From assembly GCF_035918235.1 (NCBI RefSeq), contig NZ_CP109485.1:10013001-10077000 (forward strand): a stretch of DNA of 64,000 bases. The letters are read 5' to 3'. This DNA is from Streptomyces sp. NBC_01445. GTDB taxonomy: Bacteria > Actinomycetota > Actinomycetes > Streptomycetales > Streptomycetaceae. The notes under the pieces were generated by a model. That model did no database searches. It was given only the letters and a program-made list of their open reading frames with translations, and was not told where the DNA came from. Positions 1-64,000 of the stretch are shown piece after piece. Within the stretch, counting starts at the first letter, position 1, and each line of letters begins with the position of its first letter. A program made the position numbers and the translations under genes.

Positions 1-204
1 CGATGACGAGGCGGCGAAGAATTGGTCGCCCCTGACAATGGCCGCGGCGAATTGTTCCGGCGTGATCGAGGGGGCGTAGGAGAGGACGGTCTGCTCGAAG
101 TCGGCTCGTGGGTTCCACCGGCCGCCAATTGGCCGCATCAGCACGCCGCCTGAGTCGAAGAGAACAGCACGGAGATCTTCAGGGGTGGATGGTCGTGTCG
201 TCAC
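1..204 (-). CDS. HAD-family hydrolase, N-terminal part (runs off window)
   Basis: Read on the minus strand from a GTG at 204, the frame stays open to the window edge (68 codons). Residues 13-20 read AVLFDSGGVL, the HAD motif I region with the nucleophilic Asp, followed by a plausible cap region. The second motif-I Asp is replaced by Gly (D-S-G-G). This is common in YihX/epoxide-hydrolase-N-type HAD proteins and does not by itself mean loss of function. HAD enzymes of this kind are small cytosolic phosphatases or dehalogenases. The substrate cannot be inferred. The stop codon and motifs II-IV lie outside the window, so intactness is unknown. Confidence 0.6.
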   Translation of the reverse strand, partial: MTTRPSTPEDLRAVLFDSGGVLMRPIGGRWNPRADFEQTVLSYAPSITPEQFAAAIVRGDQFFAASSS

Positions 205-298
205 CCGCCCAGTCTGGTGACCGGACGCCCCGCTGGTCGCAGAAACGGCGCCCACTGGCATATGCCGCAGGTTGAGTTGCCTGCACTCTCTTGAGACA

Positions 299-954
299 TC
301 ATGCAGGTAACCGTCTCAGCCAAGTCCGGGCACCGTAGGTCAGGGGACCGCCTTGCCCAGGCCTATCTGAGAGTTCGTGGCTGTAGCCCTCCGTCGGCAC
401 GACTCCGGGGCTGATGATGTTGAAGCGGATGCGCCGGTCCTTCAGGTCGGTCGTCCAGCTGCGTGCCAGGGAGCGGACTGCTGCCTTCGTGGAGGCGTGG
501 ACAGCGAAGCCGGGAAGTCCCATGTCGGGGGTGATCGAGGCGTTGAGCGTGATGGTGGCCCCGTCACGCAGGACACCCAGCGGGCTCTGCACCGTGAGGA
601 TGACTCCCTTGATGTTGATGCCGAGTTCGCTGGCGATCTGCTCGTCGGTCAGTTCCGCCAGGGGTGGGGCGTGGCCGCCGCCCGCATTCGCGAAGAGGAC
701 GTCCAGCAGGCCGTGTTCGGCCTTGATGGTGTCGGCGACGCGCTGCATGTCGCTCTTGCTGGTGACGTCGGCCTGGATGCCCCTGACGGATGAGCCGAGC
801 CTCTCGGCGGCGGCGTCAAGTACGTCCTTGCGGCGGCCGGTGATCTAGACGAAGGCGCCCTCGTCGATCAGTCGCTGGGCGGCGCCGAAACCGAGACCGG
901 TGGTGTGCCTCCGGTGACCAGGGCGATGCGTCCCTTGTGTGCCTGCGTTGTCAT
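299..954 (-). pseudogene. short-chain dehydrogenase/reductase pseudogene
   Basis: From an ATG at 954 the frame starts like an SDR (MTTQAHKGRIALVTGG). A 2-nt excess in the glycine-rich loop (ACACCACC near 913) shifts it, and an in-frame TAG follows at 845-847 inside the otherwise normal strand-2 segment (V-stop-ITGRR). The rest is a good SDR core, with FANAGGG, the NIKG segment, a Y(V/H)ASTKAA active-site helix and ISPGVVPTEG. The C-terminus departs from the family after the SPG motif and lacks the usual LAS...VDGG end. Frameshift, stop and lost tail together make this a decayed gene. The closest intact relative in the window is the SDR at 49445. Confidence 0.8.
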
Positions 955-1070
955 GCCTTCTTCTCCGGTGGCGCTTGTTCCCTGACGAAGCGCCTGCGTG
1001 GCGCTTCGTCAGGGGAGGTGTGGTGCGTGCGTTGGCTTGCCGTGCCGGGGACTGGGCACGGGGCGCAGTG

Positions 1071-1262
1071 TTACCGGTTGATGGGTTTCTGCTGCGCTGC
1101 CGTGTAGCGCTCGCCCTGGATATGGATCCGGTCCAGGGCGGCCTCGATCCGCTTCAGGTCCTCGGCGGTCAGCTCGACGGCGTCCGCGCCGATGTTCTCC
1201 TCCAGGTGGTGCAGCTTGGTCGTGCCCGGGATCGGGGCGATCCACGGGTTCTGGGCGAGTCG
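1071..1262 (-). pseudogene. aldo/keto reductase C-terminal fragment
   Basis: Minus-strand residues LAQNPWIAPIPGTTK, then LEENIGADAVELTAEDL, match the C-terminal barrel end of bacterial aldo/keto reductases, where the PIPGT segment lines the NADP site. Everything N-terminal to LAQ is missing, because the homology stops where the HEAT-repeat reading frame begins on the other strand. The stop codon is at 1071-1073. It is a remnant and cannot fold into an enzyme. With the SDR pseudogene next to it, it suggests a former oxidoreductase cluster. Confidence 0.75.
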
Positions 1263-2225
1263 GCCCGCGAAGCCCTTGCCGCCTACATCACCGCCCTCCA
1301 TACCGCCCACGGCCCCGACGTCTGGACCACGCCCAAAACCCTGCTACGCCGCGCCTACCAGGAAGCCATCATGGCCTTGGCACGTCTGGGCGATCTGCGT
1401 GCCCTTCCGACCCTGCTGACGGCGCTCGACAGCGACAACGACACCTGGCGTGCTGTGCAGGTCGCCGCTCACCTACGACTGGCCACCGCCGAGCTGGTGC
1501 CGCGGCTCTCCCGGCTTCTGGCCGATGCCGACTTCTCCGGACAGTGGTCCGACATGAGCGCTGGGGCCCTGATATCCGCCCTGGCCGAACTGGGCGACTC
1601 TGCCGCTGTGTCGGTGCTCGTGCACGCCGTCATCGCCGCCGTCGAACACGAGCAGGGACACACAGCCGCCTCGGCACTCAAGGCCCTTGCCTCTGTTGGC
1701 CTCCGGGCCGCGTCTGCCCTTCACGCGATCCGTCCGCTGGCCGACGCACAGAACGTGAACGTCCGTGCCGCCGCCACGGCCACGGTATGGGAGCTCGAAC
1801 GCGATCCAGAGCAGGCCGTGCCACGGCTGGAAGCCCTGCTCGACACCGCCTGCAGCCACGATGCGGCAGACACCTTGGGCCGGATCGGTTCGCCCGCACG
1901 CGCTGTGCTGCCGCACCTTCGGGAGATGATGATTGCCGGATACGAATGGACCCGAGTGCACGCCGCAGCAGCGCTGTGGGACATCGCAGGCGAGGCCGAA
2001 GTCGAGCCCGTAGTGCAGACGCTGCTGACGGCATGGGAGGCCAACGATGCCACCTCGAACCATGTCCTGGTCTGCCTGAACCGGATGGGGCCTGCTGTCG
2101 CACCGGCCCTGCCCCGCATCCAGGAGGAACTCGCACGGAGCCGCCGCAGTGGCCGTTTTGCCAGCATGTCCAATGACGAGGAACTCCAGCGCGCCTGCCG
2201 GGCCATCCTGATCCGACTCGTCTGA
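1263..2225 (+). pseudogene. HEAT-repeat protein, 5'-truncated
   Basis: About 320 residues of tandem alpha-helical HEAT-type repeats with recurring A-L-x-x-L-x-x-L-G-D and V-R-A-A-A-A-x-x-L-W patterns, for example around 1380-1420, 1560-1620 and 1900-2000. They end at TGA 2223-2225. Such repeats make curved protein-binding solenoids. No proper start exists: the frame is open back to an ATG at 939, but that stretch is antisense to the aldo/keto reductase fragment. The 5' end was therefore replaced by a recombination junction near 1263. The fused 428-codon frame is probably fortuitous. Confidence 0.65.
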
Positions 2226-2701
2226 CCTCGAACTCAAGTACGTCGGGGGCGGCCCGGTCCCGCCTCGGGCCGCCCCTCAGCGGGCAAGTGCCATCCGCGA
2301 TGCACATTCAGTGCCAACTGGCCCGCGAACACATGGCCGTTCCATCTGCTCAAAGCTCGGTGCAGGTGTCAGGCAGCTCGAAAAGTCGCAGCGCGATAGT
2401 TGGCCTTACGTTCCTGGGACGGGATTGCCGAGCCCTTCGGATGGTTGGGCCGCCCAGGGGCGCCGGGTGTCGCTTTGAGTCGGCTGCCGTCCGTGGCTGC
2501 AGTGGCTTAGCCGCCCGGCGCCGCACGACGACCCAGCCGCCAGATTGGAAAGTACGACAAAGATCGCTGCGTAAGGCCACGCCGGCGCGCTCGCCTGCGG
2601 CAGACCTGCAGAGTGGCGGCAGGTTGGAGCTGGTCAGGTCGATTCTCGGGTTCTACGCCGTTCGCGATGACGGGGCCTCGGCGTACGCAGCGCCCCGGAA
2701 G
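2226..2701. other. no recognisable gene
   Basis: Short open frames exist on both strands but none shows a known motif or a ribosome-binding site. The base composition is less codon-biased than in the flanking genes. I see nothing that can be supported here. Confidence 0.5.
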
Positions 2702-3913
2702 TCAGGTACCGATTCCGCTCACCCTCCCGAGGGTTCCAGTCGCGCGGTGCACGAAGGAGGTCGGCCCAAGGCCCTCTGCCCTGACCAGGTAGGAGACTGG
2801 CGAGTCGGCCAGGATTTGATCGCGTGTTTGTGCCGTCACCTGACGCAGGGTTACCAAGCCGAGTGCGAGCGAACCGGCGGTGACATAGGGCATGTTGGCG
2901 GCTACACCTCCGATAGCTGCCCAGGCCGGCAGCTGTGCCTGGACGTTCATGACGCCGAGGCCGGCGCCGAACTTCAGCCCTCTGATGGCGGCCTTGAGGT
3001 CGCGCAGAGGCTGGTCGAACCGCTTCCTTTTCATGTCCCTTACATGGGCGGAGAGGATGCCCGGGTCGCTCACCTGCAGCAGTTCCTCGCGTAGGTCCGC
3101 GGCTGCCTCCGTCAGCAGATCGGTGAACCTGTCGAACTCGGATGCATATCTGGTCCGCAGCTCGACGATTTTCTCCACCGGGGCCTCGGCGATTGCTTCA
3201 GGAACGGGTAGCTCGGCCGCGAGTATCCCGAGGGTGGAGGTCGGCGACACCCCGTGAGGGTGCCAGTCGAAGAGCGCCGCGGCGATGCGCTGGGAATCCC
3301 AGTCGTGGAGCGTCTGCTGTACGCCGCTCTGGTCGGTCAGCGGCGTCAGATTGTTGCGCTTCGCCAGTTCTTCGGTGAGCGCCAGTTTGTATACCCAGGC
3401 CAGTTTGGGGTCCATGGACATCCAGGGGGCTTCGACGCTGCCGGAGCCGAGGGTGGGCCGCCAGGTGTTCAGGCCGAGCCCGGCATCGAGCATCGCTTGG
3501 CGCAGGTCGGGGGCGATCTCGCCCCAGTGGACTTCGACCAGGCTCGTTCCTTCCGGCCTACGTCGCCAGAGCTCTGCAGACGTGACATACCGATTGACCA
3601 GGCGCCACTCGGGGTTGTTGCCGGCGGCGTCGTCGATCTCCTCGGGCGTTACGCCGAAGTTGCGCTGCAGTTGATCCAGATTGTCGTGGATCACGCCGAT
3701 GAAGCGAGCGGCGATGGCCTGGGCGGCTTCCTTCGGGTTGACAGGGATCAGGAAATCGAGGCCGTCTGCCAGGGCCTGCACTGTCGCCCCGTCGTGGACC
3801 GGATAGTCGGGCGAGACCACCCGGGCGATCTGGGGCCAGTACAGGGCGGTGGTCTTCAGCCAGGTGTCGTCACGGAAGTGAACATACGGAAAGTAGAGCC
3901 CTATCCGCCCCAT
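2702..3913 (-). CDS. DUF6236 family protein
   Basis: A 403-residue protein that opens with MGRIGLYFPYVHFRDDTWLK, the hallmark start of the actinobacterial DUF6236 family. It continues with YWPQIARVVSPDYPVHD, also typical. Residues about 320-360 are glycine/alanine-rich and could be a membrane-associated or helical hairpin segment, and the preceding 60 residues look coiled-coil-like (EFDRFTDLLTEAAADLREELL). No catalytic motif is visible. No molecular function is established for the family. The ATG at 3913 fits the family start. The gene stands alone, and TnpB element copy 1 ends 82 bp upstream of its start, so its native promoter may have been displaced. Confidence 0.75.
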   Translation of the reverse strand: MGRIGLYFPYVHFRDDTWLKTTALYWPQIARVVSPDYPVHDGATVQALADGLDFLIPVNPKEAAQAIAARFIGVIHDNLDQLQRNFGVTPEEIDDAAGNNPEWRLVNRYVTSAELWRRRPEGTSLVEVHWGEIAPDLRQAMLDAGLGLNTWRPTLGSGSVEAPWMSMDPKLAWVYKLALTEELAKRNNLTPLTDQSGVQQTLHDWDSQRIAAALFDWHPHGVSPTSTLGILAAELPVPEAIAEAPVEKIVELRTRYASEFDRFTDLLTEAAADLREELLQVSDPGILSAHVRDMKRKRFDQPLRDLKAAIRGLKFGAGLGVMNVQAQLPAWAAIGGVAANMPYVTAGSLALGLVTLRQVTAQTRDQILADSPVSYLVRAEGLGPTSFVHRATGTLGRVSGIGT

Positions 3914-3994
3914 GTTGCCCCATCCGGCAGCTACTTCGTCTTAACCGATCGACCGGTCACCGTCAATCATGCCCTCAGTTCTCACTGCCATCAG

Positions 3995-5248
3995 TCAACC
4001 ACCCGGGACGAAAAGTCCTGGGCTTGCACAACGGGCGCCACTGGCTGTGGTGCTGCGTTTGCGTCCTGTCCCACGCCCGGTGTTCGGGGGCGGGTCTGGG
4101 GCGGTTGACTGCGCCCCGCGTCGCCACAACTCTTCCGCACGGTGGCGGATGTTGCGGGAGCCGTTCCAGTCCGCGTGTGCAACGAATCCGCAGGACCGGC
4201 ATACGAAGCGGGCCTGACTGGCCCGGTTCGCCTTGTCGATGTGCCCGCACTGGGCGCAGGTGCGGGAGGTGTACGCCGGATTGACGTGCACCACCGGCAC
4301 CCCCGCCTTGCGGGCCTTGTACGCGATGAACTCTCCGAGCTGGGCAAAAGCCCAGGAGGAGTGGGTGGCCCGTTGGGGCTTGCGAAGCCGTACCCGTGCG
4401 CGGATGCCCGTGAGGTCTTCCAGGGCGATTCCGCGACCGGTGCGTTCTGCCTCGGCCACCACATGTTTCGCGATCTTGTGGTTGATGTCCCGCACCCGCC
4501 GCGCCTCCTTACGGCGCCGCTTCTTCAGGCGCCGTTTGGCGGACGGGGTGTTCTTGCGCTGGAGTTTCATACGCAGGGTGCGTTCGCGCAGACGCCCGCG
4601 ATTCAGCCGGCGCCCGGCCATGATCTGACCGTCCGAGGTGGTCGCGATGTTCACGATCCCCAGATCGATCCCCAGGAACTGGGTGACGGTGGTGTTGAGT
4701 TCGGCCTCGGGGACCTCGCAGGTGGCGATCAGGAACCACATGCCGTCGCGGAACAGCAGGTCGGACTCGCCCCTGCGGCACAGGGCCAAGCGGGCCAAAT
4801 GATCGGGGGCGGCAGTGAACGCCACCTGCTTCATCCGGCCCGACAGCGTCCAGAGCGACACCGTGCGCTGCGTGTACTGCCAGGACAGCATCCGGTCGTC
4901 ATACGGCTGCGCGCCCTCAGGCCGAAAGGCGATCGACTTCTCGACTGCCCGCCGGTAACGCTGCGAGCCCGGCTTGCCGAGATTCCCGGCCGTCAGGTTC
5001 GCCCTCAACGTGCGGTAGGCATCGCAGGTCTTCTTGATGACGTGCTGGGCGGCCTGCGCTCCCAGGCTCCAGCGGTCCTTGACCGCCGTGTAGGTGTGCT
5101 CGCGCAGGGCGAAGTTGCGCTTGATGTCCTTCTCGAACGCCACGGACGACACCCACGTCGCGGCCTCGTTGCAGGCCTTCAGGGTTGCCTCAAGTGCCGC
5201 CGCCTGCACGGGCGTCGGCAGGAGTTTCACCTGCACGGTCAACTTCAC
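3995..5248 (-). CDS. tnpB: TnpB (OrfB) RNA-guided nuclease of IS605-type element, copy 1
   Basis: A 417-residue TnpB from the GTG at 5248; the segment KLTVQVKLLPTPVQ matches the family start. It has the N-terminal helix-turn-helix, then a RuvC-like nuclease. The acidic residues are visible in GIDLGIVNIA, in the Glu of ALEDLTGI and in the Asp of HADWNGSRNI. A four-Cys zinc ribbon (CAQCGH, CRSCGF) interrupts the last part. All catalytic residues are present. TnpB proteins are known to use an RNA from the element right end to cut DNA next to a short TAM, which preserves the element. Unlike copies 2 and 3, the protein runs about 30 residues past GAQSTAP and stops in the last bases of the element. 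Confidence 0.9.
   Translation of the reverse strand: MKLTVQVKLLPTPVQAAALEATLKACNEAATWVSSVAFEKDIKRNFALREHTYTAVKDRWSLGAQAAQHVIKKTCDAYRTLRANLTAGNLGKPGSQRYRRAVEKSIAFRPEGAQPYDDRMLSWQYTQRTVSLWTLSGRMKQVAFTAAPDHLARLALCRRGESDLLFRDGMWFLIATCEVPEAELNTTVTQFLGIDLGIVNIATTSDGQIMAGRRLNRGRLRERTLRMKLQRKNTPSAKRRLKKRRRKEARRVRDINHKIAKHVVAEAERTGRGIALEDLTGIRARVRLRKPQRATHSSWAFAQLGEFIAYKARKAGVPVVHVNPAYTSRTCAQCGHIDKANRASQARFVCRSCGFVAHADWNGSRNIRHRAEELWRRGAQSTAPDPPPNTGRGTGRKRSTTASGARCASPGLFVPGG
4002..4022 (-). ncRNA. right-end hairpin / presumptive omega-RNA 3' part, copy 1
   Basis: An imperfect 8-bp stem (CCCGGGAC / GTCCTGGG) with loop GAAAA lies just inside the right end. The equivalent hairpin sits at the same place in copies 2 and 3. 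In studied TnpB systems the guide RNA is transcribed through the right end into the flanking DNA. This assignment is by position only. Confidence 0.4.
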
Positions 5249-5431
5249 GGCCGTGACGTTACCTGCCGCCTGACGTACCGGCATTCGAACAGCGCACATT
5301 CCTCACCGGGCACTCCGACCCGGTCTCTTGCGGGCGCTCCGCGCCCGCTGCCGTGGCGATGCTCCGCATCGCCATCACCGGATGCGATTCCCCCCGGGGG
5401 TAACCTCCCAGGGTTCCTCGCAAGAACACGC

Positions 5432-5705
5432 TGAAGTTCCACAGTGAGGGTTGAAGCGCTGATGTCCTGCTGTGGGGGCCGAAAGTCTTTCGCCGCCGCC
5501 CCGCAAAGATGCGATCAGTCGTAGCGCGATGATGCGCTCAAACTTCGATGGCACACGCTCAAGATTCGCTTTCACAGGACACTGCGCCGATGGCCCTGTG
5601 TGATGGCGAGAACGCCTTGAAGGTCAGCCTAGGCGCTCGCTCTTCTCTAGGGAGAAGGCCGTCTGAGCAGGTAGCTACTCACACCGCGCACCCCTGTCGG
5701 CGGCG
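5432..5705. other. intergenic, no gene seen
   Basis: This is host sequence upstream of the copy 1 left end. The first four bases form the presumed target/TAM (TTCA on the minus strand). No coding or RNA motif was recognised in the rest. Confidence 0.5.
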
Positions 5706-6104
5706 CTACCTGACGCGTGTCACCGTCACCATGGTGTGCCGGGTCGTCCCCGCTAAGACCTCCACCACGAGGCAGTGGCTGGTCGTCACGTAAGCCTCGC
5801 CGGCCGACGTCCGAGCCCTGCGCCCCGGCCCCGCGTCGAGGCCATGCCGGGCGATTTCCGCAGCGACAGAAGCTATCAGCGCCTGCGACAGCACGCGGCT
5901 CCCGTCCGGCAGCAGGACCGCCACACGGTGAGGCCGGGATGCCGGGCCGACGTAACCGACAACGTCGGCGTCGACGGTGTCCGATGCCGCACCTTCTTCC
6001 AGATCCGCCCGGCCCGGTACGGGGACGTGGCGCGCTTGCACACGACGCCCTCGACGCCGTGGTTGTTTACGCAGTGGGTGTGTCCCGTACTGGTCGCGTC
6101 TCAT
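5706..6104 (-). CDS. hypothetical protein, possibly a degraded gene
   Basis: The minus-strand frame encodes a plausible folded C-terminal part (VGYVGPASRPHRVAVLLPDG, then ALIASVAAEIARHGLD, then a beta-rich end VVEVLAGTTRHTMVTVTRVR). The first 40 residues are Arg/Pro-rich and look non-native. No family was recognised. The start is uncertain and the 5' half may be out of frame. Confidence 0.3.
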   Translation of the reverse strand: MRRDQYGTHPLRKQPRRRGRRVQARHVPVPGRADLEEGAASDTVDADVVGYVGPASRPHRVAVLLPDGSRVLSQALIASVAAEIARHGLDAGPGRRARTSAGEAYVTTSHCLVVEVLAGTTRHTMVTVTRVR

Positions 6105-6286
6105 TGAGTTGGATCAGCGCGGGATCCGATGTCCCGCTGAGGCGGGAGTTGGTGTCGCTCTGCAGGGCTGCTGGAGGCCGCCGCCTTGGGTGATGTGTCG
6201 AACCGGCGTGTTGTCGCCTGCAGTTGCAGCTGGATGAGCTGCCTGGCCTTTCCCGGCGGACGCTGACACGGGAATACCGGCGCGCA

Positions 6287-6320
6287 CCAAGGTGGCCCGG
6301 CCGGGTCCGGGCCACCTTGG
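6287..6320. terminator. strong hairpin, terminator of the DUF4267 gene
   Basis: A perfect 14-bp inverted repeat (CCAAGGTGGCCCGG) with a 6-nt loop (ccgggt) begins 11 bp downstream of the DUF4267 stop codon. There is no U-tract, as is usual for Streptomyces terminators. Confidence 0.75.
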
Positions 6321-6330
6321 ACCGATGGGA

Positions 6331-6756
6331 TCAGGCGGGCTGTGGGGCGGGCGTCGCCGGAGCGGCCGCGATCTTGCGGGTCTCGCGCATCATCAGCAGG
6401 CCGTTGACCATCATCAGCGTCGCGGTCAGGCCGTGGACGCCGAGCGCGGTGGCCACGGAGCCGTGGTGGGCCAGCACGTTGGTCATGTCGCCGTACGCGG
6501 CGAGGGCTTCCACGAGCAGCGCCCAGCCCAGCGCCCGGCGGTGGCGCGTCACCAGCAGGATGCCCAGGACCAGGGCCATGACGACGTCGCGGATTCCCTT
6601 GATGATCAGGAAGCCGTCACCGTCGCCGGACGGCCAGCTCGGCAGGCCGTAGCCCGGCGCAGTCGTCTCTGGGCTCAGGATGAACTCGGTCCCGAACCAG
6701 AGGATGAAGAGGATGAAGGCGGTGGCCAGGACGGTGTTGATCTTCTTCAGCGACAT
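6331..6756 (-). CDS. DUF4267 small integral membrane protein
   Basis: A 141-residue protein with four hydrophobic segments (about residues 6-26, 50-70, 77-97 and 103-123). The conserved loop FILSPETTAPGYGLP followed by FLIIKGIRDVV is characteristic of DUF4267. It would sit in the cytoplasmic membrane. The family has no assigned biochemical role. Members usually lie next to TetR/MarR regulators or monooxygenases, as here. The ATG at 6756 follows a purine-rich site (GGAGAAGAAC), and upstream frames in phase are Arg/Pro-rich noise. A hairpin terminator follows the stop. Upstream lies a hemerythrin-like remnant. Confidence 0.8.
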   Translation of the reverse strand: MSLKKINTVLATAFILFILWFGTEFILSPETTAPGYGLPSWPSGDGDGFLIIKGIRDVVMALVLGILLVTRHRRALGWALLVEALAAYGDMTNVLAHHGSVATALGVHGLTATLMMVNGLLMMRETRKIAAAPATPAPQPA

Positions 6757-6896
6757 TGTTCTTCTCCATGCGAGTCTTCGTGAGCTTGGTGGAGCCTGGT
6801 GAGTCGTATGGGGCCTGGTCAGACGGCGCGGACGCGGCTGATGCGGCGGGCGTAGCGAGGGCGCCCGATGACGTGTCAGGTGTCGCGTACCGGCTT

Positions 6897-7264
6897 GGGG
6901 AGGGCGGACGGGAGCGTGCGCGCTCGGCCGGGTTCGCCTCCTCCAGGACGAGGCCGACGAGGGTGAGCTTGGGGTGCCCACCAGGTGGTCGCCCAGGGAG
7001 CCCCGTCCCTTTTCGGTGATGTGCTCGGCCGCGAGCGGAAGGAGGGTGGGTCTCCTCGCCGTCGAGGTAATCGAGCAGGACTGCCCGGTGATCGGCGAGG
7101 GTCGCCACGAGGGTGTCGCGCTCGTCGGCTCCGGCGGTGGCCGCCCACGCCGGGACCGCGGCGTCCGGCGTGGTCAGCGTGGCCTCAACGCGCTCGTGCT
7201 GGGCCTGCATACGCAGGACGATGGCCGCCTCCGGATCGACCGGGCAGGAGCCGCGGCCACAGTA
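6897..7264 (-). pseudogene. hemerythrin-like protein remnant, two frameshifts
   Basis: Minus-strand reading gives QAQHERVEATL and VATLADHRAVLLDYLDGEE in one frame. The family continuation LLPLAAEHITEKG...LGDHLVGT appears only in a second frame. KLTLVGLVLEEANPAERA then returns in the first. Two compensating frameshifts therefore interrupt a hemerythrin HHE-type domain, a helical bundle that binds non-haem iron. The N-terminus is cut at 7265, where an IS5-like fragment begins. Sequencing error is possible but less likely given the truncation. Confidence 0.6.
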
Positions 7265-7330
7265 TTTCGGGCCGCCGCGCACCCGCCCGGACCATGTGCT
7301 GGGCGACAAGGGCTACAGCAGCCGTGCTGC
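7265..7330 (+). pseudogene. IS5-family transposase scrap
   Basis: The plus-strand residues RTRPDHVLGDKGYSSRA match the second catalytic-Asp region (A/LGDKGYSS) of IS5-family DDE transposases. Only about 20 codons remain, wedged between the hemerythrin remnant and the monooxygenase gene. The same motif reappears in the remnants near 12540 and 51960. Confidence 0.65.
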
Positions 7331-7343
7331 TACAGCTGTCGTG

Positions 7344-7694
7344 TCATCCGTCGATCTGCTCGAAGATGTGCGGGTACGACACGATGTCGTCTGGGAACTC
7401 GGCCGCCATGCGCTGGAACTCCGGGCTACCGAACGCCGTGGCGAGCGCCTCGGTCGACTCCCAGACCGCGACGTTCATCAGAAGCTGACTGTCCGCCGTT
7501 CCCTTGTGCATCTGCAGGGAGACGAATCCCGGCTGAGCCTTCATGAACTCGGCCTGCCTCCGAAAGAGGGCCAGGAACGCTTCAGCCCTCTCCTTCGGGA
7601 CGAAGAAGGTGTTGGCCAGGACGATGGGCCCGGTCTTCTCCTTGAACTGCGCGAACATCGGCGTGTGCGGGTCGAGACTCTGCAGCTTGGCCAT
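7344..7694 (-). CDS. antibiotic biosynthesis monooxygenase (ABM) domain protein
   Basis: A 116-residue single-domain ABM/dimeric alpha-beta barrel protein. IVLANTFFVPKERAEAFLALF followed by QPGFVSLQMHK and LLMNVAVWES give the ferredoxin-like strands and the conserved W-E-S turn. Family members are cofactor-free quinone-forming monooxygenases (ActVA-Orf6-like) or haem/quinol-handling enzymes. The gene lies 46 bp downstream of the DUF1772/anthrone-oxygenase-like gene on the same strand, and both are probably transcribed together from the TetR-controlled promoter near 8190-8270. Joint oxidation of an aromatic or anthrone-type compound is inferred from this pairing and not shown. Confidence 0.85.
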   Translation of the reverse strand: MAKLQSLDPHTPMFAQFKEKTGPIVLANTFFVPKERAEAFLALFRRQAEFMKAQPGFVSLQMHKGTADSQLLMNVAVWESTEALATAFGSPEFQRMAAEFPDDIVSYPHIFEQIDG

Positions 7695-7740
7695 TTTCGG
7701 TACTTCCTCTCCGCTGTCGGTTCAGTGGGTGGTGGGCGGC

Positions 7741-8187
7741 TCAGGTGAGGGCGGCGACCAGCAGGGCGAAGGCGGCGATGATGACGGCGACGCGGACGTA
7801 GTGGAAGCGGTCCCAGCGGTTCATCTGCTCCTTCCAGTCGGCGGGCCGGTTGTCAGGGGTCCACGTCTTGCCCCGGTTGTTGATCGGGACGAGCAGCAGG
7901 ATCGACATGACCACGCTGAGGATCAGCAGCGCGCCGGCGGTGACGACGAGGCCGGTGCCGTTGTGGTGCCATCCGGCGACGGCCCAGACCGCGACGAGGA
8001 CGAGCGAGCCGATGTACCAGAACGGCATCACGGCGCCGAGCATCCGGCCCCCGTGGGCCCGGCCGAGTTGGCCGCTGTCCTCCGGGAGTGCGTTGAAGAT
8101 CCGGTTCATGACGAAGGCGACGGAGAACTCCACCCCCACCATCACGCCGACGACCACGGTGGTGACGATCTCAAGTGCGTTGAGCAT
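7741..8187 (-). CDS. DUF1772 (anthrone oxygenase-like) membrane protein
   Basis: A 148-residue membrane protein with four predicted transmembrane helices (about residues 2-27, 52-72, 80-101 and 127-147). It has the family pattern GVMVGVEFSVAFVMNRIF at the start and WDRFHYVRVA before the last helix. DUF1772 includes fungal anthrone oxygenases and many bacterial membrane proteins of unknown role. The ATG at 8187 follows AGGGGTAG, and the longer in-phase frame upstream crosses the promoter and is discarded. The gene is divergent from a TetR repressor, with two identical-core palindromes between them, so it is very likely derepressed by that regulator. Confidence 0.8.
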   Translation of the reverse strand: MLNALEIVTTVVVGVMVGVEFSVAFVMNRIFNALPEDSGQLGRAHGGRMLGAVMPFWYIGSLVLVAVWAVAGWHHNGTGLVVTAGALLILSVVMSILLLVPINNRGKTWTPDNRPADWKEQMNRWDRFHYVRVAVIIAAFALLVAALT

Positions 8188-8204
8188 GACTACCCCTCTG
8201 GGAT

Positions 8205-8217
8205 CTAGCATCGCTAG
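8205..8217. promoter_or_regulatory. TetR operator site 1
   Basis: A perfect 13-bp palindrome CTAGC-ATC-GCTAG lies 18 bp upstream of the DUF1772 start. The same arms occur in site 2. The position between divergent genes, one encoding a TetR protein, supports an operator. Confidence 0.7.
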
Positions 8218-8255
8218 GTGATGGGGCAACGCTAGTACTGTCGCCGCTTGCTTGT

Positions 8256-8268
8256 CTAGCGGTGCTAG
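8256..8268. promoter_or_regulatory. TetR operator site 2
   Basis: A perfect 13-bp palindrome CTAGC-GGT-GCTAG lies 10 bp upstream of the tetR start, so binding would also repress tetR itself. An extra half site GCTAG occurs at 8231-8235. Centre-to-centre spacing from site 1 is 51 bp. Confidence 0.7.
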
Positions 8269-8277
8269 GATCGAATC

Positions 8278-8856
8278 ATGTCGGTAAAAGAACGCAAGGA
8301 GCGCGAACGGGCGAGCCGGGAGCGCCTCATCGTGGCCACCGCCCGCGAACTCGCCGAGCAGCAGGGCTGGGACGCCGTCACCACCCGCCAGCTCGCCGAG
8401 CGCATCGAATACAGCCAGCCCGTCCTCTACAGCCACTTCCGCGGCAAACGGGAGATCATCGGCGCCGTCGCCCTGGAGGGCGCCGCCGAGCTAGCCACGG
8501 CGGTGCGCACCGCGACCGCCGCCGCAGACGGCCCGCGCGAGCGGGTATACGCCCTCGCCCGCGCCTACCTCGACTTCGCCGCACGCAACCCGGCGGTCTA
8601 CGACGCCATCTTCCAGCTCGACGGCGGTCTCCCGTACGCACAGGCCGACACCCCGGAACCTCTCAAGGACGCCTTCGCCGCACTGCTGGAGAGCCTGGGC
8701 GAGGTCGCCGGGGACGGCGTCCACCCGGGGCTGTTCACCGAGATGTTCTGGGCGTCCCTGCACGGACTGGCGACCCTGACCCGGTCGGGACGGCTGCCAC
8801 CGGAAGACACCGAACCGAGGGTGGAGCTACTGGTGGACCGGCTCGCCATGGTCTGA
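8278..8856 (+). CDS. TetR/AcrR family transcriptional regulator
   Basis: 192 residues. The N-terminal DNA-binding domain is clear at residues 15-62: RLIVATARELAEQQGWDAVTTRQLA, then YSQPVLYSHFRGKREI with the conserved recognition-helix YxHF. The C-terminal ligand domain contains FTEMFWASLHGLATL, the W-x-x-L-H-G signature of the WHG subfamily. It is probably a dimeric ligand-responsive repressor of the divergent DUF1772-ABM pair and of itself. The ATG at 8278 is placed 10 bp after operator site 2. The ligand is unknown; an aromatic or hydrophobic compound is a guess from the neighbours. Confidence 0.9.
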   Translation: MSVKERKERERASRERLIVATARELAEQQGWDAVTTRQLAERIEYSQPVLYSHFRGKREIIGAVALEGAAELATAVRTATAAADGPRERVYALARAYLDFAARNPAVYDAIFQLDGGLPYAQADTPEPLKDAFAALLESLGEVAGDGVHPGLFTEMFWASLHGLATLTRSGRLPPEDTEPRVELLVDRLAMV

Positions 8857-9134
8857 CACACCGTCCCGGCGAGCACGCAGCCGAGGCCCTCGGGCCCCGC
8901 TGCCTGCGGGCGGTAGCCCTTTTGGCCACTCGCGCCCACACGGCGCAGCCGCAGATCGCCGGGCCCCGTACCCCAGAGAGTCCGGAAGCTGCGATGATCA
9001 CGTGATCATGCCTCAGCCGAGACACCGGACAGCAGCTGTCCCATGGCAGCGGGCACGGACGGTTCGACCCGGCAGTAGGCCCAGGTGTCGCGCCACTCCG
9101 GAGGCAGCGTGCAGTCGTCCTCTCCGGGAGCGGG

Positions 9135-9534
9135 CCGCTCCCTTGCCGCGGTCTATCAGGTCGAGGGACCCGTCACCGTTGACATCGGCCACGGCCTTCG
9201 CGAGGAACTGGCGCTGGGCGGCCACGGTCACCGGTTTGCCGCCGTTCATACCGCCGAACATGACCACCGCCTGGTAGGTGGCGCCCGGCTCGGCCTTTCG
9301 GTCCAGTCGCGTGGGTTCACGGGTGGCGACCAGGTCCGTGAATCCGTTGCCGTCGAGGTCGCCGTGGAGCAGCGGGCGGCTGTAGACGTCTCTGTAGCGC
9401 GTGGCGCGGGCCGCGTCCAGTCCGTTCTTCGAGCCCGGGACGACTAGGTGCCAGGCCCATGACTCGCCGGGGGCGCGGTTCGCTTCGACGGTGACGAAGT
9501 CGTCGTAGCCGCCCTTGTCGAAGTCGCCGGTGCC
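9135..9534 (-). pseudogene. FG-GAP/VCBS repeat protein remnant
   Basis: The minus-strand frame contains repeats with calcium-binding-like loops: GDFDKGGYDDFV, GDLDGNGFTDLVA and ADVNGDGSLDLID. These are FG-GAP beta-propeller blades found in secreted esterases and integrin-like proteins of Streptomyces. No signal peptide, start codon or remaining blades are found, and the flanks are Arg-rich noise. About three blades of a seven-blade propeller remain. Confidence 0.7.
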
Positions 9535-9756
9535 GGCCTCGCTGCGACCGTGGCGGCGCGGTGCGAGTCCTCCATGGCCTTCCTCTGGGCTCGTGACACT
9601 CCACGGGATACGACTAGGACCCAGGCGGCCGGCTTGTACTCGTGCCCGGACCTGTGAGGGACGCCGGGTGTCCGCTCGCGCGTCTGCTCGTGCCGACGGA
9701 AGCCCGGTAGCCGTCCAGCTTTCTCCCACCCTCCTGGCGCCCCGCACTTCCCACAC

Positions 9757-9987
9757 TCAGAGCAGCAGCACGAGCGCGTACGCGAGGAAGAACGCCGCGA
9801 CCAGCACCACGAGCACGAGGATCAGCGTCAGAGGCGCCCTCGCCCATCCCTTGAACGGGTTGTAAGTCTCCTGAGGACCCGCCCCCGACATGCTGCCTTC
9901 GGCCGGTGAGGCCTCCCCCGGCTGCACGCTCCCGCCGGGTTCCAGTCCTGTGGTCCTCTGCGGATCCGGATTCGTCGAAGTAGTCAT
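9757..9987 (-). CDS. DUF6480 family small membrane protein
   Basis: 76 residues. The hydrophilic N-terminal half has the family pattern NPDPQRTTGLEPGGSV...EASPAEGSMSG, followed by NPFKGWARAPL and one C-terminal transmembrane helix (about residues 50-74). This layout is typical of the Streptomyces DUF6480 family, whose function is unknown. The protein probably anchors in the membrane with the Pro/Gly-rich part in the cytosol. The ATG at 9987 gives the family start, and the longer in-phase upstream extension is rejected. It is monocistronic. Confidence 0.8.
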   Translation of the reverse strand: MTTSTNPDPQRTTGLEPGGSVQPGEASPAEGSMSGAGPQETYNPFKGWARAPLTLILVLVVLVAAFFLAYALVLLL

Positions 9988-10330
9988 GTAGTGCGAGTTC
10001 CCCGATCGCCACAGGATTCGCCTGCCACCACAGGACAAGTGGCGCGCGTGGGGATTGAGGTGCGTTGCCGAGGAGCCACCGACAGCTCTGGCATGCGAAG
10101 CCGGGAAAGAGTGGCCGGTCAAGCCTCGCACTGGGGGCCCGCCTGGAGCGTGATGCGCGCGTTGGGCGATCTGCACGGCGCATCCAACGTGCGGCTCGTT
10201 GTCTGGTTCCACTGACGTCGTGACTCCAAGCTGAGCGTTCGACGGTGAGACATCTTGTCCCGTCTCACTCGATCTGGTCCCAGTCTCAGATGATCTGGTA
10301 CGTCAGGACACCTGTCGGCGGGAGGCTGCC

Positions 10331-10360
10331 CTGGGCCTGGGCCTGGGCCTGGGCCTGGGC
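10331..10360. repeat. short tandem repeat, five copies of CTGGGC
   Basis: Five exact 6-bp units. If translated on the plus strand they give alternating Ala-Trp, but no supported gene covers them. This is a likely slippage-prone site. Confidence 0.85.
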
Positions 10361-10501
10361 GTCGGGGAGGCTGGCTATCGAGCGAGGTCGCGTCGCGGAA
10401 TCCGGCGAGGCCGATAGCGAGGAAGGCGAGGGCCCGCGATCAGCGCGGTGACGGCGTCTGGGACAGACCGGTCACGGTGCGGATTTGAGAGCGTCCGCAC
10501 A

Positions 10502-10921
10502 TCAGCGCGGCCGCTGAGGCGGACGGCCCTGCGCCCACGCCTGGCCGCTGCCCTCTCGCTGGGACTCGTGCCAGCGAAGTCGCTCCCGCCGAAGACGGCG
10601 CCGTCGTCGCTCAGTCCTGATGCGCTTGCTGCACTCGGTTCCCACACCCACGATCAGCAGCAGCGCGAGGAGAACGGCCATGGCCACCTGGGACACACAG
10701 GCCACCGGCAAAGCGGCCAGAGAGCAGCCGTACCCAATGAAGGCCGAGGAAGCCGCCGCCACGCTCAGCGCCAGCACGTCCCGGCCCGTCCGATCGGGAA
10801 CCGGTGCTCCCTTGGCAGCCCACCTCTCCATTGCTCCCACGAACCAGACAGCAAGCAGCCCCGCCACTTCGAGCCCTGCCAGCAGGACGGCCAGACCGAC
10901 ATCGAAAACCCACTTAGCCAT
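10502..10921 (-). CDS. hypothetical membrane protein
   Basis: 139 residues with three hydrophobic stretches (about residues 5-25, 47-70 and 74-94 from the MAKWVF start). A strongly basic C-terminal tail (RIRTERRRRRLRRERLR) should be cytoplasmic. No family was assigned with confidence. In-phase ATGs exist at 10954, 10930 and 10921, and the last was chosen because the hydrophobic helix begins there. The well-formed helices argue that it is a real gene. No operon partner is visible. Confidence 0.5.
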   Translation of the reverse strand: MAKWVFDVGLAVLLAGLEVAGLLAVWFVGAMERWAAKGAPVPDRTGRDVLALSVAAASSAFIGYGCSLAALPVACVSQVAMAVLLALLLIVGVGTECSKRIRTERRRRRLRRERLRWHESQREGSGQAWAQGRPPQRPR

Positions 10922-11405
10922 GCTTTCCATATTGGGCACGCGAGCGGGCCGCACGACTGAGTACAGCTACTCAAATACGCTGGCCGGCACGCGAGATCAG
11001 GCAGCGCTCTCCGTCGGCCGCCATGGCGCTGCCCTGGCCGACGAGGTCGGCGATCTCGGGGTGCGCAGGGAGTACTGCGCCGGGCTGCCCAGAGCAGACT
11101 GAGACACCACCCCCTTTGCCCAGACTCGCGCGAGACGCGAGCCCTGTTGCCCAGAGAACTCCGCGACTGCCCACTCTTCGCTGAGACAGGACATTACTGA
11201 CCAGCGGTGAAGACGCCTGCTGCCGGCTAGTTAGGTGTGACTGTGCACCGTCGGGCCAGATGGGGGTGCTCGCGAGGCCCTAGCTCTAGGGCTTGTCTTC
11301 AGTCCTGATCATGTGGCGGGGCGGAGGCGGTCCCGCTAGAGGTGTTCCGTCGGTCCGTTGCTGCGCCGAGTCGGGTGCGGCGTCACATTCGAGAAAAATA
11401 ATAGC

Positions 11406-11424
11406 CATGGACATAGTATCCATG
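11406..11424. promoter_or_regulatory. palindromic operator upstream of MarR gene
   Basis: CATGGACATAGTATCCATG has perfect 6-bp arms and lies in an AT-rich patch 14 bp before the marR start. MarR proteins usually bind such palindromes to control their own gene. Confidence 0.55.
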
Positions 11425-11437
11425 TACTCTATTTCGT

Positions 11438-11935
11438 ATGAGCAAGGATTCATCGCCGGGCCCCACGCCCGGCTTCCTGGTATGGCGGCTCGCCAACAAG
11501 TGGCGTGTCGCGGTCGATCGCGCGGTGGCTCCGCTGGGTCTCACTCACGCGCAGTACGTACTGGTTGCGTCACTGCACGGCATGCAGGGCGCTGGCGAGC
11601 GGCCCAGTCAGCGCCGACTCGCCGACCACACCGGCCTGGAGGCGTTGTACGTCTCGAAGCTGGCGCGTGCCCTGGAGTCGGCAGGCATGATCGAGCGCAC
11701 CCGTGATCCCCGCGACCCGCGCGCCGTGCAGCTCGCGCTCACCGAGCAAGGTCAGGCTGTCACGCGGCAGGCCATCGCGGTGGTCCAGGAACTGCTTCAG
11801 CAGTTGCTGGAGCCGCTCGGCGGCCTCGACGCCCTGCGGACGCGCGCGTTCACCGACGAGCTGACGACCCTGCTCGACGTACCTCTCGCTCCATCCGTAC
11901 CGAACGACCAGAGCACTCGGAGGAGAACACCATGA
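11438..11935 (+). CDS. MarR family transcriptional regulator
   Basis: 165 residues with a winged helix-turn-helix. The N-terminal dimer helix is LVWRLANKWRVAVDRAV, the recognition region is RRLADHTGLEALYVSKLARALESAGMIERT, and the wing is RDPRDPRAVQLALTEQGQAV. MarR proteins are ligand-responsive dimeric repressors. The stop codon overlaps the start of the next gene (ATGA at 11932-11935), so the two are translationally coupled. A palindrome just upstream suggests autoregulation. The cognate ligand cannot be inferred. Confidence 0.9.
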   Translation: MSKDSSPGPTPGFLVWRLANKWRVAVDRAVAPLGLTHAQYVLVASLHGMQGAGERPSQRRLADHTGLEALYVSKLARALESAGMIERTRDPRDPRAVQLALTEQGQAVTRQAIAVVQELLQQLLEPLGGLDALRTRAFTDELTTLLDVPLAPSVPNDQSTRRRTP

Positions 11936-12390
11936 CCACCACCGCATCCACGGCTACCGCGCCCGTTGCCGACGCCCGCGGCCTCGCCCTGGCGCACCAT
12001 GCCGCGCGCGGCGTCCTGGAGCACGTCCTGGCCCGGCACGGCGCCACGTTCCAGGAGCAGGTCGCCCTGCGCACCGCCATCACCACCGAGACCCCGCAGA
12101 CGCCGGACGATCTCATCACCCAGGTCCAGGGCTCTCTCAAGTCCGATCCGGCCGACATCCGCACCACCCTCGACGAACTGCTGGCCAAGCGGCTGCTCGT
12201 CGCGGACGGCGAGCACCTTCACCCCACGGACGCGGGGCGCGAGCTGCTCGCCGCCGCCGGCGCAGAGACCGCCCCCATCTCCGCCCGCATCTGGGGCGGG
12301 ATCCCCGCCGAGGACCTGGCCGCCGCCGGCCGCGTCCTCGCCCTGGTCACCGAGCGCGCCAACGCGGAGCTCGCGGCGCTGACCGCCTGA
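11932..12390 (+). CDS. MarR-type winged-helix protein
   Basis: 152 residues. It starts in the overlap with the MarR gene and has RDPR-free winged-helix features. FQEQVALRTAITTETPQTPDDLITQVQGSLKSDPADIRTTLDELLAKRLL gives the helix-turn-helix with long connecting helices, then HLHPTDAGRELLAAA gives the wing and following helix. The last 45 residues (AEDLAAAGRVLALVTERANAEL) resemble the MarR dimerisation helix. Two adjacent coupled MarR-like proteins may form a heterodimer or act in sequence. This is inferred from the overlap only. Confidence 0.75.
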   Translation: MTTTASTATAPVADARGLALAHHAARGVLEHVLARHGATFQEQVALRTAITTETPQTPDDLITQVQGSLKSDPADIRTTLDELLAKRLLVADGEHLHPTDAGRELLAAAGAETAPISARIWGGIPAEDLAAAGRVLALVTERANAELAALTA

Positions 12391-12420
12391 CCTCCCGACC
12401 GGTCCTGTAACTGGCCCTGA

Positions 12421-12663
12421 TCACAGGATGGTTCGAGTAAGGTCCTTGATCCAGATCATGGAGGCGCGGTGATGCAGGCCGGCGACGTAGCTTTCGGGTC
12501 TCTTGTCGTAGCGAGTGGCGATGCCCCGCCAGGCCCTTGTCCCCGGCGACCGCGTCGGGCCGGGTGCGGGGACGGCCGACCCACTGGCGGACCCGCACCT
12601 TCTTGAGCACCGGGATGAACTGAGGGCTGTCGGCGTCCATGACGCGGGCGCCCGCTGACACCC
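12421..12663 (-). pseudogene. IS5-family transposase remnant with internal deletion
   Basis: The minus strand gives DSPQFIPVLKKVRVRQWVGRP, then RTRPDAVAGDKG. It then jumps out of frame to the extreme C-terminus, GIATRYDKRPESYVAGLHHRASMIW-IKDL. The catalytic Glu region between them is deleted. The GATC-containing end lies near 12419-12430. Only fragments of the second catalytic domain survive. Confidence 0.75.
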
Positions 12664-12766
12664 GCCGGCCCCCGTCCGCCCGGCCGGTCCGACTCTGGCC
12701 AGGTGGCCTGCAGGCGTGGACTTTCGGCCGATGCCCGCGCCGCCCGGCGTCCCTAGCGTCGACGTC

Positions 12767-13807
12767 ATGCCCCACGAACTCGGACCACGCCACCGCCTCC
12801 TCCTCGCGGCCGCCCTGTTCCTGCTCGCCCCACTGGTGGGCGAGTTCCTCCTCGGCAACCAGCCGGTCACCGCGCTGCCCTCACTCGTCCTCCTGGCCCC
12901 GATGTACGGCGGCGGGGCCCTGCTGATCCGCGAGGCGACCCGACGCGCGGGGCGCGGCTGGCCGACGATGATCCTGCTCGGCGCGGCGTACGCCCTGCTC
13001 GAGGAGGGCCCGATCGACCAGATGCTGTGGAACCCGCATTACGGCGGCTTCGACATGGGGCTCGCCTACGCCGGAACCCATGTCCCGGTGCTCGGCGTCA
13101 GCGTGGAAATGGTCCAGGACGTGCTGTCGATGCACACGGTCTGGAGCATCTGCGTGCCGATCGCGATCGTCGAGACGTTCAGCCGCGACCGTACGCGTCC
13201 CTGGCTCGGCCCGGCCGGACTCGGGGTCACGGGCGTCGTGTTCGCCGCCGGGTCGCTGTTCCTGGCCTTCGCCCAGGCCGAGTCCGAGCACTTCATGGCG
13301 TCACCGGCCCAGTTCGGCGGCGCGGCGGTCGTCATCGGCGCGCTGGTGACGGCGGCGTTCGCGTTGCGCCCCCGCTCGACCTCTGCGACCGGGCGCACCG
13401 CTCCGACATCGTGGGTGGTGGGCGCCACGGCGTTCGCCGCGTCCAGCCTCTACTGGGGCCGCGAGTTCCTGCCGGACGGGGTGCCGGCCTGGGGCACGGT
13501 CGGCGCATGGTGCGTCCTCGTCGCCGCGGCCGTGGCACTGTGCGCCTACTGGTCGCGCGGCCGAGGATGGGGCGCGCGGCACCGACTCGCCCTTGCGGGC
13601 GGCTCGCTGCTCACCTACGTGTGGGTGGGGTTCGGGCACGCGCGCGACATGGGCGTCCCGTACGCGACGTCTCTGGTCGGCAATGTCGTCCTCGGCGTGG
13701 GCGCGATCGTTCTTCTGGTGGGGGCGGCGGCCGTGGTGCGCGGCCGCGAGAGCGCGCACCACGGACCTGGAACCCGTACAGCGCTGATCACTGCGAGAAA
13801 TGAGTGA
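12767..13807 (+). CDS. polytopic membrane protein, unknown function
   Basis: 346 residues with about nine hydrophobic helices. Between helices two and three is a conserved-looking segment, LLIREATRRAGRGWPTMILLGAAYALLEEGPIDQMLWNP, in a single run broken here by small helices. Its Glu-Glu-Gly in a membrane segment is reminiscent of CPBP-type intramembrane proteases, but the second and third CPBP motifs are not evident. The ATG at 12767 follows the IS5 remnant, and an in-phase ATG at 12716 lies in the remnant flank and is less likely. A truncated dihydrofolate-reductase-like gene follows after 7 bp. A function is not assigned. Confidence 0.65.
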   Translation: MPHELGPRHRLLLAAALFLLAPLVGEFLLGNQPVTALPSLVLLAPMYGGGALLIREATRRAGRGWPTMILLGAAYALLEEGPIDQMLWNPHYGGFDMGLAYAGTHVPVLGVSVEMVQDVLSMHTVWSICVPIAIVETFSRDRTRPWLGPAGLGVTGVVFAAGSLFLAFAQAESEHFMASPAQFGGAAVVIGALVTAAFALRPRSTSATGRTAPTSWVVGATAFAASSLYWGREFLPDGVPAWGTVGAWCVLVAAAVALCAYWSRGRGWGARHRLALAGGSLLTYVWVGFGHARDMGVPYATSLVGNVVLGVGAIVLLVGAAAVVRGRESAHHGPGTRTALITARNE

Positions 13808-13813
13808 GTTGAG

Positions 13814-13912
13814 ATGCGAGACATCATTCTGGGCATGTCGGTTTCCCCCGACGGTTACATCGAGGGACCGGACCGCGACATCAGCTGGCACCGGTACTTC
13901 GAAGTCATTTGA
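13814..13912 (+). pseudogene. dihydrofolate reductase-family (RibD-C) N-terminal fragment
   Basis: A 32-codon frame, MRDIILGMSVSPDGYIEGPD followed by ISWHRYF, matches the N-terminus of bacterial RibD-C/DHFR-like reductases. It then stops where the TnpB remnant begins. It follows the membrane gene closely and was probably its operon partner before truncation. Confidence 0.75.
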
Positions 13913-13928
13913 ATGAGGGGACTTCTCG

Positions 13929-14500
13929 CTACGCCGGTGCGGCTTCGCGACGGACCAGCCCGGCCCGTAGAACGTTCAGGGCGCCCACCGTGTCAGCGTG
14001 CGCTGTGTGGCCGCACGAGACGCAGTGGAACTTCTCCTGTGTGGCCGGTTCTCCGCGCAGGTGTACCCGCATTCGGGGCATTGGCGGGAGGTGTTGCGGG
14101 GGTCCACGGCGATCACTTCCCGTCCGGCGCATTCAGCCCTGGCGGCCAGGATCGTCAGGAACACCCCCCATCCGGCATCGGCAATCGAGCGGTTGAGTCC
14201 CGTTTTCGCACTGGCCCCGTTGGGCAGGAAGGCTCCCGACTTGTCAGGGTCGGGCTTCGGCGCGGCACGCCGGACCATGTTGCGGATCTTGAGGTCTTCG
14301 TGCGGGATGAAATCGTGTTGGCGTACGAGGTCAAGGGCGGTTTTGTGTGCGTGGTCGAGGCGCTGCAGGCGGATCTTGCGGTGCAGCTTCGCGACCTTCT
14401 CGACCGCTCTCCGGTGGTTGGCTGTCCGCTTGTCGCGGCGCACACGCGGAAACCTCGACAGGGCCTGCTGTGAGGCTTCGAGCGCCTCACGGAGCTCTGT
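13929..14500 (-). pseudogene. tnpB: TnpB (IS605-type, second family) remnant
   Basis: The minus strand encodes only the C-terminal half of a TnpB: RRAVEKVAKLHRKIRLQRLDH, IPHEDLKIRNMV with the RuvC Glu, SIADAGWG, then NTSRQCPECGYTC. The second zinc pair and last Asp (FHCVSCGHTAHADTVGALN) are in another frame, so there is a frameshift near 14065. The N-terminal half with the first RuvC Asp is missing. It separates the DHFR-like fragment from a P450 fragment, and is a different TnpB lineage from copies 1-3. Confidence 0.8.
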
Positions 14501-14615
14501 CCCCCTCCCACCCCCCACCAGCAGCCGGTGGACTGGGCACACGTCGAGTCCACTCTGGGCGCCCCGCTCCCCGACGGGAGCCGGTGCATCTCGCCGCCCT
14601 TCAACGACGCGAGTG

Positions 14616-14840
14616 AGCCTCGCCGCGGCGATGAACGCGCGGCTCCAACACCCCGAGCAGGCTGCCGCATTGCGCGTCGACCCCACGTTGTCCTTGGGGG
14701 CTTGGGAGGCAGCGCTGCGCTGGGACGCACCGATCCACTTCGTCTGGCGCGATCTGATCGCGCCGATGGAGGTGGCTGGACAGGAGGTAGAGGCCGGCAC
14801 GCACATGGTGCTCGGCCTGGCCGCTGCGAACAGGGACTAG
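14616..14840 (+). pseudogene. cytochrome P450 internal fragment
   Basis: The residues EAALRWDAPIHFVWRD carry the E-x-x-R motif of the P450 K helix, followed by VEAGTHMVLGLAAANRD, the segment before the meander. The haem-binding Cys loop and the whole N-terminal half are absent. The frame stops at 14838-14840, at the junction with the MarR fragment, and is non-functional. Confidence 0.75.
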
Positions 14841-15073
14841 CGCATCACGGTGACCCGCGGCTGCACCATGCCTGTCGCGGCAGCGAGCTCGGTGACCCGG
14901 CGCGGCCCCGGTTCGAACGCGTCGAGCGGGGCTGCCTGGCTGCGCGTGATCCCGAACTCCGCTGCCCGGAAAAGGGCTTGGGTCAGCTGCCCGAGCCCCC
15001 GCAGCAGGCCGCGGGCGGCGCCTTCGATGGGCTGGGCCTCGACGGTGTCGGACGACCTCGAGGATAGATGCAT
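14837..15073 (-). pseudogene. MarR family regulator, N-terminal fragment
   Basis: From the ATG at 15073 the protein has a dimerisation-like helix (LGQLTQALFRAAEF) and the first part of the winged helix (PRRVTELAAATGMVQPRVTVMR). It then ends at the P450 fragment. The recognition helix continuation and wing are lost. Confidence 0.6.
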
Positions 15074-15145
15074 ACTCAAAATACATACATGCCGCAGGCA
15101 ACCATTCAGCCGGGGCGGGCCCCTGCTCCCGGCGACCGCGTGGCC

Positions 15146-15946
15146 CTACTCCCGCGATCCGCCCGTCTCCGCGTAGATCACCAGCGTCCGCTCCGGCTGT
15201 CCGGCCACGTGGAACGCGGTGTAGTCGTACGTGACCACGCCGCGCCCCGGACTCCGCAGCCGCTTGCGCCCGCCCCGGCGCGCCTCGACCTCAAACCGGG
15301 GCCACCAGTCCCGTACTTCGGGGCTGCCCTCGTGGAGTTCGTCGACGAGTCGCGTGTAGCGGGGATCGCCCGGGTGCCCGCCGGCCAGCGTGCGCACCCG
15401 GGCGAGCAGGCCCCGCGCCTCGGGCTCCCAGTCGACCAGCACCTCCCGCGCCAGGGGCTCCAGAAAGACCCAGCGCACGAAGTTGGGCCGCCGGCCGTCC
15501 TCGGTGACCAGGCGCGGGAACACCTCTTCCGTCGCTCCGTTGTGACTGAGCACGTCGTACGTGCCGTCGATGACGTACGCGGGATGCGGCTGGAGCAGCA
15601 GCGGGACGGCGGCGACCTCCGGGGCGAGCGGCTCCACGTCGGGGATGTCGGCCGCCGGCGCGCGCCCGGCGAGCTGGAACAGGTGCTCGCGCTCGTGCGG
15701 TGCGAGCCGCAGGGTCGTGGCGAGCGCGTCCAGGACCTGGTCGGAGGCGCGGATCTCGCGGCCCTGTTCCAGGTACGTGTACCAAGTGGCGCTCATCCCT
15801 GCGAGCAGGGCCAGCTCCTCCCGCCGCAGCCCCGGGGTCCGGCGCCGGCCGGTCGACGGCAGTCCCGCCTCGACCGGCGTGATCCGCGCCCGGCGGCTGC
15901 GCAGGAACGCACCGAGTTCACGACGTCGCTCCGCCGTCTCGGACAT
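15146..15946 (-). CDS. helix-turn-helix regulator with MmyB-like sensor domain
   Basis: 266 residues. The N-terminal XRE-type helix-turn-helix (ELGAFLRSRRARITP, then TPGLRREELALLAGMSATWYTYLEQGR) is followed by the MmyB-like PAS-type ligand domain, with PAYVIDGTYDVLSHN and VRWVFLEPLAREVLVDWEPEA. Proteins of this type are abundant in Streptomyces and almost always lie divergently from a dehydrogenase gene, as here with the SDR at 16057. The domain is thought to bind fatty acids or related small molecules. The ATG at 15946 matches the family start. The intergenic inverted repeat at 15961-15991 is its likely operator. Confidence 0.9.
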   Translation of the reverse strand: MSETAERRRELGAFLRSRRARITPVEAGLPSTGRRRTPGLRREELALLAGMSATWYTYLEQGREIRASDQVLDALATTLRLAPHEREHLFQLAGRAPAADIPDVEPLAPEVAAVPLLLQPHPAYVIDGTYDVLSHNGATEEVFPRLVTEDGRRPNFVRWVFLEPLAREVLVDWEPEARGLLARVRTLAGGHPGDPRYTRLVDELHEGSPEVRDWWPRFEVEARRGGRKRLRSPGRGVVTYDYTAFHVAGQPERTLVIYAETGGSRE

Positions 15947-15960
15947 GGTCCTACCACCTC

Positions 15961-15991
15961 TGGTTCCAGAATAAATGGGCTCTGGATACCA
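15961..15991. promoter_or_regulatory. inverted repeat between MmyB-like regulator and SDR
   Basis: TGGTTCCAGA at 15961-15970 and TCTGGATACCA at 15981-15991 are inverted copies (TGGT-TCCAGA type arms). The spacing suits a dimeric helix-turn-helix regulator, which probably represses both divergent genes. Confidence 0.6.
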
Positions 15992-16056
15992 GGCTAAAGC
16001 CGGACCACACTGACAGAGAAGCCGGAGCAGAACCGGCGAGAAGTGAGGAGAAGACG

Positions 16057-16794
16057 ATGTCAGGCATCACGGGCAAGGTCGTGGCCATCACGGGGGCGAG
16101 CAGCGGCATCGGCGAGGCGACCGCACTGCTGCTCGCCGAGCGCGGAGCGCGCCTCGTCCTCGGAGCGCGCCGCTCGGAGCGGCTGGAGGAACTGGTCGCA
16201 CGCATCGAGAAGGCCGGCGGCGAGGCCGTGCAGATCCGTACGGATGTGACCCGCCTCGACGACGTACGCGCCCTGGTCGGGCTCGCGGGCGAGCGGTTCG
16301 GCCGGCTCGACGTGCTCATCAGCAATGCCGGGGTGGGCACCATCTCGCCCCTGGACGATCTGCGCACCGCGGAGTGGGACCACATGGTCGACGTCAACAT
16401 CAAGGGCGTCCTGCACGGCATCGGCGCCGCACTGCCCGTCTTCCGGGCCCAGGGCTGCGGCCACTTCGTCACGACGGCGTCCACGGCCGCGTTCCGCGTC
16501 GCACCGGCGATGGCCGTCTACGCAGGAACGAAGATCGCGGTGCGGGCCATCTGCGAGGGCCTGCGCCAGGAGGCGGGTCCCACGGTACGGGTGAGCACCG
16601 TCTCACCCGGGGTGATCGACACGGACTTCCCCGAGGCGTCGACGAACGAGCGGGTCCGCGCCGAGATCGCCGGGATGCGGGACCGGGTCGCGATCCCGCC
16701 CTCGGCGATCGCCCGGGCCATCGCGTTCGCGATCGAGCAGCCCGCCGACGTGGACGTCAACGAGATCGTCGTCCGGCCGACCGCGCAGACCTGA
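16057..16794 (+). CDS. SDR family oxidoreductase
   Basis: 245 residues, classical SDR: TGASSGIGEA dinucleotide loop, an Arg-rich second strand end (LGARRSERL) favouring NADP, LISNAGVG, and the Y-A-G-T-K active site after TASTAAF. The length is normal and the end complete. It is similar to the YdfG-type clavulanate-dehydrogenase-like SDRs that MmyB-type regulators control. The start follows GAGGAGAAGACG, a good ribosome site. The substrate is unknown. Confidence 0.9.
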   Translation: MSGITGKVVAITGASSGIGEATALLLAERGARLVLGARRSERLEELVARIEKAGGEAVQIRTDVTRLDDVRALVGLAGERFGRLDVLISNAGVGTISPLDDLRTAEWDHMVDVNIKGVLHGIGAALPVFRAQGCGHFVTTASTAAFRVAPAMAVYAGTKIAVRAICEGLRQEAGPTVRVSTVSPGVIDTDFPEASTNERVRAEIAGMRDRVAIPPSAIARAIAFAIEQPADVDVNEIVVRPTAQT

Positions 16795-16849
16795 GCGGAA
16801 AGAACGCGTCCCCTCGGATCCGGCCGGAGGCCCGCCGATTCGACGTGCG

Positions 16850-18994
16850 TCACAGGCGGCGCAGCACCGTGAGTTCGGCGTCGTACTCGGCGCTCCAGCA
16901 AAACGGCAGGCCCGCGTGACGCAGGTACGCGCCGCCGTACTCTTGGCCATCGGTCTCGTCCCGGTACCGCGCCCCGGCGTCAACTCCCTTGAGGCGCAGG
17001 CGATCGGGGCGGCCCGGGACCAGTGGCGATCCGTCGAGCCGGCCCGTGCTCAGGGCGGCGACCACGACACGGGCCCCGTCGGGCGCGACGGACTCGACGC
17101 CGAATGTCGGTTCGTCCGGCGAGCCCAGGACGTAGGTGTCGCCGTGGTGGACGACGTCCCGGACGTCCTTGTAGCGAGCGATCCACCGTGCGGCCGAAGC
17201 CAGTTGTTCCTCGCTCCACGTGCCGAGGTCGGCACCGATGCCGAGGACGCCCGTCATCGCGCTGACGAAACGGAACGCGAGGGAACGCGGCCGTGGGTCG
17301 AACAACCCCTGCGCGTCGGTGACCCAGGAGCTCATGGTGTGCGGTGCGTGCGCGTGGAGGTAGCCGTACTGGATCCGGAGCCGGTCCAGCGGGGCGGTGT
17401 TGTCGCTCGGCCACACCACATCGGTGCGGGCGAGCGTGCTGTGGTCGACCCGGCCGCCGCCGCCCGCGCAGCCCTCGACGGTGACGTGCGGGTGGCGGGC
17501 GCGGAGGTGGTCCAGGACGCGCAGGTAGCCCGCCACGTGCGCGGCGTCGAGGTCGAGCTGCTGCGCCGACTTCGGTCCGGGGCGGCCGCGTTCGGTGGGC
17601 GGGCGGTTCATGTCCCACTTCAGGTACGAGATGTCGTAGCGCCCAAGGAGTCGGTCGAGGGTACCGAGGACGAAGTCCTGGACGTCCTCGCGGCCGAGGT
17701 CCAGGAGGAGCTGGTTGCGGACACGGCGGTCCGTGCGATGCGGCAACTGGTAGATCCAGTCCGGGCGTTCGGCGTAGAGCTTCGATGCCGGGCTGACCGC
17801 CTCGGGCTCCACCCACAGTCCGAAGTCGAGGCCGAGGGCGCGTATGTCGTCGATGAAGCGGTCGAAGCCCTGGGGGAACAGTGCGGGATCGGGGTGCCAG
17901 TCGCCCAGTCCGCCGGTGTCGTCGTGTCGGCCGGTGAACCAGCCGTCGTCGACCACGAACAGCTCCGCGCCCAGGTCCGCGGCCCGGCGGGCGAGCGTGA
18001 GCTGGTGGTCGGCCCGCACGTCGAACTCGGTCGCCTCCCACGAGTTGTAGAGGACGGGACGGCGGCGGGTGAGCCGGTCGCCCGCCAGGTGGCGCTCGTA
18101 GCGGTGCCAGACGCGGGACAGACCGTCCAGGCCGTCCGGGCTGAACGCGCAGGCCAGCTTGGGCGTCACCAGTGTCTCGCCGGGGACGAGCAGTACGGCA
18201 CCCTCGTGCGGGACCCGACCCGCGCGCACCCGCACTGCGCCACCGGGCTCCGCGTCGACGGCCATGTGCCAGTTGCCCGCCCATTCCAGGGCGATGCCGT
18301 ACGTGGGGGAGTCGGCGCCACGGTCCGGGTGCGCCGCGTCCTGGACCGCGAGCCAGGGTGCGTAGGCGTGCCCCGGCACACCCTGAGTGCTGCCGAACTC
18401 CAATGTGCCGCGCGTCAGTTGGGTCTGCGTGAAGCTGAACTCCTGCGACCACTGGCCGGTCAGATACGTGACGCGGGCGCCCTGCGCCGACACGGGCACG
18501 TTGACGGCCGCCGAGTCGATCCGCTCCAGGCGTAGCGTCTCGTCGCCCGTGCAGGTCAGTTCGGACCAGCGGCGGATGACGTCGGTGCCGGGAACGATGG
18601 CGTAGCGGACCGTGACGCGCAGGCCGAGGACGTCGTCGTCGAAGGTGAGGTCGAGGGCGGTGTCATTCTCCTGGTGCGCCTCGGTGAAGCGCCACCAGAC
18701 TCCGCGCTCGCCACCGGGGCGGCTCGCGGTCAGGTCGGCGCCGTTGAACGGGCGAAGGCCGTGCGGGATGTACTCGGCTGGCGCCAGGTCGGCGGGCGTG
18801 ACGAAGTGCGTGCGGCGCGACCACTCCAGCGGGGCCGGACCGTCCTCCGCGCCCGCCGGCCCCCACACCGCCAGCTCGGGCCAGATCCCCGCGCCGGGAC
18901 CGTCGCCCTCGCCGTCCCCGCCCAGTGTGACGGCGTAGACGGTGGTGGCCGTGCGCAGGACCCAGCGGTCCGACGGGCGGTCGGTGGTGCTCAC
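16850..18994 (-). CDS. alpha-galactosidase, GH36
   Basis: 714 residues. An N-terminal beta-sandwich is followed by a (beta/alpha)8 barrel with LYNSWEATEF, FVVDDGWFTGRHDD, LKWDMNR (catalytic nucleophile Asp near residue 460), GCAGGGGRVD and WPSDNT (acid/base Asp near residue 530), then a small C-terminal sheet domain. All GH36 catalytic signatures are intact. There is no signal peptide, so it should hydrolyse imported melibiose- or raffinose-type alpha-galactosides in the cytosol. The GTG start at 18994 overlaps the stop of the upstream permease by 4 nt (GTGA), so it is the last gene of the ABC importer operon. In-phase extension upstream runs into the permease frame and is rejected. Confidence 0.95.
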   Translation of the reverse strand: MSTTDRPSDRWVLRTATTVYAVTLGGDGEGDGPGAGIWPELAVWGPAGAEDGPAPLEWSRRTHFVTPADLAPAEYIPHGLRPFNGADLTASRPGGERGVWWRFTEAHQENDTALDLTFDDDVLGLRVTVRYAIVPGTDVIRRWSELTCTGDETLRLERIDSAAVNVPVSAQGARVTYLTGQWSQEFSFTQTQLTRGTLEFGSTQGVPGHAYAPWLAVQDAAHPDRGADSPTYGIALEWAGNWHMAVDAEPGGAVRVRAGRVPHEGAVLLVPGETLVTPKLACAFSPDGLDGLSRVWHRYERHLAGDRLTRRRPVLYNSWEATEFDVRADHQLTLARRAADLGAELFVVDDGWFTGRHDDTGGLGDWHPDPALFPQGFDRFIDDIRALGLDFGLWVEPEAVSPASKLYAERPDWIYQLPHRTDRRVRNQLLLDLGREDVQDFVLGTLDRLLGRYDISYLKWDMNRPPTERGRPGPKSAQQLDLDAAHVAGYLRVLDHLRARHPHVTVEGCAGGGGRVDHSTLARTDVVWPSDNTAPLDRLRIQYGYLHAHAPHTMSSWVTDAQGLFDPRPRSLAFRFVSAMTGVLGIGADLGTWSEEQLASAARWIARYKDVRDVVHHGDTYVLGSPDEPTFGVESVAPDGARVVVAALSTGRLDGSPLVPGRPDRLRLKGVDAGARYRDETDGQEYGGAYLRHAGLPFCWSAEYDAELTVLRRL

Positions 18995-19833
18995 TTGACT
19001 GCTCCAAGATTGAGGCCGGCCACGAAGTGGCGCTGGAAGCGGAGGAAGACGAGGACGGTCGGGGCCGCGGCGATGACGGAGCCCGCCGCGATCACGTTCC
19101 ACTGCGAGACGTACTGGCCCTGCAGATTGATCAGCGACGCCGTGATCGGCATGTGTGTCTCCGTGCGGAGCACGCTGATCGCCCACAGCAGGTCGTTGAA
19201 GATCCAGGTGAAGGACAGGGCACTGAGCGCGGCGAGCGCGGGGCGGGCCAGCGGCAGCACGATCCGCCAGTAGATCGTCGCGGGCCCGGCCCCGTCGATC
19301 ACCGCCGCCTGCTGCACCTCCGGCGGGATCGACCGCATGAAGCCGTGCAGCACGAAGACGTAGAAGCCGATGCCGAAACCGACCTGTACGCCGATGAGAG
19401 CCCACAACGAGTCGTAGATGCCGACGAGTTCGCTCATCTTGGAGACGGGGATGAGCAGGATCTGCGGGGGCAGGAGGTTGCCTGCCAGCATGACGAGCAG
19501 CAGGGTGCGCCGACCTGGCAGGGAGTAGCGGCTGAGCGCGAACGCGGCCATCGACGCGAGCAGCAGGGAGATGAGGACGCTGGGTACGGTGACGAGCAGG
19601 CTGTTGATCAGAGCCTGCTTCTGTCCGCCCTCGGTCCAGGCCTGACGGAAACCGTCGAGGCTGAAGGAGTGCGGTGCCGAGCCGAGGCCGTTGGCGGCGA
19701 TGTCGTCGAAGGTGCGGGTCGCGGTGATCACGACGAGGACGATCGGGACGAGCCACAGCACGGCGAGGGCTCCCGCGCCGAGGTGGAACCCGGCGGTGGC
19801 GGCGCGGCGGCGCAGCAGGGTGGGGCTGTTCAT
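18991..19833 (-). CDS. ABC sugar transporter permease, MalG-type
   Basis: 280 residues with six transmembrane helices. The EAA loop carries PPEVQQAAVIDGAGPATIYWRIVLPLARP, the ATPase-docking segment of carbohydrate permeases (CUT1, MalG-like). The start codon overlaps the stop of the MalF-like gene by one base and its stop overlaps the GH36 start, showing tight coupling. With the MalF partner and the lipoprotein at 20779 it makes an importer. No ATPase gene is present in the cluster. In Streptomyces a shared MsiK ATPase usually energises such systems, which is inferred here. Confidence 0.95.
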   Translation of the reverse strand: MNSPTLLRRRAATAGFHLGAGALAVLWLVPIVLVVITATRTFDDIAANGLGSAPHSFSLDGFRQAWTEGGQKQALINSLLVTVPSVLISLLLASMAAFALSRYSLPGRRTLLLVMLAGNLLPPQILLIPVSKMSELVGIYDSLWALIGVQVGFGIGFYVFVLHGFMRSIPPEVQQAAVIDGAGPATIYWRIVLPLARPALAALSALSFTWIFNDLLWAISVLRTETHMPITASLINLQGQYVSQWNVIAAGSVIAAAPTVLVFLRFQRHFVAGLNLGAVK

Positions 19834-20777
19834 CAGTCGGCCTCCCGGAAGGCGCGGACGAGATAGGAGGCGATGACGCCGAAGGCCAGCAGGAAGATGA
19901 CGACGGCGAGCGCGGAGCCGTAGCCGAGGCGCAGCGACTGGAACGCCGTCGAGTACATGTAGGTGCTCAGGAGCTCGGAAGAGTGGTACGGGCCGCCGCG
20001 GGTCAGCGACCAGACCACGTCGAAGGAGCGCAGCGAGTCGATGATGATGACCGAGAGGACGACCGCGTTGACGCTCTTGAGCTGGGGGAGTGTGACGTGC
20101 CGGAGCTGCTGGAGACGACTGGCGCCGTCGACCTTGGCGGCCTCGTACAGCATCGGGTCGATGCCCTTGAGGCCGGCCAGGTAGAGGACCATCACGTACC
20201 CGATCTGCCGCCACAGCGCGGGCAGCAGGACCGCGTACAGGGCGGTGTCGCGGTCTGCGAGCCAGGAGCGGGTGAGGTTGTCGAGGCCGACGCCCTCCAG
20301 GACCTGGTTGATGAGTCCGTCCGGCTGGTACATCGCCTGCCAGACGAGGGCGGTGGCGACGAGCGAGAAGACGACGGGCAGGAAGAGCGCGGCGCGGTAG
20401 AAGCCGACGCCGCGGCGCTCCTGCTGGAGCAGCAGCGCGGCGCCGAGCCCGAGTACCGCGGACAGACCGCCGAACAGCACCAGCCACTTCGCCGTGTTGG
20501 CCAGGGCGTGCCAGAAGACCGTGTCGTGCGCCATCTCGCGGAAGTTGCCGAGGCCGATCAGGTGGGCGGCGGAGATGCCGTCCCAGTCGGTGATCGCGAG
20601 ATAGAAGCCCTGGAGGGCGGGCCAGAACACCCAGAAGCCCTCGGCGAGCAGGGGGACGAGGACGAAGGCGACGACGAGGGGCGGTACGCGGGTGGCGGCG
20701 CCCCGGCGCGGGCGGCGGGCGGACGACGTCTTGCGCGGGCCCGCGGCCGGGCGGGTGTCGGTGTCGAGGAGGGCCAT
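19833..20777 (-). CDS. ABC sugar transporter permease, MalF-type
   Basis: 314 residues with a basic cytosolic N-terminus (about 30 residues of Arg/Pro-rich sequence), then six transmembrane helices. The EAA motif is in DPMLYEAAKVDGASRLQQLRHVTLPQLK. It is a standard CUT1-family MalF-like permease without the large periplasmic loop of E. coli MalF. The gene begins 1 bp after the binding-protein stop and overlaps the MalG gene, so the three are co-translated. The likely substrate is an alpha-galactoside, judged from the flanking GH36 and GH27 enzymes. Confidence 0.95.
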   Translation of the reverse strand: MALLDTDTRPAAGPRKTSSARRPRRGAATRVPPLVVAFVLVPLLAEGFWVFWPALQGFYLAITDWDGISAAHLIGLGNFREMAHDTVFWHALANTAKWLVLFGGLSAVLGLGAALLLQQERRGVGFYRAALFLPVVFSLVATALVWQAMYQPDGLINQVLEGVGLDNLTRSWLADRDTALYAVLLPALWRQIGYVMVLYLAGLKGIDPMLYEAAKVDGASRLQQLRHVTLPQLKSVNAVVLSVIIIDSLRSFDVVWSLTRGGPYHSSELLSTYMYSTAFQSLRLGYGSALAVVIFLLAFGVIASYLVRAFREAD

Positions 20778-20778
20778 G

Positions 20779-22077
20779 TCACTTCCCCCAGATCTTCTCG
20801 GCGTCCCGCTGCCACGTGGTCAGGGTCGACGCGATGCGGTCCGGCTCGGACAGATAGCGGATGAGGGCGGTGTCGGCGGTGGGGGATAGCTCGTCGCTGG
20901 AGTCACGGTTGAAGAACTGGGTGACCTCGGCGGCCGACTCGACAAGCGCGCGGCCCTTCTTCACCAGGGCGGTCCCGCTGTCCTTGGCGTCGGGATGCGT
21001 CGGCAGCGCGGTGCCGGAGGAGCTCTTGAGGTAGGTCTCCTGCGCCTGGGCGGTGGCGAGGTAGCGCAGGAACTCCTTGGTCTGGCGCCCGCGCGGAGTG
21101 CGCGCGCCGGCGAAGTAGCCGTCGGTGGGCGCCTCTTCGGCCATCGGCACCTTCGGGTCGATCTCGGGGAACCGGAAGAAGTCGATGTCGTCGAGCTGGT
21201 CCTTGGGCACGGAGTCGGCGAAGAACGTGCCGATGAGCATCATTCCCGTACGTCCCTGGAGCAGTTCGGTGGTGGCGTCCTGGAAGGCGAGGGCCGTGCC
21301 GCGCTTGTCGATGAAGGGGCGTGCCTCGTCCCAGCGGTCGAAGACGCGCCGTACCTCCGTGTCGTCGAAGCGGTGCCGGCCCGCGAGCAGGTCGCGGTGG
21401 TACTGGGCGCCGTTGATGCGGATGTTGAGGTAGTCGAACCAGGAGGACGCGACCCACGCGGTGCCGCTGCCCGCGCCGAGCCCGATGGGGGTGACCTTCT
21501 TGCGCTGCAGGGTCTCGCACAGGTCGAGGAAGTCGTCCCAGGTGCGCGGCTCGTCCACGCCCCACTTCCTGAAGTTGGACTTCCGGTAGAAGAAGCCCCA
21601 CCAGTAGTAGCTCGTCGGCACGAACACCTTGTGGCCCGCGCGCGACGTGCACAAGCTCTTGAGCGCCTTGCTGTAGCGGGACAGGTCCGGGCTCTGCCAC
21701 ACGTCGTCGAGGTTGAGCAGGAGGTCGCGGCGCGCGTACGCGTCGGCCACCGAACCCGGGTACCAGGTGTACAGATCGGGCGGGTTGGCCGAGGTCAGGT
21801 AGGTGGGCAGCTGAGTGCGGAAGGTCTCCGAGGCCACGGTGTTCAGCGAGGCCGAGGCGCCGCCGCGCTGGTTGAAGCCGTCGACGACCTTCTGCAGCGC
21901 GGTCTTCGCCTGCGGTGCCGAGAGGTTGGACTGCAGGGTGACGTCGCCGCCGGAGGAGACGTTGGAGCGTACGGACGTGACGCAGCCGCTCAGTGCGGCA
22001 CCGGCGCCGAGGGCTCCGACGCCGGTGAGCAGGCGCCGTCTGCTGGGACGTGAACTGCCGGTGGGCAAGGGGGACAT
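20779..22077 (-). CDS. ABC sugar-binding lipoprotein (Tat-exported)
   Basis: 432 residues. The N-terminus has a twin-arginine signal (SRPSRRRLLTG), a hydrophobic stretch and the lipobox LSGC, so it is exported folded and lipid-anchored outside the membrane. The body is a type I extracellular solute-binding protein (GFNQRG, NPPDLYTWYPGSV, a Trp-rich sugar site YYWWGFFYRKSNF, TWDDFLDLCE). It should capture an oligosaccharide and deliver it to the MalF/MalG permeases. The ATG at 22077 follows an AGGAGT-type site. Upstream lies a hairpin at 22093-22127, separating it from the GH27 gene. It may be cotranscribed with GH27 and adjusted by that hairpin. Confidence 0.95.
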   Translation of the reverse strand: MSPLPTGSSRPSRRRLLTGVGALGAGAALSGCVTSVRSNVSSGGDVTLQSNLSAPQAKTALQKVVDGFNQRGGASASLNTVASETFRTQLPTYLTSANPPDLYTWYPGSVADAYARRDLLLNLDDVWQSPDLSRYSKALKSLCTSRAGHKVFVPTSYYWWGFFYRKSNFRKWGVDEPRTWDDFLDLCETLQRKKVTPIGLGAGSGTAWVASSWFDYLNIRINGAQYHRDLLAGRHRFDDTEVRRVFDRWDEARPFIDKRGTALAFQDATTELLQGRTGMMLIGTFFADSVPKDQLDDIDFFRFPEIDPKVPMAEEAPTDGYFAGARTPRGRQTKEFLRYLATAQAQETYLKSSSGTALPTHPDAKDSGTALVKKGRALVESAAEVTQFFNRDSSDELSPTADTALIRYLSEPDRIASTLTTWQRDAEKIWGK

Positions 22078-22092
22078 GGTGACTCCTGGAAG

Positions 22093-22127
22093 GCCCGGGA
22101 CCGGACCGTGCGGTGGCGGTCCCGGGC
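22093..22127. terminator. intercistronic hairpin
   Basis: An 11-bp perfect stem (GCCCGGGACCG) with a 13-nt loop lies in the 80-bp gap between GH27 and the binding-protein gene. It could act as a partial terminator or RNA-processing site, so its terminator role is unproven. It covers the region just before the binding-protein ribosome site. Confidence 0.5.
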
Positions 22128-22157
22128 GGTGTGCGGGTGGGGGAGAAGGCCTGCCGG

Positions 22158-24257
22158 TCAGTCGGAGGCGGGCAACGGGGCCTGCCACAGCTGCCCGTCG
22201 ACACCCCGGAACGTGGCGGTCAGCGGCGTGCCGGTGAGGGAGGGTGTGCCCGCGAGGGCCGCGCTGGCGAACTCGGTGCGCTTGGACCAGCCGCTCCACG
22301 CGTCGTCGCCCTGGCCCGCGGCGAGCGAGCGCTGCCACACGGTGTAGTCGCCGGCCCGGGACACGAGTCGTACGGTGTCGCCGTCGAGGGCGAGGGCGGG
22401 CGAGGCGCTGGTGGCGCCGCCGAGCGAGGCCCAGGGGGACCAGGAGCCGTCGGTGTCGTGGACGCGGGTCCACACGGCGCTGTCGGTGGCGCGCACCGCG
22501 ACATGCACGCGCCCGTCGGCATCGGTCACGGCCGCCGGGTCGTCGTACAGGCCGAGACCGTCGGGGGCGCCGAGCCGCTGCCAGTCGCCCGCGGCCGAGC
22601 GGACGAGGAGGCCACCGTCCTCGCCGCGCACGGCGAGGGTGTCGGGGGCCGTGCCGGTTCCGGCCGTCGCGGGAGCGGAGGAGACGGCCGGGCCCGCGAC
22701 GCGCCGCCAGTCGCCGACGGCCCGGCCGTCGTTGATCTGCCTGCGGTACAGGTGGCCGTCGGTGGCGCGTACGTACACCTCGATACGTCCCTTGCCGTTG
22801 GCGCGAGCCACTGGCTTGCCCGTGACACGACCGTCGCCGGGACGTCCCAGCGAGGTCCCGTTCTCAACCACCGTTCCAGAGGCGGTGGTTGAGAACACGT
22901 CGTCGCCGACGGCGGCCGGATCGGCGGGCGAGCGCACACCCAGACGCGTGCCCGGCGCGGTGTCCTTGCCGTCCAGCTTCAGGAAGGCCGTGCCGTGGCC
23001 GGGGACCTCGACCGTGTACGAGCCGTCGTGGACGCCGCGGTCCGCGCGGGCCCGCAGATCGCGCACCCGCACAGGACCGGTCAGACCCGCGTCGGCGAAG
23101 TCGACGGTGAGGCGCGCCGCCTTGTCGGAGCGGTTGAGCAGGGCGACGGCCCGGTGGCCCGCCCCCTGGAGGACCTTGCTGTAGACGTCGCCGGTCGCGT
23201 CGCTCGCCACGCGCACGCCCTGAACGGCGAGCGGGTCCTGGTCGACGTCGATGATCTCCGGGTTGCGCAGCGTGTCGACCATGTCCTGCGGCAGGGTGCG
23301 GGGATCGGAGCCGATGACCAGCGGCGAACCCATCAGTGCCCACATGACGAGCTGAGTCATGGACTCCTCGGTGGTGAGTTCGGGTGTGCCGTCCTCCAGC
23401 TTGCGCAGCGGGATCAGGTAGTCCGGGTCGTTGTAGTGACCGGGGGTCTGCGCCTCAGGGTGCGCCATGTTGGCGTCCATGTTGCGCAGGATGTTCGGCC
23501 ACTGGTTCTCGTGCGGCGTGCCCCAGGCGACGTCGGTGCCGGTGCGCCAGGAATCCGCCAACCGGGGCCCGAACCGGTACGAGTTGTGCGCGTCCTGCGC
23601 CGGGGTGTGCGGCACGCCCCAGTCGTCCGTGAGCGGGTTGCACAGGTTGAGCAGCATGGGCCGGCCCGTCTTGCGGACGGCCGCGCTGAACTCCTTGAAT
23701 GCCGGCTCCGGATCGGCCTTCTCGGCGATGCCGCACAGGAAGTCGACCTTGATCGCGTCGACCTTCCAGTCGGCGAACTGCCGGGCGTCCTCGGCGTAGT
23801 GGCCGCGGCTGCCGAGCCCGCAGCTCTTGCCGCCGTCGTACGTCCCGGCATCCGTGTAGATCCCGGCCTTCAGGCCGCGTCGGTGCAGGTAGTCCACGAG
23901 GGACGGGATGCCGGACGGGAAGCGCTCGCGGTTCGCGGCGAGGTGGCCCTCGGCGTCGCGTGGGGTGTCGGCCTGCCAGCCGCCGTCCAGCCACACGATG
24001 TCGTAGCCGCTCTTCTTGAGCCCGCTGCTCACGAGGAAGTCCGCGACGCTCTTGACGTCCTTCTCGGTGGGCGCGCCCAGGCCGAAGTAGGTGTTCCAGC
24101 CCATGTACGGGGTCGGGGCGAGGGGCGTGGGGGTGGGCTCGTGGGGTGCCGCAGGGCGGTCGGCCGCGGCGACCGGGACCGCCGGCGACAGCACGGCCGC
24201 GACGAGGAGGGCGGCGAGGGTGGCCGTCCCGGTCGTCGCTGCGCGGGGTGAAGTCAC
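22158..24257 (-). CDS. secreted alpha-galactosidase, GH27, with C-terminal propeller-like domain
   Basis: 699 residues. A Sec signal peptide (about residues 1-32, ending VAAADRP) is followed by the GH27 barrel: TPYMGWNTY, DIVWLDGGW, DAIKVDFLCG with the nucleophile Asp near residue 170, and NDPDYL with the acid/base Asp near residue 276. A beta-sandwich (residues about 350-430) follows. The last 230 residues contain repeated GRIEVYVRATDGHLYRR / GRVHVAVRATDSAVWTR units, a lectin-like beta-propeller likely to bind polysaccharide. The enzyme would release galactose from galactomannan-type polymers outside the cell. An operator-like AT-rich site lies at 24361-24378 upstream. There is a long leader of about 100 bp. 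Confidence 0.95.
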   Translation of the reverse strand: MTSPRAATTGTATLAALLVAAVLSPAVPVAAADRPAAPHEPTPTPLAPTPYMGWNTYFGLGAPTEKDVKSVADFLVSSGLKKSGYDIVWLDGGWQADTPRDAEGHLAANRERFPSGIPSLVDYLHRRGLKAGIYTDAGTYDGGKSCGLGSRGHYAEDARQFADWKVDAIKVDFLCGIAEKADPEPAFKEFSAAVRKTGRPMLLNLCNPLTDDWGVPHTPAQDAHNSYRFGPRLADSWRTGTDVAWGTPHENQWPNILRNMDANMAHPEAQTPGHYNDPDYLIPLRKLEDGTPELTTEESMTQLVMWALMGSPLVIGSDPRTLPQDMVDTLRNPEIIDVDQDPLAVQGVRVASDATGDVYSKVLQGAGHRAVALLNRSDKAARLTVDFADAGLTGPVRVRDLRARADRGVHDGSYTVEVPGHGTAFLKLDGKDTAPGTRLGVRSPADPAAVGDDVFSTTASGTVVENGTSLGRPGDGRVTGKPVARANGKGRIEVYVRATDGHLYRRQINDGRAVGDWRRVAGPAVSSAPATAGTGTAPDTLAVRGEDGGLLVRSAAGDWQRLGAPDGLGLYDDPAAVTDADGRVHVAVRATDSAVWTRVHDTDGSWSPWASLGGATSASPALALDGDTVRLVSRAGDYTVWQRSLAAGQGDDAWSGWSKRTEFASAALAGTPSLTGTPLTATFRGVDGQLWQAPLPASD

Positions 24258-24360
24258 AGAGCTCTCCTGAGGTGATGACCGACGTGGGTGGCGTCGTCCG
24301 CCGGTGTGGGAGCCGGTTGGGAAGCGCTCGGACGACTGTTGCCGCAGGGGCCGACCCTGT

Positions 24361-24378
24361 CAATAACAATTCCTAATT
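24361..24378. promoter_or_regulatory. AT-rich operator, putative DgoR-like GntR site C
   Basis: On the minus strand it reads AATTAGGAATTGTTATTG, 104-121 bp upstream of the GH27 start, in DNA that is otherwise over 70% GC. Its first ten bases match the AATTATGAAT core of the two sites beside gntR at 31280-31355 in 9 of 10 positions. Confidence 0.6.
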
Positions 24379-24464
24379 AACTAAAAATCGAGAGACGGAT
24401 GTGACCGTCGCGATCGTCCGTGCGGTCCCGGCACCCGTGGTGCGGTCCCACCGTCCGCGGGCAT

Positions 24465-24519
24465 GCCGACGAGCCGGCCGGACTCGCCCGCGCAGGGGCG
24501 TTCCGGTCGGCTCGTCGGC
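24465..24519. terminator. terminator after the SMP-30 gene
   Basis: An 18-bp inverted repeat (GCCGACGAGCCGGCCGGA with one mismatch) and a 19-nt loop, starting 12 bp downstream of the lactonase stop codon. It separates that operon from the GH27 promoter. Confidence 0.75.
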
Positions 24520-24531
24520 CGTGTTCTCGTC

Positions 24532-25407
24532 CTAGCCGACCAGCCCGGAGTCGGGCCGGAACGCGCAGGCGGACGGGCCCGGGACAGCGACCCGCAAACG
24601 CAGCAGCGCGCCGTCCAGCGGGCCGGGTTCATCGAGGCCGATGTGCGCGCTCGTCACGAACAGGGTCCGACCGTCCGCGCCGCCCAGGCACAGACCGGCC
24701 GGCTGCCGTACGGGCACGGGGACGACCTCGTCCAACCGCCCGTCGGCACGGTAGTGGTGGAGCACTCCCGCTCCCCAGACGGCACTCCACAGCCCGCCGT
24801 CCTGGTCCACCGCCATGCCGTCCGGGCTGCCGGACTCCACGGTCGCGAAGACCTCGCCCTCGTCGACGTCGCCCGTCTCCGGGTCCACGCGGTGGCGCAG
24901 AATGCGCCCAAGGGGGCTGTCCGCGAGGTACATGGTCCGGCCGTCCGCCGTGAACGCCGGCCCGTTGGGCACACTCAGCCCGTCGAGGGCCTGGGTAACG
25001 GTCCCGTCGCGGTCCACGCGGAGCAGCCCGCCCCGGCCGGGAGCCGCGTCGTACGCCATGAAGCCGGCCCAGAAGCGCCCCGACGCGTCGGCCACCGCGT
25101 CGTTCATCCGGAACGGCCCCGCCGGGTCCTGTTCCGGGCGCAGCAGCCAGCGAGGCGACTCGCCCGCCCGCAGCAGGCAGATGCCGGTGTCGGCCGCGGC
25201 GATCCACGTGTCCGGCGCTCCGGCCACGGGCGCGACCGCACCCAGCGGGAACGGCAGACGCAGTTCTTCCCGCAAGGTGGCGCCGGTGAGGTCGGCGGAC
25301 AGCAGCCGGCCGGTGAGGATGTCCGTGAGGACGAGACCGCGCTCCGTCCAGCGCACGCCCTCGCCGAGTTCCAGTCGTTCCGTGCCCACAGGGCTTGGGG
25401 TCACCAT
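24532..25407 (-). CDS. SMP-30/gluconolaconase-family sugar lactonase
   Basis: 291 residues forming a six-bladed propeller of the SMP-30 family. The metal ligands of the family are visible: Glu in LGEGVRW near the start, Asn in FRMNDAVAD, Asn in SVPNGPAF and Asp in GSPDGMAVD. Such enzymes hydrolyse aldonolactones. Between a sugar dehydrogenase and galactonate dehydratase, D-galactono-lactone is the expected substrate. The ATG at 25407 overlaps the last seven bases of dgoD, so translation is coupled. A strong hairpin follows the stop. Confidence 0.9.
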   Translation of the reverse strand: MVTPSPVGTERLELGEGVRWTERGLVLTDILTGRLLSADLTGATLREELRLPFPLGAVAPVAGAPDTWIAAADTGICLLRAGESPRWLLRPEQDPAGPFRMNDAVADASGRFWAGFMAYDAAPGRGGLLRVDRDGTVTQALDGLSVPNGPAFTADGRTMYLADSPLGRILRHRVDPETGDVDEGEVFATVESGSPDGMAVDQDGGLWSAVWGAGVLHHYRADGRLDEVVPVPVRQPAGLCLGGADGRTLFVTSAHIGLDEPGPLDGALLRLRVAVPGPSACAFRPDSGLVG

Positions 25408-26546
25408 TCCGCGAAGCTCCCGTCGTCGTGCCGCCACACAGGATTACGCCACCGGTGCGCGGAGCTGTCGGCCTTGCGTACGGCGGCCTCGTCCACCCGC
25501 ACTCCGAGGCCCGGCAGCGTCGTGCGGTGCGCGTGACCGTCGGTGAAGCGGAACGGTTCCGGATCGAGGACGTACGAGAGCAGGTCGGCCGAGCGGTTGT
25601 AGTGGATGCCCCGGCTCTGTTCCTGGATGAGGAAATTGGGCGTGGCGAAAGCGACTTGGAGGCTGGAGGCGAGGGCGATCGGGCCCAGCGGGCAGTGCGG
25701 CGCGAGGAGCACCCCGAACGTGTCGGCCAGCGAAGCGATGCGGTGCACCTCCGAGATGCCGCCCGCGTGCGACAGATCGGGCTGCGCCACGGCGATACCG
25801 GCCTGCAGCGCAGGCAGGAACTCCCCTCTGCTGTACAGGCGTTCACCGGTCGCGACGGGCACGCTCGTGCCCTCCACCAGACGCGGCAGCAGATGCCCGT
25901 GCTCGGGCAGCAGGGGTTCCTCGGCGAACAGCGGGCGCAGCGGCGCGATCCCCTCGAGGACTTGGCGCGCCCCGGCCGGGGTGAACCGGCCGTGGAAGTC
26001 GACGGCGACGTCACGGCCGGGGCCGAGCACCTCGCGCGCAGTGGCGACGCGCTGGACGACCTCCTCGATCTCCGCGGGGCCCGGCATCGGGGAGACCCGG
26101 CCCGAGGCGTTCATCTTGACCGCGGTGAAGCCGTGCTCGATCTGGGCACTGATCTCCTCGGCCACCTGGGCCGGTTCGTCGCCGCCCACCCACGCGTACA
26201 CCCTGACCGAGTCGCGCACGGGTCCGCCGAGCAGCGCGTGCACGGGCGCGCCGTAGGCCTGGCCCGCGATGTCCCACAACGCCTGGTCGATCCCGGCCAC
26301 CGCGCTGGAGAGCACCGGACCGCCCCGGTAGAAGCCGCCCTTGGTGAGGACCTGCCAGTGGTCCTCGATACGCAACGGGTCCTGGCCCACGAGGTATTCG
26401 GCGAGGGTGTCGACGGCGGTGCGCACCACTTCGGCCCGGCCCTCGACAACGGGCTCGCCCCACCCGACGATGCCGTCATCCGTCTCGATACGGCAGAACA
26501 GCCAGCGCGGGGGTAGCTGGAACGTTTCGATGCGAGCGATCTTCAC
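25401..26546 (-). CDS. dgoD: D-galactonate dehydratase
   Basis: 381 residues, against 382 for E. coli DgoD, and closely similar along its length: LPPRW near the start, TDDGIVGWGEPVVEGRA, FYRGGPVLSSAVAGIDQALWD, VAVDFHGR, FAEEPLLPE, QPDLSHAGGI, LAPHCPLGPIALA and QEQSRGIHYN, ending WRNPVWRHDDGSFAEW. The metal-ligand Asp/Glu residues, catalytic His of PHCPLGP and Glu of QEQS are present. It dehydrates D-galactonate to 2-keto-3-deoxy-D-galactonate. The GTG start follows GGAGGAA. The upstream operon partner (SDR at 28025) is now separated by an inserted TnpB element. Confidence 0.95.
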   Translation of the reverse strand: MKIARIETFQLPPRWLFCRIETDDGIVGWGEPVVEGRAEVVRTAVDTLAEYLVGQDPLRIEDHWQVLTKGGFYRGGPVLSSAVAGIDQALWDIAGQAYGAPVHALLGGPVRDSVRVYAWVGGDEPAQVAEEISAQIEHGFTAVKMNASGRVSPMPGPAEIEEVVQRVATAREVLGPGRDVAVDFHGRFTPAGARQVLEGIAPLRPLFAEEPLLPEHGHLLPRLVEGTSVPVATGERLYSRGEFLPALQAGIAVAQPDLSHAGGISEVHRIASLADTFGVLLAPHCPLGPIALASSLQVAFATPNFLIQEQSRGIHYNRSADLLSYVLDPEPFRFTDGHAHRTTLPGLGVRVDEAAVRKADSSAHRWRNPVWRHDDGSFAEW

Positions 26547-26559
26547 CGGATTCCTCCGA

Positions 26560-27970
26560 GGGTGCCCCGGCCTTCAGGCCGGGGAGGAATAGGAGTCCTG
26601 CGGAGCGGGGCAGGAGAAGCCGATTCGTCGGCAGGGCGGATCGGCGTGCACCCGCCGTGGTGGTGTGGCAGCCCATATTGGATCTGAGCTCTCAATTGTC
26701 AGTCCTCCCGGATAGGTTGCTGTTCATGACGACCGCGGCGCAGGAGACGGCAGGTGTGGGGCATGCCCGATACACCTTCCGCCTTCGTGTGTCGTCCACC
26801 GCGACGGGCGCCCTCGAAGCGGAATGGGCGCGGTGCCGGTGGGTGTGGAATGAGTGCTGCGCTCGCTCGAAGAGGGCGCACGCCGAGAACGAGAAGTGCG
26901 GTCCGGCCCGGCTGGACAAGATGCTGACCCAGGCGCGTGCCTGTATGGGCTGGCTGCGCGAAGGCTCCAGCGTTGTTCAGCAGCAGTTGATACGCGATTT
27001 CGCGAAGTCGCGGGCGAAGGCGCTGAAGGACATCAAGGCCGCTGTGCCGATGCGGCAGCGGGCCGGGATGCCCAAGTACAAGAAGAAGCACCAGGACGAC
27101 CCGTCGTTGAACTACACCCAGCGGGGTTTTCGGCTCAAGGACGGCCGCCTGCACTTGGCAGGCGGCATCGCCGTGACGGTCGTGTGGTCGCGTGCCCTCC
27201 CTAAGCCACCCTCCAGCGTCCGCGTCTACCGCGACAGCACCGGAGCTTGGTACGCGTCGTTCGTCGTGGCGAGCATGACCGAGACGCTGCCGGGAACCGG
27301 CCGGGTGATCGGGATCGACTGGGGTGTGAAGGAGACCGCGACACCACCAGCGACGACCACGACCTTGCCCACCCGCAGCACGGGAAGAACGCCGCCCAGC
27401 GTTTGGCGCACTATCAGCGGATGATGTCCCGGCGTAAGCCGAAGCGTGGACACGCCGGATCGAAGGGCTACCGCCAGGCGAAGCGGCAGACGGCGAAGCT
27501 GCACAAGAAGGTGGCCCGGCAGCGTCAGGACACCGCCCGCAAGTGGGCCAAGAAGGTCGTCCGCGACCATGACGCCCTGGCCGTGGAGGACTTCCGGCCG
27601 AAGTTCCTCGCGAAGTCCACCATGGCCAACAAGGCCGCTGACGCGGCGATCGGCGCGACGAAGACAGCCCTGGTCGAGATGGGCCGTAAGCACGGCCGGT
27701 CCGTACACCTGGTGCACCCGGCGCACACCACGATGGACTGCGCAGACTGCGGAGCGAGAACCAAGCACGCGCTGCCTCTCTGGGAACGAACGTATACGTG
27801 CACCACGTGCGGAGTGTCCCGACCTCGGGACAAAAACTCAGCCCGTGTGATGCTCGTCCGGGCTGGTCTCTGTCCCGGCTAGCGCTGATCGTGTAAGACC
27901 TCTATCCCCGCCGGGGATCAGGCGACGTGAGCTAGGAATCCCCCTTAGCTGGGGGAGGTTTCAAAGGGTG
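26560..27970 (+). mobile_element. IS200/IS605-superfamily TnpB-only element, third lineage
   Basis: A GC-rich hairpin (CCCCGGCC ttca GGCCGGGG, 26566-26585) marks the end near dgoD. A hairpin CCCCC ttag GGGGG-type right end (27938-27955, followed by AGGTTTC) marks the other. No tnpA is present. Exact borders are uncertain by some tens of bases. It lies between the SDR gene and dgoD, in the opposite orientation to them, only about 14 bp from the dgoD ribosome site. Confidence 0.65.
26726..27882 (+). pseudogene. tnpB: TnpB, frameshifted
   Basis: The first frame gives the N-terminal domain (WARCRWVWNECCARSKRAH) and ends in GIDWGVKETA, the first RuvC Asp. The remainder continues in another frame (SDDHDLAHPQHG, ALAVEDFRPKF with the Glu, CADCG and CTTCG zinc pairs, RPRDKNSARVML with the last Asp). 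A 2-nt excess in ACACCACC near 27347 separates them. Apart from that every catalytic residue is present, so inactivation is recent or a sequencing error is possible. Confidence 0.85.
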
Positions 27971-28024
27971 TGTGCACCTTTCGTCGTCGGGTTGAGATCG
28001 GAGGGGCGGGAGTCCGTGAGGTCG

Positions 28025-28783
28025 TCAGGAGGAGGCCTTGACGACGCTCCAGCCGCCGTCGACGAGCAGGCTGGTGCCGGTCACGAAGCCGGCCTCGGCG
28101 GAGGCGAGGAAGGCGATGGCCGCCGCGACGTCTTCCGGCGTGCCGAAGCGCCGGGCCGCCGTCTCGGCGACGCTGCGCGCCCGGCTCTCCTCATCGATGC
28201 CGTCCCAGGCGCCGGTCAGGATCGGTCCGGGCAGTACGGCGTTCACGCGGATCGACGGGCCGTACTCCACGGCCAGTTGACTGCACAGCGAGAGCACGGC
28301 GCCCTTGGTCGCGGCGTACGCCGGCCGGCCCGGGAGCCCCATGTGCGCGTGCACGGACGAGGTGTAGACGACTGAGCCGCCATGCTCCGACATGTCGGGC
28401 TGTACAGCCTTGAAGCCGAGGAACCCACCGGTGAGGTTGACGGCGACCTGCCGCTCCCAGGAGGCCTGAGTCATCTCGCCGGCCGGGGCCAGCTCCACGG
28501 TGTACGCGTTGGAGACGAGGACCCGCACCGGGCCGTAGGCGTGAGCCGCGTCCAGCACGCGCTCCCAGTCCGCCGCGTCGGCCACATCGGCCCGTACGAA
28601 CGAGGCGCGGGCGCCCTGTTCACGCAGCTCGGTGGCGGTCCGTTCGCCGCGCTCGGCGTCGATGTCGCTGAGTACGACGGCCGCGCCCTCGGCGGCGAGC
28701 CGGGCCGCCGTGGCCGCGCCGATGCCGACGGCGGCCCCGGTCACCACGGCGACCTGATCGGTGAAGCGTTGCATGCCGGTCAT
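28025..28783 (-). CDS. SDR sugar dehydrogenase, probable galactose 1-dehydrogenase
   Basis: 252 residues, classical SDR: TGAAVGIGAA loop, acidic VVLSDID after strand two (predicts NAD preference), VLVSNAYT with the Asn, YTSSVHAH with the Ser, YAATKGA with Tyr and Lys, and complete C-terminus GTSLLVDGGW. It starts in a 4-nt overlap with the upstream MFS gene. SDR-type galactose or fucose dehydrogenases start oxidative galactose catabolism in rhizobia and others. Its place between a sugar symporter, lactonase and DgoD makes conversion of D-galactose to galactonolactone the best inference. A related aldose could also be the substrate. Confidence 0.8.
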   Translation of the reverse strand: MTGMQRFTDQVAVVTGAAVGIGAATAARLAAEGAAVVLSDIDAERGERTATELREQGARASFVRADVADAADWERVLDAAHAYGPVRVLVSNAYTVELAPAGEMTQASWERQVAVNLTGGFLGFKAVQPDMSEHGGSVVYTSSVHAHMGLPGRPAYAATKGAVLSLCSQLAVEYGPSIRVNAVLPGPILTGAWDGIDEESRARSVAETAARRFGTPEDVAAAIAFLASAEAGFVTGTSLLVDGGWSVVKASS

Positions 28784-30195
28784 CCCATCTCCTCGAGAGT
28801 CCTGCCCCGGGTCTCGCGCACGCACTTCGCGGCGAAGGGCAGGGAGAACAGCGCGAAGGCTGCGTAGATCAGATACGTCCCGCCCAGACTCCAGTCGGAC
28901 AGGCTCGGGAACGACGCGGTGATCACCCAGTTGGCCACCCATACGACGGACGAGGACACACCGAGCGCGGCGGCGCGGATCGAGGCCGGGAACATCTCGC
29001 CGAGCATGACCCACAGCACGACACCCCACGACGAGGCGAAGCACAGCACGAAGACGTGAGCCGCGACCAGCGCCACGAGCCCTTGGGTGTGGGGGAGCCG
29101 GCCCTCGACGAGGTCCGCGGAGAACGCCCACGCCTCACAACCGAGCGCGAGCGTCATCCCGGCCGAGCCCGCCAGGATCAGCGGCTTGCGTCCCACCCGG
29201 TCCACCAGCAGCATCGCGACGACCGTGCCGACGATGTTGATGAGCGACGTCGTGAACGAGTACAGGAACGAGCTGTTCGGGTCGATGCCCACCGACTGCC
29301 ACAGCGTCGCCGAGTAGTAGAACGCCACGTTGATGCCGACGAGTTGCTGGAACAGCGCCAAGCCGATGCCGACCCAGACGATGCCGCGCAGCCCCGCCGC
29401 CTTGCCGCGCAGGTCGCGGAAGGTCGAGCGGCGGTCGCGGCTCATGTGCTCACGGATCTCGGTGATACGTACGTCGAGCGCGGGTCCCTCGCCCTCCAGC
29501 CGGGCGAGCACCCGGCGCGCCTCGTCCATGGCGCCGCGGGCGATCAGGTGCCGGGGAGACTCGGGAATGGTGAAGGAGAGGATCCCGTAGACGAGCGCGG
29601 GCACCACCATCACACCGAGCATCCACTGCCAGGCTTCAAGGCCGGCCAGGCGGCCACGCTGGTCGTCGTCGGCGAGCGTGAGGATCAGCCAGTTGACGAG
29701 CTGGGACACGGCGATGCCCAAGACGATGGCCGCCTGCTGGAACGCGGCGAGGCGTCCCCGGTACGCGGGCGGGGCGACCTCCGCTATGTAGGCGGGGCCG
29801 ATCACGGAGGCCATGCCGATGCCGAAGCCGCCGATCACCCGCCACAACGACAGGTCCCACAGGCCGAACGGCACGGCGGAGCCGATGGAGCTGACGGTGA
29901 ACAACGCAGCCGCGATGCGCATGCAGCGGATGCGCCCGATGCGGTCGGCGAGGCGCCCGGCCACCGTCGCCCCGGCGGCCGAGCCGATCAGGGCGATGGC
30001 GATGACCTGGGCGAGCGCCGCGGGCCCGACGTCGTAGCGGTCGCGGACGGCCTCGACGGCGCCGTTGATCACCGAACTGTCGTAGCCGAAGAGGAAGCCG
30101 CCCATCGCGGCCGCGGCGGCGACGAAGACGACGTGGGCGAGGTGGGGCGGGCGTCCGGTGGCGGAGGCGGGGGGAAGTGTTCGAAGGTGCGCCAT
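28780..30195 (-). CDS. MFS sugar:proton symporter (SP family)
   Basis: 471 residues with 12 transmembrane helices. Sugar-porter signatures are all there: GFLFGYDSSVINGA in helix 1, the loop ADRIGR, PAYIAEVAPPAYRGRL, PESPRHLIARG after helix 6, FQQLVGINVAFYYSA in helix 7, VDRVGRKPL and the terminal RETRGRTLEEM. QQLVGIN is associated with hexose binding. It likely imports galactose released by GH27. It is the second gene after the epimerase in the operon reading leftwards and overlaps the SDR start. Confidence 0.9.
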   Translation of the reverse strand: MAHLRTLPPASATGRPPHLAHVVFVAAAAAMGGFLFGYDSSVINGAVEAVRDRYDVGPAALAQVIAIALIGSAAGATVAGRLADRIGRIRCMRIAAALFTVSSIGSAVPFGLWDLSLWRVIGGFGIGMASVIGPAYIAEVAPPAYRGRLAAFQQAAIVLGIAVSQLVNWLILTLADDDQRGRLAGLEAWQWMLGVMVVPALVYGILSFTIPESPRHLIARGAMDEARRVLARLEGEGPALDVRITEIREHMSRDRRSTFRDLRGKAAGLRGIVWVGIGLALFQQLVGINVAFYYSATLWQSVGIDPNSSFLYSFTTSLINIVGTVVAMLLVDRVGRKPLILAGSAGMTLALGCEAWAFSADLVEGRLPHTQGLVALVAAHVFVLCFASSWGVVLWVMLGEMFPASIRAAALGVSSSVVWVANWVITASFPSLSDWSLGGTYLIYAAFALFSLPFAAKCVRETRGRTLEEMG

Positions 30196-30283
30196 GTTCT
30201 TTCCCGGATGGTTCTTCCCGGAGAGGACTTTCCGGATGGGTGGCCCGCTTCGCAGGGCGGGCCGGGACGTGTGGTGGGGGTGG

Positions 30284-31198
30284 TCAGGGCACGCGGATGC
30301 CCCAGGCGGCGGACCACTGTTCGCCGGGGGCCAGGACGATCACGTCATGGCCGCTGTTGAACGCGTCGGGCGGGCAGGTCATCGGTTCCACGGCGAGACC
30401 GGTCCGCCCGACGTGGTCGGCGGTGTAGAGCTGGAGCCAGCCGAAGGACGCGTCGGCCCAGAGGTCGACGGCGTCGCCTTCGGGGGCGCGGAGGCGAGCC
30501 CACGCCAGGCCGTCGCTGTCGCGGTGCAGCCCGGTGTAGGCGTGATTGAGCACCGTGCCGGTCAACTGCCTTGGGCTGCGCAGATCGTGAGGGGTTCCTT
30601 CGACCGGGCGCGGATTCCCGTCGGGCAGCATGCGGGCATCGGGGTGCAGACAGTGATCGGCGGCCAGCTGCACGGAGCACCGGTCGATGGAGCCACCGAA
30701 GGTCAGGTACGGGTGGGCGCCGAGACCGAAGGGGGCGGGCCGCGACGACCGGTTGACCACGGTGACGCGGGCGGTGAGCCCGCTGCCCGCGTCCAGGCGG
30801 TACTCGGCGAACAGCCGCAGTGCGAAGGGATAGCCGGGCCGGGCTGCCAGGTCGAGGGCGAGACGGACCCCGTGGGCGTCGTCGTGCGGCTGCGGAGTCC
30901 AGGTCTGCCACGCGACGAGGCCGTGCAGCGCGGAAGGGGGCTCCCGTTCGTCCAGGGCAAGTTGGTGCTCGGCGCCGTCGAATGCGTAGCGCCCCTGTGC
31001 CAGTCGGTTGGGCCAGGGCGCGAGGAGCTGTCCGTGGGCGGCGGGCGCCGGTTCGTCGGCGTCGAAACCGAGGATCAACGGCCGTCCGTCATAGGCCAGT
31101 TCGCGCAGTGTCGCGCCGACGCCCGCGACGGTCGCGGTGTACGGCCCGGCAGTGAGCGGGAGCTGGGTGCCGGACAGCGGAAGCGGGGTGTGGGACAA
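30284..31198 (-). CDS. aldose 1-epimerase
   Basis: 304 residues from the TTG at 31198, which has a GAGGA site 7 nt upstream. An in-phase GTG at 31264 would add 22 poorly conserved residues. The galactose-mutarotase fold is shown by LLAPWPNRLAQGRYAFDG (substrate Asn-Arg), ALHGLVAWQTW with the first catalytic His, FGLGAHPYLTFG with the second His and AVEPMTCPPDAFN with the catalytic Glu. It interconverts alpha and beta galactose, supplying the anomer used by the dehydrogenase. It is the first gene of the operon, divergent from the GntR regulator. Confidence 0.9.
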   Translation of the reverse strand: MSHTPLPLSGTQLPLTAGPYTATVAGVGATLRELAYDGRPLILGFDADEPAPAAHGQLLAPWPNRLAQGRYAFDGAEHQLALDEREPPSALHGLVAWQTWTPQPHDDAHGVRLALDLAARPGYPFALRLFAEYRLDAGSGLTARVTVVNRSSRPAPFGLGAHPYLTFGGSIDRCSVQLAADHCLHPDARMLPDGNPRPVEGTPHDLRSPRQLTGTVLNHAYTGLHRDSDGLAWARLRAPEGDAVDLWADASFGWLQLYTADHVGRTGLAVEPMTCPPDAFNSGHDVIVLAPGEQWSAAWGIRVP

Positions 31199-31279
31199 GG
31201 GTCGTTCCTCGGGGCGTACGGACGGGCACGGAAGGGCTACGACCAGGACTGCACCACTCGGCACCGGCCCCCGTCAAGG

Positions 31280-31355
31280 ATTATTCATAATTAATTCTCC
31301 TGGTGGGGCTGAGCGGGACCCCCTGGTTGAGCTTCCAAAAATTATGAATTAAATT
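31280..31355. promoter_or_regulatory. paired AT-rich operators A and B of the DgoR-like GntR
   Basis: Site A at 31280-31296 (ATTATTCATAATTAATT) and site B at 31337-31355 (AAAATTATGAATTAAATT core) carry the same 10-mer AATTATGAAT in opposite orientation, centres 57 bp apart. They lie between the divergent epimerase operon and gntR. These islands of AT bases in very GC-rich DNA are the best operator candidates. Site C at 24361 has the same core with one change. Confidence 0.7.
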
Positions 31356-31412
31356 GGCCGCCGGAGGTGGTGCGACCGGCAGTCGGCCCGTCGCACCAGA
31401 GGGGAGCAGAGC

Positions 31413-32141
31413 ATGGTGTCCTACGCCGGGCGCGGAGTGCACGGAGGCGTCGTCGAATCGCTCGGCTCCCGGGTGGTCGGGGGCAAGGTGGCCGTCGGCG
31501 CCACCCTCGATCCGCGCACCCTGGTCGACAGCATGGGCGTCAGCCTCACCGTCATCCGCGAGGCGCTCAAGGTCCTCGCGGGCAAGGGCCTGGTCGCCTC
31601 CCGCCAGAAGCGCGGCACCTTCGTCCGGCCGCGCACCGAGTGGAACGTCCTCGACGCGGATGTGATCCGATGGCGCATCGAGGGCGGCGAGGCGGACGCG
31701 GTCCTGCGCGACCTCGCGGAGATGCGCTCCATCGTGGAACCCGCCGCTGTGCGACGGGCCGCCGAGCGCCGCACCGAACAACAACTGGGCGACCTCGAAG
31801 CGGCACTCGACCGCATGGCCCGGGCCGGTAACGACGCGGCCGAGGCGGTGGCCGCCGACTCCGACTTCCATCACGCACTCCTCGTCGCGTCCGGCAACGA
31901 GATGCTGGCCATGCTGCACGACCTGATGGCCCCCGCACTGCGGGCGCGCGACAGCATCGTGCACGGTGAGCACGGCTGCGCCGACGACCCGGTGCCCAGC
32001 CACCGCGCGGTCCTGGACGCGATCCGGGACCGCGACGCCGCGCGCTCGGGTGCGGCCATGGCGGACCTGCTGGCGAAGGCGGACCGCGACCTCGACCTGG
32101 CCGTGCGCGGCCAGGCTCGCGCGGCATCCGTCCAGGGCTGA
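31413..32141 (+). CDS. dgoR: GntR/FadR-subfamily regulator, DgoR-like
   Basis: 242 residues. The N-terminal winged helix (LGSRVVGGKVAVGATLD, SLTVIREALKVLAGKGLV, KRGTFVRPR) is followed by WNVLDADVIRW, a segment shared with E. coli DgoR, then an all-helical FCD ligand domain with metal-type ligands (EMRSIVEP, SDFHHALL, SHRAVLDAI). DgoR represses galactonate genes and is released by D-galactonate. The same role here fits the flanking dgoD, lactonase and epimerase. The start is an ATG just after GGGGAGCAGAGC. Confidence 0.85.
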   Translation: MVSYAGRGVHGGVVESLGSRVVGGKVAVGATLDPRTLVDSMGVSLTVIREALKVLAGKGLVASRQKRGTFVRPRTEWNVLDADVIRWRIEGGEADAVLRDLAEMRSIVEPAAVRRAAERRTEQQLGDLEAALDRMARAGNDAAEAVAADSDFHHALLVASGNEMLAMLHDLMAPALRARDSIVHGEHGCADDPVPSHRAVLDAIRDRDAARSGAAMADLLAKADRDLDLAVRGQARAASVQG

Positions 32142-32573
32142 GACGGCGGGCCGCCCGCTCGGCGGCCTCAACTCGGTTTTCCGCGGGGCGGTACGGGCCT
32201 CTTGGCGCGAGAGTGATCAGGCCCGGAATCTACATCGCGGCACTCGACGCCGTCGCCGCGGTCATCGTCGTGATTGCCGCGACGCAGGAACAGCCCGCCC
32301 ACACGACGCGGCCCGTCTATGCCTATGCGCCGGAGGCGGGGGCGCTTCTTGTCGTTGCCCGCACCGGACTCCGCCTCAGCTGTCGCCCCCCGGCGCCCGT
32401 GCTGCCAGCACAATCGAAGCGATCTTCGCTGCATCGAGGTTCTCAGACCCGCCCGGACAGCGGCGTACGCGCCCTCGACCTCCGACATGACCCAGCCAGT
32501 GCCTGCTACCAGGAGGCGTTCGACACCCGCGTGCCGTATCCGCGATTTCGTGGCACGGGCGCCGCGCAGCAGG
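32142..32573. other. intergenic, no supported gene
   Basis: This lies between gntR and the 3' end of the split MFS gene. A plus-strand frame from 32213 has 25 hydrophobic residues (IYIAALDAVAAVIVVIAA) but then becomes Arg/Pro noise, and no ribosome site precedes it. I do not call a gene. Confidence 0.45.
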
Positions 32574-32773
32574 TTAGCTTCTGCCCTTGGCGCGGGCCGG
32601 CGCGGTCTCCGGCAGGCGCCACACGCACAAGGCGCTGGCGAGTCCGGCCGCGGCCATGTAACCGGCCAGGTACCAGGGGCGGTCGCCGCCCGCGTCGACC
32701 AGCAGCGTCGCCACGAACGGCGAAGTCCCCGCGAAGATGACCCCGTTGATCTCGCGGACGAAGACAAGACCGG
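32574..32773 (-). pseudogene. MHS-family MFS transporter, C-terminal part
   Basis: The minus-strand residues GLVFVREINGVIFAG, then TSPFVATLLVDAGGDRPWY, then a last transmembrane helix ending RLPETAPARAKGRS form the helix 11-12 end of a metabolite:H+ symporter. The N-terminal 390 residues are at 36065-37229. The junction with TnpB copy 2 is within codon ACC (Thr) of the sequence VRF-TGLV. Confidence 0.9.
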
Positions 32774-32780
32774 TCAACTG

Positions 32781-32801
32781 CCCGGTCGTGAAACGACCGG
32801 G
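32781..32801 (-). ncRNA. right-end hairpin / presumptive omega-RNA 3' part, copy 2
   Basis: A perfect 9-bp stem CCCGGTCGT / ACGACCGGG with a 3-nt loop lies 7 bp from the element end, identical to copy 3. The 79 nt between the tnpB stop and the end are conserved. The guide would be the adjoining MFS sequence starting CCGGTCTTG. Confidence 0.45.
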
Positions 32802-32852
32802 CTTGCTGCTCGAGTCATCACTGGCTGTGATGGGTTCGGCTGCGTCCAGTTC

Positions 32853-34025
32853 TCACGCGATGAGGGTGAGTTCGGGGGCCGTTGACTGAGCCCCGCAGAC
32901 CCACCCCATCCACCCGCGTTGGCGGATGTTGTGGGACGCGTTGTGGTCCGCGTGCTCAACGAAGCCGCAGACCCGGCACGAGAAAACAGCCTGGGCAGGC
33001 CGGTTTCCACGTGCGGTGTGATGACACTTCGAGCATTCCTGGCTGGTGTAGGCCGGGTCGACGTAGACGACCGGCACCCCGGCCCGCTTCGCCTTGTAGG
33101 CGATGAACGAGCCGAGCTGGGCAAAGGGCCAGGAGTGGAGCGTGGTGCGTTGGGGCTTTCTCAGCCGTGCCCGCTCGCGAATGCCCTTCAGGTCTTCCAG
33201 GGCGATCCCGCGACCGGTGCGTTCAGCCTCCGCCACGATCCGCTTCGAAATCTTGTGGTTGATGTCCTTGTTCCGCCGGGCTTCCCTGCCCGCATGCTTC
33301 TTTGCCCGCCGCTTGGCGGACTTGGTGTGCTTCTTCTGCAGCTTGGAACGCAGCTTGCGATCCTGCTCCCGCTTGCGATTGACACGGCGACCGCAATGTC
33401 GTCCCCCGTCGGAGGTGACCGCGATGTTCACGATCCCCAGGTCCACCCCGAGGAACCCGACCGGGTGGGCGTTCGGGGCAGCTTCAGCAATCTCGCAGGT
33501 CGCGATCAGGAACCACTTCCCGCCCTGACACACCAGGTCGGACTCACCCTGGCGGTGCGCAGCCAGGACCTCCAGCTGCCCGGCCTGCCCAGTGAACGCC
33601 ACGCCCTTCAGCCGGCCTGCCATGGACCAGATCGACACGGTGCGTGCCTGGTGCTGCCAGGACAGCATCCGGTCGTCGTACGGCTGCGCCGCCTGGGGCC
33701 GGAAGACCACCGGCTTGCCCGAGGCGCGAGTGTGCCGCTTGGTCCCGGGCCGCCCGTAACGTCCCGCCCGGAGGTTCGCCTTCAGGGTGGTGTAGGCATC
33801 GCAGGTCTTCTTGATCGCGTGCTGGGCGGCCTGCGCGCCAAGCCCCCACCTCTCCCGGATCTCGGCATAGGTGTGCTTGCGCAACTCCAGCGGACGTCGC
33901 GCGTTTTCCTCGAAAGCAACCCCGGCCGCCCAGGTCGCCGCTTGATTGCAGGCGTGCAGGGTCGCCTCAAGTGCCGCCGCCTGTACGGGCGTCGGCAGCA
34001 GCCTCACCCGCACCACCAGCTTCAC
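32853..34025 (-). CDS. tnpB: TnpB RNA-guided nuclease, copy 2
   Basis: 390 residues from the GTG at 34025 (KLVVRVRLLPTPVQ), the start conserved in copy 3. RuvC residues are in GVDLGIVNIA, ALEDLKGI and HADHNASHNI, and the zinc ribbon is CSKCHH / CRVCGF. All are intact. It ends GAQSTAPELTLIA. It differs from copy 3 by scattered substitutions and is clearly a recent duplicate. The IS1182 insertion lies upstream of the coding sequence, in the left-end leader, and may disturb its promoter but leaves the coding sequence whole. Confidence 0.92.
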   Translation of the reverse strand: MKLVVRVRLLPTPVQAAALEATLHACNQAATWAAGVAFEENARRPLELRKHTYAEIRERWGLGAQAAQHAIKKTCDAYTTLKANLRAGRYGRPGTKRHTRASGKPVVFRPQAAQPYDDRMLSWQHQARTVSIWSMAGRLKGVAFTGQAGQLEVLAAHRQGESDLVCQGGKWFLIATCEIAEAAPNAHPVGFLGVDLGIVNIAVTSDGGRHCGRRVNRKREQDRKLRSKLQKKHTKSAKRRAKKHAGREARRNKDINHKISKRIVAEAERTGRGIALEDLKGIRERARLRKPQRTTLHSWPFAQLGSFIAYKAKRAGVPVVYVDPAYTSQECSKCHHTARGNRPAQAVFSCRVCGFVEHADHNASHNIRQRGWMGWVCGAQSTAPELTLIA

Positions 34026-34240
34026 GATCACCGAACCTATACACCTGAACGAAGACCCACCACACGTTCGCCCCACCTCACCCGAACGAGCGATACCGGC
34101 CCCGGCCCTCCCGGCGCACACCGCCGTAGCCCGGCTCCGCCGGAATGCCTCCCGGCCGCTGCGCGGCCGTCATGGCCTGCGGCACATCGCGGCGACGCTC
34201 CGCGTCGCACCCCGTGGATGCGATTCCTCCCGGGCATGAA

Positions 34241-36033
34241 CGACTCCGTTGGGAAAGTCGTGATTCGGGCAGTGCTGTGTCGTTCGTCTTGCTGATGGCT
34301 ATGGTCGTTGGCGGGATGGGGAGAGCGGGATGTCGTTGGAGTCGCGGTCGGATGACGGAGTGCCTGAGCTGACGGCTCGGGTGGTGCGGGCCTCGTTCCC
34401 CAAGGGGACTTTGGCCATCCGGATCAGGGAAGTGCTCGGTCCGGTGTTCACGGACGAGGATTTCGCCGGGGCCTTTGCTGATCGAGGCCGGCCCGCGATC
34501 TCGCCAGGGGCTCTGGCGCTGGTGTCGGTGCTGCAATATGCCGAAGGACTCTCCGACCGGCAGGCCGCTGACCAGGTGCGAGCGCGCATGGACTGGAAGT
34601 TCCTGTTGGGGCTGGAGCTGGATGATCCCGGCTTCGACTTCACCGTCCTGGGGGATTTCCGCTCCCGTCTGATCACGCACGGGCTGGAAGAGCGGGTCTT
34701 GGAGGTGGTGCTGGCGCGGCTCTCGGACGCCGGGCTGCTGCGGGCGGGCGGCCGGCAGCGCACCGACTCGACGCACGTGCTGGCCGCGGTGCGCACGCTG
34801 AACCGGATGGAGTTCGTCGGTGAGACGCTGCGGGCGGCGCTGGAGGCGCTGGCCGCGGCCGCTCCGGACTGGCTGAGCGGATTGATCAGCCCCGGGTGGG
34901 TGGAGCGCTACGGGGCCAAGGTCGACAACTACCGCTTCCCGAAAGGGGAGAACGTCCGTCGGGAATGGGCCGAGCAGGTCGGCCGGGACGGGTTCGCTCT
35001 GCTTGACGCCATTGATGGGCCGGCCGCTGTGGCCTGGCTGCGCGAGGTGCCCGCAGTGCGGATCCTGCGCCGGGCCTGGGCAGAGCAGTATCACCGGGAC
35101 GGGCAGGGGGTGCGCTGGCGGGAGGGCAAGGACCTCCCGCCGGCCAGAGACCGGCTGTCCTCGCCCTATGACACCGACGCCCACTACGGCATCAAACGCG
35201 GGACGGGCTGGTGCGGATTCAAAGTCCACCTGAGCGAGACCTGCGAGCCGGACGCACCCCACCTGATCACGAATGTGGAGACCACCAACGCCACCGTCAA
35301 CGACACCGAGGTCACCGCAACCATCCACCAGCATCTGGATGAACGGGGGTTGAGGCCGCGTGAGCATGTGGTGGACGCCGGTTACGTCACCGCCGCCCAC
35401 ATCCTGGCCGCCCACGAAGACCATGGCATCGACCTGGTCGGTCCCGTCGGCGCTGATACCCACCACAACGGACGGGACGCGCAGGCACCGGACCTGACTC
35501 AGGCCGCCTTCACCACCAACTGGAACGCCAGGAAGGTTATCTGCCCTCAGGGCGCGTCCAGTGTCAGCTGGTCCCAACAGCGCAAGGCCAGTGGGACCGT
35601 GCTCGTCCGGGTGCACTTCGCACTCGCCGACTGCGATCCATGCCCGCTGAGAGCGCGCTGCACCAAAGCAGCCAACGGCAAATGGGGCCGCAGCCTGACC
35701 CTGCTGCCCCGAGAGCAGCAACAGATCCTCGAAGAACGACGTGCCGAGCAGCAGACCGACGAGTGGAAGGCCCGCTACGACGTGCGAGCCGGGGTGGAGG
35801 GCACCATCTCCCAGGCCGTCCGCCGCACCCATCTGCGCCGCACTCCCTACCGAGGCCAGCACAAGACCCACCTCGCCAACGTCCTCTCCGCCACCGCCCT
35901 CAACCTCACCCGAATCGACGCCTGGCTGCGGGGCACCCCACTCGGCACCACCCGCGTCTCCCACCTCGCACGCCTCACCCTCGCGGCATGACCCGCCCCC
36001 GAGAGCCGATTTATGGATTTCCCAACGGAGTCG
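34241..36033 (+). mobile_element. IS1182-family insertion sequence, complete
   Basis: 1793 bp bounded by a perfect 16-bp inverted repeat (CGACTCCGTTGGGAAA), flanked by a 4-bp direct duplication TGAA (34237-34240 and 36034-36037). It contains one intact transposase. It lies in the left-end leader of TnpB copy 2. Deleting it with one TGAA restores a sequence nearly identical to copy 3 (CGGGC(A/G)TGAACGCCC). Completeness indicates a young insertion. Confidence 0.95.
34330..35991 (+). CDS. IS1182-family DDE transposase
   Basis: 553 residues. The N-terminal DUF772-type domain (SPGALALVSVLQYAEGLSD) precedes the DDE domain, with Asp in RTDSTHV, Asp in VVDAGYV and Glu in GVEGTISQAV. A Cys cluster CDPCPLRARC precedes the third motif, as is common in the family. 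The ATG follows GGGGAGAGCGGG. The length is normal and the catalytic residues are all present, so it should be active. It cuts and pastes the element in which it lies. Confidence 0.95.
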   Translation: MSLESRSDDGVPELTARVVRASFPKGTLAIRIREVLGPVFTDEDFAGAFADRGRPAISPGALALVSVLQYAEGLSDRQAADQVRARMDWKFLLGLELDDPGFDFTVLGDFRSRLITHGLEERVLEVVLARLSDAGLLRAGGRQRTDSTHVLAAVRTLNRMEFVGETLRAALEALAAAAPDWLSGLISPGWVERYGAKVDNYRFPKGENVRREWAEQVGRDGFALLDAIDGPAAVAWLREVPAVRILRRAWAEQYHRDGQGVRWREGKDLPPARDRLSSPYDTDAHYGIKRGTGWCGFKVHLSETCEPDAPHLITNVETTNATVNDTEVTATIHQHLDERGLRPREHVVDAGYVTAAHILAAHEDHGIDLVGPVGADTHHNGRDAQAPDLTQAAFTTNWNARKVICPQGASSVSWSQQRKASGTVLVRVHFALADCDPCPLRARCTKAANGKWGRSLTLLPREQQQILEERRAEQQTDEWKARYDVRAGVEGTISQAVRRTHLRRTPYRGQHKTHLANVLSATALNLTRIDAWLRGTPLGTTRVSHLARLTLAA

Positions 36034-36064
36034 TGAACGCCCGGGGTTCCTCGCAAGAATCCGC

Positions 36065-37229
36065 TGAAGCGGACCTCGGTCGGCAGCGACTCGGCGTAGA
36101 GCGTGCCGGTGACCGCGAAGACGGAGTTGAGTATCAGGGCGAAAGCGACGGTGATGGCCAGGTAGATCAGCCACGGCTCGCGGGTGTCCACCAACCAGAA
36201 GAACGGATACGCGAAAAGCGTGATCGCCACCGCGCCGCCGATCATCACCGGCTTGCGGCCGACCCGGTCGGACAGGGCGCCCGCCAGCGGGATGGTGAGG
36301 ATGGAGATCGCCGAGGCGATGGTGATGCCGAGGACCGAGGTACCGGAGGACAGGCCGAGCTGGTTGGTGAGGTAGCTCGGCAGGTAGCCCTGGATCGCGT
36401 ACGAGGCGATGGCGGTGGCGCAGCCGGAGCCGATGAGCAGTGCGATCGCCTTGGGGCGGCTCTTGATCGCGGCGAGGACGGGGAGCTTCTCGCGCCTGCC
36501 GCTGTCGCGAGTGGCCTCGAACTGCTCGGTCTCGGGCGCCGCGTTGCGGATGACGAGAGCGATGATCACGACCAGGGCGCTCGCCAGGAACGGGATGCGC
36601 CAACCCCAGTCGAGGAAGTCGTCCTGGGGGAGCGTGGAGACGGCGGCGACCGCGCCGGAGGCGATGACGACGCCGATGAACTCGCCCGCGCCGGGCAGCG
36701 ATCCGTAGAAGCCGCGCTTCTCGGCCTTCGCCGCCTCCGTCGACATGACGTACGCGCCGCCGAGTTCGGCGCCGACGCCGAAGCCCTGCATCATCCGGCA
36801 GAGCACGAGTAGCACTGGGGCCCAGATGCCGATCTGGTGGTACGTGGGGAGGAAGCCGATGGCGAGGGTGCCGGCGCCCATCAGAACCACGGTGAGGATC
36901 AGCACCGGGCGGCGGCCCAAGCGGTCGCCGAGGTGGGCGAGGACCAGGCCGCCGATGGGGCGGACGGCGAAGCCCAGGCCGAAGGTCGCGAAGGAGGCGA
37001 GCGTCGCCGCGAACGGGGACACGTTCGGGAAGAAGACCTTGTTGAAGACGATCGCGGCCGAGGCGCCGAAGAGGAAGAAGTCGTACCACTCGAGGATCGA
37101 GCCGACGACGCTGGCGGCGGCGGTGCGGCGCTGCCGGGTGCGGGCGCTCATCGCCGCCTGCGGTCCGGTCTCCTGATGGGCGTTCTGATGGGCGTTCTGG
37201 TGTGTGGATGCGCTCGGCGGCGTGCTCAT
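36065..37229 (-). pseudogene. MHS-family MFS transporter, N-terminal part (split gene)
   Basis: From the ATG at 37229 (after AAGGGAGTGAG), a short His/Gln repeat (HQNAHQNAHQE) and basic segment lead into ten transmembrane helices. MHS signatures include GSILEWYDFFLFG, HLGDRLGRRP, CRMMQGFGVGAELGGAYV and LPGAGEFIGV. The frame ends LPTEVRFS at the left end of TnpB copy 2. Joined to 32574-32773 it would give about 455 residues. MHS porters carry dicarboxylates, shikimate, keto-acids or betaines. Transport of galactonate or a keto-deoxy sugar acid is inferred from the neighbours only. The gene is inactivated. Confidence 0.92.
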
Positions 37230-37283
37230 CTCACTCCCTTTCGCTTCACGCTGGTGGGGGGATTCTGTGCGGCTCACACCTCG

Positions 37284-37310
37284 TGTTGCAACATATGCAC
37301 GCCTGTTGCA
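37284..37310. promoter_or_regulatory. IclR-type operator candidate (TGTTGCA repeats)
   Basis: A perfect 10-bp palindrome TGTTGCAACA (37284-37293) is followed by a third TGTTGCA at 37304-37310. It lies between the divergent MHS transporter and the kinase-iclR-aldolase operon. Confidence 0.55.
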
Positions 37311-37352
37311 CGGGGGCTGCTAATGTTCTTCATGACCACTGCGGGATGTCAA

Positions 37353-37371
37353 TGGCATGTCACCCATGCCA
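37353..37371. promoter_or_regulatory. inverted repeat before kinase gene
   Basis: TGGCATG-tcacc-CATGCCA, a perfect 7-bp inverted repeat ending 16 bp upstream of the kinase start. It could be a second regulator site or a leader hairpin near the ribosome site (GGAGGGA). Confidence 0.5.
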
Positions 37372-37387
37372 ATGGAGGGACGGCGCG

Positions 37388-38305
37388 ATGACCACCACGG
37401 CCGCTACGGCTGTCTGCCTCGGCGAGACGATGGCGCAGGTCACGCCCGCCGACGGCGCAGGCCTCGAGCACAGCGAGGAGCTGCGGCTCGCCGTCGCGGG
37501 CGCCGAGTCGACCGTCGCCCAGTACCTCGCCGACCTCGGCCACGGCGCCGCCTGGGTGAGCCGGGTCGGCGACGACCCGTTCGGGCGGCGGATCGTCGCG
37601 GCGGTCGCGTCACGCGGCGTGGACGTCACCGGCGTACGGCGCGACACCTCGGCCCCGACCGGCATCTACTTCAAGGACCCGAGGCCTGACGGCACGCGCG
37701 TGCACTACTACCGGGCCGGCTCGGCGGCCTCCCGGATGAGCGCGGCCGACGCGGACGGCATCGACCTGACCGGCGTACGGCTGCTGCACCTGACCGGGAT
37801 CACACCCGCCCTCTCCGACACGTGCGCGGTGCTCGTGACCACGCTTCTGGAGCGGGCGGCCGGCACAAAAACCCTGGTCTCGTTCGACATCAACCACCGT
37901 CCCGCGCTGTGGAGTTCGCGCGGCGAGGCGGCCGAGGCGCTGCTCGCCCTGGCACGCCGCGCCGACATCGTGCTCGTCGGGCGCGACGAGGGCGAGACCC
38001 TGTGGGGCACCGCCACCGCACAGGACATCCGTGACCACATCGCGCCGCGTGGCACGCTCGTCGTCAAGGACGGCGCCGTGGGAGCCACTGAATTCACCGA
38101 CGGGACACAGGAGTTCGTGGCCGCGCCCGCCGTGGACGTGGTGGAGGCCGTCGGCGCGGGTGACGCCTTCGCCGCCGGATACCTGAGCGGGCTGCTCGAC
38201 GGTGCGGCGCCGCGCGAGCGCCTCGCCCTCGGTCACCGTCTGGCCGGGCGCACGCTGCGCAGCATCGAGGACTACGTCCCCATCTCGCCAAACGACAGGA
38301 GCTGA
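37388..38305 (+). CDS. PfkB-family 2-keto-3-deoxy-sugar-acid kinase
   Basis: 305 residues of the ribokinase/PfkB fold. It has a GETM N-terminal signature with a substrate Asp/Glu pattern, an AGAESTVAQYLADLG glycine motif, GDDPFGRRIV, FDINHRPALW, and the C-terminal anion-hole motif VEAVGAGDAFAAGYLSG with the catalytic Asp. These features are typical of KDG kinases. Next to a KDPG-type aldolase and in an island with dgoD, it probably phosphorylates 2-keto-3-deoxy-galactonate at C6. The ATG at 37388 follows AATGGAGGGA. It is the first gene of a three-gene operon. Confidence 0.9.
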   Translation: MTTTAATAVCLGETMAQVTPADGAGLEHSEELRLAVAGAESTVAQYLADLGHGAAWVSRVGDDPFGRRIVAAVASRGVDVTGVRRDTSAPTGIYFKDPRPDGTRVHYYRAGSAASRMSAADADGIDLTGVRLLHLTGITPALSDTCAVLVTTLLERAAGTKTLVSFDINHRPALWSSRGEAAEALLALARRADIVLVGRDEGETLWGTATAQDIRDHIAPRGTLVVKDGAVGATEFTDGTQEFVAAPAVDVVEAVGAGDAFAAGYLSGLLDGAAPRERLALGHRLAGRTLRSIEDYVPISPNDRS

Positions 38306-38309
38306 GGTC

Positions 38310-39056
38310 GTGTCACAGACCGTACGGCGGGCCATCGATATCCTGGAGTGCATCGCCCGCAGGCCGCGCACGCAGACCGAGGTCGGCGAGCACCTGGGCG
38401 TGCACCGGTCGACCGCGCTGCGCCTGCTGGAGTCGCTGGCCGAGGGTGGACTCGCCCGCCGCCTGCCCGACGGGCGGTACGCGGTCGGCCACCGGCTCGC
38501 CGGGCTTGCCCAACTCGCCCGGGAACAGTTCGGCTTGAAGGACGTCGCAAGCGAGCACCTGCGCGGGCTTGGTGAGCGCAGCGGACACACCGTGCACCTC
38601 GCAGCGCTGGAGGGCGAACAGATCGTGTACGTCGACAAGGTCGACCCGGTGGACGGAGTGCGGCTGTACTCGCAGATCGGCCGGCCCGTCACGCTGCACA
38701 CCGCGGGCGTCGCCAAGGCGATCCTCGCCCACGTACCCCGCGATCGGGCCGACGCGCTCCTCGCCGGCTGCGACTTCGCGCCGCACACCGGCACGACGAT
38801 CACCGACGCAGCCGCCTACCGCGCGGCCCTCGACGAGACCCAGGCGCGCGGCTGGGCCGTCGACGACGGTGAGTACGAGGACTACGTGAACTGCCTCGCC
38901 GTCCCCGTGCGCGACAGCGGCGGCGACGTGGTCGCCGCCGTGTCCGTCACCGCTCTGAAGGCGAAGGCCGACCTGGCTGCCCTTGAGGCCGACGTATTGC
39001 CTGACCTGATGACCACCGCCGAGACGATCTCCAAGGAGCTGGGATGGCGCCCCTGA
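38310..39056 (+). CDS. IclR family transcriptional regulator
   Basis: 248 residues from a GTG four bases after the kinase stop. The N-terminal helix-turn-helix (VRRAIDILECIARRPRTQTEVGEHLGVHRSTALRLLESLAEGGL) is split by a wing RRLPDGRYAVG. The C-terminal effector domain has AKAILAHVP, WAVDDGEYEDYVNCLAVPV. IclR proteins bind keto-acid-type ligands and typically control sugar-acid catabolism, as KdgR does. It is coupled to the kinase and overlaps the aldolase by 13 nt. The TGTTGCA repeats upstream of the kinase are candidate sites. Confidence 0.92.
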   Translation: MSQTVRRAIDILECIARRPRTQTEVGEHLGVHRSTALRLLESLAEGGLARRLPDGRYAVGHRLAGLAQLAREQFGLKDVASEHLRGLGERSGHTVHLAALEGEQIVYVDKVDPVDGVRLYSQIGRPVTLHTAGVAKAILAHVPRDRADALLAGCDFAPHTGTTITDAAAYRAALDETQARGWAVDDGEYEDYVNCLAVPVRDSGGDVVAAVSVTALKAKADLAALEADVLPDLMTTAETISKELGWRP

Positions 39057-39673
39057 CCCCCGTAGACGCCGAGACGCCTACGTTCGACGAGTTGTTCGCC
39101 AAGTCGCCCGTGATGGCGATCCTGCGCGGAATGCCGGCGGACAAGTCCGTGGAACTCGCCGTACGAGCATGGGACTTGGGCATCGAGTGCGTCGAGGTAC
39201 CGGTGCAGACCGAGGAGGCCGCGCGGGTGCTCGCCGCCGTGGTGGCTGCGGGCCGCGAGCGCGGCAAGGCGGTCGGTGCGGGCACGGTCACCACGACCGA
39301 GCGCCTCGAGTGGGCGGTGTCGGCGGGTGCCGCGTTCACGGTGGCCCCCGGGCTCGCTGCCGAGGTGGCGCAGGCCAGCATCGACGCGAGCCTGCCGCAT
39401 CTGCCCGGCGTCGCCACCGCCACCGACGTCCAGGCGGCGCGGGCGCTCGGCCTGACCTGGCTGAAGGCGTTCCCGGCGAGCGTGCTCGGTCAGGGCTGGT
39501 TCAAGGCCATGAGGGGCCCGTTCCCGGAGGTGCCGTTTGTGGCGACGGGCGGCATCGACGCGTCCAACGCTGCCGCTTACCTGGCAGCCGGAGCCAGGGT
39601 CGTCGCCGTGGGCTCAGCCCTGGAGGACCCGGAACAACTCCCGCTGCTGGCTGATCTGTTGGCATCCCGCTAG
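39044..39673 (+). CDS. bifunctional KDPG/KDPGal aldolase
   Basis: 209 residues of the class I KDPG aldolase barrel. AILRG near the start, ECVEVPVQT with the catalytic Glu, GAGTVTT, APGL, and TWLKAFPA with the Schiff-base Lys are all present, then FVATGGIDASN for phosphate binding. It splits 2-keto-3-deoxy-6-phospho-(galacto/gluco)nate into pyruvate and glyceraldehyde-3-phosphate, the last step of the pathway. Its start lies inside the iclR gene, 13 nt before the iclR stop, so translation is coupled. Confidence 0.93.
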   Translation: MAPLTPVDAETPTFDELFAKSPVMAILRGMPADKSVELAVRAWDLGIECVEVPVQTEEAARVLAAVVAAGRERGKAVGAGTVTTTERLEWAVSAGAAFTVAPGLAAEVAQASIDASLPHLPGVATATDVQAARALGLTWLKAFPASVLGQGWFKAMRGPFPEVPFVATGGIDASNAAAYLAAGARVVAVGSALEDPEQLPLLADLLASR

Positions 39674-39679
39674 GCGCGC

Positions 39680-39745
39680 GGGCGACCTGCTCTTCAGCGG
39701 CTTGAACCCGGGCTCGGCCTCGAAGAAGCCATCGGCAACTGGAAG
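39680..39745 (+). pseudogene. possible mismatch-specific DNA glycosylase (Mug) scrap
   Basis: The residues DLLFSGLNPGSAS resemble the active-site start LLFCGINPG of Mug/TDG enzymes. Nothing else of the gene is found. This is a weak call. Confidence 0.25.
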
Positions 39746-39774
39746 CCGGCCACCGTTTTCGCACGCCGCACCCG

Positions 39775-40195
39775 CCCGTCACGGACCTTGGCCGGTGGCG
39801 GCGCTGTGCGTGGCCATGGGTACGGTCATCGCCCAACTCTCCACCGACGGGGGAGTGCAGGTGAGTCTGCGGGGGTTCGTTTGGTCATGTCTTGCGCTGG
39901 CCGACGGTGCCTCCAGGGAGAACCGCAGGGAGCCAGAGTCGCCTCGAGCACCCAGCTCGGCGCCCCACCTACTCGGGAACTGGGATCGCTGACCCTCACC
40001 ACCTACGCCAGCGCGCTCGCGTCGGCGCTGCTGTTCATCGCCGCCTTGGTCACCGAGGCTGTGACCGGGGCGCCCGCCCTGCGGCTCCCGACGGACGACG
40101 AGTTCTCGGCGCTGATCTTCCTCGCCCTCGGGGTGACCAGCGTCGTCTTCCTTCTATGGTATGGAGCCGTCGAACGCCTCGGGCCCAGCCCGTAC
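39775..40195 (+). pseudogene. EamA/DMT-type transporter remnant
   Basis: Frames on the plus strand give hydrophobic segments (PVAALCVAMGTVIAQL, then SALASALLFIAALVTEAV, then FLALGVTSVVFLLWYGAVERLGP). The last resembles the end of an EamA domain. They lie in different frames and the following RTELFNGHLP segment is frameshifted again. The gene is degraded. Confidence 0.5.
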
Positions 40196-40328
40196 CGAAC
40201 TGTTCAACGGCCATTTGCCGTCGCCTCCTGCTTGCCCTGTTCCTCGCTGGCTCAGGCGCTCCGCGCGCGGGTCGTAGTCGCAGGCGCGCATGGCCTGGGC
40301 GGCGGTCTGGCGGACGTCAGCGCGGCCG

Positions 40329-40560
40329 TCATAGCCGATGCCGAGACAGACAGTCATCCCGGTCCTGCCGGCCGTGGACATCTCCGCGCGGTCGACTGCG
40401 ATGCAGGCGGCGCTGGCGGTCGGCTTCGGCGGCGTGGGGCGAGCGAAGGCAGGCGCACAGCACGTCGATGCAGGTTTGGCGCAACTCGCGTGTGGGGGCA
40501 TCGTCGGCACGTCCGGCCAGGGTCCCGCGCCGGCGGGTGCCGGGCAGGGAGCATGGAGGG
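40329..40560 (-). pseudogene. remnant of a pentapeptide-repeat/membrane-protein type gene
   Basis: The minus-strand residues RELRQTCIDVLCACLRSPH resemble the conserved (R-Q-x-C-V-D-V-L-C-A-Y-L-R) segment in Streptomyces pentapeptide-repeat proteins. Only about 30 residues are recognisable. Confidence 0.35.
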
Positions 40561-40561
40561 C

Positions 40562-40930
40562 ATGACCACTGAGCATCCTGCCGAGCGGGGCGGCACCGGG
40601 CGCGACTTGTTCGCCGCCTTCTCCGAGCGGGCATCGAACGTCACCAGCTCGCCGCTGTTCTCCGTCCTGTGTGTGCTTCTGGTCCTCGGCATGGTCGCCA
40701 TACACCTTGCGCACCTGCCGTTGCCCTGGCTGATCTTCGCGGGGGACGTCGTGGCGGTCGTCAACCTACTTTTGCTCGCTCTGCTGACGAACACCGAACG
40801 GCGTGACGCGCACGCGGTTCAGCGCAAGCTGGACGCCATCGCGGCGGCCATGCTGGAGCAGAGCGAGGGCACGAGCCACACAGCGGCCGACGAGCTACGG
40901 CGTGCCATCCGCATGGAGGAGAAGCAGTAG
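40562..40930 (+). CDS. low-affinity iron permease-family small membrane protein
   Basis: 122 residues. Two transmembrane helices (about residues 31-51 and 56-77) are framed by AFSERASNVTSSPLFSV and LLTNTERRDAHAVQRKLDAIAAAM, the conserved pattern of the Iron_permease (PF04120-type) family. Bacterial members are short and their transport role is not established. The ATG at 40562 follows GGAGGGC. No operon partner is visible. It is flanked by degraded genes on both sides. Confidence 0.75.
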   Translation: MTTEHPAERGGTGRDLFAAFSERASNVTSSPLFSVLCVLLVLGMVAIHLAHLPLPWLIFAGDVVAVVNLLLLALLTNTERRDAHAVQRKLDAIAAAMLEQSEGTSHTAADELRRAIRMEEKQ

Positions 40931-41798
40931 CGGGACTGCGTCACGGACATCCGCCGTCGAGGAACGCGACCTGCCGCGGAGGGCTTGGTCGAGGGCCTCG
41001 GCAATGGGGCGTGCATGCGAGAGGCCGCGCTGAGGGCGTCGCGAGGTCGGGCGGGCCCAGTGGCGCTCAGGGCAGGTGCCCGAGATCGGGGAGTGGGCCG
41101 GCGCGGCTCGAGGACCCGCTCGACGACTTCATCGGCCGCTATATGTTCGCGTTCTGGCGGCTCATCAGCCGGGGGATCACAGCTGCCGAGCCGGCGCCCG
41201 CGCTTCCGTCCCCTTCACGGGCTGTGGTCGACCACCGTCACGGTGCCATCCTCCCTGACCCACGAGTCCGGGTCTTCCGGTTCCCCCTGTCCATCTTCCG
41301 CTGGCACCCGAGTCTTGCCTGGCAAGGAAACGCAGCGCCCTTCACGAGCAGTGAGCCGAACATCGGCGAGTCGGGCAGGACGGTGGCGTCCCGCCGGCCT
41401 GGCTCCCAACCCGCTCGCGTTCCTCGATTCTGCGCAATGCCGTAACTACTCACCGAGCGAGAGCAAAGATCCTCCCGCGGGAACCGCACTGCTCGGCGGG
41501 CTTCCGCGCTGCCACGAATTCCCGACAGCAACCCACCGAGGAAGGCCGGAGGCCAAGACCATCCCTGCGCCTCCCGACCCCGGTTCTCCGGTGAGGGCAT
41601 AGGCGCCCCTCATCGCCCGCCTTCGGCGGGACGCAGCGATACGCCTGGCCACGTGCCCCCTCTGGCCCTGCCGACCTCATCGCCGCCACACCGCCAGCTT
41701 GAATGACTACGAGGGCGGCTGGAACACCTGCGGCAGCGGGACCCTGCGGGTCTCCCCGCCTCACGCCCGCCGCAACGGCGGCGTGAGGCGGGACTGGG
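40931..41798. other. no recognisable intact gene
   Basis: Several short frames occur on both strands. One plus-strand run, LEDPLDDFIGRYMFAFWRLIS (near 41095-41160, broken here at the window of similarity), looks protein-like but could not be assigned. No RNA or repeat was recognised. Confidence 0.4.
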
Positions 41799-41858
41799 TC
41801 AGACGACGCCTCGTTCATCACCGGCCGGACCATCCAGGCCGACGGCGGCTGGTTCTGA
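41799..41858 (+). pseudogene. SDR C-terminal scrap
   Basis: DDASFITGRTIQADGGWF followed by a stop is the standard C-terminal end of a classical SDR. No upstream part is present. Confidence 0.75.
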
Positions 41859-41916
41859 CCAGGAAACACCGTGGGTCATACAGCCGCACAGCCATGGCGC
41901 GCCCATCTGGTGATTC

Positions 41917-42084
41917 GTGGACTGGAGCCGGCTGGCCGTGGCAGTGCCCGTCGGCGTCGGCATCGCCGCCATCTTGACGGCGTTGGGCATCGCGCTCATC
42001 GAGCGGCGTACCGACCGTGGCGCAACAGCGGCCCCGTGCCCGCCCGAAGTCGTCCACGGGCACTGCCATGCCGCCCAAAGCTGA
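41917..42084 (+). CDS. small single-pass membrane protein (tentative)
   Basis: A 55-codon GTG frame with one hydrophobic helix, LAVAVPVGVGIAAILTALGIALI, followed by ERRTDRG. It is a plausible tiny membrane protein but has no clear ribosome site and a Cys/His-rich tail. It might be a remnant. Confidence 0.3.
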   Translation: MDWSRLAVAVPVGVGIAAILTALGIALIERRTDRGATAAPCPPEVVHGHCHAAQS

Positions 42085-42278
42085 GACTGGTCGGACTCCG
42101 ACCCGGACAGCGATCCTCGGCTCAGGCTGCACAGACAGCGCCGATCGCGCCTCTTCCACGGCACGCTCGCCCTCGCCTCGACTCGGCTGTGACTCCGTCA
42201 GCGGCTCCGTTCCGAAGCCTTGCGCCTGCCGGGAGGTAGTCTCTGGGCCGCGTCGAGCGCCGTCACCGCATCGGCTCG

Positions 42279-43736
42279 TTACTTGACGATCTCCAGCACC
42301 GCCATCATGCCCGCGTCCTCATGGTTGAGGATGTGGCAGTGAAGCACGGTCTTGCCGGTGTAGTTCCTGAATTGGGTCCGGAGGACGAGCTTCCCCTTGG
42401 CGGGCACGCTCGCCGTGTCCTGCAAGCCGTGGCCGTGGTGCGGTCGGCCGTTGATGCTCATCAACTGGAATTTGTTGACGTGCACGTGGAACGAGTGTTC
42501 CTCGTTGCTGTCGTTACGCACGGTCCACTCCTCGACCGTGTTCAGCTTGGACCGGACGTCCACCCGGTTCGGGTCGAACTGCTTGCCGTTGATGTAGAAC
42601 TTGCTGCCGTCCTTGTTCTCGGAGAACGCGAGGGTGCGCCGGGCGGCGATCGCCGAGTGGCTCAGGTCCGTGACCGGCGCGAAGGCTGAGGTGGGCAGGG
42701 CCGCCGGGTGCGCGGAAGGTCCTTCGGAGACCAGGGTGGCCAGGGTCGCCTGTGGGAACTTGTTGCCGGCCGGCCCGGTGTTGTACGCGAGCGTCTGCAG
42801 CTGGGTACGGCCGGTCGGACCGCCTTGTACGAGCACGTCGAAGCGCGCGCCTGCCGCGAGCAGGAGCGAGTCGGCCGTCCAGATCCGGTCGACGGGGGTG
42901 CCGTCGTGGGCGATCACATGGAACCGCTGACCCTGCAGGTGGATGTTGTAGTAGATGTTGGCGCTGATGTTGGCCAGCCGCCACAGCTGGGTCTCACCCG
43001 GCCGGATGCGGATGGTCGGGTTCAGCTGACCGTTGACGGTGCGATTGGTGGACGCGCCGATGTGCAGGTTCTGGGTCCTGACCGCATCACCCTGGACCTG
43101 GAAGTCCTTGAGCCCGATGACGTGCTCGGTGATGTGGCGCAGCTTCGCCGGGAGGTACTCCTGCAGCCCGTCGACGATCAGGACGCCCGACATGCCCCCG
43201 GCGACCTGCGGTGCCGAGATCGAGTGTGCATGTGAGTGGTACCAGTAGGTGCCGGGCCGCAGGGTGTTCGGAAACTGGTAAGCGTAGTGAAACGTCTGGC
43301 CGGGATCGATATGGACGAAGATGTTGTCGGAGTTGCCGCTCGGCGACACATGAAGTCCATGAACATGCAGATTGGTGAACTCGTTCAGCGAGTTCTTCAT
43401 CGACAGGTCCACCTTGTCCCCCGGCCGGATGCGCAGCGTGGGAGGCATGTAACTGCCGTTGTAGGTGAGGGCCCACAGCTTGCGGCCGCCCACCTCGACC
43501 TTTCGCCTCTCCACGACGAGTTCCACCCGCAGGACCCCGTTGCGGCTCACGAGCTGCGCCGGCTCCTTCAGCGGCGCGCCCTGCGCAACCGCAGGTGACT
43601 GCAAGGGGACAGCCACCGGCTGCTCCTGCGCCGGTTCCCGCTCCGGCGACTGCTCGCCGGAACAGCCACCGACCAGGAGGGCGATGACGACAACGACGGC
43701 AGTGGCCAGTTCGGGCAGCTTGAACCGAGACCGCAT
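42279..43736 (-). CDS. multicopper oxidase, exported lipoprotein
   Basis: 485 residues. The ATG at 43736 follows GGAGAGGT. Residues 1-25 form a lipoprotein signal with lipobox LLVGGC, so the enzyme is anchored outside the membrane. Three cupredoxin domains follow. The trinuclear-cluster and type 1 copper ligands are all visible: HVHGLH, YWYHSHAH, EEHSFHVHVN and HCHILNHEDAGMM with the His-Cys-His and axial Met. It probably oxidises phenolics, metal ions or Cu(I). It stands alone, with an unassigned 300-bp region upstream. The longer frame from 43787 has no better start. Confidence 0.93.
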   Translation of the reverse strand: MRSRFKLPELATAVVVVIALLVGGCSGEQSPEREPAQEQPVAVPLQSPAVAQGAPLKEPAQLVSRNGVLRVELVVERRKVEVGGRKLWALTYNGSYMPPTLRIRPGDKVDLSMKNSLNEFTNLHVHGLHVSPSGNSDNIFVHIDPGQTFHYAYQFPNTLRPGTYWYHSHAHSISAPQVAGGMSGVLIVDGLQEYLPAKLRHITEHVIGLKDFQVQGDAVRTQNLHIGASTNRTVNGQLNPTIRIRPGETQLWRLANISANIYYNIHLQGQRFHVIAHDGTPVDRIWTADSLLLAAGARFDVLVQGGPTGRTQLQTLAYNTGPAGNKFPQATLATLVSEGPSAHPAALPTSAFAPVTDLSHSAIAARRTLAFSENKDGSKFYINGKQFDPNRVDVRSKLNTVEEWTVRNDSNEEHSFHVHVNKFQLMSINGRPHHGHGLQDTASVPAKGKLVLRTQFRNYTGKTVLHCHILNHEDAGMMAVLEIVK

Positions 43737-44099
43737 TACCTCTCCACTCCTGGGACTCCCACATCGCACGTAGCTCACTCCCAGCAAGCACGTGATCCCG
43801 CCTGTGCGCTACCCCGGTGGAGCGTTCGCGCGACACAGCCACCCCCGATGTACGGACGTCGCCCGGCTGCGGGCGCGGACGACGGTCCACTGGGGTGTGG
43901 GCATTCCTGTGGTTGGGATCCGCCGAATCCGGAGGATGCGGAGACCCCGGGCCTGATCAACCGCGGATGCCGGGCAAACCGAGTGCATCCGCAAGATCCA
44001 TCCACGCCACAGGGTTGTTCTCGCCGCCGCGTCTAAAACTGACCGACGGTATTGACGGTTGGGTCTCATGTGCCGAGGAGATCTGCATGATGACCGAAC

Positions 44100-44620
44100 C
44101 GAGCTATCGAGGCGTGCGAGGCACCGGTTGGCGGCGCTGCGCCATGTGGAGAAGGTGAGCGGCAGCGTTGCCGCCACCTGTCGCTACTCCGGCATCAGCC
44201 GCCAGTGCTACTACATCTGGCTGCGGCGCTACGAGGCGGAGGGTGCCGAGGGATTGAGGGACCGCTCCAGCGCGCCGCACCAAACGCCGCATGCCACCCA
44301 GGCAGACATCGTGGAGAAGAACCTCTGGCTGCGGCAGCAGTACCACTTCGATCCGGCCAAGATCGCGATGTACCTGCAGCGCTATCACGACGTCAAGGTC
44401 AGTGCGTCCGGTGTCTGGCGCATCCTGCGGAAGGTGGGCCTCAACCGGCTGCCGGCCTCCCAGCGCTACAAGCGCCGCTCCACCCGCTGGAAGCGGTACG
44501 AGAAGCAGCGCCCCGGCCACCAGCTGCAGGTAGACGTCAACCATCGCCCCACAGCGCCCTCACTGGCCAGACACTCTACGAACGCCTCCGACGGAAGGAT
44601 CAGAACTCACTGTCATGAAC
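44100..44620 (+). pseudogene. IS481-family transposase with internal deletion
   Basis: The N-terminal helix-turn-helix is intact (HVEKVSGSVAATCRYSGISRQ, RRYEAEGAEGLRDRS, then ASQRYKRRSTRWKRYEKQ), up to the first Asp region (LQVDVN). The sequence then jumps out of frame to the extreme C-terminus (HRPHSALTGQTLYERLRRK). The DDE core is deleted, so it is inactive. Confidence 0.85.
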
Positions 44621-44833
44621 CTCCGTCAGGTGCACACCTAGCGCCTGTTGGCTTGCCCCGTTCCTATCCGGCATGGTGGGTGTGTATCCGTCCCAGCCTG
44701 GCCGCACCTGCGCGTCAGCCTCACCGCCGCGGAGGTGGGGCCGTGTTTCGATGACCGGTCCATACGAGTCTGGATAAGGTCATTCGGCCCGTGATCCGAA
44801 TACTGCACCCCGCCGACGAAAGAAGACGCTGAG

Positions 44834-45478
44834 ATGTCTGTGCATGTGATCGTGCTGCCCGGAGGCGGCTACGCGGTGCACGCCGCGCACGAGGCGGAGC
44901 CAATCGTTGGTTGGCTCGAAGGGCTGGGTGTGTCGGCGAGCGTTTTCCGGTATCCGCTCAACACTCGGCATCCCGCACCGCTCGCAGCACTTCGTACCGA
45001 GATCCAGCGCCTGCGGGACAAGGGGGCCGAAACGATCGGAGTCGTGGGCTTCTCCGCCGGTGGGCACCTCGGCGGCCTCGCAGCCCTCACTCCGAACGCT
45101 GACGAGCGGACATCGGTTCAGTTCGCCGTCCTCGGGTATGCGATCACGTCGATGGAGACCGAGACGTATCGGCCCGCGCAGGACATTCTATTGGGCGAGA
45201 ACGCATCGCCGGAGCTGCGCCGATCGACCTCGCTGGATGCGCTGGTCACTCCGTCGTCTCCGCCGTTCTTCCTGTGGCACACGGCGGAGGATCCTTATGT
45301 TCCGCCTGAGCACACCTATCGTCTCGCGATGGCCTTGGCCGCTTTCGATGTGCCCCACACGGTGCACGTCTTCCCTCACGGCCCCCACAGCCTGGGCCTT
45401 GCTCACGGGGCGGGAGAGGCATCGACATGGACACGCTCCGCCGCGTCGTGGATCAGCGAGCAGACTCGATCCGCATAG
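44834..45478 (+). CDS. alpha/beta-hydrolase, acetyl-esterase type
   Basis: 214 residues of the alpha/beta-hydrolase fold (BD-FAE/xylan esterase-like). VLPGGGYAVHAAHEAEPI carries the oxyanion HGG-like motif, VGFSAGGHLGGL the nucleophile Ser, HTAEDPYVPP the catalytic Asp and FPHGPHSLGLAH the catalytic His. The fold is complete. No signal peptide is present, so it is cytosolic. It likely deacetylates an oligosaccharide or small ester. The ATG at 44834 follows AGAAGACGCTGAG. The neighbours are remnants, so its operon context is uninformative. Confidence 0.88.
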   Translation: MSVHVIVLPGGGYAVHAAHEAEPIVGWLEGLGVSASVFRYPLNTRHPAPLAALRTEIQRLRDKGAETIGVVGFSAGGHLGGLAALTPNADERTSVQFAVLGYAITSMETETYRPAQDILLGENASPELRRSTSLDALVTPSSPPFFLWHTAEDPYVPPEHTYRLAMALAAFDVPHTVHVFPHGPHSLGLAHGAGEASTWTRSAASWISEQTRSA

Positions 45479-45639
45479 GAAGTATGGGAGTGCCAGGTGC
45501 TGCCCTCCCTGTCTGCATGGCAGGTTGGGGCGACGGCCCTTCATCGGCCAGGTGGGAATTGCTCCCCGAACATCGGCGATCCACTCGCAGACTCGGTTCG
45601 GGTTGCTTCGTCCTCCCATACGTCCCCGTGCTCGGCGAG

Positions 45640-46145
45640 CTTGTTCCTTCACCGATGTCCAGCATCCAGATGCCACGGGGCCGTCGGTACAGAGGGCGAG
45701 GACGGTGCCGTGCGGCAGGCTGAACTCGGCTGTATCGAAGGGGGAGTGGCGGCGCCAAGTGGGAGTTGACGGGAAGGCCGAGCACGTAGCTGATTCCGCC
45801 GGGCGGGAGTATGACGGGCGGAAGCTGGCCGGCAGTATTGGCCTGGCGCATGCGGCTCACCGGGTCGTAGACGATGCAGAGGCAGGTGGCGTGGAAGCCG
45901 TCCCCCAGCCCGCTGACGATTTCGTTTAGGTGGAAGAAGAGCTCATCCAAGGGCTGCTCGAGATCGAGGAGCGTACGGCCCGCTGTGCGCAGCCGACCCA
46001 TCGTGACGGCCGCTGACAGACCGTTTCCCATCACGTCCCCGGTCACCAGAGCGACCTGCTCGGCCGACAGCGGGATGACGTCGTACCAGTCGCCGCCGAC
46101 AGCCGTGCCTTCACCGGCGGGCTGATAGCGGGCGGCGGTGGTCAC
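45640..46145 (-). pseudogene. SpoIIE-type PP2C phosphatase remnant
   Basis: The frame opens within the catalytic domain: ARYQPAGEGTAVGGDWYDV with the metal-binding Asp, VTGDVMGNGLSAAVTMGRLR, then VYDPVSRMRQANTAGQLPPV. The next part (YTDGPVASG) is in another frame and the end is lost. The N-terminal GAF/PAS sensor region is also missing. It was a Rsb-type regulator of an anti-anti-sigma partner. Confidence 0.75.
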
Positions 46146-46263
46146 AGCGGGCAGGAGCTCCGCCCCTAGCTGTCGCCGCGGTTACCGAGTATCAGGTCGC
46201 CCGGATTGCATCGGGCATCGGGTGGCGGCCGTGGGCGGCCCAGACCGCTTCGATGGGTCGGGT

Positions 46264-46560
46264 CTACTGGTCGGCCAAGCTGGCCTGCGGGTTGAACACG
46301 GGGTTGCCTGCCGCGGCGGCCACCTCGTCCTGAGAGACGTCCCAGTGCTCTACCACCAGGCCGGTGAAGCGGAAGATGCCATCCGAGGAGGTGTGTGTCG
46401 AACCTGCAGGAGTGCCCGCCGTGGACCATGAGCAGGTCACCCTCGGTGGTGATCGCTCCTGGCTCGTAGCGGGTGGCGTCGGGCGGGCAATAGGTGTGGC
46501 CGGGGGCGACGCTCTGAACTGGTGGCCCGGTGGTGAGGGGTGTGGGTCAGGCGGAGTGGC
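46264..46560 (-). pseudogene. SnoaL-like (NTF2-fold) protein remnant
   Basis: Pieces in different frames give VHGGHS, DGIFRFTGLVVEHWDVSQDEV and GNPVFNPQASLA, the conserved C-terminal half of SnoaL-like polyketide cyclase/ester-cyclase proteins. Several frameshifts separate them and the N-terminus is lacking. Confidence 0.6.
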
Positions 46561-46663
46561 TGCAGAGTTTGTCGACGTACGTGCGCACATCCACATCGGG
46601 CAGCGTCCAGGGCAGGAAGATGACCCGGTAGACGACGGGGGCGGCCACCTGGTCGATGACGTC
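46547..46663 (-). pseudogene. TetR family C-terminal tail
   Basis: The residues DDVIDQVAAPVVYRVIFLPW followed by DVRTYVDKL match the end of a TetR ligand domain (G-P-x-Y-Y-R-x-L). The DNA-binding part is missing, and an SDR fragment joins directly on the opposite strand. Confidence 0.55.
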
Positions 46664-46673
46664 GTCGCCGCTG

Positions 46674-47306
46674 AAGGTGCTGCTGGCCCGGGGTGCAGCC
46701 AAGGTGTATGCGGGCGTCCGCAGCCCCGAGGGCTTTCGGGAGCCGGGGTCGAGGCGTTGCGTCTCGATGTCGCCGATGCGGACCAGATCGCGGCTGCGGC
46801 GGTGGCGGCGTCCGACGCGACCATCGTCATCAACAACGCTGGTATCCAGGCCGGGCCGGCCCTGTTGGAGGGGTCTTTGGAGGGTGCTCGGCGCGAGCTG
46901 GAGGTGAACTATCTGGGTGCCTGGGCGGTCTCGCGGGCTTTCGCGCCGGTGCTCGCGGCCAACGGGGGCGGAGCCCTGGTGAACATGCTGTCGGTGGCGT
47001 CGTGGCGGGTGAACAATCGGTGGCCCAGTTACGCGGCATCGAAGGCTGCCGAGTGGTCGCTGACCAATGCCTTGCGCGTTGGTCTGCGACAGCAGGGAAC
47101 ACTTGTTGTCGGGGTGCATGTAGGGCCCTGTAGACACAGACGCCACCGCGAGTGTCAACGTTCCGAAAGTGCCGGCTGCGGAAGTGGCGGCGCAGACCAT
47201 GGACGAGATCAGCCGCGACGTGACCGAGGTATTGGTCGATGAGGCTTCCCGCCGCGTGCGCGCGGCGTTGTCCGGCCCCGTGGAGCTCCTGGAACCAGAG
47301 CGCTGA
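46674..47306 (+). pseudogene. SDR pseudogene, two frameshifts and lost N-terminus
   Basis: The pieces KVLLARGAAKVYAGVRSPEGF, then LRLDVADADQIAAAAVAAS, IVINNAGI, SVASWRVNNRWPSYAASKAAEW, then PVDTDATASVNVPKV and an SDR-like end. The first and last lie in different frames from the middle (junctions near 46740 and 47125). The glycine-rich nucleotide loop is missing. Active-site Ser, Tyr and Lys are preserved in the middle frame. Confidence 0.8.
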
Positions 47307-47938
47307 GCGGTAACGGAGAGGCAGAGCTGCCTGCGATGTCGTCGTCCGCGGGGCGGGGCGATCGGTTCTGCGCAGCCGGGCTCGTACGGCCGGCGCGGGG
47401 GGCTCCGGGCTGTGGGCCTGGAGCTCGAGAATCGGTCCACCCCAGCGCCTCCCAGCTGGTTGTGATGCTGACGTCGTTGATGCGGATCGGGGCGATCATG
47501 CGCTCCCGGGATCCGGCCCATCACGGGCCGTCTCTACCGTGGCCTTCACATACGGCTTGCGGTTGGGGGAGGTGCCCAGCGCCAAACTCATCAGCGCGGC
47601 CAAGTGTTCTGTACACGATCACGACGCCCCGCGCGGATCACTGCGTACTCCCGGTTCTGTCGGCGCCGAGCAGCACAACCCCCACGACCACAGCGCAACA
47701 GCAAGAAGAGGAGGAGTTACCCGGCCGCCACCCACGGCATCGAAGAAGGCTACGCGACATCTGGCTGATGGCTGGGGGACTCACTCGGGGATGTCAGCCC
47801 CTTCGGCGAGGGTGCGGGACACGGTGGCGATCGAGGCCTCGGCCCGTCATCAGGACGGTGAAGGCGTGTGCACCCTCGGGAACCGTCGTGGGCTTCCTCA
47901 ACGAGGTGGCATAGCTGTCTCAGCTGGCGTCCCAGGGC
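47307..47938. other. no supported gene
   Basis: Open frames here lack motifs. One possible short run (AFTYGLRLGEVPSAKLISAAK near 47540-47600) could not be assigned. Confidence 0.4.
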
Positions 47939-48865
47939 CTACCCCTTCCCAGCCCGCAGTCCCGGTGTAGCTTCGACGAGGCTGTCGAAGCCCGATGGCG
48001 GGCGGCCCAGGAGTTCCGTCACATCGTTGGTGCTCCGGTCGTAACGGTTCTCCCTGTGCAGGCGGGCCATCGTGGAGATGTGGGCAAAGACATGCGGCGT
48101 CAGGCCCAGCGGCTTGAGGTCGCGCTCAACCCATTCGTCGTACGGCACGTCGAGGTACGTCACGGTGCGTCCCAGCGCATCGGAGAACTCGGCGGCGATC
48201 ATGGTCATGTCGCGGGAGGCGGCGCCGGTCAGTTCGTAGACCCGGCCGACCGGTGGTGAAGGGTCGAGCAGCAGTCGGGTGACCACCTCAGCCACGTCGC
48301 GGGTGGCCACCGGCGAGGTGCGTGCGGTGCCGAAGGGGAGGCGGATGGTGTTGTCGCGTCGGATGGAGGCCACGGCGAGCATGCCGAAGAGTGGGTTCTC
48401 CATGAACACCGTCGGCCGGATGTGGACGACGGGCAGCCCGGACCAGTTGAGGACGTGTTCGGAGAGCCAGTGCAGCCGCTGCTGGCTCGACTCCGTGCTG
48501 CTGGTGAGGTTCATCTGAGAAACGGTCATCTGTGAGATGTTCACCAGCAGTTCGAGCTGACCGCTCTCAAGGCCCGCTGCCGCCACGGTTGCCGTGGCCT
48601 CCAGATAGTCGGCCGAAGGACTCATCCCGAAGTAGGCTCTGCGGCATCCCTCCAGGGCCGCCACCACGTCCGTTCCACGCGTGAGATCACCGACCACCAC
48701 CTCGACGCCGCTGATGGCCCGCAGAGCGGCGGCACGGTCGTCGTCGTGGTGCACCAGGGCTCGCACCGGCACCCCGTGTTCGCGCAACTCCCTGACGACC
48801 TTCCCACCCACACCCCCGATGCCACCGGCGGCACCGGTGACCAGGATCGGATCAGCACTCGGCAA
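47939..48865 (-). CDS. NmrA-like NAD(P)H-binding reductase
   Basis: 308 residues of an atypical extended SDR. The N-terminal VTGAAGGIGGVGGKVVRELREHG nucleotide-binding motif is long by three residues (G-G-I-G-G-V-G-G). VRALVHHDDD and VVVGDLTRG follow, then LLVNISQ and the substrate region HIRPTVFMENPL. It resembles NmrA/azoreductase-type proteins that lack the SDR Tyr-x-x-x-Lys. It may be a redox sensor or a quinone/azo reductase. The ATG at 48865 is in the usual place. The gene is complete. Confidence 0.85.
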   Translation of the reverse strand: MPSADPILVTGAAGGIGGVGGKVVRELREHGVPVRALVHHDDDRAAALRAISGVEVVVGDLTRGTDVVAALEGCRRAYFGMSPSADYLEATATVAAAGLESGQLELLVNISQMTVSQMNLTSSTESSQQRLHWLSEHVLNWSGLPVVHIRPTVFMENPLFGMLAVASIRRDNTIRLPFGTARTSPVATRDVAEVVTRLLLDPSPPVGRVYELTGAASRDMTMIAAEFSDALGRTVTYLDVPYDEWVERDLKPLGLTPHVFAHISTMARLHRENRYDRSTNDVTELLGRPPSGFDSLVEATPGLRAGKG

Positions 48866-49007
48866 GGTGCCCTCCCGCAGTCGACAACTCGTTCCGTCTA
48901 TCTATGGCACGCGGACCGCCCCCCTGCGCGCGCCGGCCGCGGGGGCCACCCGTCAGGAGTAGCCGCCTTGGGCGGTCGACGCCGCAGATGTCGGGCCCGG
49001 TACCGCC

Positions 49008-49206
49008 AGTGCACGCGTCACTCGACACCACCACGCCCAGCGGCCGTCCGGTGTTCCACGTGTTCGCGGCGCTCGCGGAGTTCATCCGCGAACTGATCGT
49101 GCAGGGCACCCACGAGGGCCTGGAGGCGGCGTGGGCCCGCGGCGAACGGATCGGCCGGCCGGCCGCCACGGCGGAGGCCCCGGACTCCAGGCACCGCTCA
49201 GCTTGA
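49008..49206 (+). pseudogene. serine recombinase (resolvase) fragment
   Basis: The residues LDTTTPSGRPVFHVFAALAEFIREL followed by GTHEGLEAAWARGE match the end of the catalytic domain and long E helix of resolvase-type serine recombinases, here cut into two short runs. The Ser-bearing N-terminus and DNA-binding tail are absent. Confidence 0.8.
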
Positions 49207-49444
49207 AAGTCAGAGCCCTCCCGTTGGCTGATCCAGAGGTCGAAACTCCGCAGGCGAGTACCCCTCCGGTGCAGCGCGCCGCTTAGGGTTTTTACTAATA
49301 TGTACAAATCGAACTAGACCATGCAGTCCGTGAGGTAGGACGGCGGAGGACTCCGCCGTCGGTGAGGTCGTAGTTGCCGCATACCGGCGCGCTGGGCCCT
49401 CGGTCGGCCTCTGGCCGAGCTGCCGCAAGGGAGATGTGGACATC

Positions 49445-50194
49445 ATGGGACAGCTTGATGGCAAGATCAGTCTGGTGACTGGTGGCTCGACCGGGATCGG
49501 TCTGGCTATAGCCCGTCGGTTCGTCGCCGAGGGCGCCACCGTGTACCTCACAGGCCGGCGCAAACCCGAACTTGATGCGGCTGTCGAAACCCTCGGGGGA
49601 CGGGCCATCGGCATACAAAGCGATGTCTCGCATCTCGACGCTCTGGATGAGTTGTTCGCGATCATCCAGGGCGGTAGCGGACGCCTGGATATCGTCGTCG
49701 CCAACGCCGGCGGCGGCGAGCTGGCTCGACTGGGAGAGATCACCGAGGAGCAGTACCGTTCAACCTTCGACATCAACGTCAAGGGGACGATCTTCACAGT
49801 TCAGAAGGCACTCCCGTTGCTGCCGGACGGGGCCTCAGTCATCGTGCTCTCGTCCACCAACGCGTCGATGGGCGTCCAGGCCATGACGGTCTACAGTGCC
49901 ACCAAGGCCGCCATCCGCAACCTGGCCCGCACCTGGGCCGCCGAACTCGCGGGGCGCGGCATCCGTGTCAATGCCCTCAGCCCGGGACCGATAGAGACCC
50001 CGGGCATCCGCGGGCTGGGCAGCCCGGCAAAGGGCGAACAGCAGTTGGCGGACCGTCTCGCCGACGAGATTCCCCTCGGCAGGATAGGACGCCCCGACGA
50101 AGTCGCCGCCATGGCCGTCTTTCTCGCCTCTGACCAGAGTTCCTTCACCACGGGAGCCGAACTCTTCGTTGACGGCGGCCTTGTCCAGGTCTGA
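49445..50194 (+). CDS. SDR family oxidoreductase
   Basis: 249 residues, classical SDR and complete: TGGSTGIGLA loop, YLTGRRKPEL (an Arg pair after strand 2 suggests NADP), VVANAGGGEL, STNASMG, YSATKAA, and the terminal FTTGAELFVDGG. The ATG at 49445 follows GGGAG by 11 nt, and an in-phase GTG at 49436 is too close to that site. It resembles the decayed SDR at 299-954. The AT-rich stretch near 49287-49312 (TTTTTACTAATATGTAC) is the probable promoter. Confidence 0.92.
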   Translation: MGQLDGKISLVTGGSTGIGLAIARRFVAEGATVYLTGRRKPELDAAVETLGGRAIGIQSDVSHLDALDELFAIIQGGSGRLDIVVANAGGGELARLGEITEEQYRSTFDINVKGTIFTVQKALPLLPDGASVIVLSSTNASMGVQAMTVYSATKAAIRNLARTWAAELAGRGIRVNALSPGPIETPGIRGLGSPAKGEQQLADRLADEIPLGRIGRPDEVAAMAVFLASDQSSFTTGAELFVDGGLVQV

Positions 50195-50301
50195 ATGCGG
50201 CCGCCCTATGCCGGCATGGCCGCGATGAGAGGCCGGACGATGGCTTGGCCCACCAGCCGGCGGTAGTTATTCACGGGTTTTCTTAGGGCCTGTCCGGCGG
50301 A

Positions 50302-51237
50302 TCACGGGACCCGGAACGCTCGCCGGTAGGCGCCCGGGGTCGTGCCTATCTCGGAGCGGAAGCGGCGGCGCAGGTTGACCGCGGAGGTGAGGCCGACGCG
50401 GGCTGCGATTGCCTCGACCGGCAATTCCGTCTCCTCCAGCAGGGTGCGGGCTGCGGCCACCCGACGGGAGAGCAACCATGCACCCGGGCTCGTGTCGAGC
50501 TGGTGGGCGAAGCGTCGGGCCAGGGTGCGGGGCGATACGCCGAGGTACGCGGCCAGGTCGTCTACCGACAGCGGTGTGTCGAGGCGCTCGTCAGCCCATT
50601 TGAGCAGGCTGTTGAGCGCATTCCCGGGCGGTGGGGGCGGCGCGTGCGGAGCCTGACCGGCCTCGCGGTGCGGCGGCAGCACCATGTGCCGCGTGAGCAG
50701 AGCGGCGTACGCGGCCCCATGATCCTTCCGGACCAGATGCAGGCACAGGTCGAACCCCGCGCCCGCGCCTGCGCTGGTGGCGACGTCACCGTGATCCACG
50801 TAAAGCCTGTCCGGCTCCACGCGCACCCGGGGGAACTCACGCCGGAGTTGCTCGGCACGCGCCCAGTGCGTGGTGGCCGAGCGGCCGTCCAGCAGTCCCG
50901 TGCGGGCCAGCGCGAACACCCCAGAACAGATCGTGACCAGCCGCGCCCCACGCGCGTGCGCCCGCCTCAGCGCGCGGCGCACGACATCTGTGAGCGGCGC
51001 GTCCACCGGCAGCCAGCCCGGGATGATCACGGTGTCCGCGGTCTCGAGCGCCGATAGGCCCTGCGACACGGACATCGCGTACCCGCCCGTGGTCGGCACT
51101 GAGCCGGGCGTCTCCGTGCACGATTCGAATTCGTAGTGCTGCGGCACCCCGGGCCGCTTGGTGCCGAAGACCTCGACGGCGCAGCCGAGCTCGAAGACCG
51201 ACTGCACCGGCCGTACCAGGGCCACCACGCGATGCAT
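50302..51237 (-). CDS. GlxA-type AraC family regulator
   Basis: 311 residues. The N-terminal DJ-1/PfpI-like domain has VVALVRPVQSVFELGCAVEVFG, IPGWLP, and VTICSGVFALA with the nucleophile-elbow Cys. The C-terminal double helix-turn-helix is of AraC type (DDLAAYLGVSPRTLARRFAHQLDTSPGAWLL, then AIAARVGLTSAVNLRRRFRSEIGTTPGAYRRAF, here quoted in short runs). Such proteins are transcription activators in Streptomyces. It is divergent from the cupin gene, 72 bp away, which it probably controls. An in-phase ATG at 51255 is an alternative start. Confidence 0.9.
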   Translation of the reverse strand: MHRVVALVRPVQSVFELGCAVEVFGTKRPGVPQHYEFESCTETPGSVPTTGGYAMSVSQGLSALETADTVIIPGWLPVDAPLTDVVRRALRRAHARGARLVTICSGVFALARTGLLDGRSATTHWARAEQLRREFPRVRVEPDRLYVDHGDVATSAGAGAGFDLCLHLVRKDHGAAYAALLTRHMVLPPHREAGQAPHAPPPPPGNALNSLLKWADERLDTPLSVDDLAAYLGVSPRTLARRFAHQLDTSPGAWLLSRRVAAARTLLEETELPVEAIAARVGLTSAVNLRRRFRSEIGTTPGAYRRAFRVP

Positions 51238-51309
51238 GGCAGGAAAGTACCCCATGATGTCATCGGAGTCTCTGTCCTGCCACGGCCCGCGCACGGCACT
51301 GTTGCAGGC

Positions 51310-51645
51310 ATGCACCCTGAGATCCTCGCGCAGGAGGGTTACACCTCCGTCTCTGTCGACGAAGCCCCGGTCCGTGAGCTGTTCCCCGGGATCCGGCTGC
51401 GTCCCCTGTGGCGAGGACCGGCCGGCGCGCACGCCAACGTGCTGGAGATGGAGGCGGGTACCTCCTGGCCGCGCCGCGACGTCCACGAGCCCGGCCCGGA
51501 GGAGGTCTACGTAGTTGCCGGCACCTTCAACGACGGAGCACGCGACTACCCTGCTGGCACGTTCCTGCACGCCCCGGCCGGGTCGTGGCACGTGCCCTCG
51601 ACCACCACCGGCTGCACGCTGTTCCTCTTCTACCCAGAGGGCTAG
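51310..51645 (+). CDS. cupin domain protein (ChrR-like)
   Basis: 111 residues, a single small cupin: NVLEMEAGTSWPRRDVHEPGPEEVYVVAGTF carries the first metal motif, with a His/Glu pair. HAPAGSWHVPSTTTGC carries the second. It is probably a metal-binding beta-barrel enzyme or sensor. The divergent GlxA-type regulator suggests ligand-controlled expression. It starts with ATG at 51310. An IS5 remnant lies immediately after its stop. Confidence 0.85.
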   Translation: MHPEILAQEGYTSVSVDEAPVRELFPGIRLRPLWRGPAGAHANVLEMEAGTSWPRRDVHEPGPEEVYVVAGTFNDGARDYPAGTFLHAPAGSWHVPSTTTGCTLFLFYPEG

Positions 51646-51657
51646 CGGTCCGCCGGA

Positions 51658-52000
51658 TCATGGGCGGAGCCAGAGTCGGATCGCGGTAACGGTGACGGTG
51701 CCGTGGAACATGTAGGCGCGCTTGTCGAACCTCGTAGCTACGGCCCTGAAGTTCTTGAGGGCGTTGATCGTTCGCTCGACTTCGTTCCTGCGCTTGTAGA
51801 TCGTCTTGTCGAAGCCAGCAGGTCGGCCGCCCTTGCTTCAGCGGTGCCTGCGGTTGGCCCGCTGGTTCTGCGGCTCGGGATGGTGTGCTTGATCTGGCGC
51901 CGTCGCAGGTAGCGGCGGTTGCGGCGCGAAGAATAGGTTTTGTCGCCGCCGAGATGGTCGGGCCGGGTGCGCGGGTGGCCGCCACCCAGCCGGTCCACGC
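51658..52000 (-). pseudogene. IS5-family transposase C-terminal remnant
   Basis: The minus strand gives RTRPDHLGGDKTYSSRRNRRYLRRR and RQIKHTIPSRR in one frame, then FDKTIYKRRNEVERTINALKNF and HGTVTVTAIRLWLRP in another. The catalytic Glu region (NEVERTIN) is present but out of frame with the second Asp. The N-terminal half is missing. Confidence 0.8.
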
Positions 52001-52121
52001 GGATGCATCCTCCAGGGCGAGACCCTCGCGGCGATGCACTACAGCCGGGACATCAGCAGGCTGGGAGACCGCGACAACTGGACCCGGGCCACCTCCACCG
52101 GCAGCCCCTGACCAGGTACCG

Positions 52122-53309
52122 CTATCTGGCGGAGCGTGCGGCGTCCAGCAGTACGTCGACGAGCTGCTCCGCCGCATCGGGCCGCCCGTGCTCGCGGGCG
52201 GCCTGCGCCATGGCCGCCCGCCGTTCCGGGTCCGTCAGCAGCGGGCCGAGCGCGTCCGTCAGCCGGTCCGCGCTGACCTCACCGACGAGCGCGACGGCCG
52301 CGCCGGCCTCCTCCAAGTGCCGGGCATTGTGGGCCTGTTCGTTGCCCGCCGATGAGGCGAGCGGAACGAACACGGCAGGCTTGCCGAGCGCGGTGAGTTC
52401 CGCGAGGGTTCCGGCCCCGCTGCGGGACACGACGACATCGGCCAGGGCCAGCACGTCCGGCAGCTCCGACCCGACGAACCCGGTCAGGTAGTACCGCCCG
52501 GCCAGGTGGACCGGCAGGCGGGCCGCGTTGCCACGCAGCCCTTCGACGTTGGCCGGTCCGCACTGGTGCACCACGTTGGCTCGTTCCAGCAGCCACGCCA
52601 GCGCGTCACGCACCACGTCATTGATCTGCTGCGCACCTTGGGCACCGCCGGTGACGTAGACGGTGGGCAGGCGCCGGTCGAAGCCGGTGAGGCCCAGGGC
52701 GGCGACGGCCTTGTCCGCGTTTCCCGTGAGGACCTCTGGCCGCACAGGGTTACCCGTGACGACAGCGGAGGCGCGCACGGTCTCGGGCAGCAGTGCGAGG
52801 GACGACTCCGACGACAGCGCGATGCGCGTTGCCGAGGCGGCGAGCTTGCGGTTCGCCAGGCCCAGGCGCACCGTCTGCTCGTGGAGCACGAGAGGACGGC
52901 GGCAGAGGCGGGCGGCAAGTCCGGCAGGGACGGCGACGTACCCGCCTGTGGCGAGGACGACGTCCGGCTCGAACTCGGAGATCTTCGAGCGGGCTTGAGC
53001 GACGCCGAGCGGGACGCGGGCCATGTCCTTGACGTTCGCGGGGCCGAGCATCTTGAGCGGGTTCGAGGAACGGCGGATCTTGCCCGTAGCGACCGTGGTG
53101 AACGGAATGCCCTCGGCCGGAGCGACCCGAGCCTCGAGCCCCTCCGCCGTGCCGATCCACAGCACATCGAGACCGCGGCCCTCACCTGCGAGCCGGTCCC
53201 GCAGCGCGCGGATGGCCGTGAGTGCCGGGTAGGTATGACCACCCGTTCCGCCGCCGGTGACGAGGAGGCGGAACGGCGTGTGCGGAGCGCGGCTGGTGTC
53301 GCTGGTCAC
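52122..53309 (-). CDS. MurG-like UDP-GlcNAc transferase (second copy outside the division cluster)
   Basis: 395 residues with the GT28 fold. LLVTGGGTGGHTYPALT is the conserved N-terminal MurG glycine loop. IGTAEGLEARVAPAEGI, TGGYVAVPAGLAA and LHEQTVRLGLANR follow, the last with Thr-Val-Arg where typical MurG has Asn-Ala. SGAGTLAELTALGKPAVFVPL and EQAHNARHLEEAGAAV carry the UDP-sugar site. It would add GlcNAc to lipid I or a related acceptor at the membrane. No division or peptidoglycan genes are nearby, so it is a paralogue. GTG start at 53309. A divergent P-loop kinase starts 167 bp away. Confidence 0.88.
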   Translation of the reverse strand: MTSDTSRAPHTPFRLLVTGGGTGGHTYPALTAIRALRDRLAGEGRGLDVLWIGTAEGLEARVAPAEGIPFTTVATGKIRRSSNPLKMLGPANVKDMARVPLGVAQARSKISEFEPDVVLATGGYVAVPAGLAARLCRRPLVLHEQTVRLGLANRKLAASATRIALSSESSLALLPETVRASAVVTGNPVRPEVLTGNADKAVAALGLTGFDRRLPTVYVTGGAQGAQQINDVVRDALAWLLERANVVHQCGPANVEGLRGNAARLPVHLAGRYYLTGFVGSELPDVLALADVVVSRSGAGTLAELTALGKPAVFVPLASSAGNEQAHNARHLEEAGAAVALVGEVSADRLTDALGPLLTDPERRAAMAQAAREHGRPDAAEQLVDVLLDAARSAR

Positions 53310-53476
53310 GAGACGTCCAATCTGGCTGCGTAGGGCATCGCCCGTCGTGCCCTCAACTCCCGCCGACGAAAGGCGGTCTGCGAGGTGCAGCCTTCCATAC
53401 CGGTGCCATACCGCTCTTGCTCCCGTTCGACCGCACCTGTAGGCATCGTCCCGAAAGGATAAGTAGGGTCGTCGGC

Positions 53477-54115
53477 GTGCACGATGTGCGGGTGGTATTG
53501 ATCGGCGGGACGTCGAACGTCGGAAAGTCGACCGTTGCCCATGCGGTGGCGGAGAAGCTCGGGTTCGAGTGCCTGACCACTGACGGGCTGGCGCGGCACC
53601 CCGGGCGACCTTGGAGAACCCCGGAGTGGGAGGTGCCGGCACACGTCGCCGAGCACTACGGATCACTCACGGTTGACGAACTGATCACGTCCGTTCTCGG
53701 CCACTACGATCGGCTGTGGCCCCGCATCGTAGAGCTGATCACGACCTATGCGGCTGAGGGCCATGGCAGGACGGGCCTGGTCATGGAGGGGTCGGCGCTC
53801 TGGCCCGTCCGCGTCGCGAGGCTGCAGGTCCCGCGCACGGCCGCCGTGTGGCTCACCACGGACGACACCGTGGTGAGCGCACGCGTTCATGCAGCGGGCC
53901 GCTATGAAGCAGCAACAGACGCAGAACGGCGTCTGATGGACAAGTTCCTGGCCCGTACGGAGCGTTACCAGACACTCATGATCGATGCCCTCGACAGGTT
54001 GGGTATGGATCGCATCGACGCGGGTGGCGGACGGTCCGTTGAAGAGCTGGCTGACATGGTGCTCGCTGCAGTAGACGCGCAGAACGCGGTGGGGCGGTCA
54101 TCCTTCGGTCGGTGA
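53477..54115 (+). CDS. P-loop small-molecule kinase
   Basis: 212 residues. GTG start, then VRVVLIGGTSNVGKSTVAHA, a clear Walker A motif, and LTTDGLARHPGRPW, a DxD-like site that fits a Mg/substrate role. GLVMEGSALWP is the Walker-B-like strand, and ARTERYQTLMIDAL is the lid and tail. The fold resembles 2-phosphoglycerate kinase/AAA_33-type kinases that phosphorylate small metabolites or antibiotics. The gene is separated from the MurG-like gene by 167 bp with divergent orientation. An O-phosphotransferase for an antibiotic or cell-wall intermediate is possible but unproven. Confidence 0.75.
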   Translation: MHDVRVVLIGGTSNVGKSTVAHAVAEKLGFECLTTDGLARHPGRPWRTPEWEVPAHVAEHYGSLTVDELITSVLGHYDRLWPRIVELITTYAAEGHGRTGLVMEGSALWPVRVARLQVPRTAAVWLTTDDTVVSARVHAAGRYEAATDAERRLMDKFLARTERYQTLMIDALDRLGMDRIDAGGGRSVEELADMVLAAVDAQNAVGRSSFGR

Positions 54116-54169
54116 CCAGTCGTCGCGGCTCACCTATGGCAGAGCCCGACGCCAAGCCCTCGGTGGTCG

Positions 54170-54550
54170 TCACGAGGGGCGCAGCTCAGCGTGTGAAGGA
54201 ATGCGGGTAGGGCCGTGCGGGTGCTCGGTCAGCTCTCGGGAGGCTCGCGCGTGGGGCCGCCGGAGCAGGTCGCGATGCCGTCGCGAGATGGTGTCCGGAC
54301 GGACGAGCAGCCGCAGCCGGCGCAGCACTGCACGGGGCAGCGGGGCCAGGAGCGCGGCGAGGACGACCCGGTCTACGGGGGTGAACTTCAACTCTTGACG
54401 AGCCGAGTTGGTGCTCGAGGACGGCGAGCTGGTGGCGTAGGGCGAGGATTTCGGTGACCTTGGCGTGGTCACTCGTGCGCGGCAGGCGCAGGGCGGCGAA
54501 GAGGTGAGCAGCGGTCAGGTAGGTGAGACGGAGCAGCACGAGTGACCAGC
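54170..54550 (-). pseudogene. integrase-type transposase N-terminal remnant
   Basis: The minus strand gives LRLTYLTAAHLFAALRLPRTS, EILALRHQLAVLEHQL and, after a frameshift near 54420, KFTPVDRVVLAALLAPLPRAVLRRLRLLV. This is the typical start of a Streptomyces integrase-core transposase. The rve core is missing. Confidence 0.7.
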
Positions 54551-54579
54551 CTGCCGTGCCGTGCGATCGACGCCATGAC

Positions 54580-54696
54580 TGCGGTGACCCACTCGGACGT
54601 AATTGTCGGCACACACAACCTCGACACCGTGGCCGCTGAGCACAACAGCCGCCCGCGCAAGACGCTCGGCGGGGAAACCCCAGCCGAGCGCCTGTG
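54580..54696 (+). pseudogene. IS30-family transposase C-terminal remnant (left of TnpB copy 3)
   Basis: The residues LDTVAAEHNSRPRKTLGGETPAERLC match the end of IS30-like transposases (V-A-x-x-L-N-x-R-P-R-K-T-L-G-W-x-T-P-A-E). The coding frame is cut by TnpB copy 3 and continues at 56190 (ELLATTRQ-stop). An IS30-like end (GTGTTGCGACGATCCC) follows at 56221-56240. Confidence 0.75.
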
Positions 54697-54703
54697 TCAA
54701 CTA

Positions 54704-54724
54704 CCCGGTCGTGAAACGACCGGG
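54704..54724 (-). ncRNA. right-end hairpin / presumptive omega-RNA 3' part, copy 3
   Basis: The same perfect 9-bp stem (CCCGGTCGT / ACGACCGGG) as in copy 2, 2 bp from the terminal GTTGA. The guide region would be the adjoining IS30 sequence, CACAGGCGC. Confidence 0.45.
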
Positions 54725-54775
54725 CTTGCTGCTCGAGTCATCACTGGCTGTGATGGGTTCGGCTGCGTCCAGGAC

Positions 54776-55948
54776 TCACGCGATGAGGGTGAGTTCAGGG
54801 GCCGTTGACTGAGCCCCGCAGACCCACACCATCCAGCCGCGTTGGCGGATGTTGTGGGACGCGTTGTGGTCCGCGTGCTCAACGAAGCCGCAGACCCGGC
54901 ACGAGAAAACAGCCTGGGAGGGCCGGTTGCCGCGTTCGGTGTGATGGCACTTCGAGCATTCCTGGCTGGTGTAGGCCGGATCGACGTAGACGACCGGTAA
55001 TCCGGCCTTCTTCGCTTTGTAGGCGATGAACGAGCCGAGCTGGGCGAAGGGCCAGGAGTGGAGCGTGGTGCGTTGGGGCTTTCTCAGCCGTGCCCGCTCG
55101 CGGATGCCCGTGAGTGTCTCCAGGGCGATCCCGCGACCGGTGCGTTCAGCCTCCGCCACGATCCGTTTGCTGATCTTGTGGTTGATGTCCTTGGCGCGCC
55201 GGGCTTCCCTGCCCGCGTACTTCTTCGCCCGCCGCTTGGCTGACTTGGTGTTCTTCTTCTGCAGCTTGGACCGCAGCTTGCGATCCTGTTCCCGCTTGCT
55301 GTTGATCCGCCTGCCGCAGTGGCGCTCGCCGTCGGAAGTGGCCGCGATGTTCACGATCCCCAGGTCGACGCCGAGGAACCCGACCGGATGCGTGTTCAGA
55401 TCCCCCTCGGGGATCTCGCAGGTCGCGATCAAGAACCACTTCCCGCTCTGGCACACCAGGTCGGACTCACCCTTGCGGTGCGCAGCCAGGACCTCCAGCT
55501 GCCCGGCCTGCCCGGTGAACGCCACGCCCTTCAGCCGGCCAGCCGTGGTCCAGATCGATACCGTGCGTGCCTGGTGCTGCCAGGACAGCATCCGGTCGTC
55601 GTAAGGCTGCGCAGCCTCGGGCCGGAAGACCACCGGCTTGCCCGAGGCCCGGGCATGACGCCTGGAACCGGGCCGCCCGTACCGGCCGTTACGCAGGTTC
55701 GCCTTCAAGGTGGTGTAGGCGTCGCAGGATTTCTTGATGGCGTGCTGGGCGGCCTGCGCGCCCAGCCCCCACCTCTCCCGGATCTCGGCATAGGCGTGCT
55801 TGCGGAGCTCCAGCGGACGTCGCGCGTTTTCCTCGAAAGCAACCCCGGCCGCCCAGGTCGCCGCTTGATTGCAAGCATGCAGGGTCGCCTCAAGTGCCGC
55901 CGCCTGTACGGGCGTCGGCAGCAGCTTCACCCGCACCACCAGCTTCAC
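54776..55948 (-). CDS. tnpB: TnpB RNA-guided nuclease, copy 3
   Basis: 390 residues from GTG 55948 (KLVVRVKLLPTPVQ). RuvC acids are in GVDLGIVNIA, ALETLTGI (Glu before Thr) and HADHNASHNI, and the zinc ribbon is CSKCHH / CRVCGF. It ends GAQSTAPELTLIA, exactly as copy 2 does. A longer open frame reaches 56473 but is antisense host sequence. It is intact and presumably functional with its right-end RNA. Confidence 0.93.
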   Translation of the reverse strand: MKLVVRVKLLPTPVQAAALEATLHACNQAATWAAGVAFEENARRPLELRKHAYAEIRERWGLGAQAAQHAIKKSCDAYTTLKANLRNGRYGRPGSRRHARASGKPVVFRPEAAQPYDDRMLSWQHQARTVSIWTTAGRLKGVAFTGQAGQLEVLAAHRKGESDLVCQSGKWFLIATCEIPEGDLNTHPVGFLGVDLGIVNIAATSDGERHCGRRINSKREQDRKLRSKLQKKNTKSAKRRAKKYAGREARRAKDINHKISKRIVAEAERTGRGIALETLTGIRERARLRKPQRTTLHSWPFAQLGSFIAYKAKKAGLPVVYVDPAYTSQECSKCHHTERGNRPSQAVFSCRVCGFVEHADHNASHNIRQRGWMVWVCGAQSTAPELTLIA

Positions 55949-56271
55949 GATCAGCGAACCTATACACCTGGACGAAGACCCACCACACGTTCGCCCCACC
56001 TCACCCGAACGAGCGAAACCCGCCCCAGCCCTGACCGCACACACCGCCGTAGCCCGGCTCCGCCGGAACGCCCCGGGCCGCTCCACGGCCGTCATGGCCT
56101 GCGGCACGTCACGGCGACGCTCCGCGTCGCACCCCGTGGATGCGATTCCTCCCGGGCGTGAACGCCCAGGGTTCCTCGCAAGAATCCGCTGAACTTCTCG
56201 CCACCACACGTCAGTGATCACGTGTTGCGACGATCCCTGGAATTCGCCCTGTGCCGGGGCCTCCTCGTGTA

Positions 56272-56973
56272 TCAGCCTGCCGCCGCGTCCGCGGTGGCGG
56301 ATTCCGGCGCCCGGTCCGGCCCCGTCAGGCGGTGGACCGCGTCCTGCATGTGGTCGTCGAGCAGTGCGAGGAGCCGGGACTCCTCCTGGTCGCGGAGTGC
56401 CTCGATGAGGCCCGCGTGCTCCTCGACCAGGGCGTCGGGGTCCGGGTGGTCCTCGGTGAGGGCCGACAGACACATACGGGTCTCCACGAAGAGGGTTTGC
56501 GCGATCCGCTGCAGGCGCGGACTGCCGGACTCCTCGACGAGAGCCTGGTGGAAGTCCATGTCGGCCGCGCTCAAGGCGGCGTAGTTGCCGCGGCGGGCCG
56601 CCGCCTTCATGGTGCGGTGCACCTTGGCGAGGCGGTCCGCCGTACGCTGCGGATCTCCCTGCAGCACGAGGCGGCAGGCGGCGGACTCCATGGCGGTGCG
56701 GGCGAGGTAGATGTCGCGGACATCGTGCTCGTCCAGCCGTGTCACGAAGACGCCGCGGTGCGGGGCGCTGACGGCGATGCCCTGCTGCACGAGGCGTTGC
56801 AGTGCCTCGCGCAGTGGTCCCCGGCTCACGCCGAGCTGGCCCGCCAGCTCGGCCTCGCCCAGCTGGGTGCCCGGGGCGAGGCTGCCATCCATGATCGCTT
56901 CGGTGAGCTGGGCGGCGATGATGGTCGCCGCGGGTTCCCGCTTCACCGGTTGCAGAGGTTTCGCAGTGGCCAT
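56272..56973 (-). CDS. GntR/FCD family regulator of the adjacent catabolic cluster
   Basis: 233 residues. The N-terminal winged helix is clear (AIMDGSLAPGTQLGEAELAGQLGVSRGPLREALQRLVQQGI quoted in parts: GTQLGEAELAGQLGVSRGPL, then APHRGVFV). The C-terminal FCD domain has metal ligands in DMDFHQALVEESG (Asp, His) and EEHAGLIEAL (His). It probably binds a carboxylate. It is transcribed in the same direction as the two racemase-like genes and lies downstream of them. The 15-bp motif in front of each is the likely target (TTGTTGACAA-type core in one site). Confidence 0.9.
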   Translation of the reverse strand: MATAKPLQPVKREPAATIIAAQLTEAIMDGSLAPGTQLGEAELAGQLGVSRGPLREALQRLVQQGIAVSAPHRGVFVTRLDEHDVRDIYLARTAMESAACRLVLQGDPQRTADRLAKVHRTMKAAARRGNYAALSAADMDFHQALVEESGSPRLQRIAQTLFVETRMCLSALTEDHPDPDALVEEHAGLIEALRDQEESRLLALLDDHMQDAVHRLTGPDRAPESATADAAAG

Positions 56974-57010
56974 ATTCAGTTCGTTTCCTCGGATCGGCGC
57001 GGCCGTCGGC

Positions 57011-57778
57011 TCAGACGGTCGCGGGGGTGGTATCAGGCTGCCGGGTCAGACGGAAGAGGGATCCGAGTCCCTCGCGCGGCTCCGTGTCGCCCGCGAGACG
57101 CAGCCCTTCCCAGGCGGTGACCTGGTTTGCCGTCAGGACGGGCTTGCCGACGGCCTCTTCGAGTTCGTCGAGCCAGGCGGCGCTGTGCAGCGCGGTGTCG
57201 GGGAGCAGGATTGCCTCGGCGTCCGGGTGGTCGTTGCTCCTCGTCAGTTCCAGTACCTGTTCGCGGCCCAGCGTACCGACCTCGGCGGCGGTGATGATGC
57301 CGCGACCGGAGACCTGTACGACCTCGGCGCCGTGGTGCTCCAGGAACCGCACGAAGTAGTCGGCCACGTCGTCCGGGTAGGTCGCTGCGATGGCCAGGCG
57401 GCTCACGCCGAGCGCCTGCACGGCGTGAGCGAAGGCGAACGAGGTGGAGGAGGTGCGCTCCACGGGAAGACCGGCGGCCTCGGCGAGTTCGGCGACCTGC
57501 TTGCGGGCGCCTTCAGGACCGAAGATGAAGCTGGCGCTGGTGCACGCCCAGACGACCACGTCCTGCGGCTGCGCGAGGAGCTCGCCGAGGGACGCCTTGA
57601 GGCGGTGCGTGGCACCCATCTCCAGGAGGTCGTCCACCCGGTGGGCGTCCGTGCCGATGTCCGTGTGGACGAGGGTCAGCCGGACGTCGCCGCCGATCAG
57701 CTGCTCCAGGCGCGGGTAGTCGTCCTCGGCGGAGTATCCGGGGTAGAGGAACCCGACGCGGGCCGTCTTCTCGCTCAT
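57011..57778 (-). CDS. Asp/Glu racemase superfamily protein (maleate isomerase-like), second Cys absent
   Basis: 255 residues. The first half carries the superfamily Cys in VVWACTSASFIFG. Where relatives have a second Cys (C-T-N), this protein has LLPDTALHSAAW, so only one catalytic Cys is visible. Arylmalonate decarboxylases use one Cys but at the other position. The end has GKPVLTANQVTAWEGLR, typical of the family. It might be a decarboxylase, an isomerase with altered mechanism, or a partner of the neighbour. The ATG at 57778 is clear. The 15-bp motif lies 50 bp upstream. Confidence 0.8.
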   Translation of the reverse strand: MSEKTARVGFLYPGYSAEDDYPRLEQLIGGDVRLTLVHTDIGTDAHRVDDLLEMGATHRLKASLGELLAQPQDVVVWACTSASFIFGPEGARKQVAELAEAAGLPVERTSSTSFAFAHAVQALGVSRLAIAATYPDDVADYFVRFLEHHGAEVVQVSGRGIITAAEVGTLGREQVLELTRSNDHPDAEAILLPDTALHSAAWLDELEEAVGKPVLTANQVTAWEGLRLAGDTEPREGLGSLFRLTRQPDTTPATV

Positions 57779-57827
57779 GCTTCGGTCGTCCTTTCGTGCC
57801 GGTAGTCTACTGCGTAAACAAGCCGGA

Positions 57828-57842
57828 TGTAGATTGTTGACA
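57828..57842. promoter_or_regulatory. 15-bp shared motif, site 1
   Basis: TGTAGATTGTTGACA on the plus strand, 50 bp upstream of the 57011-57778 gene start. The identical 15 bases recur at 58967-58981. The TGT...ACA ends and imperfect symmetry fit a GntR/FCD operator. Confidence 0.65.
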
Positions 57843-57924
57843 GTCGGTCATCGGCTGTCGGTACGTGCGAAGAGGTGTGCGCACCGGCGGCGTCTTGCAC
57901 GGAGGCCGCCGGTGCGGTCGTGCG

Positions 57925-58809
57925 TCAGCCGAGATCCAGGCTCGTGGCCGGATCGTCCGGCGGCGTCGGCGCTGCGGGCTCCGGGGCGGCGGCGAGCGGG
58001 CTCCACTCGACAGCGGCCGACGGGGCGGAAGGCCCGGCGCTCTTGCTGCAGTACGGGGCCAGGGCGGCGCGGGCCGCAGGGTCGATCAGTGACTGGTAGT
58101 CGCCCGTCGGCTGCGCGCCCGCGTGGCGCAGCGCCGACCACATGGTGACCTGGTTGGCGGAGATCACCGGGATCCGCAGCTCGGCCTCCAGCTGCGGGAT
58201 CACGTCGTACGTGGCCAGGTTGGTGCAGCTGATGAAGAGGCAGTCGGCGTCCGTGAGGTCCGCGGACCTGGCCAGCTCCACGACGTCCCGGTAGCCGACC
58301 TGCCAGATCTCTCCGGTCAGGCCCATGTACTCGCGGCTGACGACGTCGATGTCCGCCTCGGCCAGGTAGTCCGCCAGGGCGTCGGTCAGCGACTGCGTGT
58401 ACGGGGTGATCACGCTGACCCGGCGCGCCCCCAGCTCCTGCAGCGCCTCCAGCAGGGCGCCGGAGGTGGTGACGGAGGGCATGCCGCGCCCGGAGCCGCT
58501 CATGGAGGCGCACATGGCCCGCTCGTAGGCGATACCGCCGACGAAACTGCCGGAGGTGCAGGCGTATGCGAACGAGACCGGACGTACCGCATCGAGCGCG
58601 GTGACGGCGTGCTGGAGCGTCTCGTGCTCGCTGATCAGGCGAGCCATGTCCACGCTGACCTCGACCGGCACATACGGGGTGCGCGTCAGGTGGAGGGAGA
58701 CCTCCTCGGGGGTCCAGCGCCACAGTTCGCGGTCGAGCGCGAAGTCGAACGGGGCGACTACGCCGATGCCGCGCTGCGGTACAGGTCCGCCGAAGGTCGT
58801 GATGTCCAA
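57925..58809 (-). CDS. Asp/Glu racemase superfamily, maleate cis-trans isomerase-like
   Basis: 294 residues from a TTG at 58809 (after GAAGGGGC). Both catalytic Cys are present: FAYACTSGSFVGG and LFISCTNLATYDV. The conserved ISANQVTMWSALR follows near residue 230. The last 50 residues are a Pro/Ala-rich tail with no family match. The pair of Cys is the mark of maleate isomerase and related Asp/Glu/hydantoin racemases. It is transcribed towards 57011 and may be in one unit with it, though a motif copy lies in the gap. The other copy lies 158 bp upstream of this gene. Confidence 0.87.
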   Translation of the reverse strand: MDITTFGGPVPQRGIGVVAPFDFALDRELWRWTPEEVSLHLTRTPYVPVEVSVDMARLISEHETLQHAVTALDAVRPVSFAYACTSGSFVGGIAYERAMCASMSGSGRGMPSVTTSGALLEALQELGARRVSVITPYTQSLTDALADYLAEADIDVVSREYMGLTGEIWQVGYRDVVELARSADLTDADCLFISCTNLATYDVIPQLEAELRIPVISANQVTMWSALRHAGAQPTGDYQSLIDPAARAALAPYCSKSAGPSAPSAAVEWSPLAAAPEPAAPTPPDDPATSLDLG

Positions 58810-58966
58810 TGCAGAGCCCCTTCGTGGCTGCACGCGTACGGATGCGGTCCGTGCGCCTGAGGTGGACGTGGTGACAAGGTCGTGCTGAAGGGCGGTAGGA
58901 AGTGGCCGCCCGGCCCGCGGACGGTGCGGGTTTCGGTCGGTCGGCCTCCGGGTAAGCGAGGTGGAC

Positions 58967-58981
58967 TGTAGATTGTTGACA
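58967..58981. promoter_or_regulatory. 15-bp shared motif, site 2
   Basis: TGTAGATTGTTGACA, continuing as ...TTGTTGACAA with an extra A, in the divergent gap between the maleate isomerase-like gene (minus) and the hydroxyacid dehydrogenase operon (plus). The same 15 bases occur at 57828-57842. Confidence 0.65.
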
Positions 58982-59277
58982 ACGTAAAGACGTGGTGCAT
59001 AGCGTGTCAATCCCCAGCGGGGAAAGGCTCGTTCCCCGAGGTGAGCGAGCGGGTGGACGGCGGGGGAAGGAACAGCTCCGGCCCCGTCGGGCACCCCGCT
59101 CCTTCCATGATCCTTCTTCGTCCGTCGTCCTGCATGCTGCGTCCGTGAACTGCTGCCGATCATGTGGGGACACGCCGTCGTCCGCCCGTATGCCGCCCCC
59201 AATCCGTCGGCGTACGTCCCCGTCCGCACCCTGTCCCACCGACCGTCGCCGCAGTGCCGAGCGACCGAAGGACCGCC

Positions 59278-60294
59278 GTGACGAAGTCCGAGAATTCCCG
59301 AGCCCCCCGTGTCCTGGTGCTTGCCGACCAGCGGCCACCCGGCATGGACGACGTGGCCGCCCACGCCGACCTTGTCTGCATCCCCGAGGAGCGGCTGGCT
59401 GTAGAACTGCCGCACGCTGACGCGCTGCTGGTCTGGGAGTTCGGCACCGAGGCGCTGCCCGCCGCCTGGCCGGCGCAGGGCGGCCCGCGCTGGGTCCACA
59501 CCGCCAGCGCCGGAGTGGACCGGCTGATGTTCCCCGCCCTGTGCGACTCCGACGTCCTGCTGACCAACTCGCGTGGCGTCTTCGAGCAGCCCATCGCCGA
59601 GTACGTGGCCGGCCAGATCGTCGCCCTCGCCAAGGACTTCAAGGGGACGTACAACCGGCAGCAGGGCCGACTCTGGCAGCACCGGGTCACCGAGCGGGTC
59701 TCGGGAACGCGCGCGGTCGTCGTGGGCGGCGGGCCCATCGGGCGGGCCGTCGTGCGCACCCTGCGGGCGCTCGGACTGCGGGCGGACCTGGTGGGGCGCA
59801 CCCGCAGGGACGACGACCCGGAGGTCGGCACGGTGCACGCCTTCGACGAACTCGACACGCTGCTCCCGGTCGCCGACTGGGTGGTCTGCGCGGCACCGCT
59901 GACGGACCAGACCGAGGACATGTTCGACGCGGCGGCGTTCGCGCGGATGAAGCGCGGCGCCCGGTTCCTGAACGTGGGGCGCGGACCGATCGTCGTCGAG
60001 AAGGACCTGCTGGCCGCCTTGGAGGAGGGGCAGCTGGGCGGCGCCGCCCTGGACGTGTTCCGGCAGGAGCCGCTGCCCGCCGACAGCCCGATGTGGGACG
60101 CGCCCAACCTGCTGGTGTCGCCGCACATGTCGGCCGATACCGACACCTGGCTGGAGGACCTCGCCGAGGTCTTCGCCGACAACTTCGCGCGCTGGCGCTC
60201 CGGCCGCCCGCTGCGCAACGTCGTGGACAAGGAACTGGGCTACGTACCGGTCTCGGCCGGCGCGCAGACCGCATCCCAGGAGGGAACCCGATGA
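59278..60294 (+). CDS. D-2-hydroxyacid dehydrogenase
   Basis: 338 residues. The NAD-binding domain has VVVGGGPIGRAVVRTLRALGL and a basic VGRTRRD after strand 2, suggesting NADP. The catalytic triad of the family is seen: Arg in NVGRGPIVVE, Glu in DVFRQEPLP and His in SPHMSADT. It should oxidise or reduce a D-2-hydroxy acid/2-keto acid pair. The GTG at 59278 follows AAGGAC, and the longer upstream frame crosses the promoter. Its stop overlaps the amidase start (ATGA), so they form an operon. Confidence 0.92.
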   Translation: MTKSENSRAPRVLVLADQRPPGMDDVAAHADLVCIPEERLAVELPHADALLVWEFGTEALPAAWPAQGGPRWVHTASAGVDRLMFPALCDSDVLLTNSRGVFEQPIAEYVAGQIVALAKDFKGTYNRQQGRLWQHRVTERVSGTRAVVVGGGPIGRAVVRTLRALGLRADLVGRTRRDDDPEVGTVHAFDELDTLLPVADWVVCAAPLTDQTEDMFDAAAFARMKRGARFLNVGRGPIVVEKDLLAALEEGQLGGAALDVFRQEPLPADSPMWDAPNLLVSPHMSADTDTWLEDLAEVFADNFARWRSGRPLRNVVDKELGYVPVSAGAQTASQEGTR

Positions 60295-61727
60295 GCACCT
60301 CGTCTCCCCAGGAGCCGTACGCGCTGACCGCCACCGAACTGCTCACCGCGTACGAGAGCGGCGAGCTGTCCCCGGTGGAGGCCACCGCCTCCGTGCTGGA
60401 CCGCATCGAGGCGGTCGACAGCAAGCTGAACGCCTTCTGCCTGGTCGACCGGGACGAGGCACTCGCCCAGGCGCGCGCGAGCGAGGAGCGGCGCGGCAGC
60501 GGCGAGCCGCTCGGCCTGCTCGACGGCGTGCCGACGTCCATCAAGGACCTGCTGTACACCAAGGGCCGCCCCACGCTGCGCGGTTCGCTGAGCATCTCGG
60601 GCGACCGCGAGTGGGACGAGGACGCGCCGTGCGTGGCGCGGATGCGGGAGCAGGGTGCGGTGTTCGTCGGCAAGACGACGACCCCGGAGTTCGGCTGGAA
60701 GGGCGTCACCGACAACCCGCTGACCGGTGTGACCCGCAACCCGTGGGACCCGTCGACCACATCGGGCGGCTCCTCCGGCGGCAGCGCCGCCGCGGTCGCC
60801 GCGGGCATGGCGCCGCTCTCGGTGGGCACGGACGGTGGCGGCTCGGTACGCATCCCGGCCGCGTTCTGCGGCATCTTCGGCATGAAGCCGACGTACGGGC
60901 GGATCCCGCTGTACCCGGCGAGCCCGTTCGGCACCCTCGCACACGCCGGGCCGATGACCCGCACCGTCGAGGACGCGGCGCTCCTGATGGACGTCGTCAC
61001 CGGCTTCGACAGCCGCGACTGGTCGGCCCTCGAGGCGCCGCGCGGCAGCTACCGCGTCGCCGTCGCCGAGGCGCTCGCCCGGGGCTCCCTGAGCGGGCTG
61101 CGGATCGCATACGCGCCGACGTTCGCGGGCGCCCCCGTGGACCCGCAGGTCGCCGAGCGCGTCGCCGCTGTGGCCCGTCTGCTTGCCGAGCTCGGCGCCG
61201 ACGTGGAGGAGGCCGACCCGGGCTTCGACGACCCGGTCGAGGCTTACCACACGCTGTGGTTCTCGGGCGCGGCCAAGGTCGTCGAGAACCTGCGTCCGGA
61301 GCAGTTCGCCCAACTCGACGCGGGCCTCCAGGAGGTGTGCCGCGAGGGCGCCGCCAAGAGCGCGCTCGACTACCTGGGCGCGGTCGACACCCGGATGGCG
61401 CTCGGCGTGCAGATGGGCCGCTTCCACGAGAAGTACGACCTGCTGCTGACGCCGGCCATTCCGATCCCCGCGTTCGAGGCGGGCGTCGAGGTGCCACCGG
61501 GCGGCGAGCACAAGCGCTGGACGGGCTGGACACCGTTCACCTACCCGTTCAACCTGACGCAGCAGCCGGCCGCCTCGGTGCCCTGCGGCGTGACGGCCGC
61601 GGGCCTGCCGGTGGGCGCCCAGCTGGTGGCGGCCCGACACGGCGACGAGCTGGTGCTGCGTGCCTCGGCGGTCCTGCACGCCGCGCTGCGGGACGCGGGT
61701 GTGGTGGACTTCGCGCCGGTCGGCTGA
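60291..61727 (+). CDS. amidase signature family enzyme
   Basis: 478 residues. The Ser-cisSer-Lys triad is visible: Lys in TSIKDLLY, cis-Ser in TSGGSSGGSAAAVAAGMA and nucleophile Ser in TDGGGSVRIPAAF. The fold ends with ASVPCGVTAAGLPVGAQLV. It hydrolyses a carboxamide, nitrile-derived or cyclic-amide substrate; maleamate is one candidate because maleate isomerase-like proteins are adjacent. The first codons overlap the dehydrogenase stop. A strong hairpin follows directly after the stop codon. Confidence 0.92.
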   Translation: MSTSSPQEPYALTATELLTAYESGELSPVEATASVLDRIEAVDSKLNAFCLVDRDEALAQARASEERRGSGEPLGLLDGVPTSIKDLLYTKGRPTLRGSLSISGDREWDEDAPCVARMREQGAVFVGKTTTPEFGWKGVTDNPLTGVTRNPWDPSTTSGGSSGGSAAAVAAGMAPLSVGTDGGGSVRIPAAFCGIFGMKPTYGRIPLYPASPFGTLAHAGPMTRTVEDAALLMDVVTGFDSRDWSALEAPRGSYRVAVAEALARGSLSGLRIAYAPTFAGAPVDPQVAERVAAVARLLAELGADVEEADPGFDDPVEAYHTLWFSGAAKVVENLRPEQFAQLDAGLQEVCREGAAKSALDYLGAVDTRMALGVQMGRFHEKYDLLLTPAIPIPAFEAGVEVPPGGEHKRWTGWTPFTYPFNLTQQPAASVPCGVTAAGLPVGAQLVAARHGDELVLRASAVLHAALRDAGVVDFAPVG

Positions 61728-61737
61728 CACGAGGCCG

Positions 61738-61784
61738 CACGAAGGGGCGGGCCCGGGATGTCGTCCCGGGCCCGCCCCTTCGTG
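61738..61784. terminator. strong bidirectional terminator
   Basis: A perfect 21-bp inverted repeat (starts CACGAAGGGGCGGGCCC, loop TGTCG) begins 11 bp after the amidase stop. It separates the plus-strand operon from the minus-strand DUF3830 gene. Confidence 0.9.
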
Positions 61785-61797
61785 TGCTGTCCTGCTG

Positions 61798-61829
61798 TGC
61801 CCGGCGCTGCGCCGTTGAAGCGCCGGGCA
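61798..61829. terminator. hairpin facing the DUF3830 gene
   Basis: A 10-bp stem TGCCCGGCGC / GCGCCGGGCA with a 12-nt loop, 20 bp beyond the DUF3830 stop on its downstream side. Confidence 0.6.
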
Positions 61830-61848
61830 CAGCACGTGTGGTGCTGCG

Positions 61849-62367
61849 TCAGGCGCGCTTGAACTGCAGCGACTCGCCGAGTGCGCCCGCCCGCCACAGG
61901 TCCTGCGATGCCTCGGCGAGGCGGTCCAGGCCTTCGATGATCGTGCCCCAGACGATGCCGGGGACCCAGCCCTGGTCTCCGTTGATGAGCAGGTTGTTGC
62001 GCTCGTAGAACAGGGCCAGGTCCACGACGATGTCGCGCTCGGCGTGCGCGGCCTTGGCGTCCTGCTGGTCGGCGGCGGCCTCGTAGCCGTACGAGGCCGT
62101 GCTCATCTGGGTGTTGGAGAAGGTGAAGTAGCAGAGGTCACCCGGGATGGGGGTGATCGTGGGGTTCTCCAGCGGGGGCTCCTGCGGGGCGAAGGCGGGG
62201 ACGAGGGTGTAGATCTCGTTGCGCGCGTACTTCGCGTGGTAGACGTCGCTGCCCAGCGGCAGGGCGTTCCAGATCGCCTCGCAGGTGATCGGGGCGCGGT
62301 CGTCGAGCAGCTTCGCGGTGGCGGTGACGCCGCGCTTGGGCAGGGAAACCTCGATGAAGCGGTCCAT
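61849..62367 (-). CDS. DUF3830 cyclophilin-like protein
   Basis: 172 residues. RFIEVSLPKRGVTATAKLLDD, APITCEAIWNALP, YHAKYARNEIYTLVP and PTITPIPGDLCYF are the conserved segments of DUF3830, a cyclophilin-like barrel family. Members are repeatedly found beside maleate isomerase-type and amidase genes, as here. A structural role or chaperone-like function is possible. There is no signal peptide. The ATG at 62367 is clear. It lies 71 bp downstream of the aldehyde dehydrogenase on the same strand and is likely cotranscribed. Confidence 0.85.
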   Translation of the reverse strand: MDRFIEVSLPKRGVTATAKLLDDRAPITCEAIWNALPLGSDVYHAKYARNEIYTLVPAFAPQEPPLENPTITPIPGDLCYFTFSNTQMSTASYGYEAAADQQDAKAAHAERDIVVDLALFYERNNLLINGDQGWVPGIVWGTIIEGLDRLAEASQDLWRAGALGESLQFKRA

Positions 62368-62438
62368 GAGTGGGGTGGCTCCGGTCTGTTCGTCGCTCAG
62401 CAGGATTGCGGGTGGGGCAGGTGGTGCGTGGGGTGGCG

Positions 62439-63941
62439 TCAGCCGAGCGGCATCGCCAGGTAGCGGGTCTCCAGGAACTCGTCGAGACCGATGCGGCCGC
62501 CCTCGCGGCCGAGGCCGGAGGCCTTGACGCCGCCGAACGGTGCGGCCGGGTTGGACACGACGCCCTTGTTGAGGCCGATCATGCCGGTGTCCAGCTTCTC
62601 GGAGATCCGGAAGGCGCGCTCCAGGTTCTCGGTGAAGAGGTAGGAGACCAGGCCGTACTCGGTGTCGTTGGCCGCGGCGATCACCTCGTCCTCGTCGGCG
62701 AAGGTGAGGATCGGGGCGACCGGGCCGAAGATCTCCTGGCTCATCAGGGCCGACTCGGGGGAGACGCCGGTGAGCACGGTGGGGGCGTAGAAGTAGCCCT
62801 CGCCCTCGGCGTGCCCGCCGCCGGTGAGGACCTTCGCGCCGCGCTTGACGGCGTCCGCGACCAGCTCGTCGACCTTGCTGCGGCCGGCCTCGTCGATCAG
62901 CGGGCCGACCTCGGTGCCGGTCTCGGTGCCGCGGCCCACGGTCAGCGCGCCCATGCGGGAGGCGAGGCGCTCGGCGAACTCGACGGCGACGGACTCGTGC
63001 ACGTACATGCGGTTGGCGGCGGTGCACGCCTCGCCGATGTTGCGCATCTTGGCGGCCATGGCGCCCTCGACGGCCTTGCCGAGGTCGGCGTCGGCGCAGA
63101 CGATGAACGGCGCGTTGCCGCCCAGCTCCAGGGAGACGCGCAGGACCTGCTCGGCGCTCTGCTCCAGAAGGAGGCGGCCGACCTGCGTGGATCCGGTGAA
63201 CGACAGCTTGCGGATGACGCCGCCGCGCAGCAGCGGCTCGACGACCTCGCCGGGGCGGGAGGTGGTCAGCACGTTGAGGACGCCCTCGGGCACGCCGGCC
63301 TCGACCATGATCTCGGCGAGCTTCAGCATGGTCAGCGGCGTCTGCTCGGCGGGCTTCACGATCATCGTGCAGCCGGCGGCGATGGCCGGGCCGATCTTGC
63401 GGGTGCCCATGGCGAGCGGGAAGTTCCACGGCGTGATGAGCAGCACCGGGCCGACCGGGCGCTTCATGACGACGAAGCGGTCCTTGCCGTCGGGGGAGGT
63501 CTGGTAGCCGCCCTCGACACGAACGGCCTCCTCGGCGAACCAGCGGAAGAACTCGGCGGCGTACGCCACTTCGCCGCGCGCCTCGGCCAGCGGCTTACCC
63601 ATCTCCAGGGTCATCAAGAGGGCGAGCTCCTCCTGGCGCTGCATCAGGAGCTCGTAGCCACGGCGCAGGATCTCGCTGCGCTCGCGGGGGGCGGTGGCCG
63701 CCCACTTCTCCTGCGCGGCGGCGGCCGCCTCGACGGCGGCTCGCGCGTCCTCGGCGCCGGCGTCGGCCACGGTGCGCAGCTCACGGGCACGCGAGGGGTC
63801 CTCGACGCCGAAGGTCGCACCGGAGGCCGCCGGGCGCCAGCTGCCGCCGATGAACAGACCGTCGGGCACGGACGCGACGACGGACTCTTCCTGCTGCAGG
63901 CGCTGCTCCTGCTGTGTCTGCTGCTCGGTACCTGCGCTCAC
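62439..63941 (-). CDS. NAD(P)-dependent aldehyde dehydrogenase (succinate-semialdehyde type)
   Basis: 500 residues. A Gln-rich N-terminal extension (GTEQQTQQEQRLQQEESV) precedes the ALDH core: LLITPWNFPLAMGTRKIGPA, VKPAEQTPLT, the NAD loop FTGSTQVGR, LELGGNAPFIV with the catalytic Glu, GEACTAANR with the nucleophile Cys, and EIFGPVAPI. The motif GEACTAANR with the preceding KMRNI is closest to succinate-semialdehyde/aliphatic-acid semialdehyde dehydrogenases. It probably oxidises a semialdehyde made by the cluster. GTG start at 63941. Confidence 0.92.
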   Translation of the reverse strand: MSAGTEQQTQQEQRLQQEESVVASVPDGLFIGGSWRPAASGATFGVEDPSRARELRTVADAGAEDARAAVEAAAAAQEKWAATAPRERSEILRRGYELLMQRQEELALLMTLEMGKPLAEARGEVAYAAEFFRWFAEEAVRVEGGYQTSPDGKDRFVVMKRPVGPVLLITPWNFPLAMGTRKIGPAIAAGCTMIVKPAEQTPLTMLKLAEIMVEAGVPEGVLNVLTTSRPGEVVEPLLRGGVIRKLSFTGSTQVGRLLLEQSAEQVLRVSLELGGNAPFIVCADADLGKAVEGAMAAKMRNIGEACTAANRMYVHESVAVEFAERLASRMGALTVGRGTETGTEVGPLIDEAGRSKVDELVADAVKRGAKVLTGGGHAEGEGYFYAPTVLTGVSPESALMSQEIFGPVAPILTFADEDEVIAAANDTEYGLVSYLFTENLERAFRISEKLDTGMIGLNKGVVSNPAAPFGGVKASGLGREGGRIGLDEFLETRYLAMPLG

Positions 63942-64000
63942 TACAACTCCCGGCTCGATTTGTTGTGCTCCCGGCCAGATCACTCGTGGACAGCCGTGGA

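Follow-up and report, generated by a model that had tools for sequence, protein, structure and literature searches.

Does this stretch of a Streptomyces chromosome hold a route from alpha-galactosides to pyruvate by oxidation of galactose, and what place would such a route have beside the Leloir pathway? The window, that is, the whole stretch of DNA analysed here, comprises 64,000 nt of Streptomyces sp. NBC_01445 (GCF_035918235.1, contig NZ_CP109485.1, positions 10,013,001–10,077,000), and the island in question lies at 16850–39673. The genes named in a sequence-only reading of this island were all found within it by Pfam and NCBIfam searches: GH36, two ABC permeases, a binding protein and GH27; an SMP-30 lactonase, DgoD, an SDR, an MFS sugar porter and an aldose epimerase; and GntR, a PfkB kinase, IclR and a KDPG-type aldolase (Table 1). 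Several gene starts (GH36, permease 2, binding protein, lactonase, SDR, epimerase, PfkB and IclR) are estimates. Scans of the window with Rfam (gathering threshold) and for tRNAs gave no match.

Table 1. Features of the island, in window coordinates.
Feature	Position	Strand	Evidence
GH36 alpha-galactosidase, probably cytosolic	16850..18994	-	PF02065 322.9 bits; Geobacillus AgaA 352 bits
ABC importer permease 2	18991..19833	-	PF00528
ABC importer permease 1	19833..20777	-	PF00528; best NCBIfam matches far under cut-off
Solute-binding protein (SBP)	20779..22077	-	PF01547; N-terminus with RR and lipobox-like LSGC (by eye)
GH27	22158..24257	-	PF16499, PF17801; signal-peptide-like N-terminus (by eye); C-terminal lectin-like beta-propeller
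Predicted GntR operator AATTCCTAATT upstream of GH27	24368..24378	.	Few bases from TTGACA
SMP-30/gluconolactonase-type lactonase	24532..25407	-	PF08450 211.5 bits
D-galactonate dehydratase DgoD	25401..26546	-	NF010624 570.6 bits (cut-off 311); 3rr1 430.5 bits
TnpB element, TnpB frame split in two	26550..27959	+	NF040570 99.8 bits, first frame (cut-off 100); second frame by eye
SDR, candidate galactose 1-dehydrogenase	28025..28783	-	PF13561
MFS sugar porter	28780..30195	-	PF00083 324.7 bits; TIGR00879 308.9 bits (cut-off 237.8)
Aldose 1-epimerase (galM)	30284..31198	-	PF01263 159 bits
Predicted GntR operator, 1 mismatch, galM side of divergent region	31282..31292	.	
Predicted GntR operator AATTATGAATT between galM and gntR	31340..31350	.	
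GntR/FCD regulator	31413..32141	+	PF07729, PF00392
Insertion: second TnpB gene (32853-34121 -) and IS1182 transposase (34330-35991 +)	32773..36060	.	
MFS2, metabolite:H+ symporter-like	36061..37277	-	TIGR00883 best match, under cut-off
PfkB-family kinase, KDG/KDGal kinase-like	37388..38305	+	PF00294; NF041332 165 bits (cut-off 440)
IclR regulator	38310..39056	+	PF01614, PF09339
KDPG/KDPGal-type class I aldolase, Thr-type (FVATGG)	39044..39673	+	PF01081

Of the 80 top-ranking DgoD loci, 43, spread over six genera by record title, also contain the full set of GH36, ABC importer genes, SDR, PfkB kinase and aldolase, and because the synteny is conserved to this extent a chance grouping of the genes is excluded. 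In the remaining 37 loci one or more of the six genes tested for lacks a match, partly through contig ends. Over its full length the window DgoD is homologous to that of E. coli, with 51% identity. Given the DgoD score and the conserved set, the proposal of a De Ley-Doudoroff-type path from alpha-galactoside to pyruvate remains the best reading, and we consider, with a probability of about 0.78, that the island serves as an accessory system for using alpha-galactosides and ends in an oxidative pathway of this type. Four points of that proposal need correction: the kinase–IclR–aldolase unit is separable, the GH27 is not of the textbook kind, the main operon is interrupted and the Leloir pathway is not replaced.

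In the predicted flux, secreted GH27 would trim galactosides outside the cell and the ABC importer would carry oligosaccharides inward, probably driven by an ATPase whose gene lies elsewhere; the cluster ORFs searched gave no match to an ABC ATPase, and Streptomyces importers use a shared one. GH36 would free galactose inside the cell, and the MFS porter may import free galactose. The epimerase would supply the right anomer, the SDR would oxidise galactose to galactonolactone, the SMP-30 protein would open the lactone, and DgoD would yield 2-keto-3-deoxygalactonate, from which the PfkB kinase and the class I aldolase would produce pyruvate and glyceraldehyde 3-phosphate. The lactonase belongs to the SMP-30 family, with galactonolactone as its putative substrate. 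An SDR match occurs in 68 of the 80 DgoD loci; an epimerase-like gene is also part of the standard locus (match in 59/80), its class being assigned by eye, with no Pfam or NCBIfam match. The SDR itself is generic, its best NCBIfam match being a 'glucose 1-dehydrogenase' subfamily (217.3 bits, cut-off 215), which counts against galactose, and no galactose dehydrogenase by name appeared among the matches listed (60 of 690 solved). It is a candidate dehydrogenase for galactose.

The search for Leloir genes that had been proposed as a check located galT, galE and galK elsewhere in the NBC_01445 genome, each over its NCBIfam cut-off (TIGR00209, TIGR01179 and TIGR00131), so the idea that the Leloir route is absent here is rejected. 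The oxidative route, as predicted from the gene content, is an addition to the Leloir route and not a replacement for it. Within the genus, galK is present in 147 of 150 genomes; the notion that streptomycetes lack the oxidative route is rejected by DgoD matches over the cut-off, in any neighbourhood, in 55 of the 150. In one genome (G046, 99% complete, 250 contigs) DgoD, SDR and PfkB are present and galK and galT were undetected. NBC_01445 also carries a second DgoD operon elsewhere (L096), arranged GntR–DgoD–aldolase–PfkB, which may supply the lower steps.

The E. coli dgo operon (dgoR-dgoK-dgoA-dgoD-dgoT) resembles the island in its DgoD and in its regulator. The regulator, claimed earlier to be DgoR-like, indeed shares 32% identity with E. 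coli DgoR along 217 residues and has the FCD domain. The aldolases are 31% (window) and 35% (standard locus) identical to DgoA, while the window kinase is of the PfkB type and none of the compared proteins gave a BLAST match to E. coli DgoK. To judge by the annotated gene names, the E. coli operon starts from imported galactonate, whereas the window puts galactosidases, an importer, a dehydrogenase and a lactonase ahead of DgoD. In the De Ley-Doudoroff pathway of Pseudomonas and rhizobia, dehydrogenase, lactonase, dehydratase, kinase and aldolase act in this order, and the island holds candidate genes for the same series of steps; it differs in its SDR dehydrogenase, SMP-30 lactonase, alpha-galactoside uptake with GH27 and GH36, and the Leloir genes alongside.

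A palindrome, AATTMNKAATT, is found upstream of GH27 and in the galM–gntR intergenic region; many relatives have it ahead of SBP, GH27 or SDR. It was first read by eye from the window and then tested on other loci. The exact pattern occurs only twice in the 11.47 Mb genome, both times inside the island; since the reversed pattern, run as a control, matches once in the genome, the number of copies is unremarkable in itself and it is the location that is striking. Across the 80 loci there are 90 sites; two Markov shuffles gave 3 and 1. In a per-gene count over the DgoD loci, which omits the two nearest relatives (L011, L012), GH27, SBP and GH36 matches below 45% identity and, on the + strand, genes with an upstream stretch shorter than 350 bp, the site precedes SBP in 40 of 47 loci and GH27 in 29 of 41, and none precedes GH36, DgoD, Eda, PfkB or SMP30. 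Even with one mismatch allowed, 24 of the 80 loci show no site, nor does the second DgoD locus L096 have one; in six Micromonosporaceae loci (L069, L071, L073, L081, L088, L090) the sole match is a variant with one mismatch, before SDR. Upstream of E. coli dgoR lies TTGTAGTACAA; the 11-bp palindrome there has the central TAGTA that is also found in the relatives' common form, AATTAGTAATT, whereas the two exact sites of the window have other central bases. These data point to a predicted DgoR-type regulon, in which a GntR/FCD regulator is paired with conserved palindromic sites at promoters. The DgoR-like GntR would repress the presumptive GH27–ABC–GH36 and galM–MFS–SDR–dgoD–SMP30 units through AATTMNKAATT, and probably its own gene too.

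The assignment of both glycosidases as alpha-galactosidases held for GH36, whose alignment with AgaA contains KWDMNR and CAGGGGRVD (CxGGGGR), which we take to be the catalytic regions. For GH27 the family and the catalytic Asp residues agree with it, and the motif of the -1 subsite is not the textbook one: the protein has DGGW (DGxW) and the Tyr of GWNTY, against DDxW and Trp in alpha-galactosidases (the solved plant enzymes carry DDCW and Trp). DGxW and GWNTY are invariant across 14 aligned GH27 proteins, as are K170/D172 and R238/D242, the regions of D172 and D242 presumably holding the nucleophile and the acid/base Asp; two of the 15 extracted proteins are left out of the alignment, L031 (start doubtful) and L054 (truncated). 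Residue roles are also known in human alpha-galactosidase and in DgoD. Among 30 classified GH27s from the genome and the family, 28 have DDCW and the two with DGGW come from loci of the window kind; two of 32 stretches gave no motif and were excluded (one, L101, had earlier read DAGW), and since only the top-scoring stretches were fetched this count favours the canonical type. The closest solved sequence is the S. avermitilis beta-L-arabinopyranosidase 3a21 (229.7 bits, 334.9 with a profile), in which Glu99 has a known role and which has DEGW and Trp where the window protein has DGGW and Tyr; the window protein differs also in its lectin-like C-terminal propeller. This kinship, the invariance of both motifs and the restriction of DGGW to such loci would fit an enzyme acting on another sugar with an axial O4 (a beta-L-arabinopyranoside or 6-O-modified galactose) instead of ordinary terminal alpha-galactose, the SDR oxidising that sugar or both, which we regard as improbable. 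Slightly less probable again is a disaccharide-releasing enzyme, in which Gly and Tyr, replacing Asp and Trp at the O4/O6 end of the -1 subsite, would let O6-substituted galactose be accepted; alpha-1,6-galactobiose or 6-O-modified galactose would be released, the co-regulated ABC importer would take up the disaccharide, and GH36 and the oxidative pathway would finish its breakdown. Isomalto-dextranase releases isomaltose; that of Arthrobacter globiformis (5awo) is 20% identical to the window GH27 and was found by structure comparison only, being missed by the GH27 sequence searches, including a profile search up to E 5.

Two insertions mark the island in NBC_01445. A TnpB element of ~1.4 kb (26550–27959) separates SDR from dgoD, and a TnpB plus IS1182 insertion of ~3.3 kb (32773–36060) cuts off the last ~64 residues of MFS2; the element ends are uncertain by up to 8 bp. 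Both are missing in the close relative L011, where MFS2 is intact (3955–5391) and the DNA identity is 96.6–98.3%. A scan of 24200–31500 for a consensus promoter of one type found no promoter-like site, which covers the interval between the element and dgoD. Together with the presence of galT, galE and galK, this might mean that the island is decaying in this strain, with the TnpB element exerting a polar effect on dgoD and SMP30, a loss of selection showing in the broken MFS2, and galactose consumed by the Leloir route. We hold such decay to be unlikely: dgoD, SDR and the GH genes are still open, the element end leaves GGAGGA 5 bases before the dgoD GTG, and the promoter scan was restricted to one consensus type. 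It is, moreover, compatible with the oxidative-pathway reading for the relatives.

The kinase–IclR–aldolase unit, which may be under IclR control, looks like a separate module: the GntR operator is absent before it and its aldolase is of the Thr type. The Thr/Val residue bears on KDPG versus KDPGal aldolase type; E. coli DgoA and all 55 standard-type locus aldolases have Val, and the three window-type aldolases have Thr. The best matches of the kinase are KDG/KDGal kinase models, with scores under the equivalog cut-offs. A somewhat stronger rival than decay, still with the odds against it, is that kinase, IclR, aldolase and MFS2 form an unrelated sugar-acid (KDG or uronate) module lying by chance beside the galactoside genes, and that the second DgoD operon, whose aldolase is of the Val type, processes KDGal. 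It would agree with the missing operator, the Thr-type aldolase, a different conserved promoter element (TGTTGCA..TGCACGCCTGTTGCA) and the fact that in G103, G059 and G180 the unit has neither DgoD nor MFS2 in its vicinity. On the other hand, MFS2, PfkB, IclR, Eda and DgoD are all together in G263, the DgoD loci L089 and L067 contain the window-type kinase and aldolase, which in L122 also stand next to DgoD, and the adjacency is retained in L011. The rival is compatible with the alpha-galactoside reading for the rest of the island.

The DGxW group of GH27 proteins poses a sharp question of specificity, and if these enzymes do release disaccharides they would amount to a private-goods strategy, keeping free galactose from competitors. 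The predicted GntR operator is a concrete sequence that makes the regulon testable. If the absence of galK and galT from G046 is real, this would be a natural strain that depends on the oxidative route. More generally, in several actinomycete genera the oxidation of galactose seems to be tied to the uptake of alpha-galactosides, alongside a Leloir pathway that is nearly universal.

The enzyme families that the sequence-only reading had named in the island are all borne out by Pfam and NCBIfam. DgoD scores 570.6 bits as a galactonate dehydratase equivalog (NCBIfam cut-off 311), matches the solved structure 3rr1 at 430 bits and aligns with E. coli DgoD across 382 columns at 51% identity, the long conserved segments being common to both. 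Both catalytic regions of GH36 are covered in its alignment with AgaA, the SDR is of a generic type in NCBIfam and solved-structure comparisons, and the kinase resembles KDG/KDGal kinases while scoring under the cut-offs of those models. The importer genes encode a binding protein and two permeases; no ABC ATPase was recognised among the cluster ORFs searched, so the importer presumably borrows one encoded elsewhere. At its C-terminus GH27 has a lectin-like beta-propeller that resembles Photorhabdus PLL and the fucose lectins of fungi. Another GH27 of the same genome (L101) carries a DAGW motif.

The genome comprises 11.47 Mb in two contigs. As C1 is 10,433,345 bases long and the window lies at 10013001-10077000, about 0.36 Mb separates the window (69.3% G+C) from the contig end. 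A multicopper oxidase gene is found a few kb past the island.

Positions of the features discussed
Feature	Sequence	Position	Remark
GH27 beta-propeller	window	22158-22950	
Insertion directly before dgoD	window	26550-27959	ends approximate; alignments overlap at junctions by up to 8 bp
TnpB + IS1182	window	32773-36060	ends approximate, as for the preceding insertion
Far-unit promoter region	window	37278-37387	
Multicopper oxidase gene	window	42279-43787	
galK, galT, galE	C1	~5.985-5.988 Mb	adjoining
Second DgoD operon	L096	9500-13100	

Among the fetched loci the nearest is that of Streptomyces sp. CB01635 (L011), with a DgoD 98% identical to that of the window, and alignment to it reveals two insertions. 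The first has left a GAAAGG stretch, likely the native ribosome-binding site of dgoD, 1.4 kb upstream of the gene; GGAGGA at the element's own end stands 5 bases 5' of the dgoD GTG. Its TnpB is in two frames (the second by eye), and no consensus promoter toward dgoD was found. The second splits MFS2, the metabolite:H+ symporter-like transporter, which is whole in L011.

The DgoD genome scan reported at least 560 relatives, the best 80 of which were kept as loci and searched with the window proteins; 67 of the 80 span at least 21 kb and some end at contig ends. Within this best 80, matches were obtained for GntR in 72, SDR in 68, PfkB in 59, Eda in 58, GH36 and SBP in 50 each, GH27 in 45 and SMP-30 in 38. 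The full set of GH36, SBP, permease 1, SDR, PfkB and Eda occurs in 43 loci (by record, Streptomyces 30, Actinacidiphila 5, Micromonospora 4, Catellatospora 2, Paractinoplanes 1, Microbispora 1). The usual Streptomyces order is GH27-SBP-permease-permease-GH36-SDR-GntR-DgoD-epimerase-like-Eda-(SMP-30)-PfkB, its epimerase-like gene (class assigned by eye) matching in 59/80 loci and yielding nothing in Pfam or NCBIfam. In the window galM and the MFS porter stand upstream and the kinase and aldolase lie apart, an arrangement that recurs in L011 and partly in L012.

AATTMNKAATT, a predicted GntR operator, is common to the AT-rich stretches 5' of GH27 and in the galM-gntR interval; the window contains two exact copies and a third that has one mismatch. 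The 80 loci together contain 90 sites, whereas two Markov shuffles gave 3 and 1; 56 loci have at least one and 24 none. With the two nearest relatives excluded (L013-L090, 78 loci; at most one mismatch, within 350 bp upstream), a site precedes SBP in 40/47 loci, GH27 in 29/41, SDR in 10/65 and GntR in 3/69, and none was found 5' of GH36 (0/48), DgoD (0/78), Eda (0/57), PfkB (0/58) or SMP-30 (0/36); of the 84 sites, 75 are no more than 400 bp from the start of a GH27, SBP or SDR match. The only exact copies in the whole genome are the island's two; because the reversed-pattern control also yields one, it is their location rather than their number that is telling. Across 70 sites from L013-L066 the flanking bases extend the pattern to TAAATTAGTAATTAAT, followed after one base by TTGAC, and this adjacency to a -35-like box suggests that the GntR site would act in repression. 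The upstream region of E. coli dgoR contains TTGTAGTACAA, which equals the operator in length and shares a central TAGTA with AATTAGTAATT, the form common among the relatives, whereas the central bases of the window's own exact sites differ; the window GntR is 32% identical to E. coli DgoR.

No GntR-type site was found for the far unit, PfkB-IclR-Eda. Its promoter region holds a different conserved TGTTGCA-type stretch, TGTTGCAACATATGCACGCCTGTTGCA in the window, which is carried on in L011 over the part compared, is closely matched in L120 and L121, more loosely in L123, and was not seen in L122, where PfkB directly adjoins MFS2; it is a candidate IclR site. A search of 295 genomes from the genus, with ten candidates scored in each, gave a close window-type aldolase (E ≤1e-50) in 10, counting the own genome and one of the same species. 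Among six wider neighbourhoods, three (G103, G059, G180) have PfkB-IclR-Eda with neither DgoD nor MFS2, the order is MFS2-PfkB-IclR-Eda-DgoD in G263, MFS2 follows Eda in G225, with weak 28-33% matches to DgoD and SDR some kb away, and G232 has Eda-PfkB without IclR. The FVATGG of the window aldolase has Thr where E. coli DgoA has Val; Val occurs in 55/55 standard-type aldolases of the DgoD loci and Thr in three window-type ones (L011, L067, L089). The same genome has a second DgoD operon, GntR-DgoD-Eda-PfkB (L096), with no operator site at one mismatch. Its aldolase is Val-type, so the lower-pathway function is probably split between two genomic places.

The Leloir route, usual in streptomycetes according to the sequence-only reading, has galK, galT and galE elsewhere in this genome, each exceeding an NCBIfam cut-off. 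Among 150 genomes drawn from the genus, the own genome counted, galK is present in 147 and DgoD above cut-off, in any neighbourhood, in 55. In one draft (G046; 99% complete, 250 contigs) galK was not found by two models, nor was galT found, and DgoD-SDR-PfkB is present (L091). The initial interpretation as an oxidative galactose pathway holds, with corrections on the aldolase, GH27 and the insertions. The pathway, its substrates putative, comes with a predicted regulon and adds to the Leloir route.
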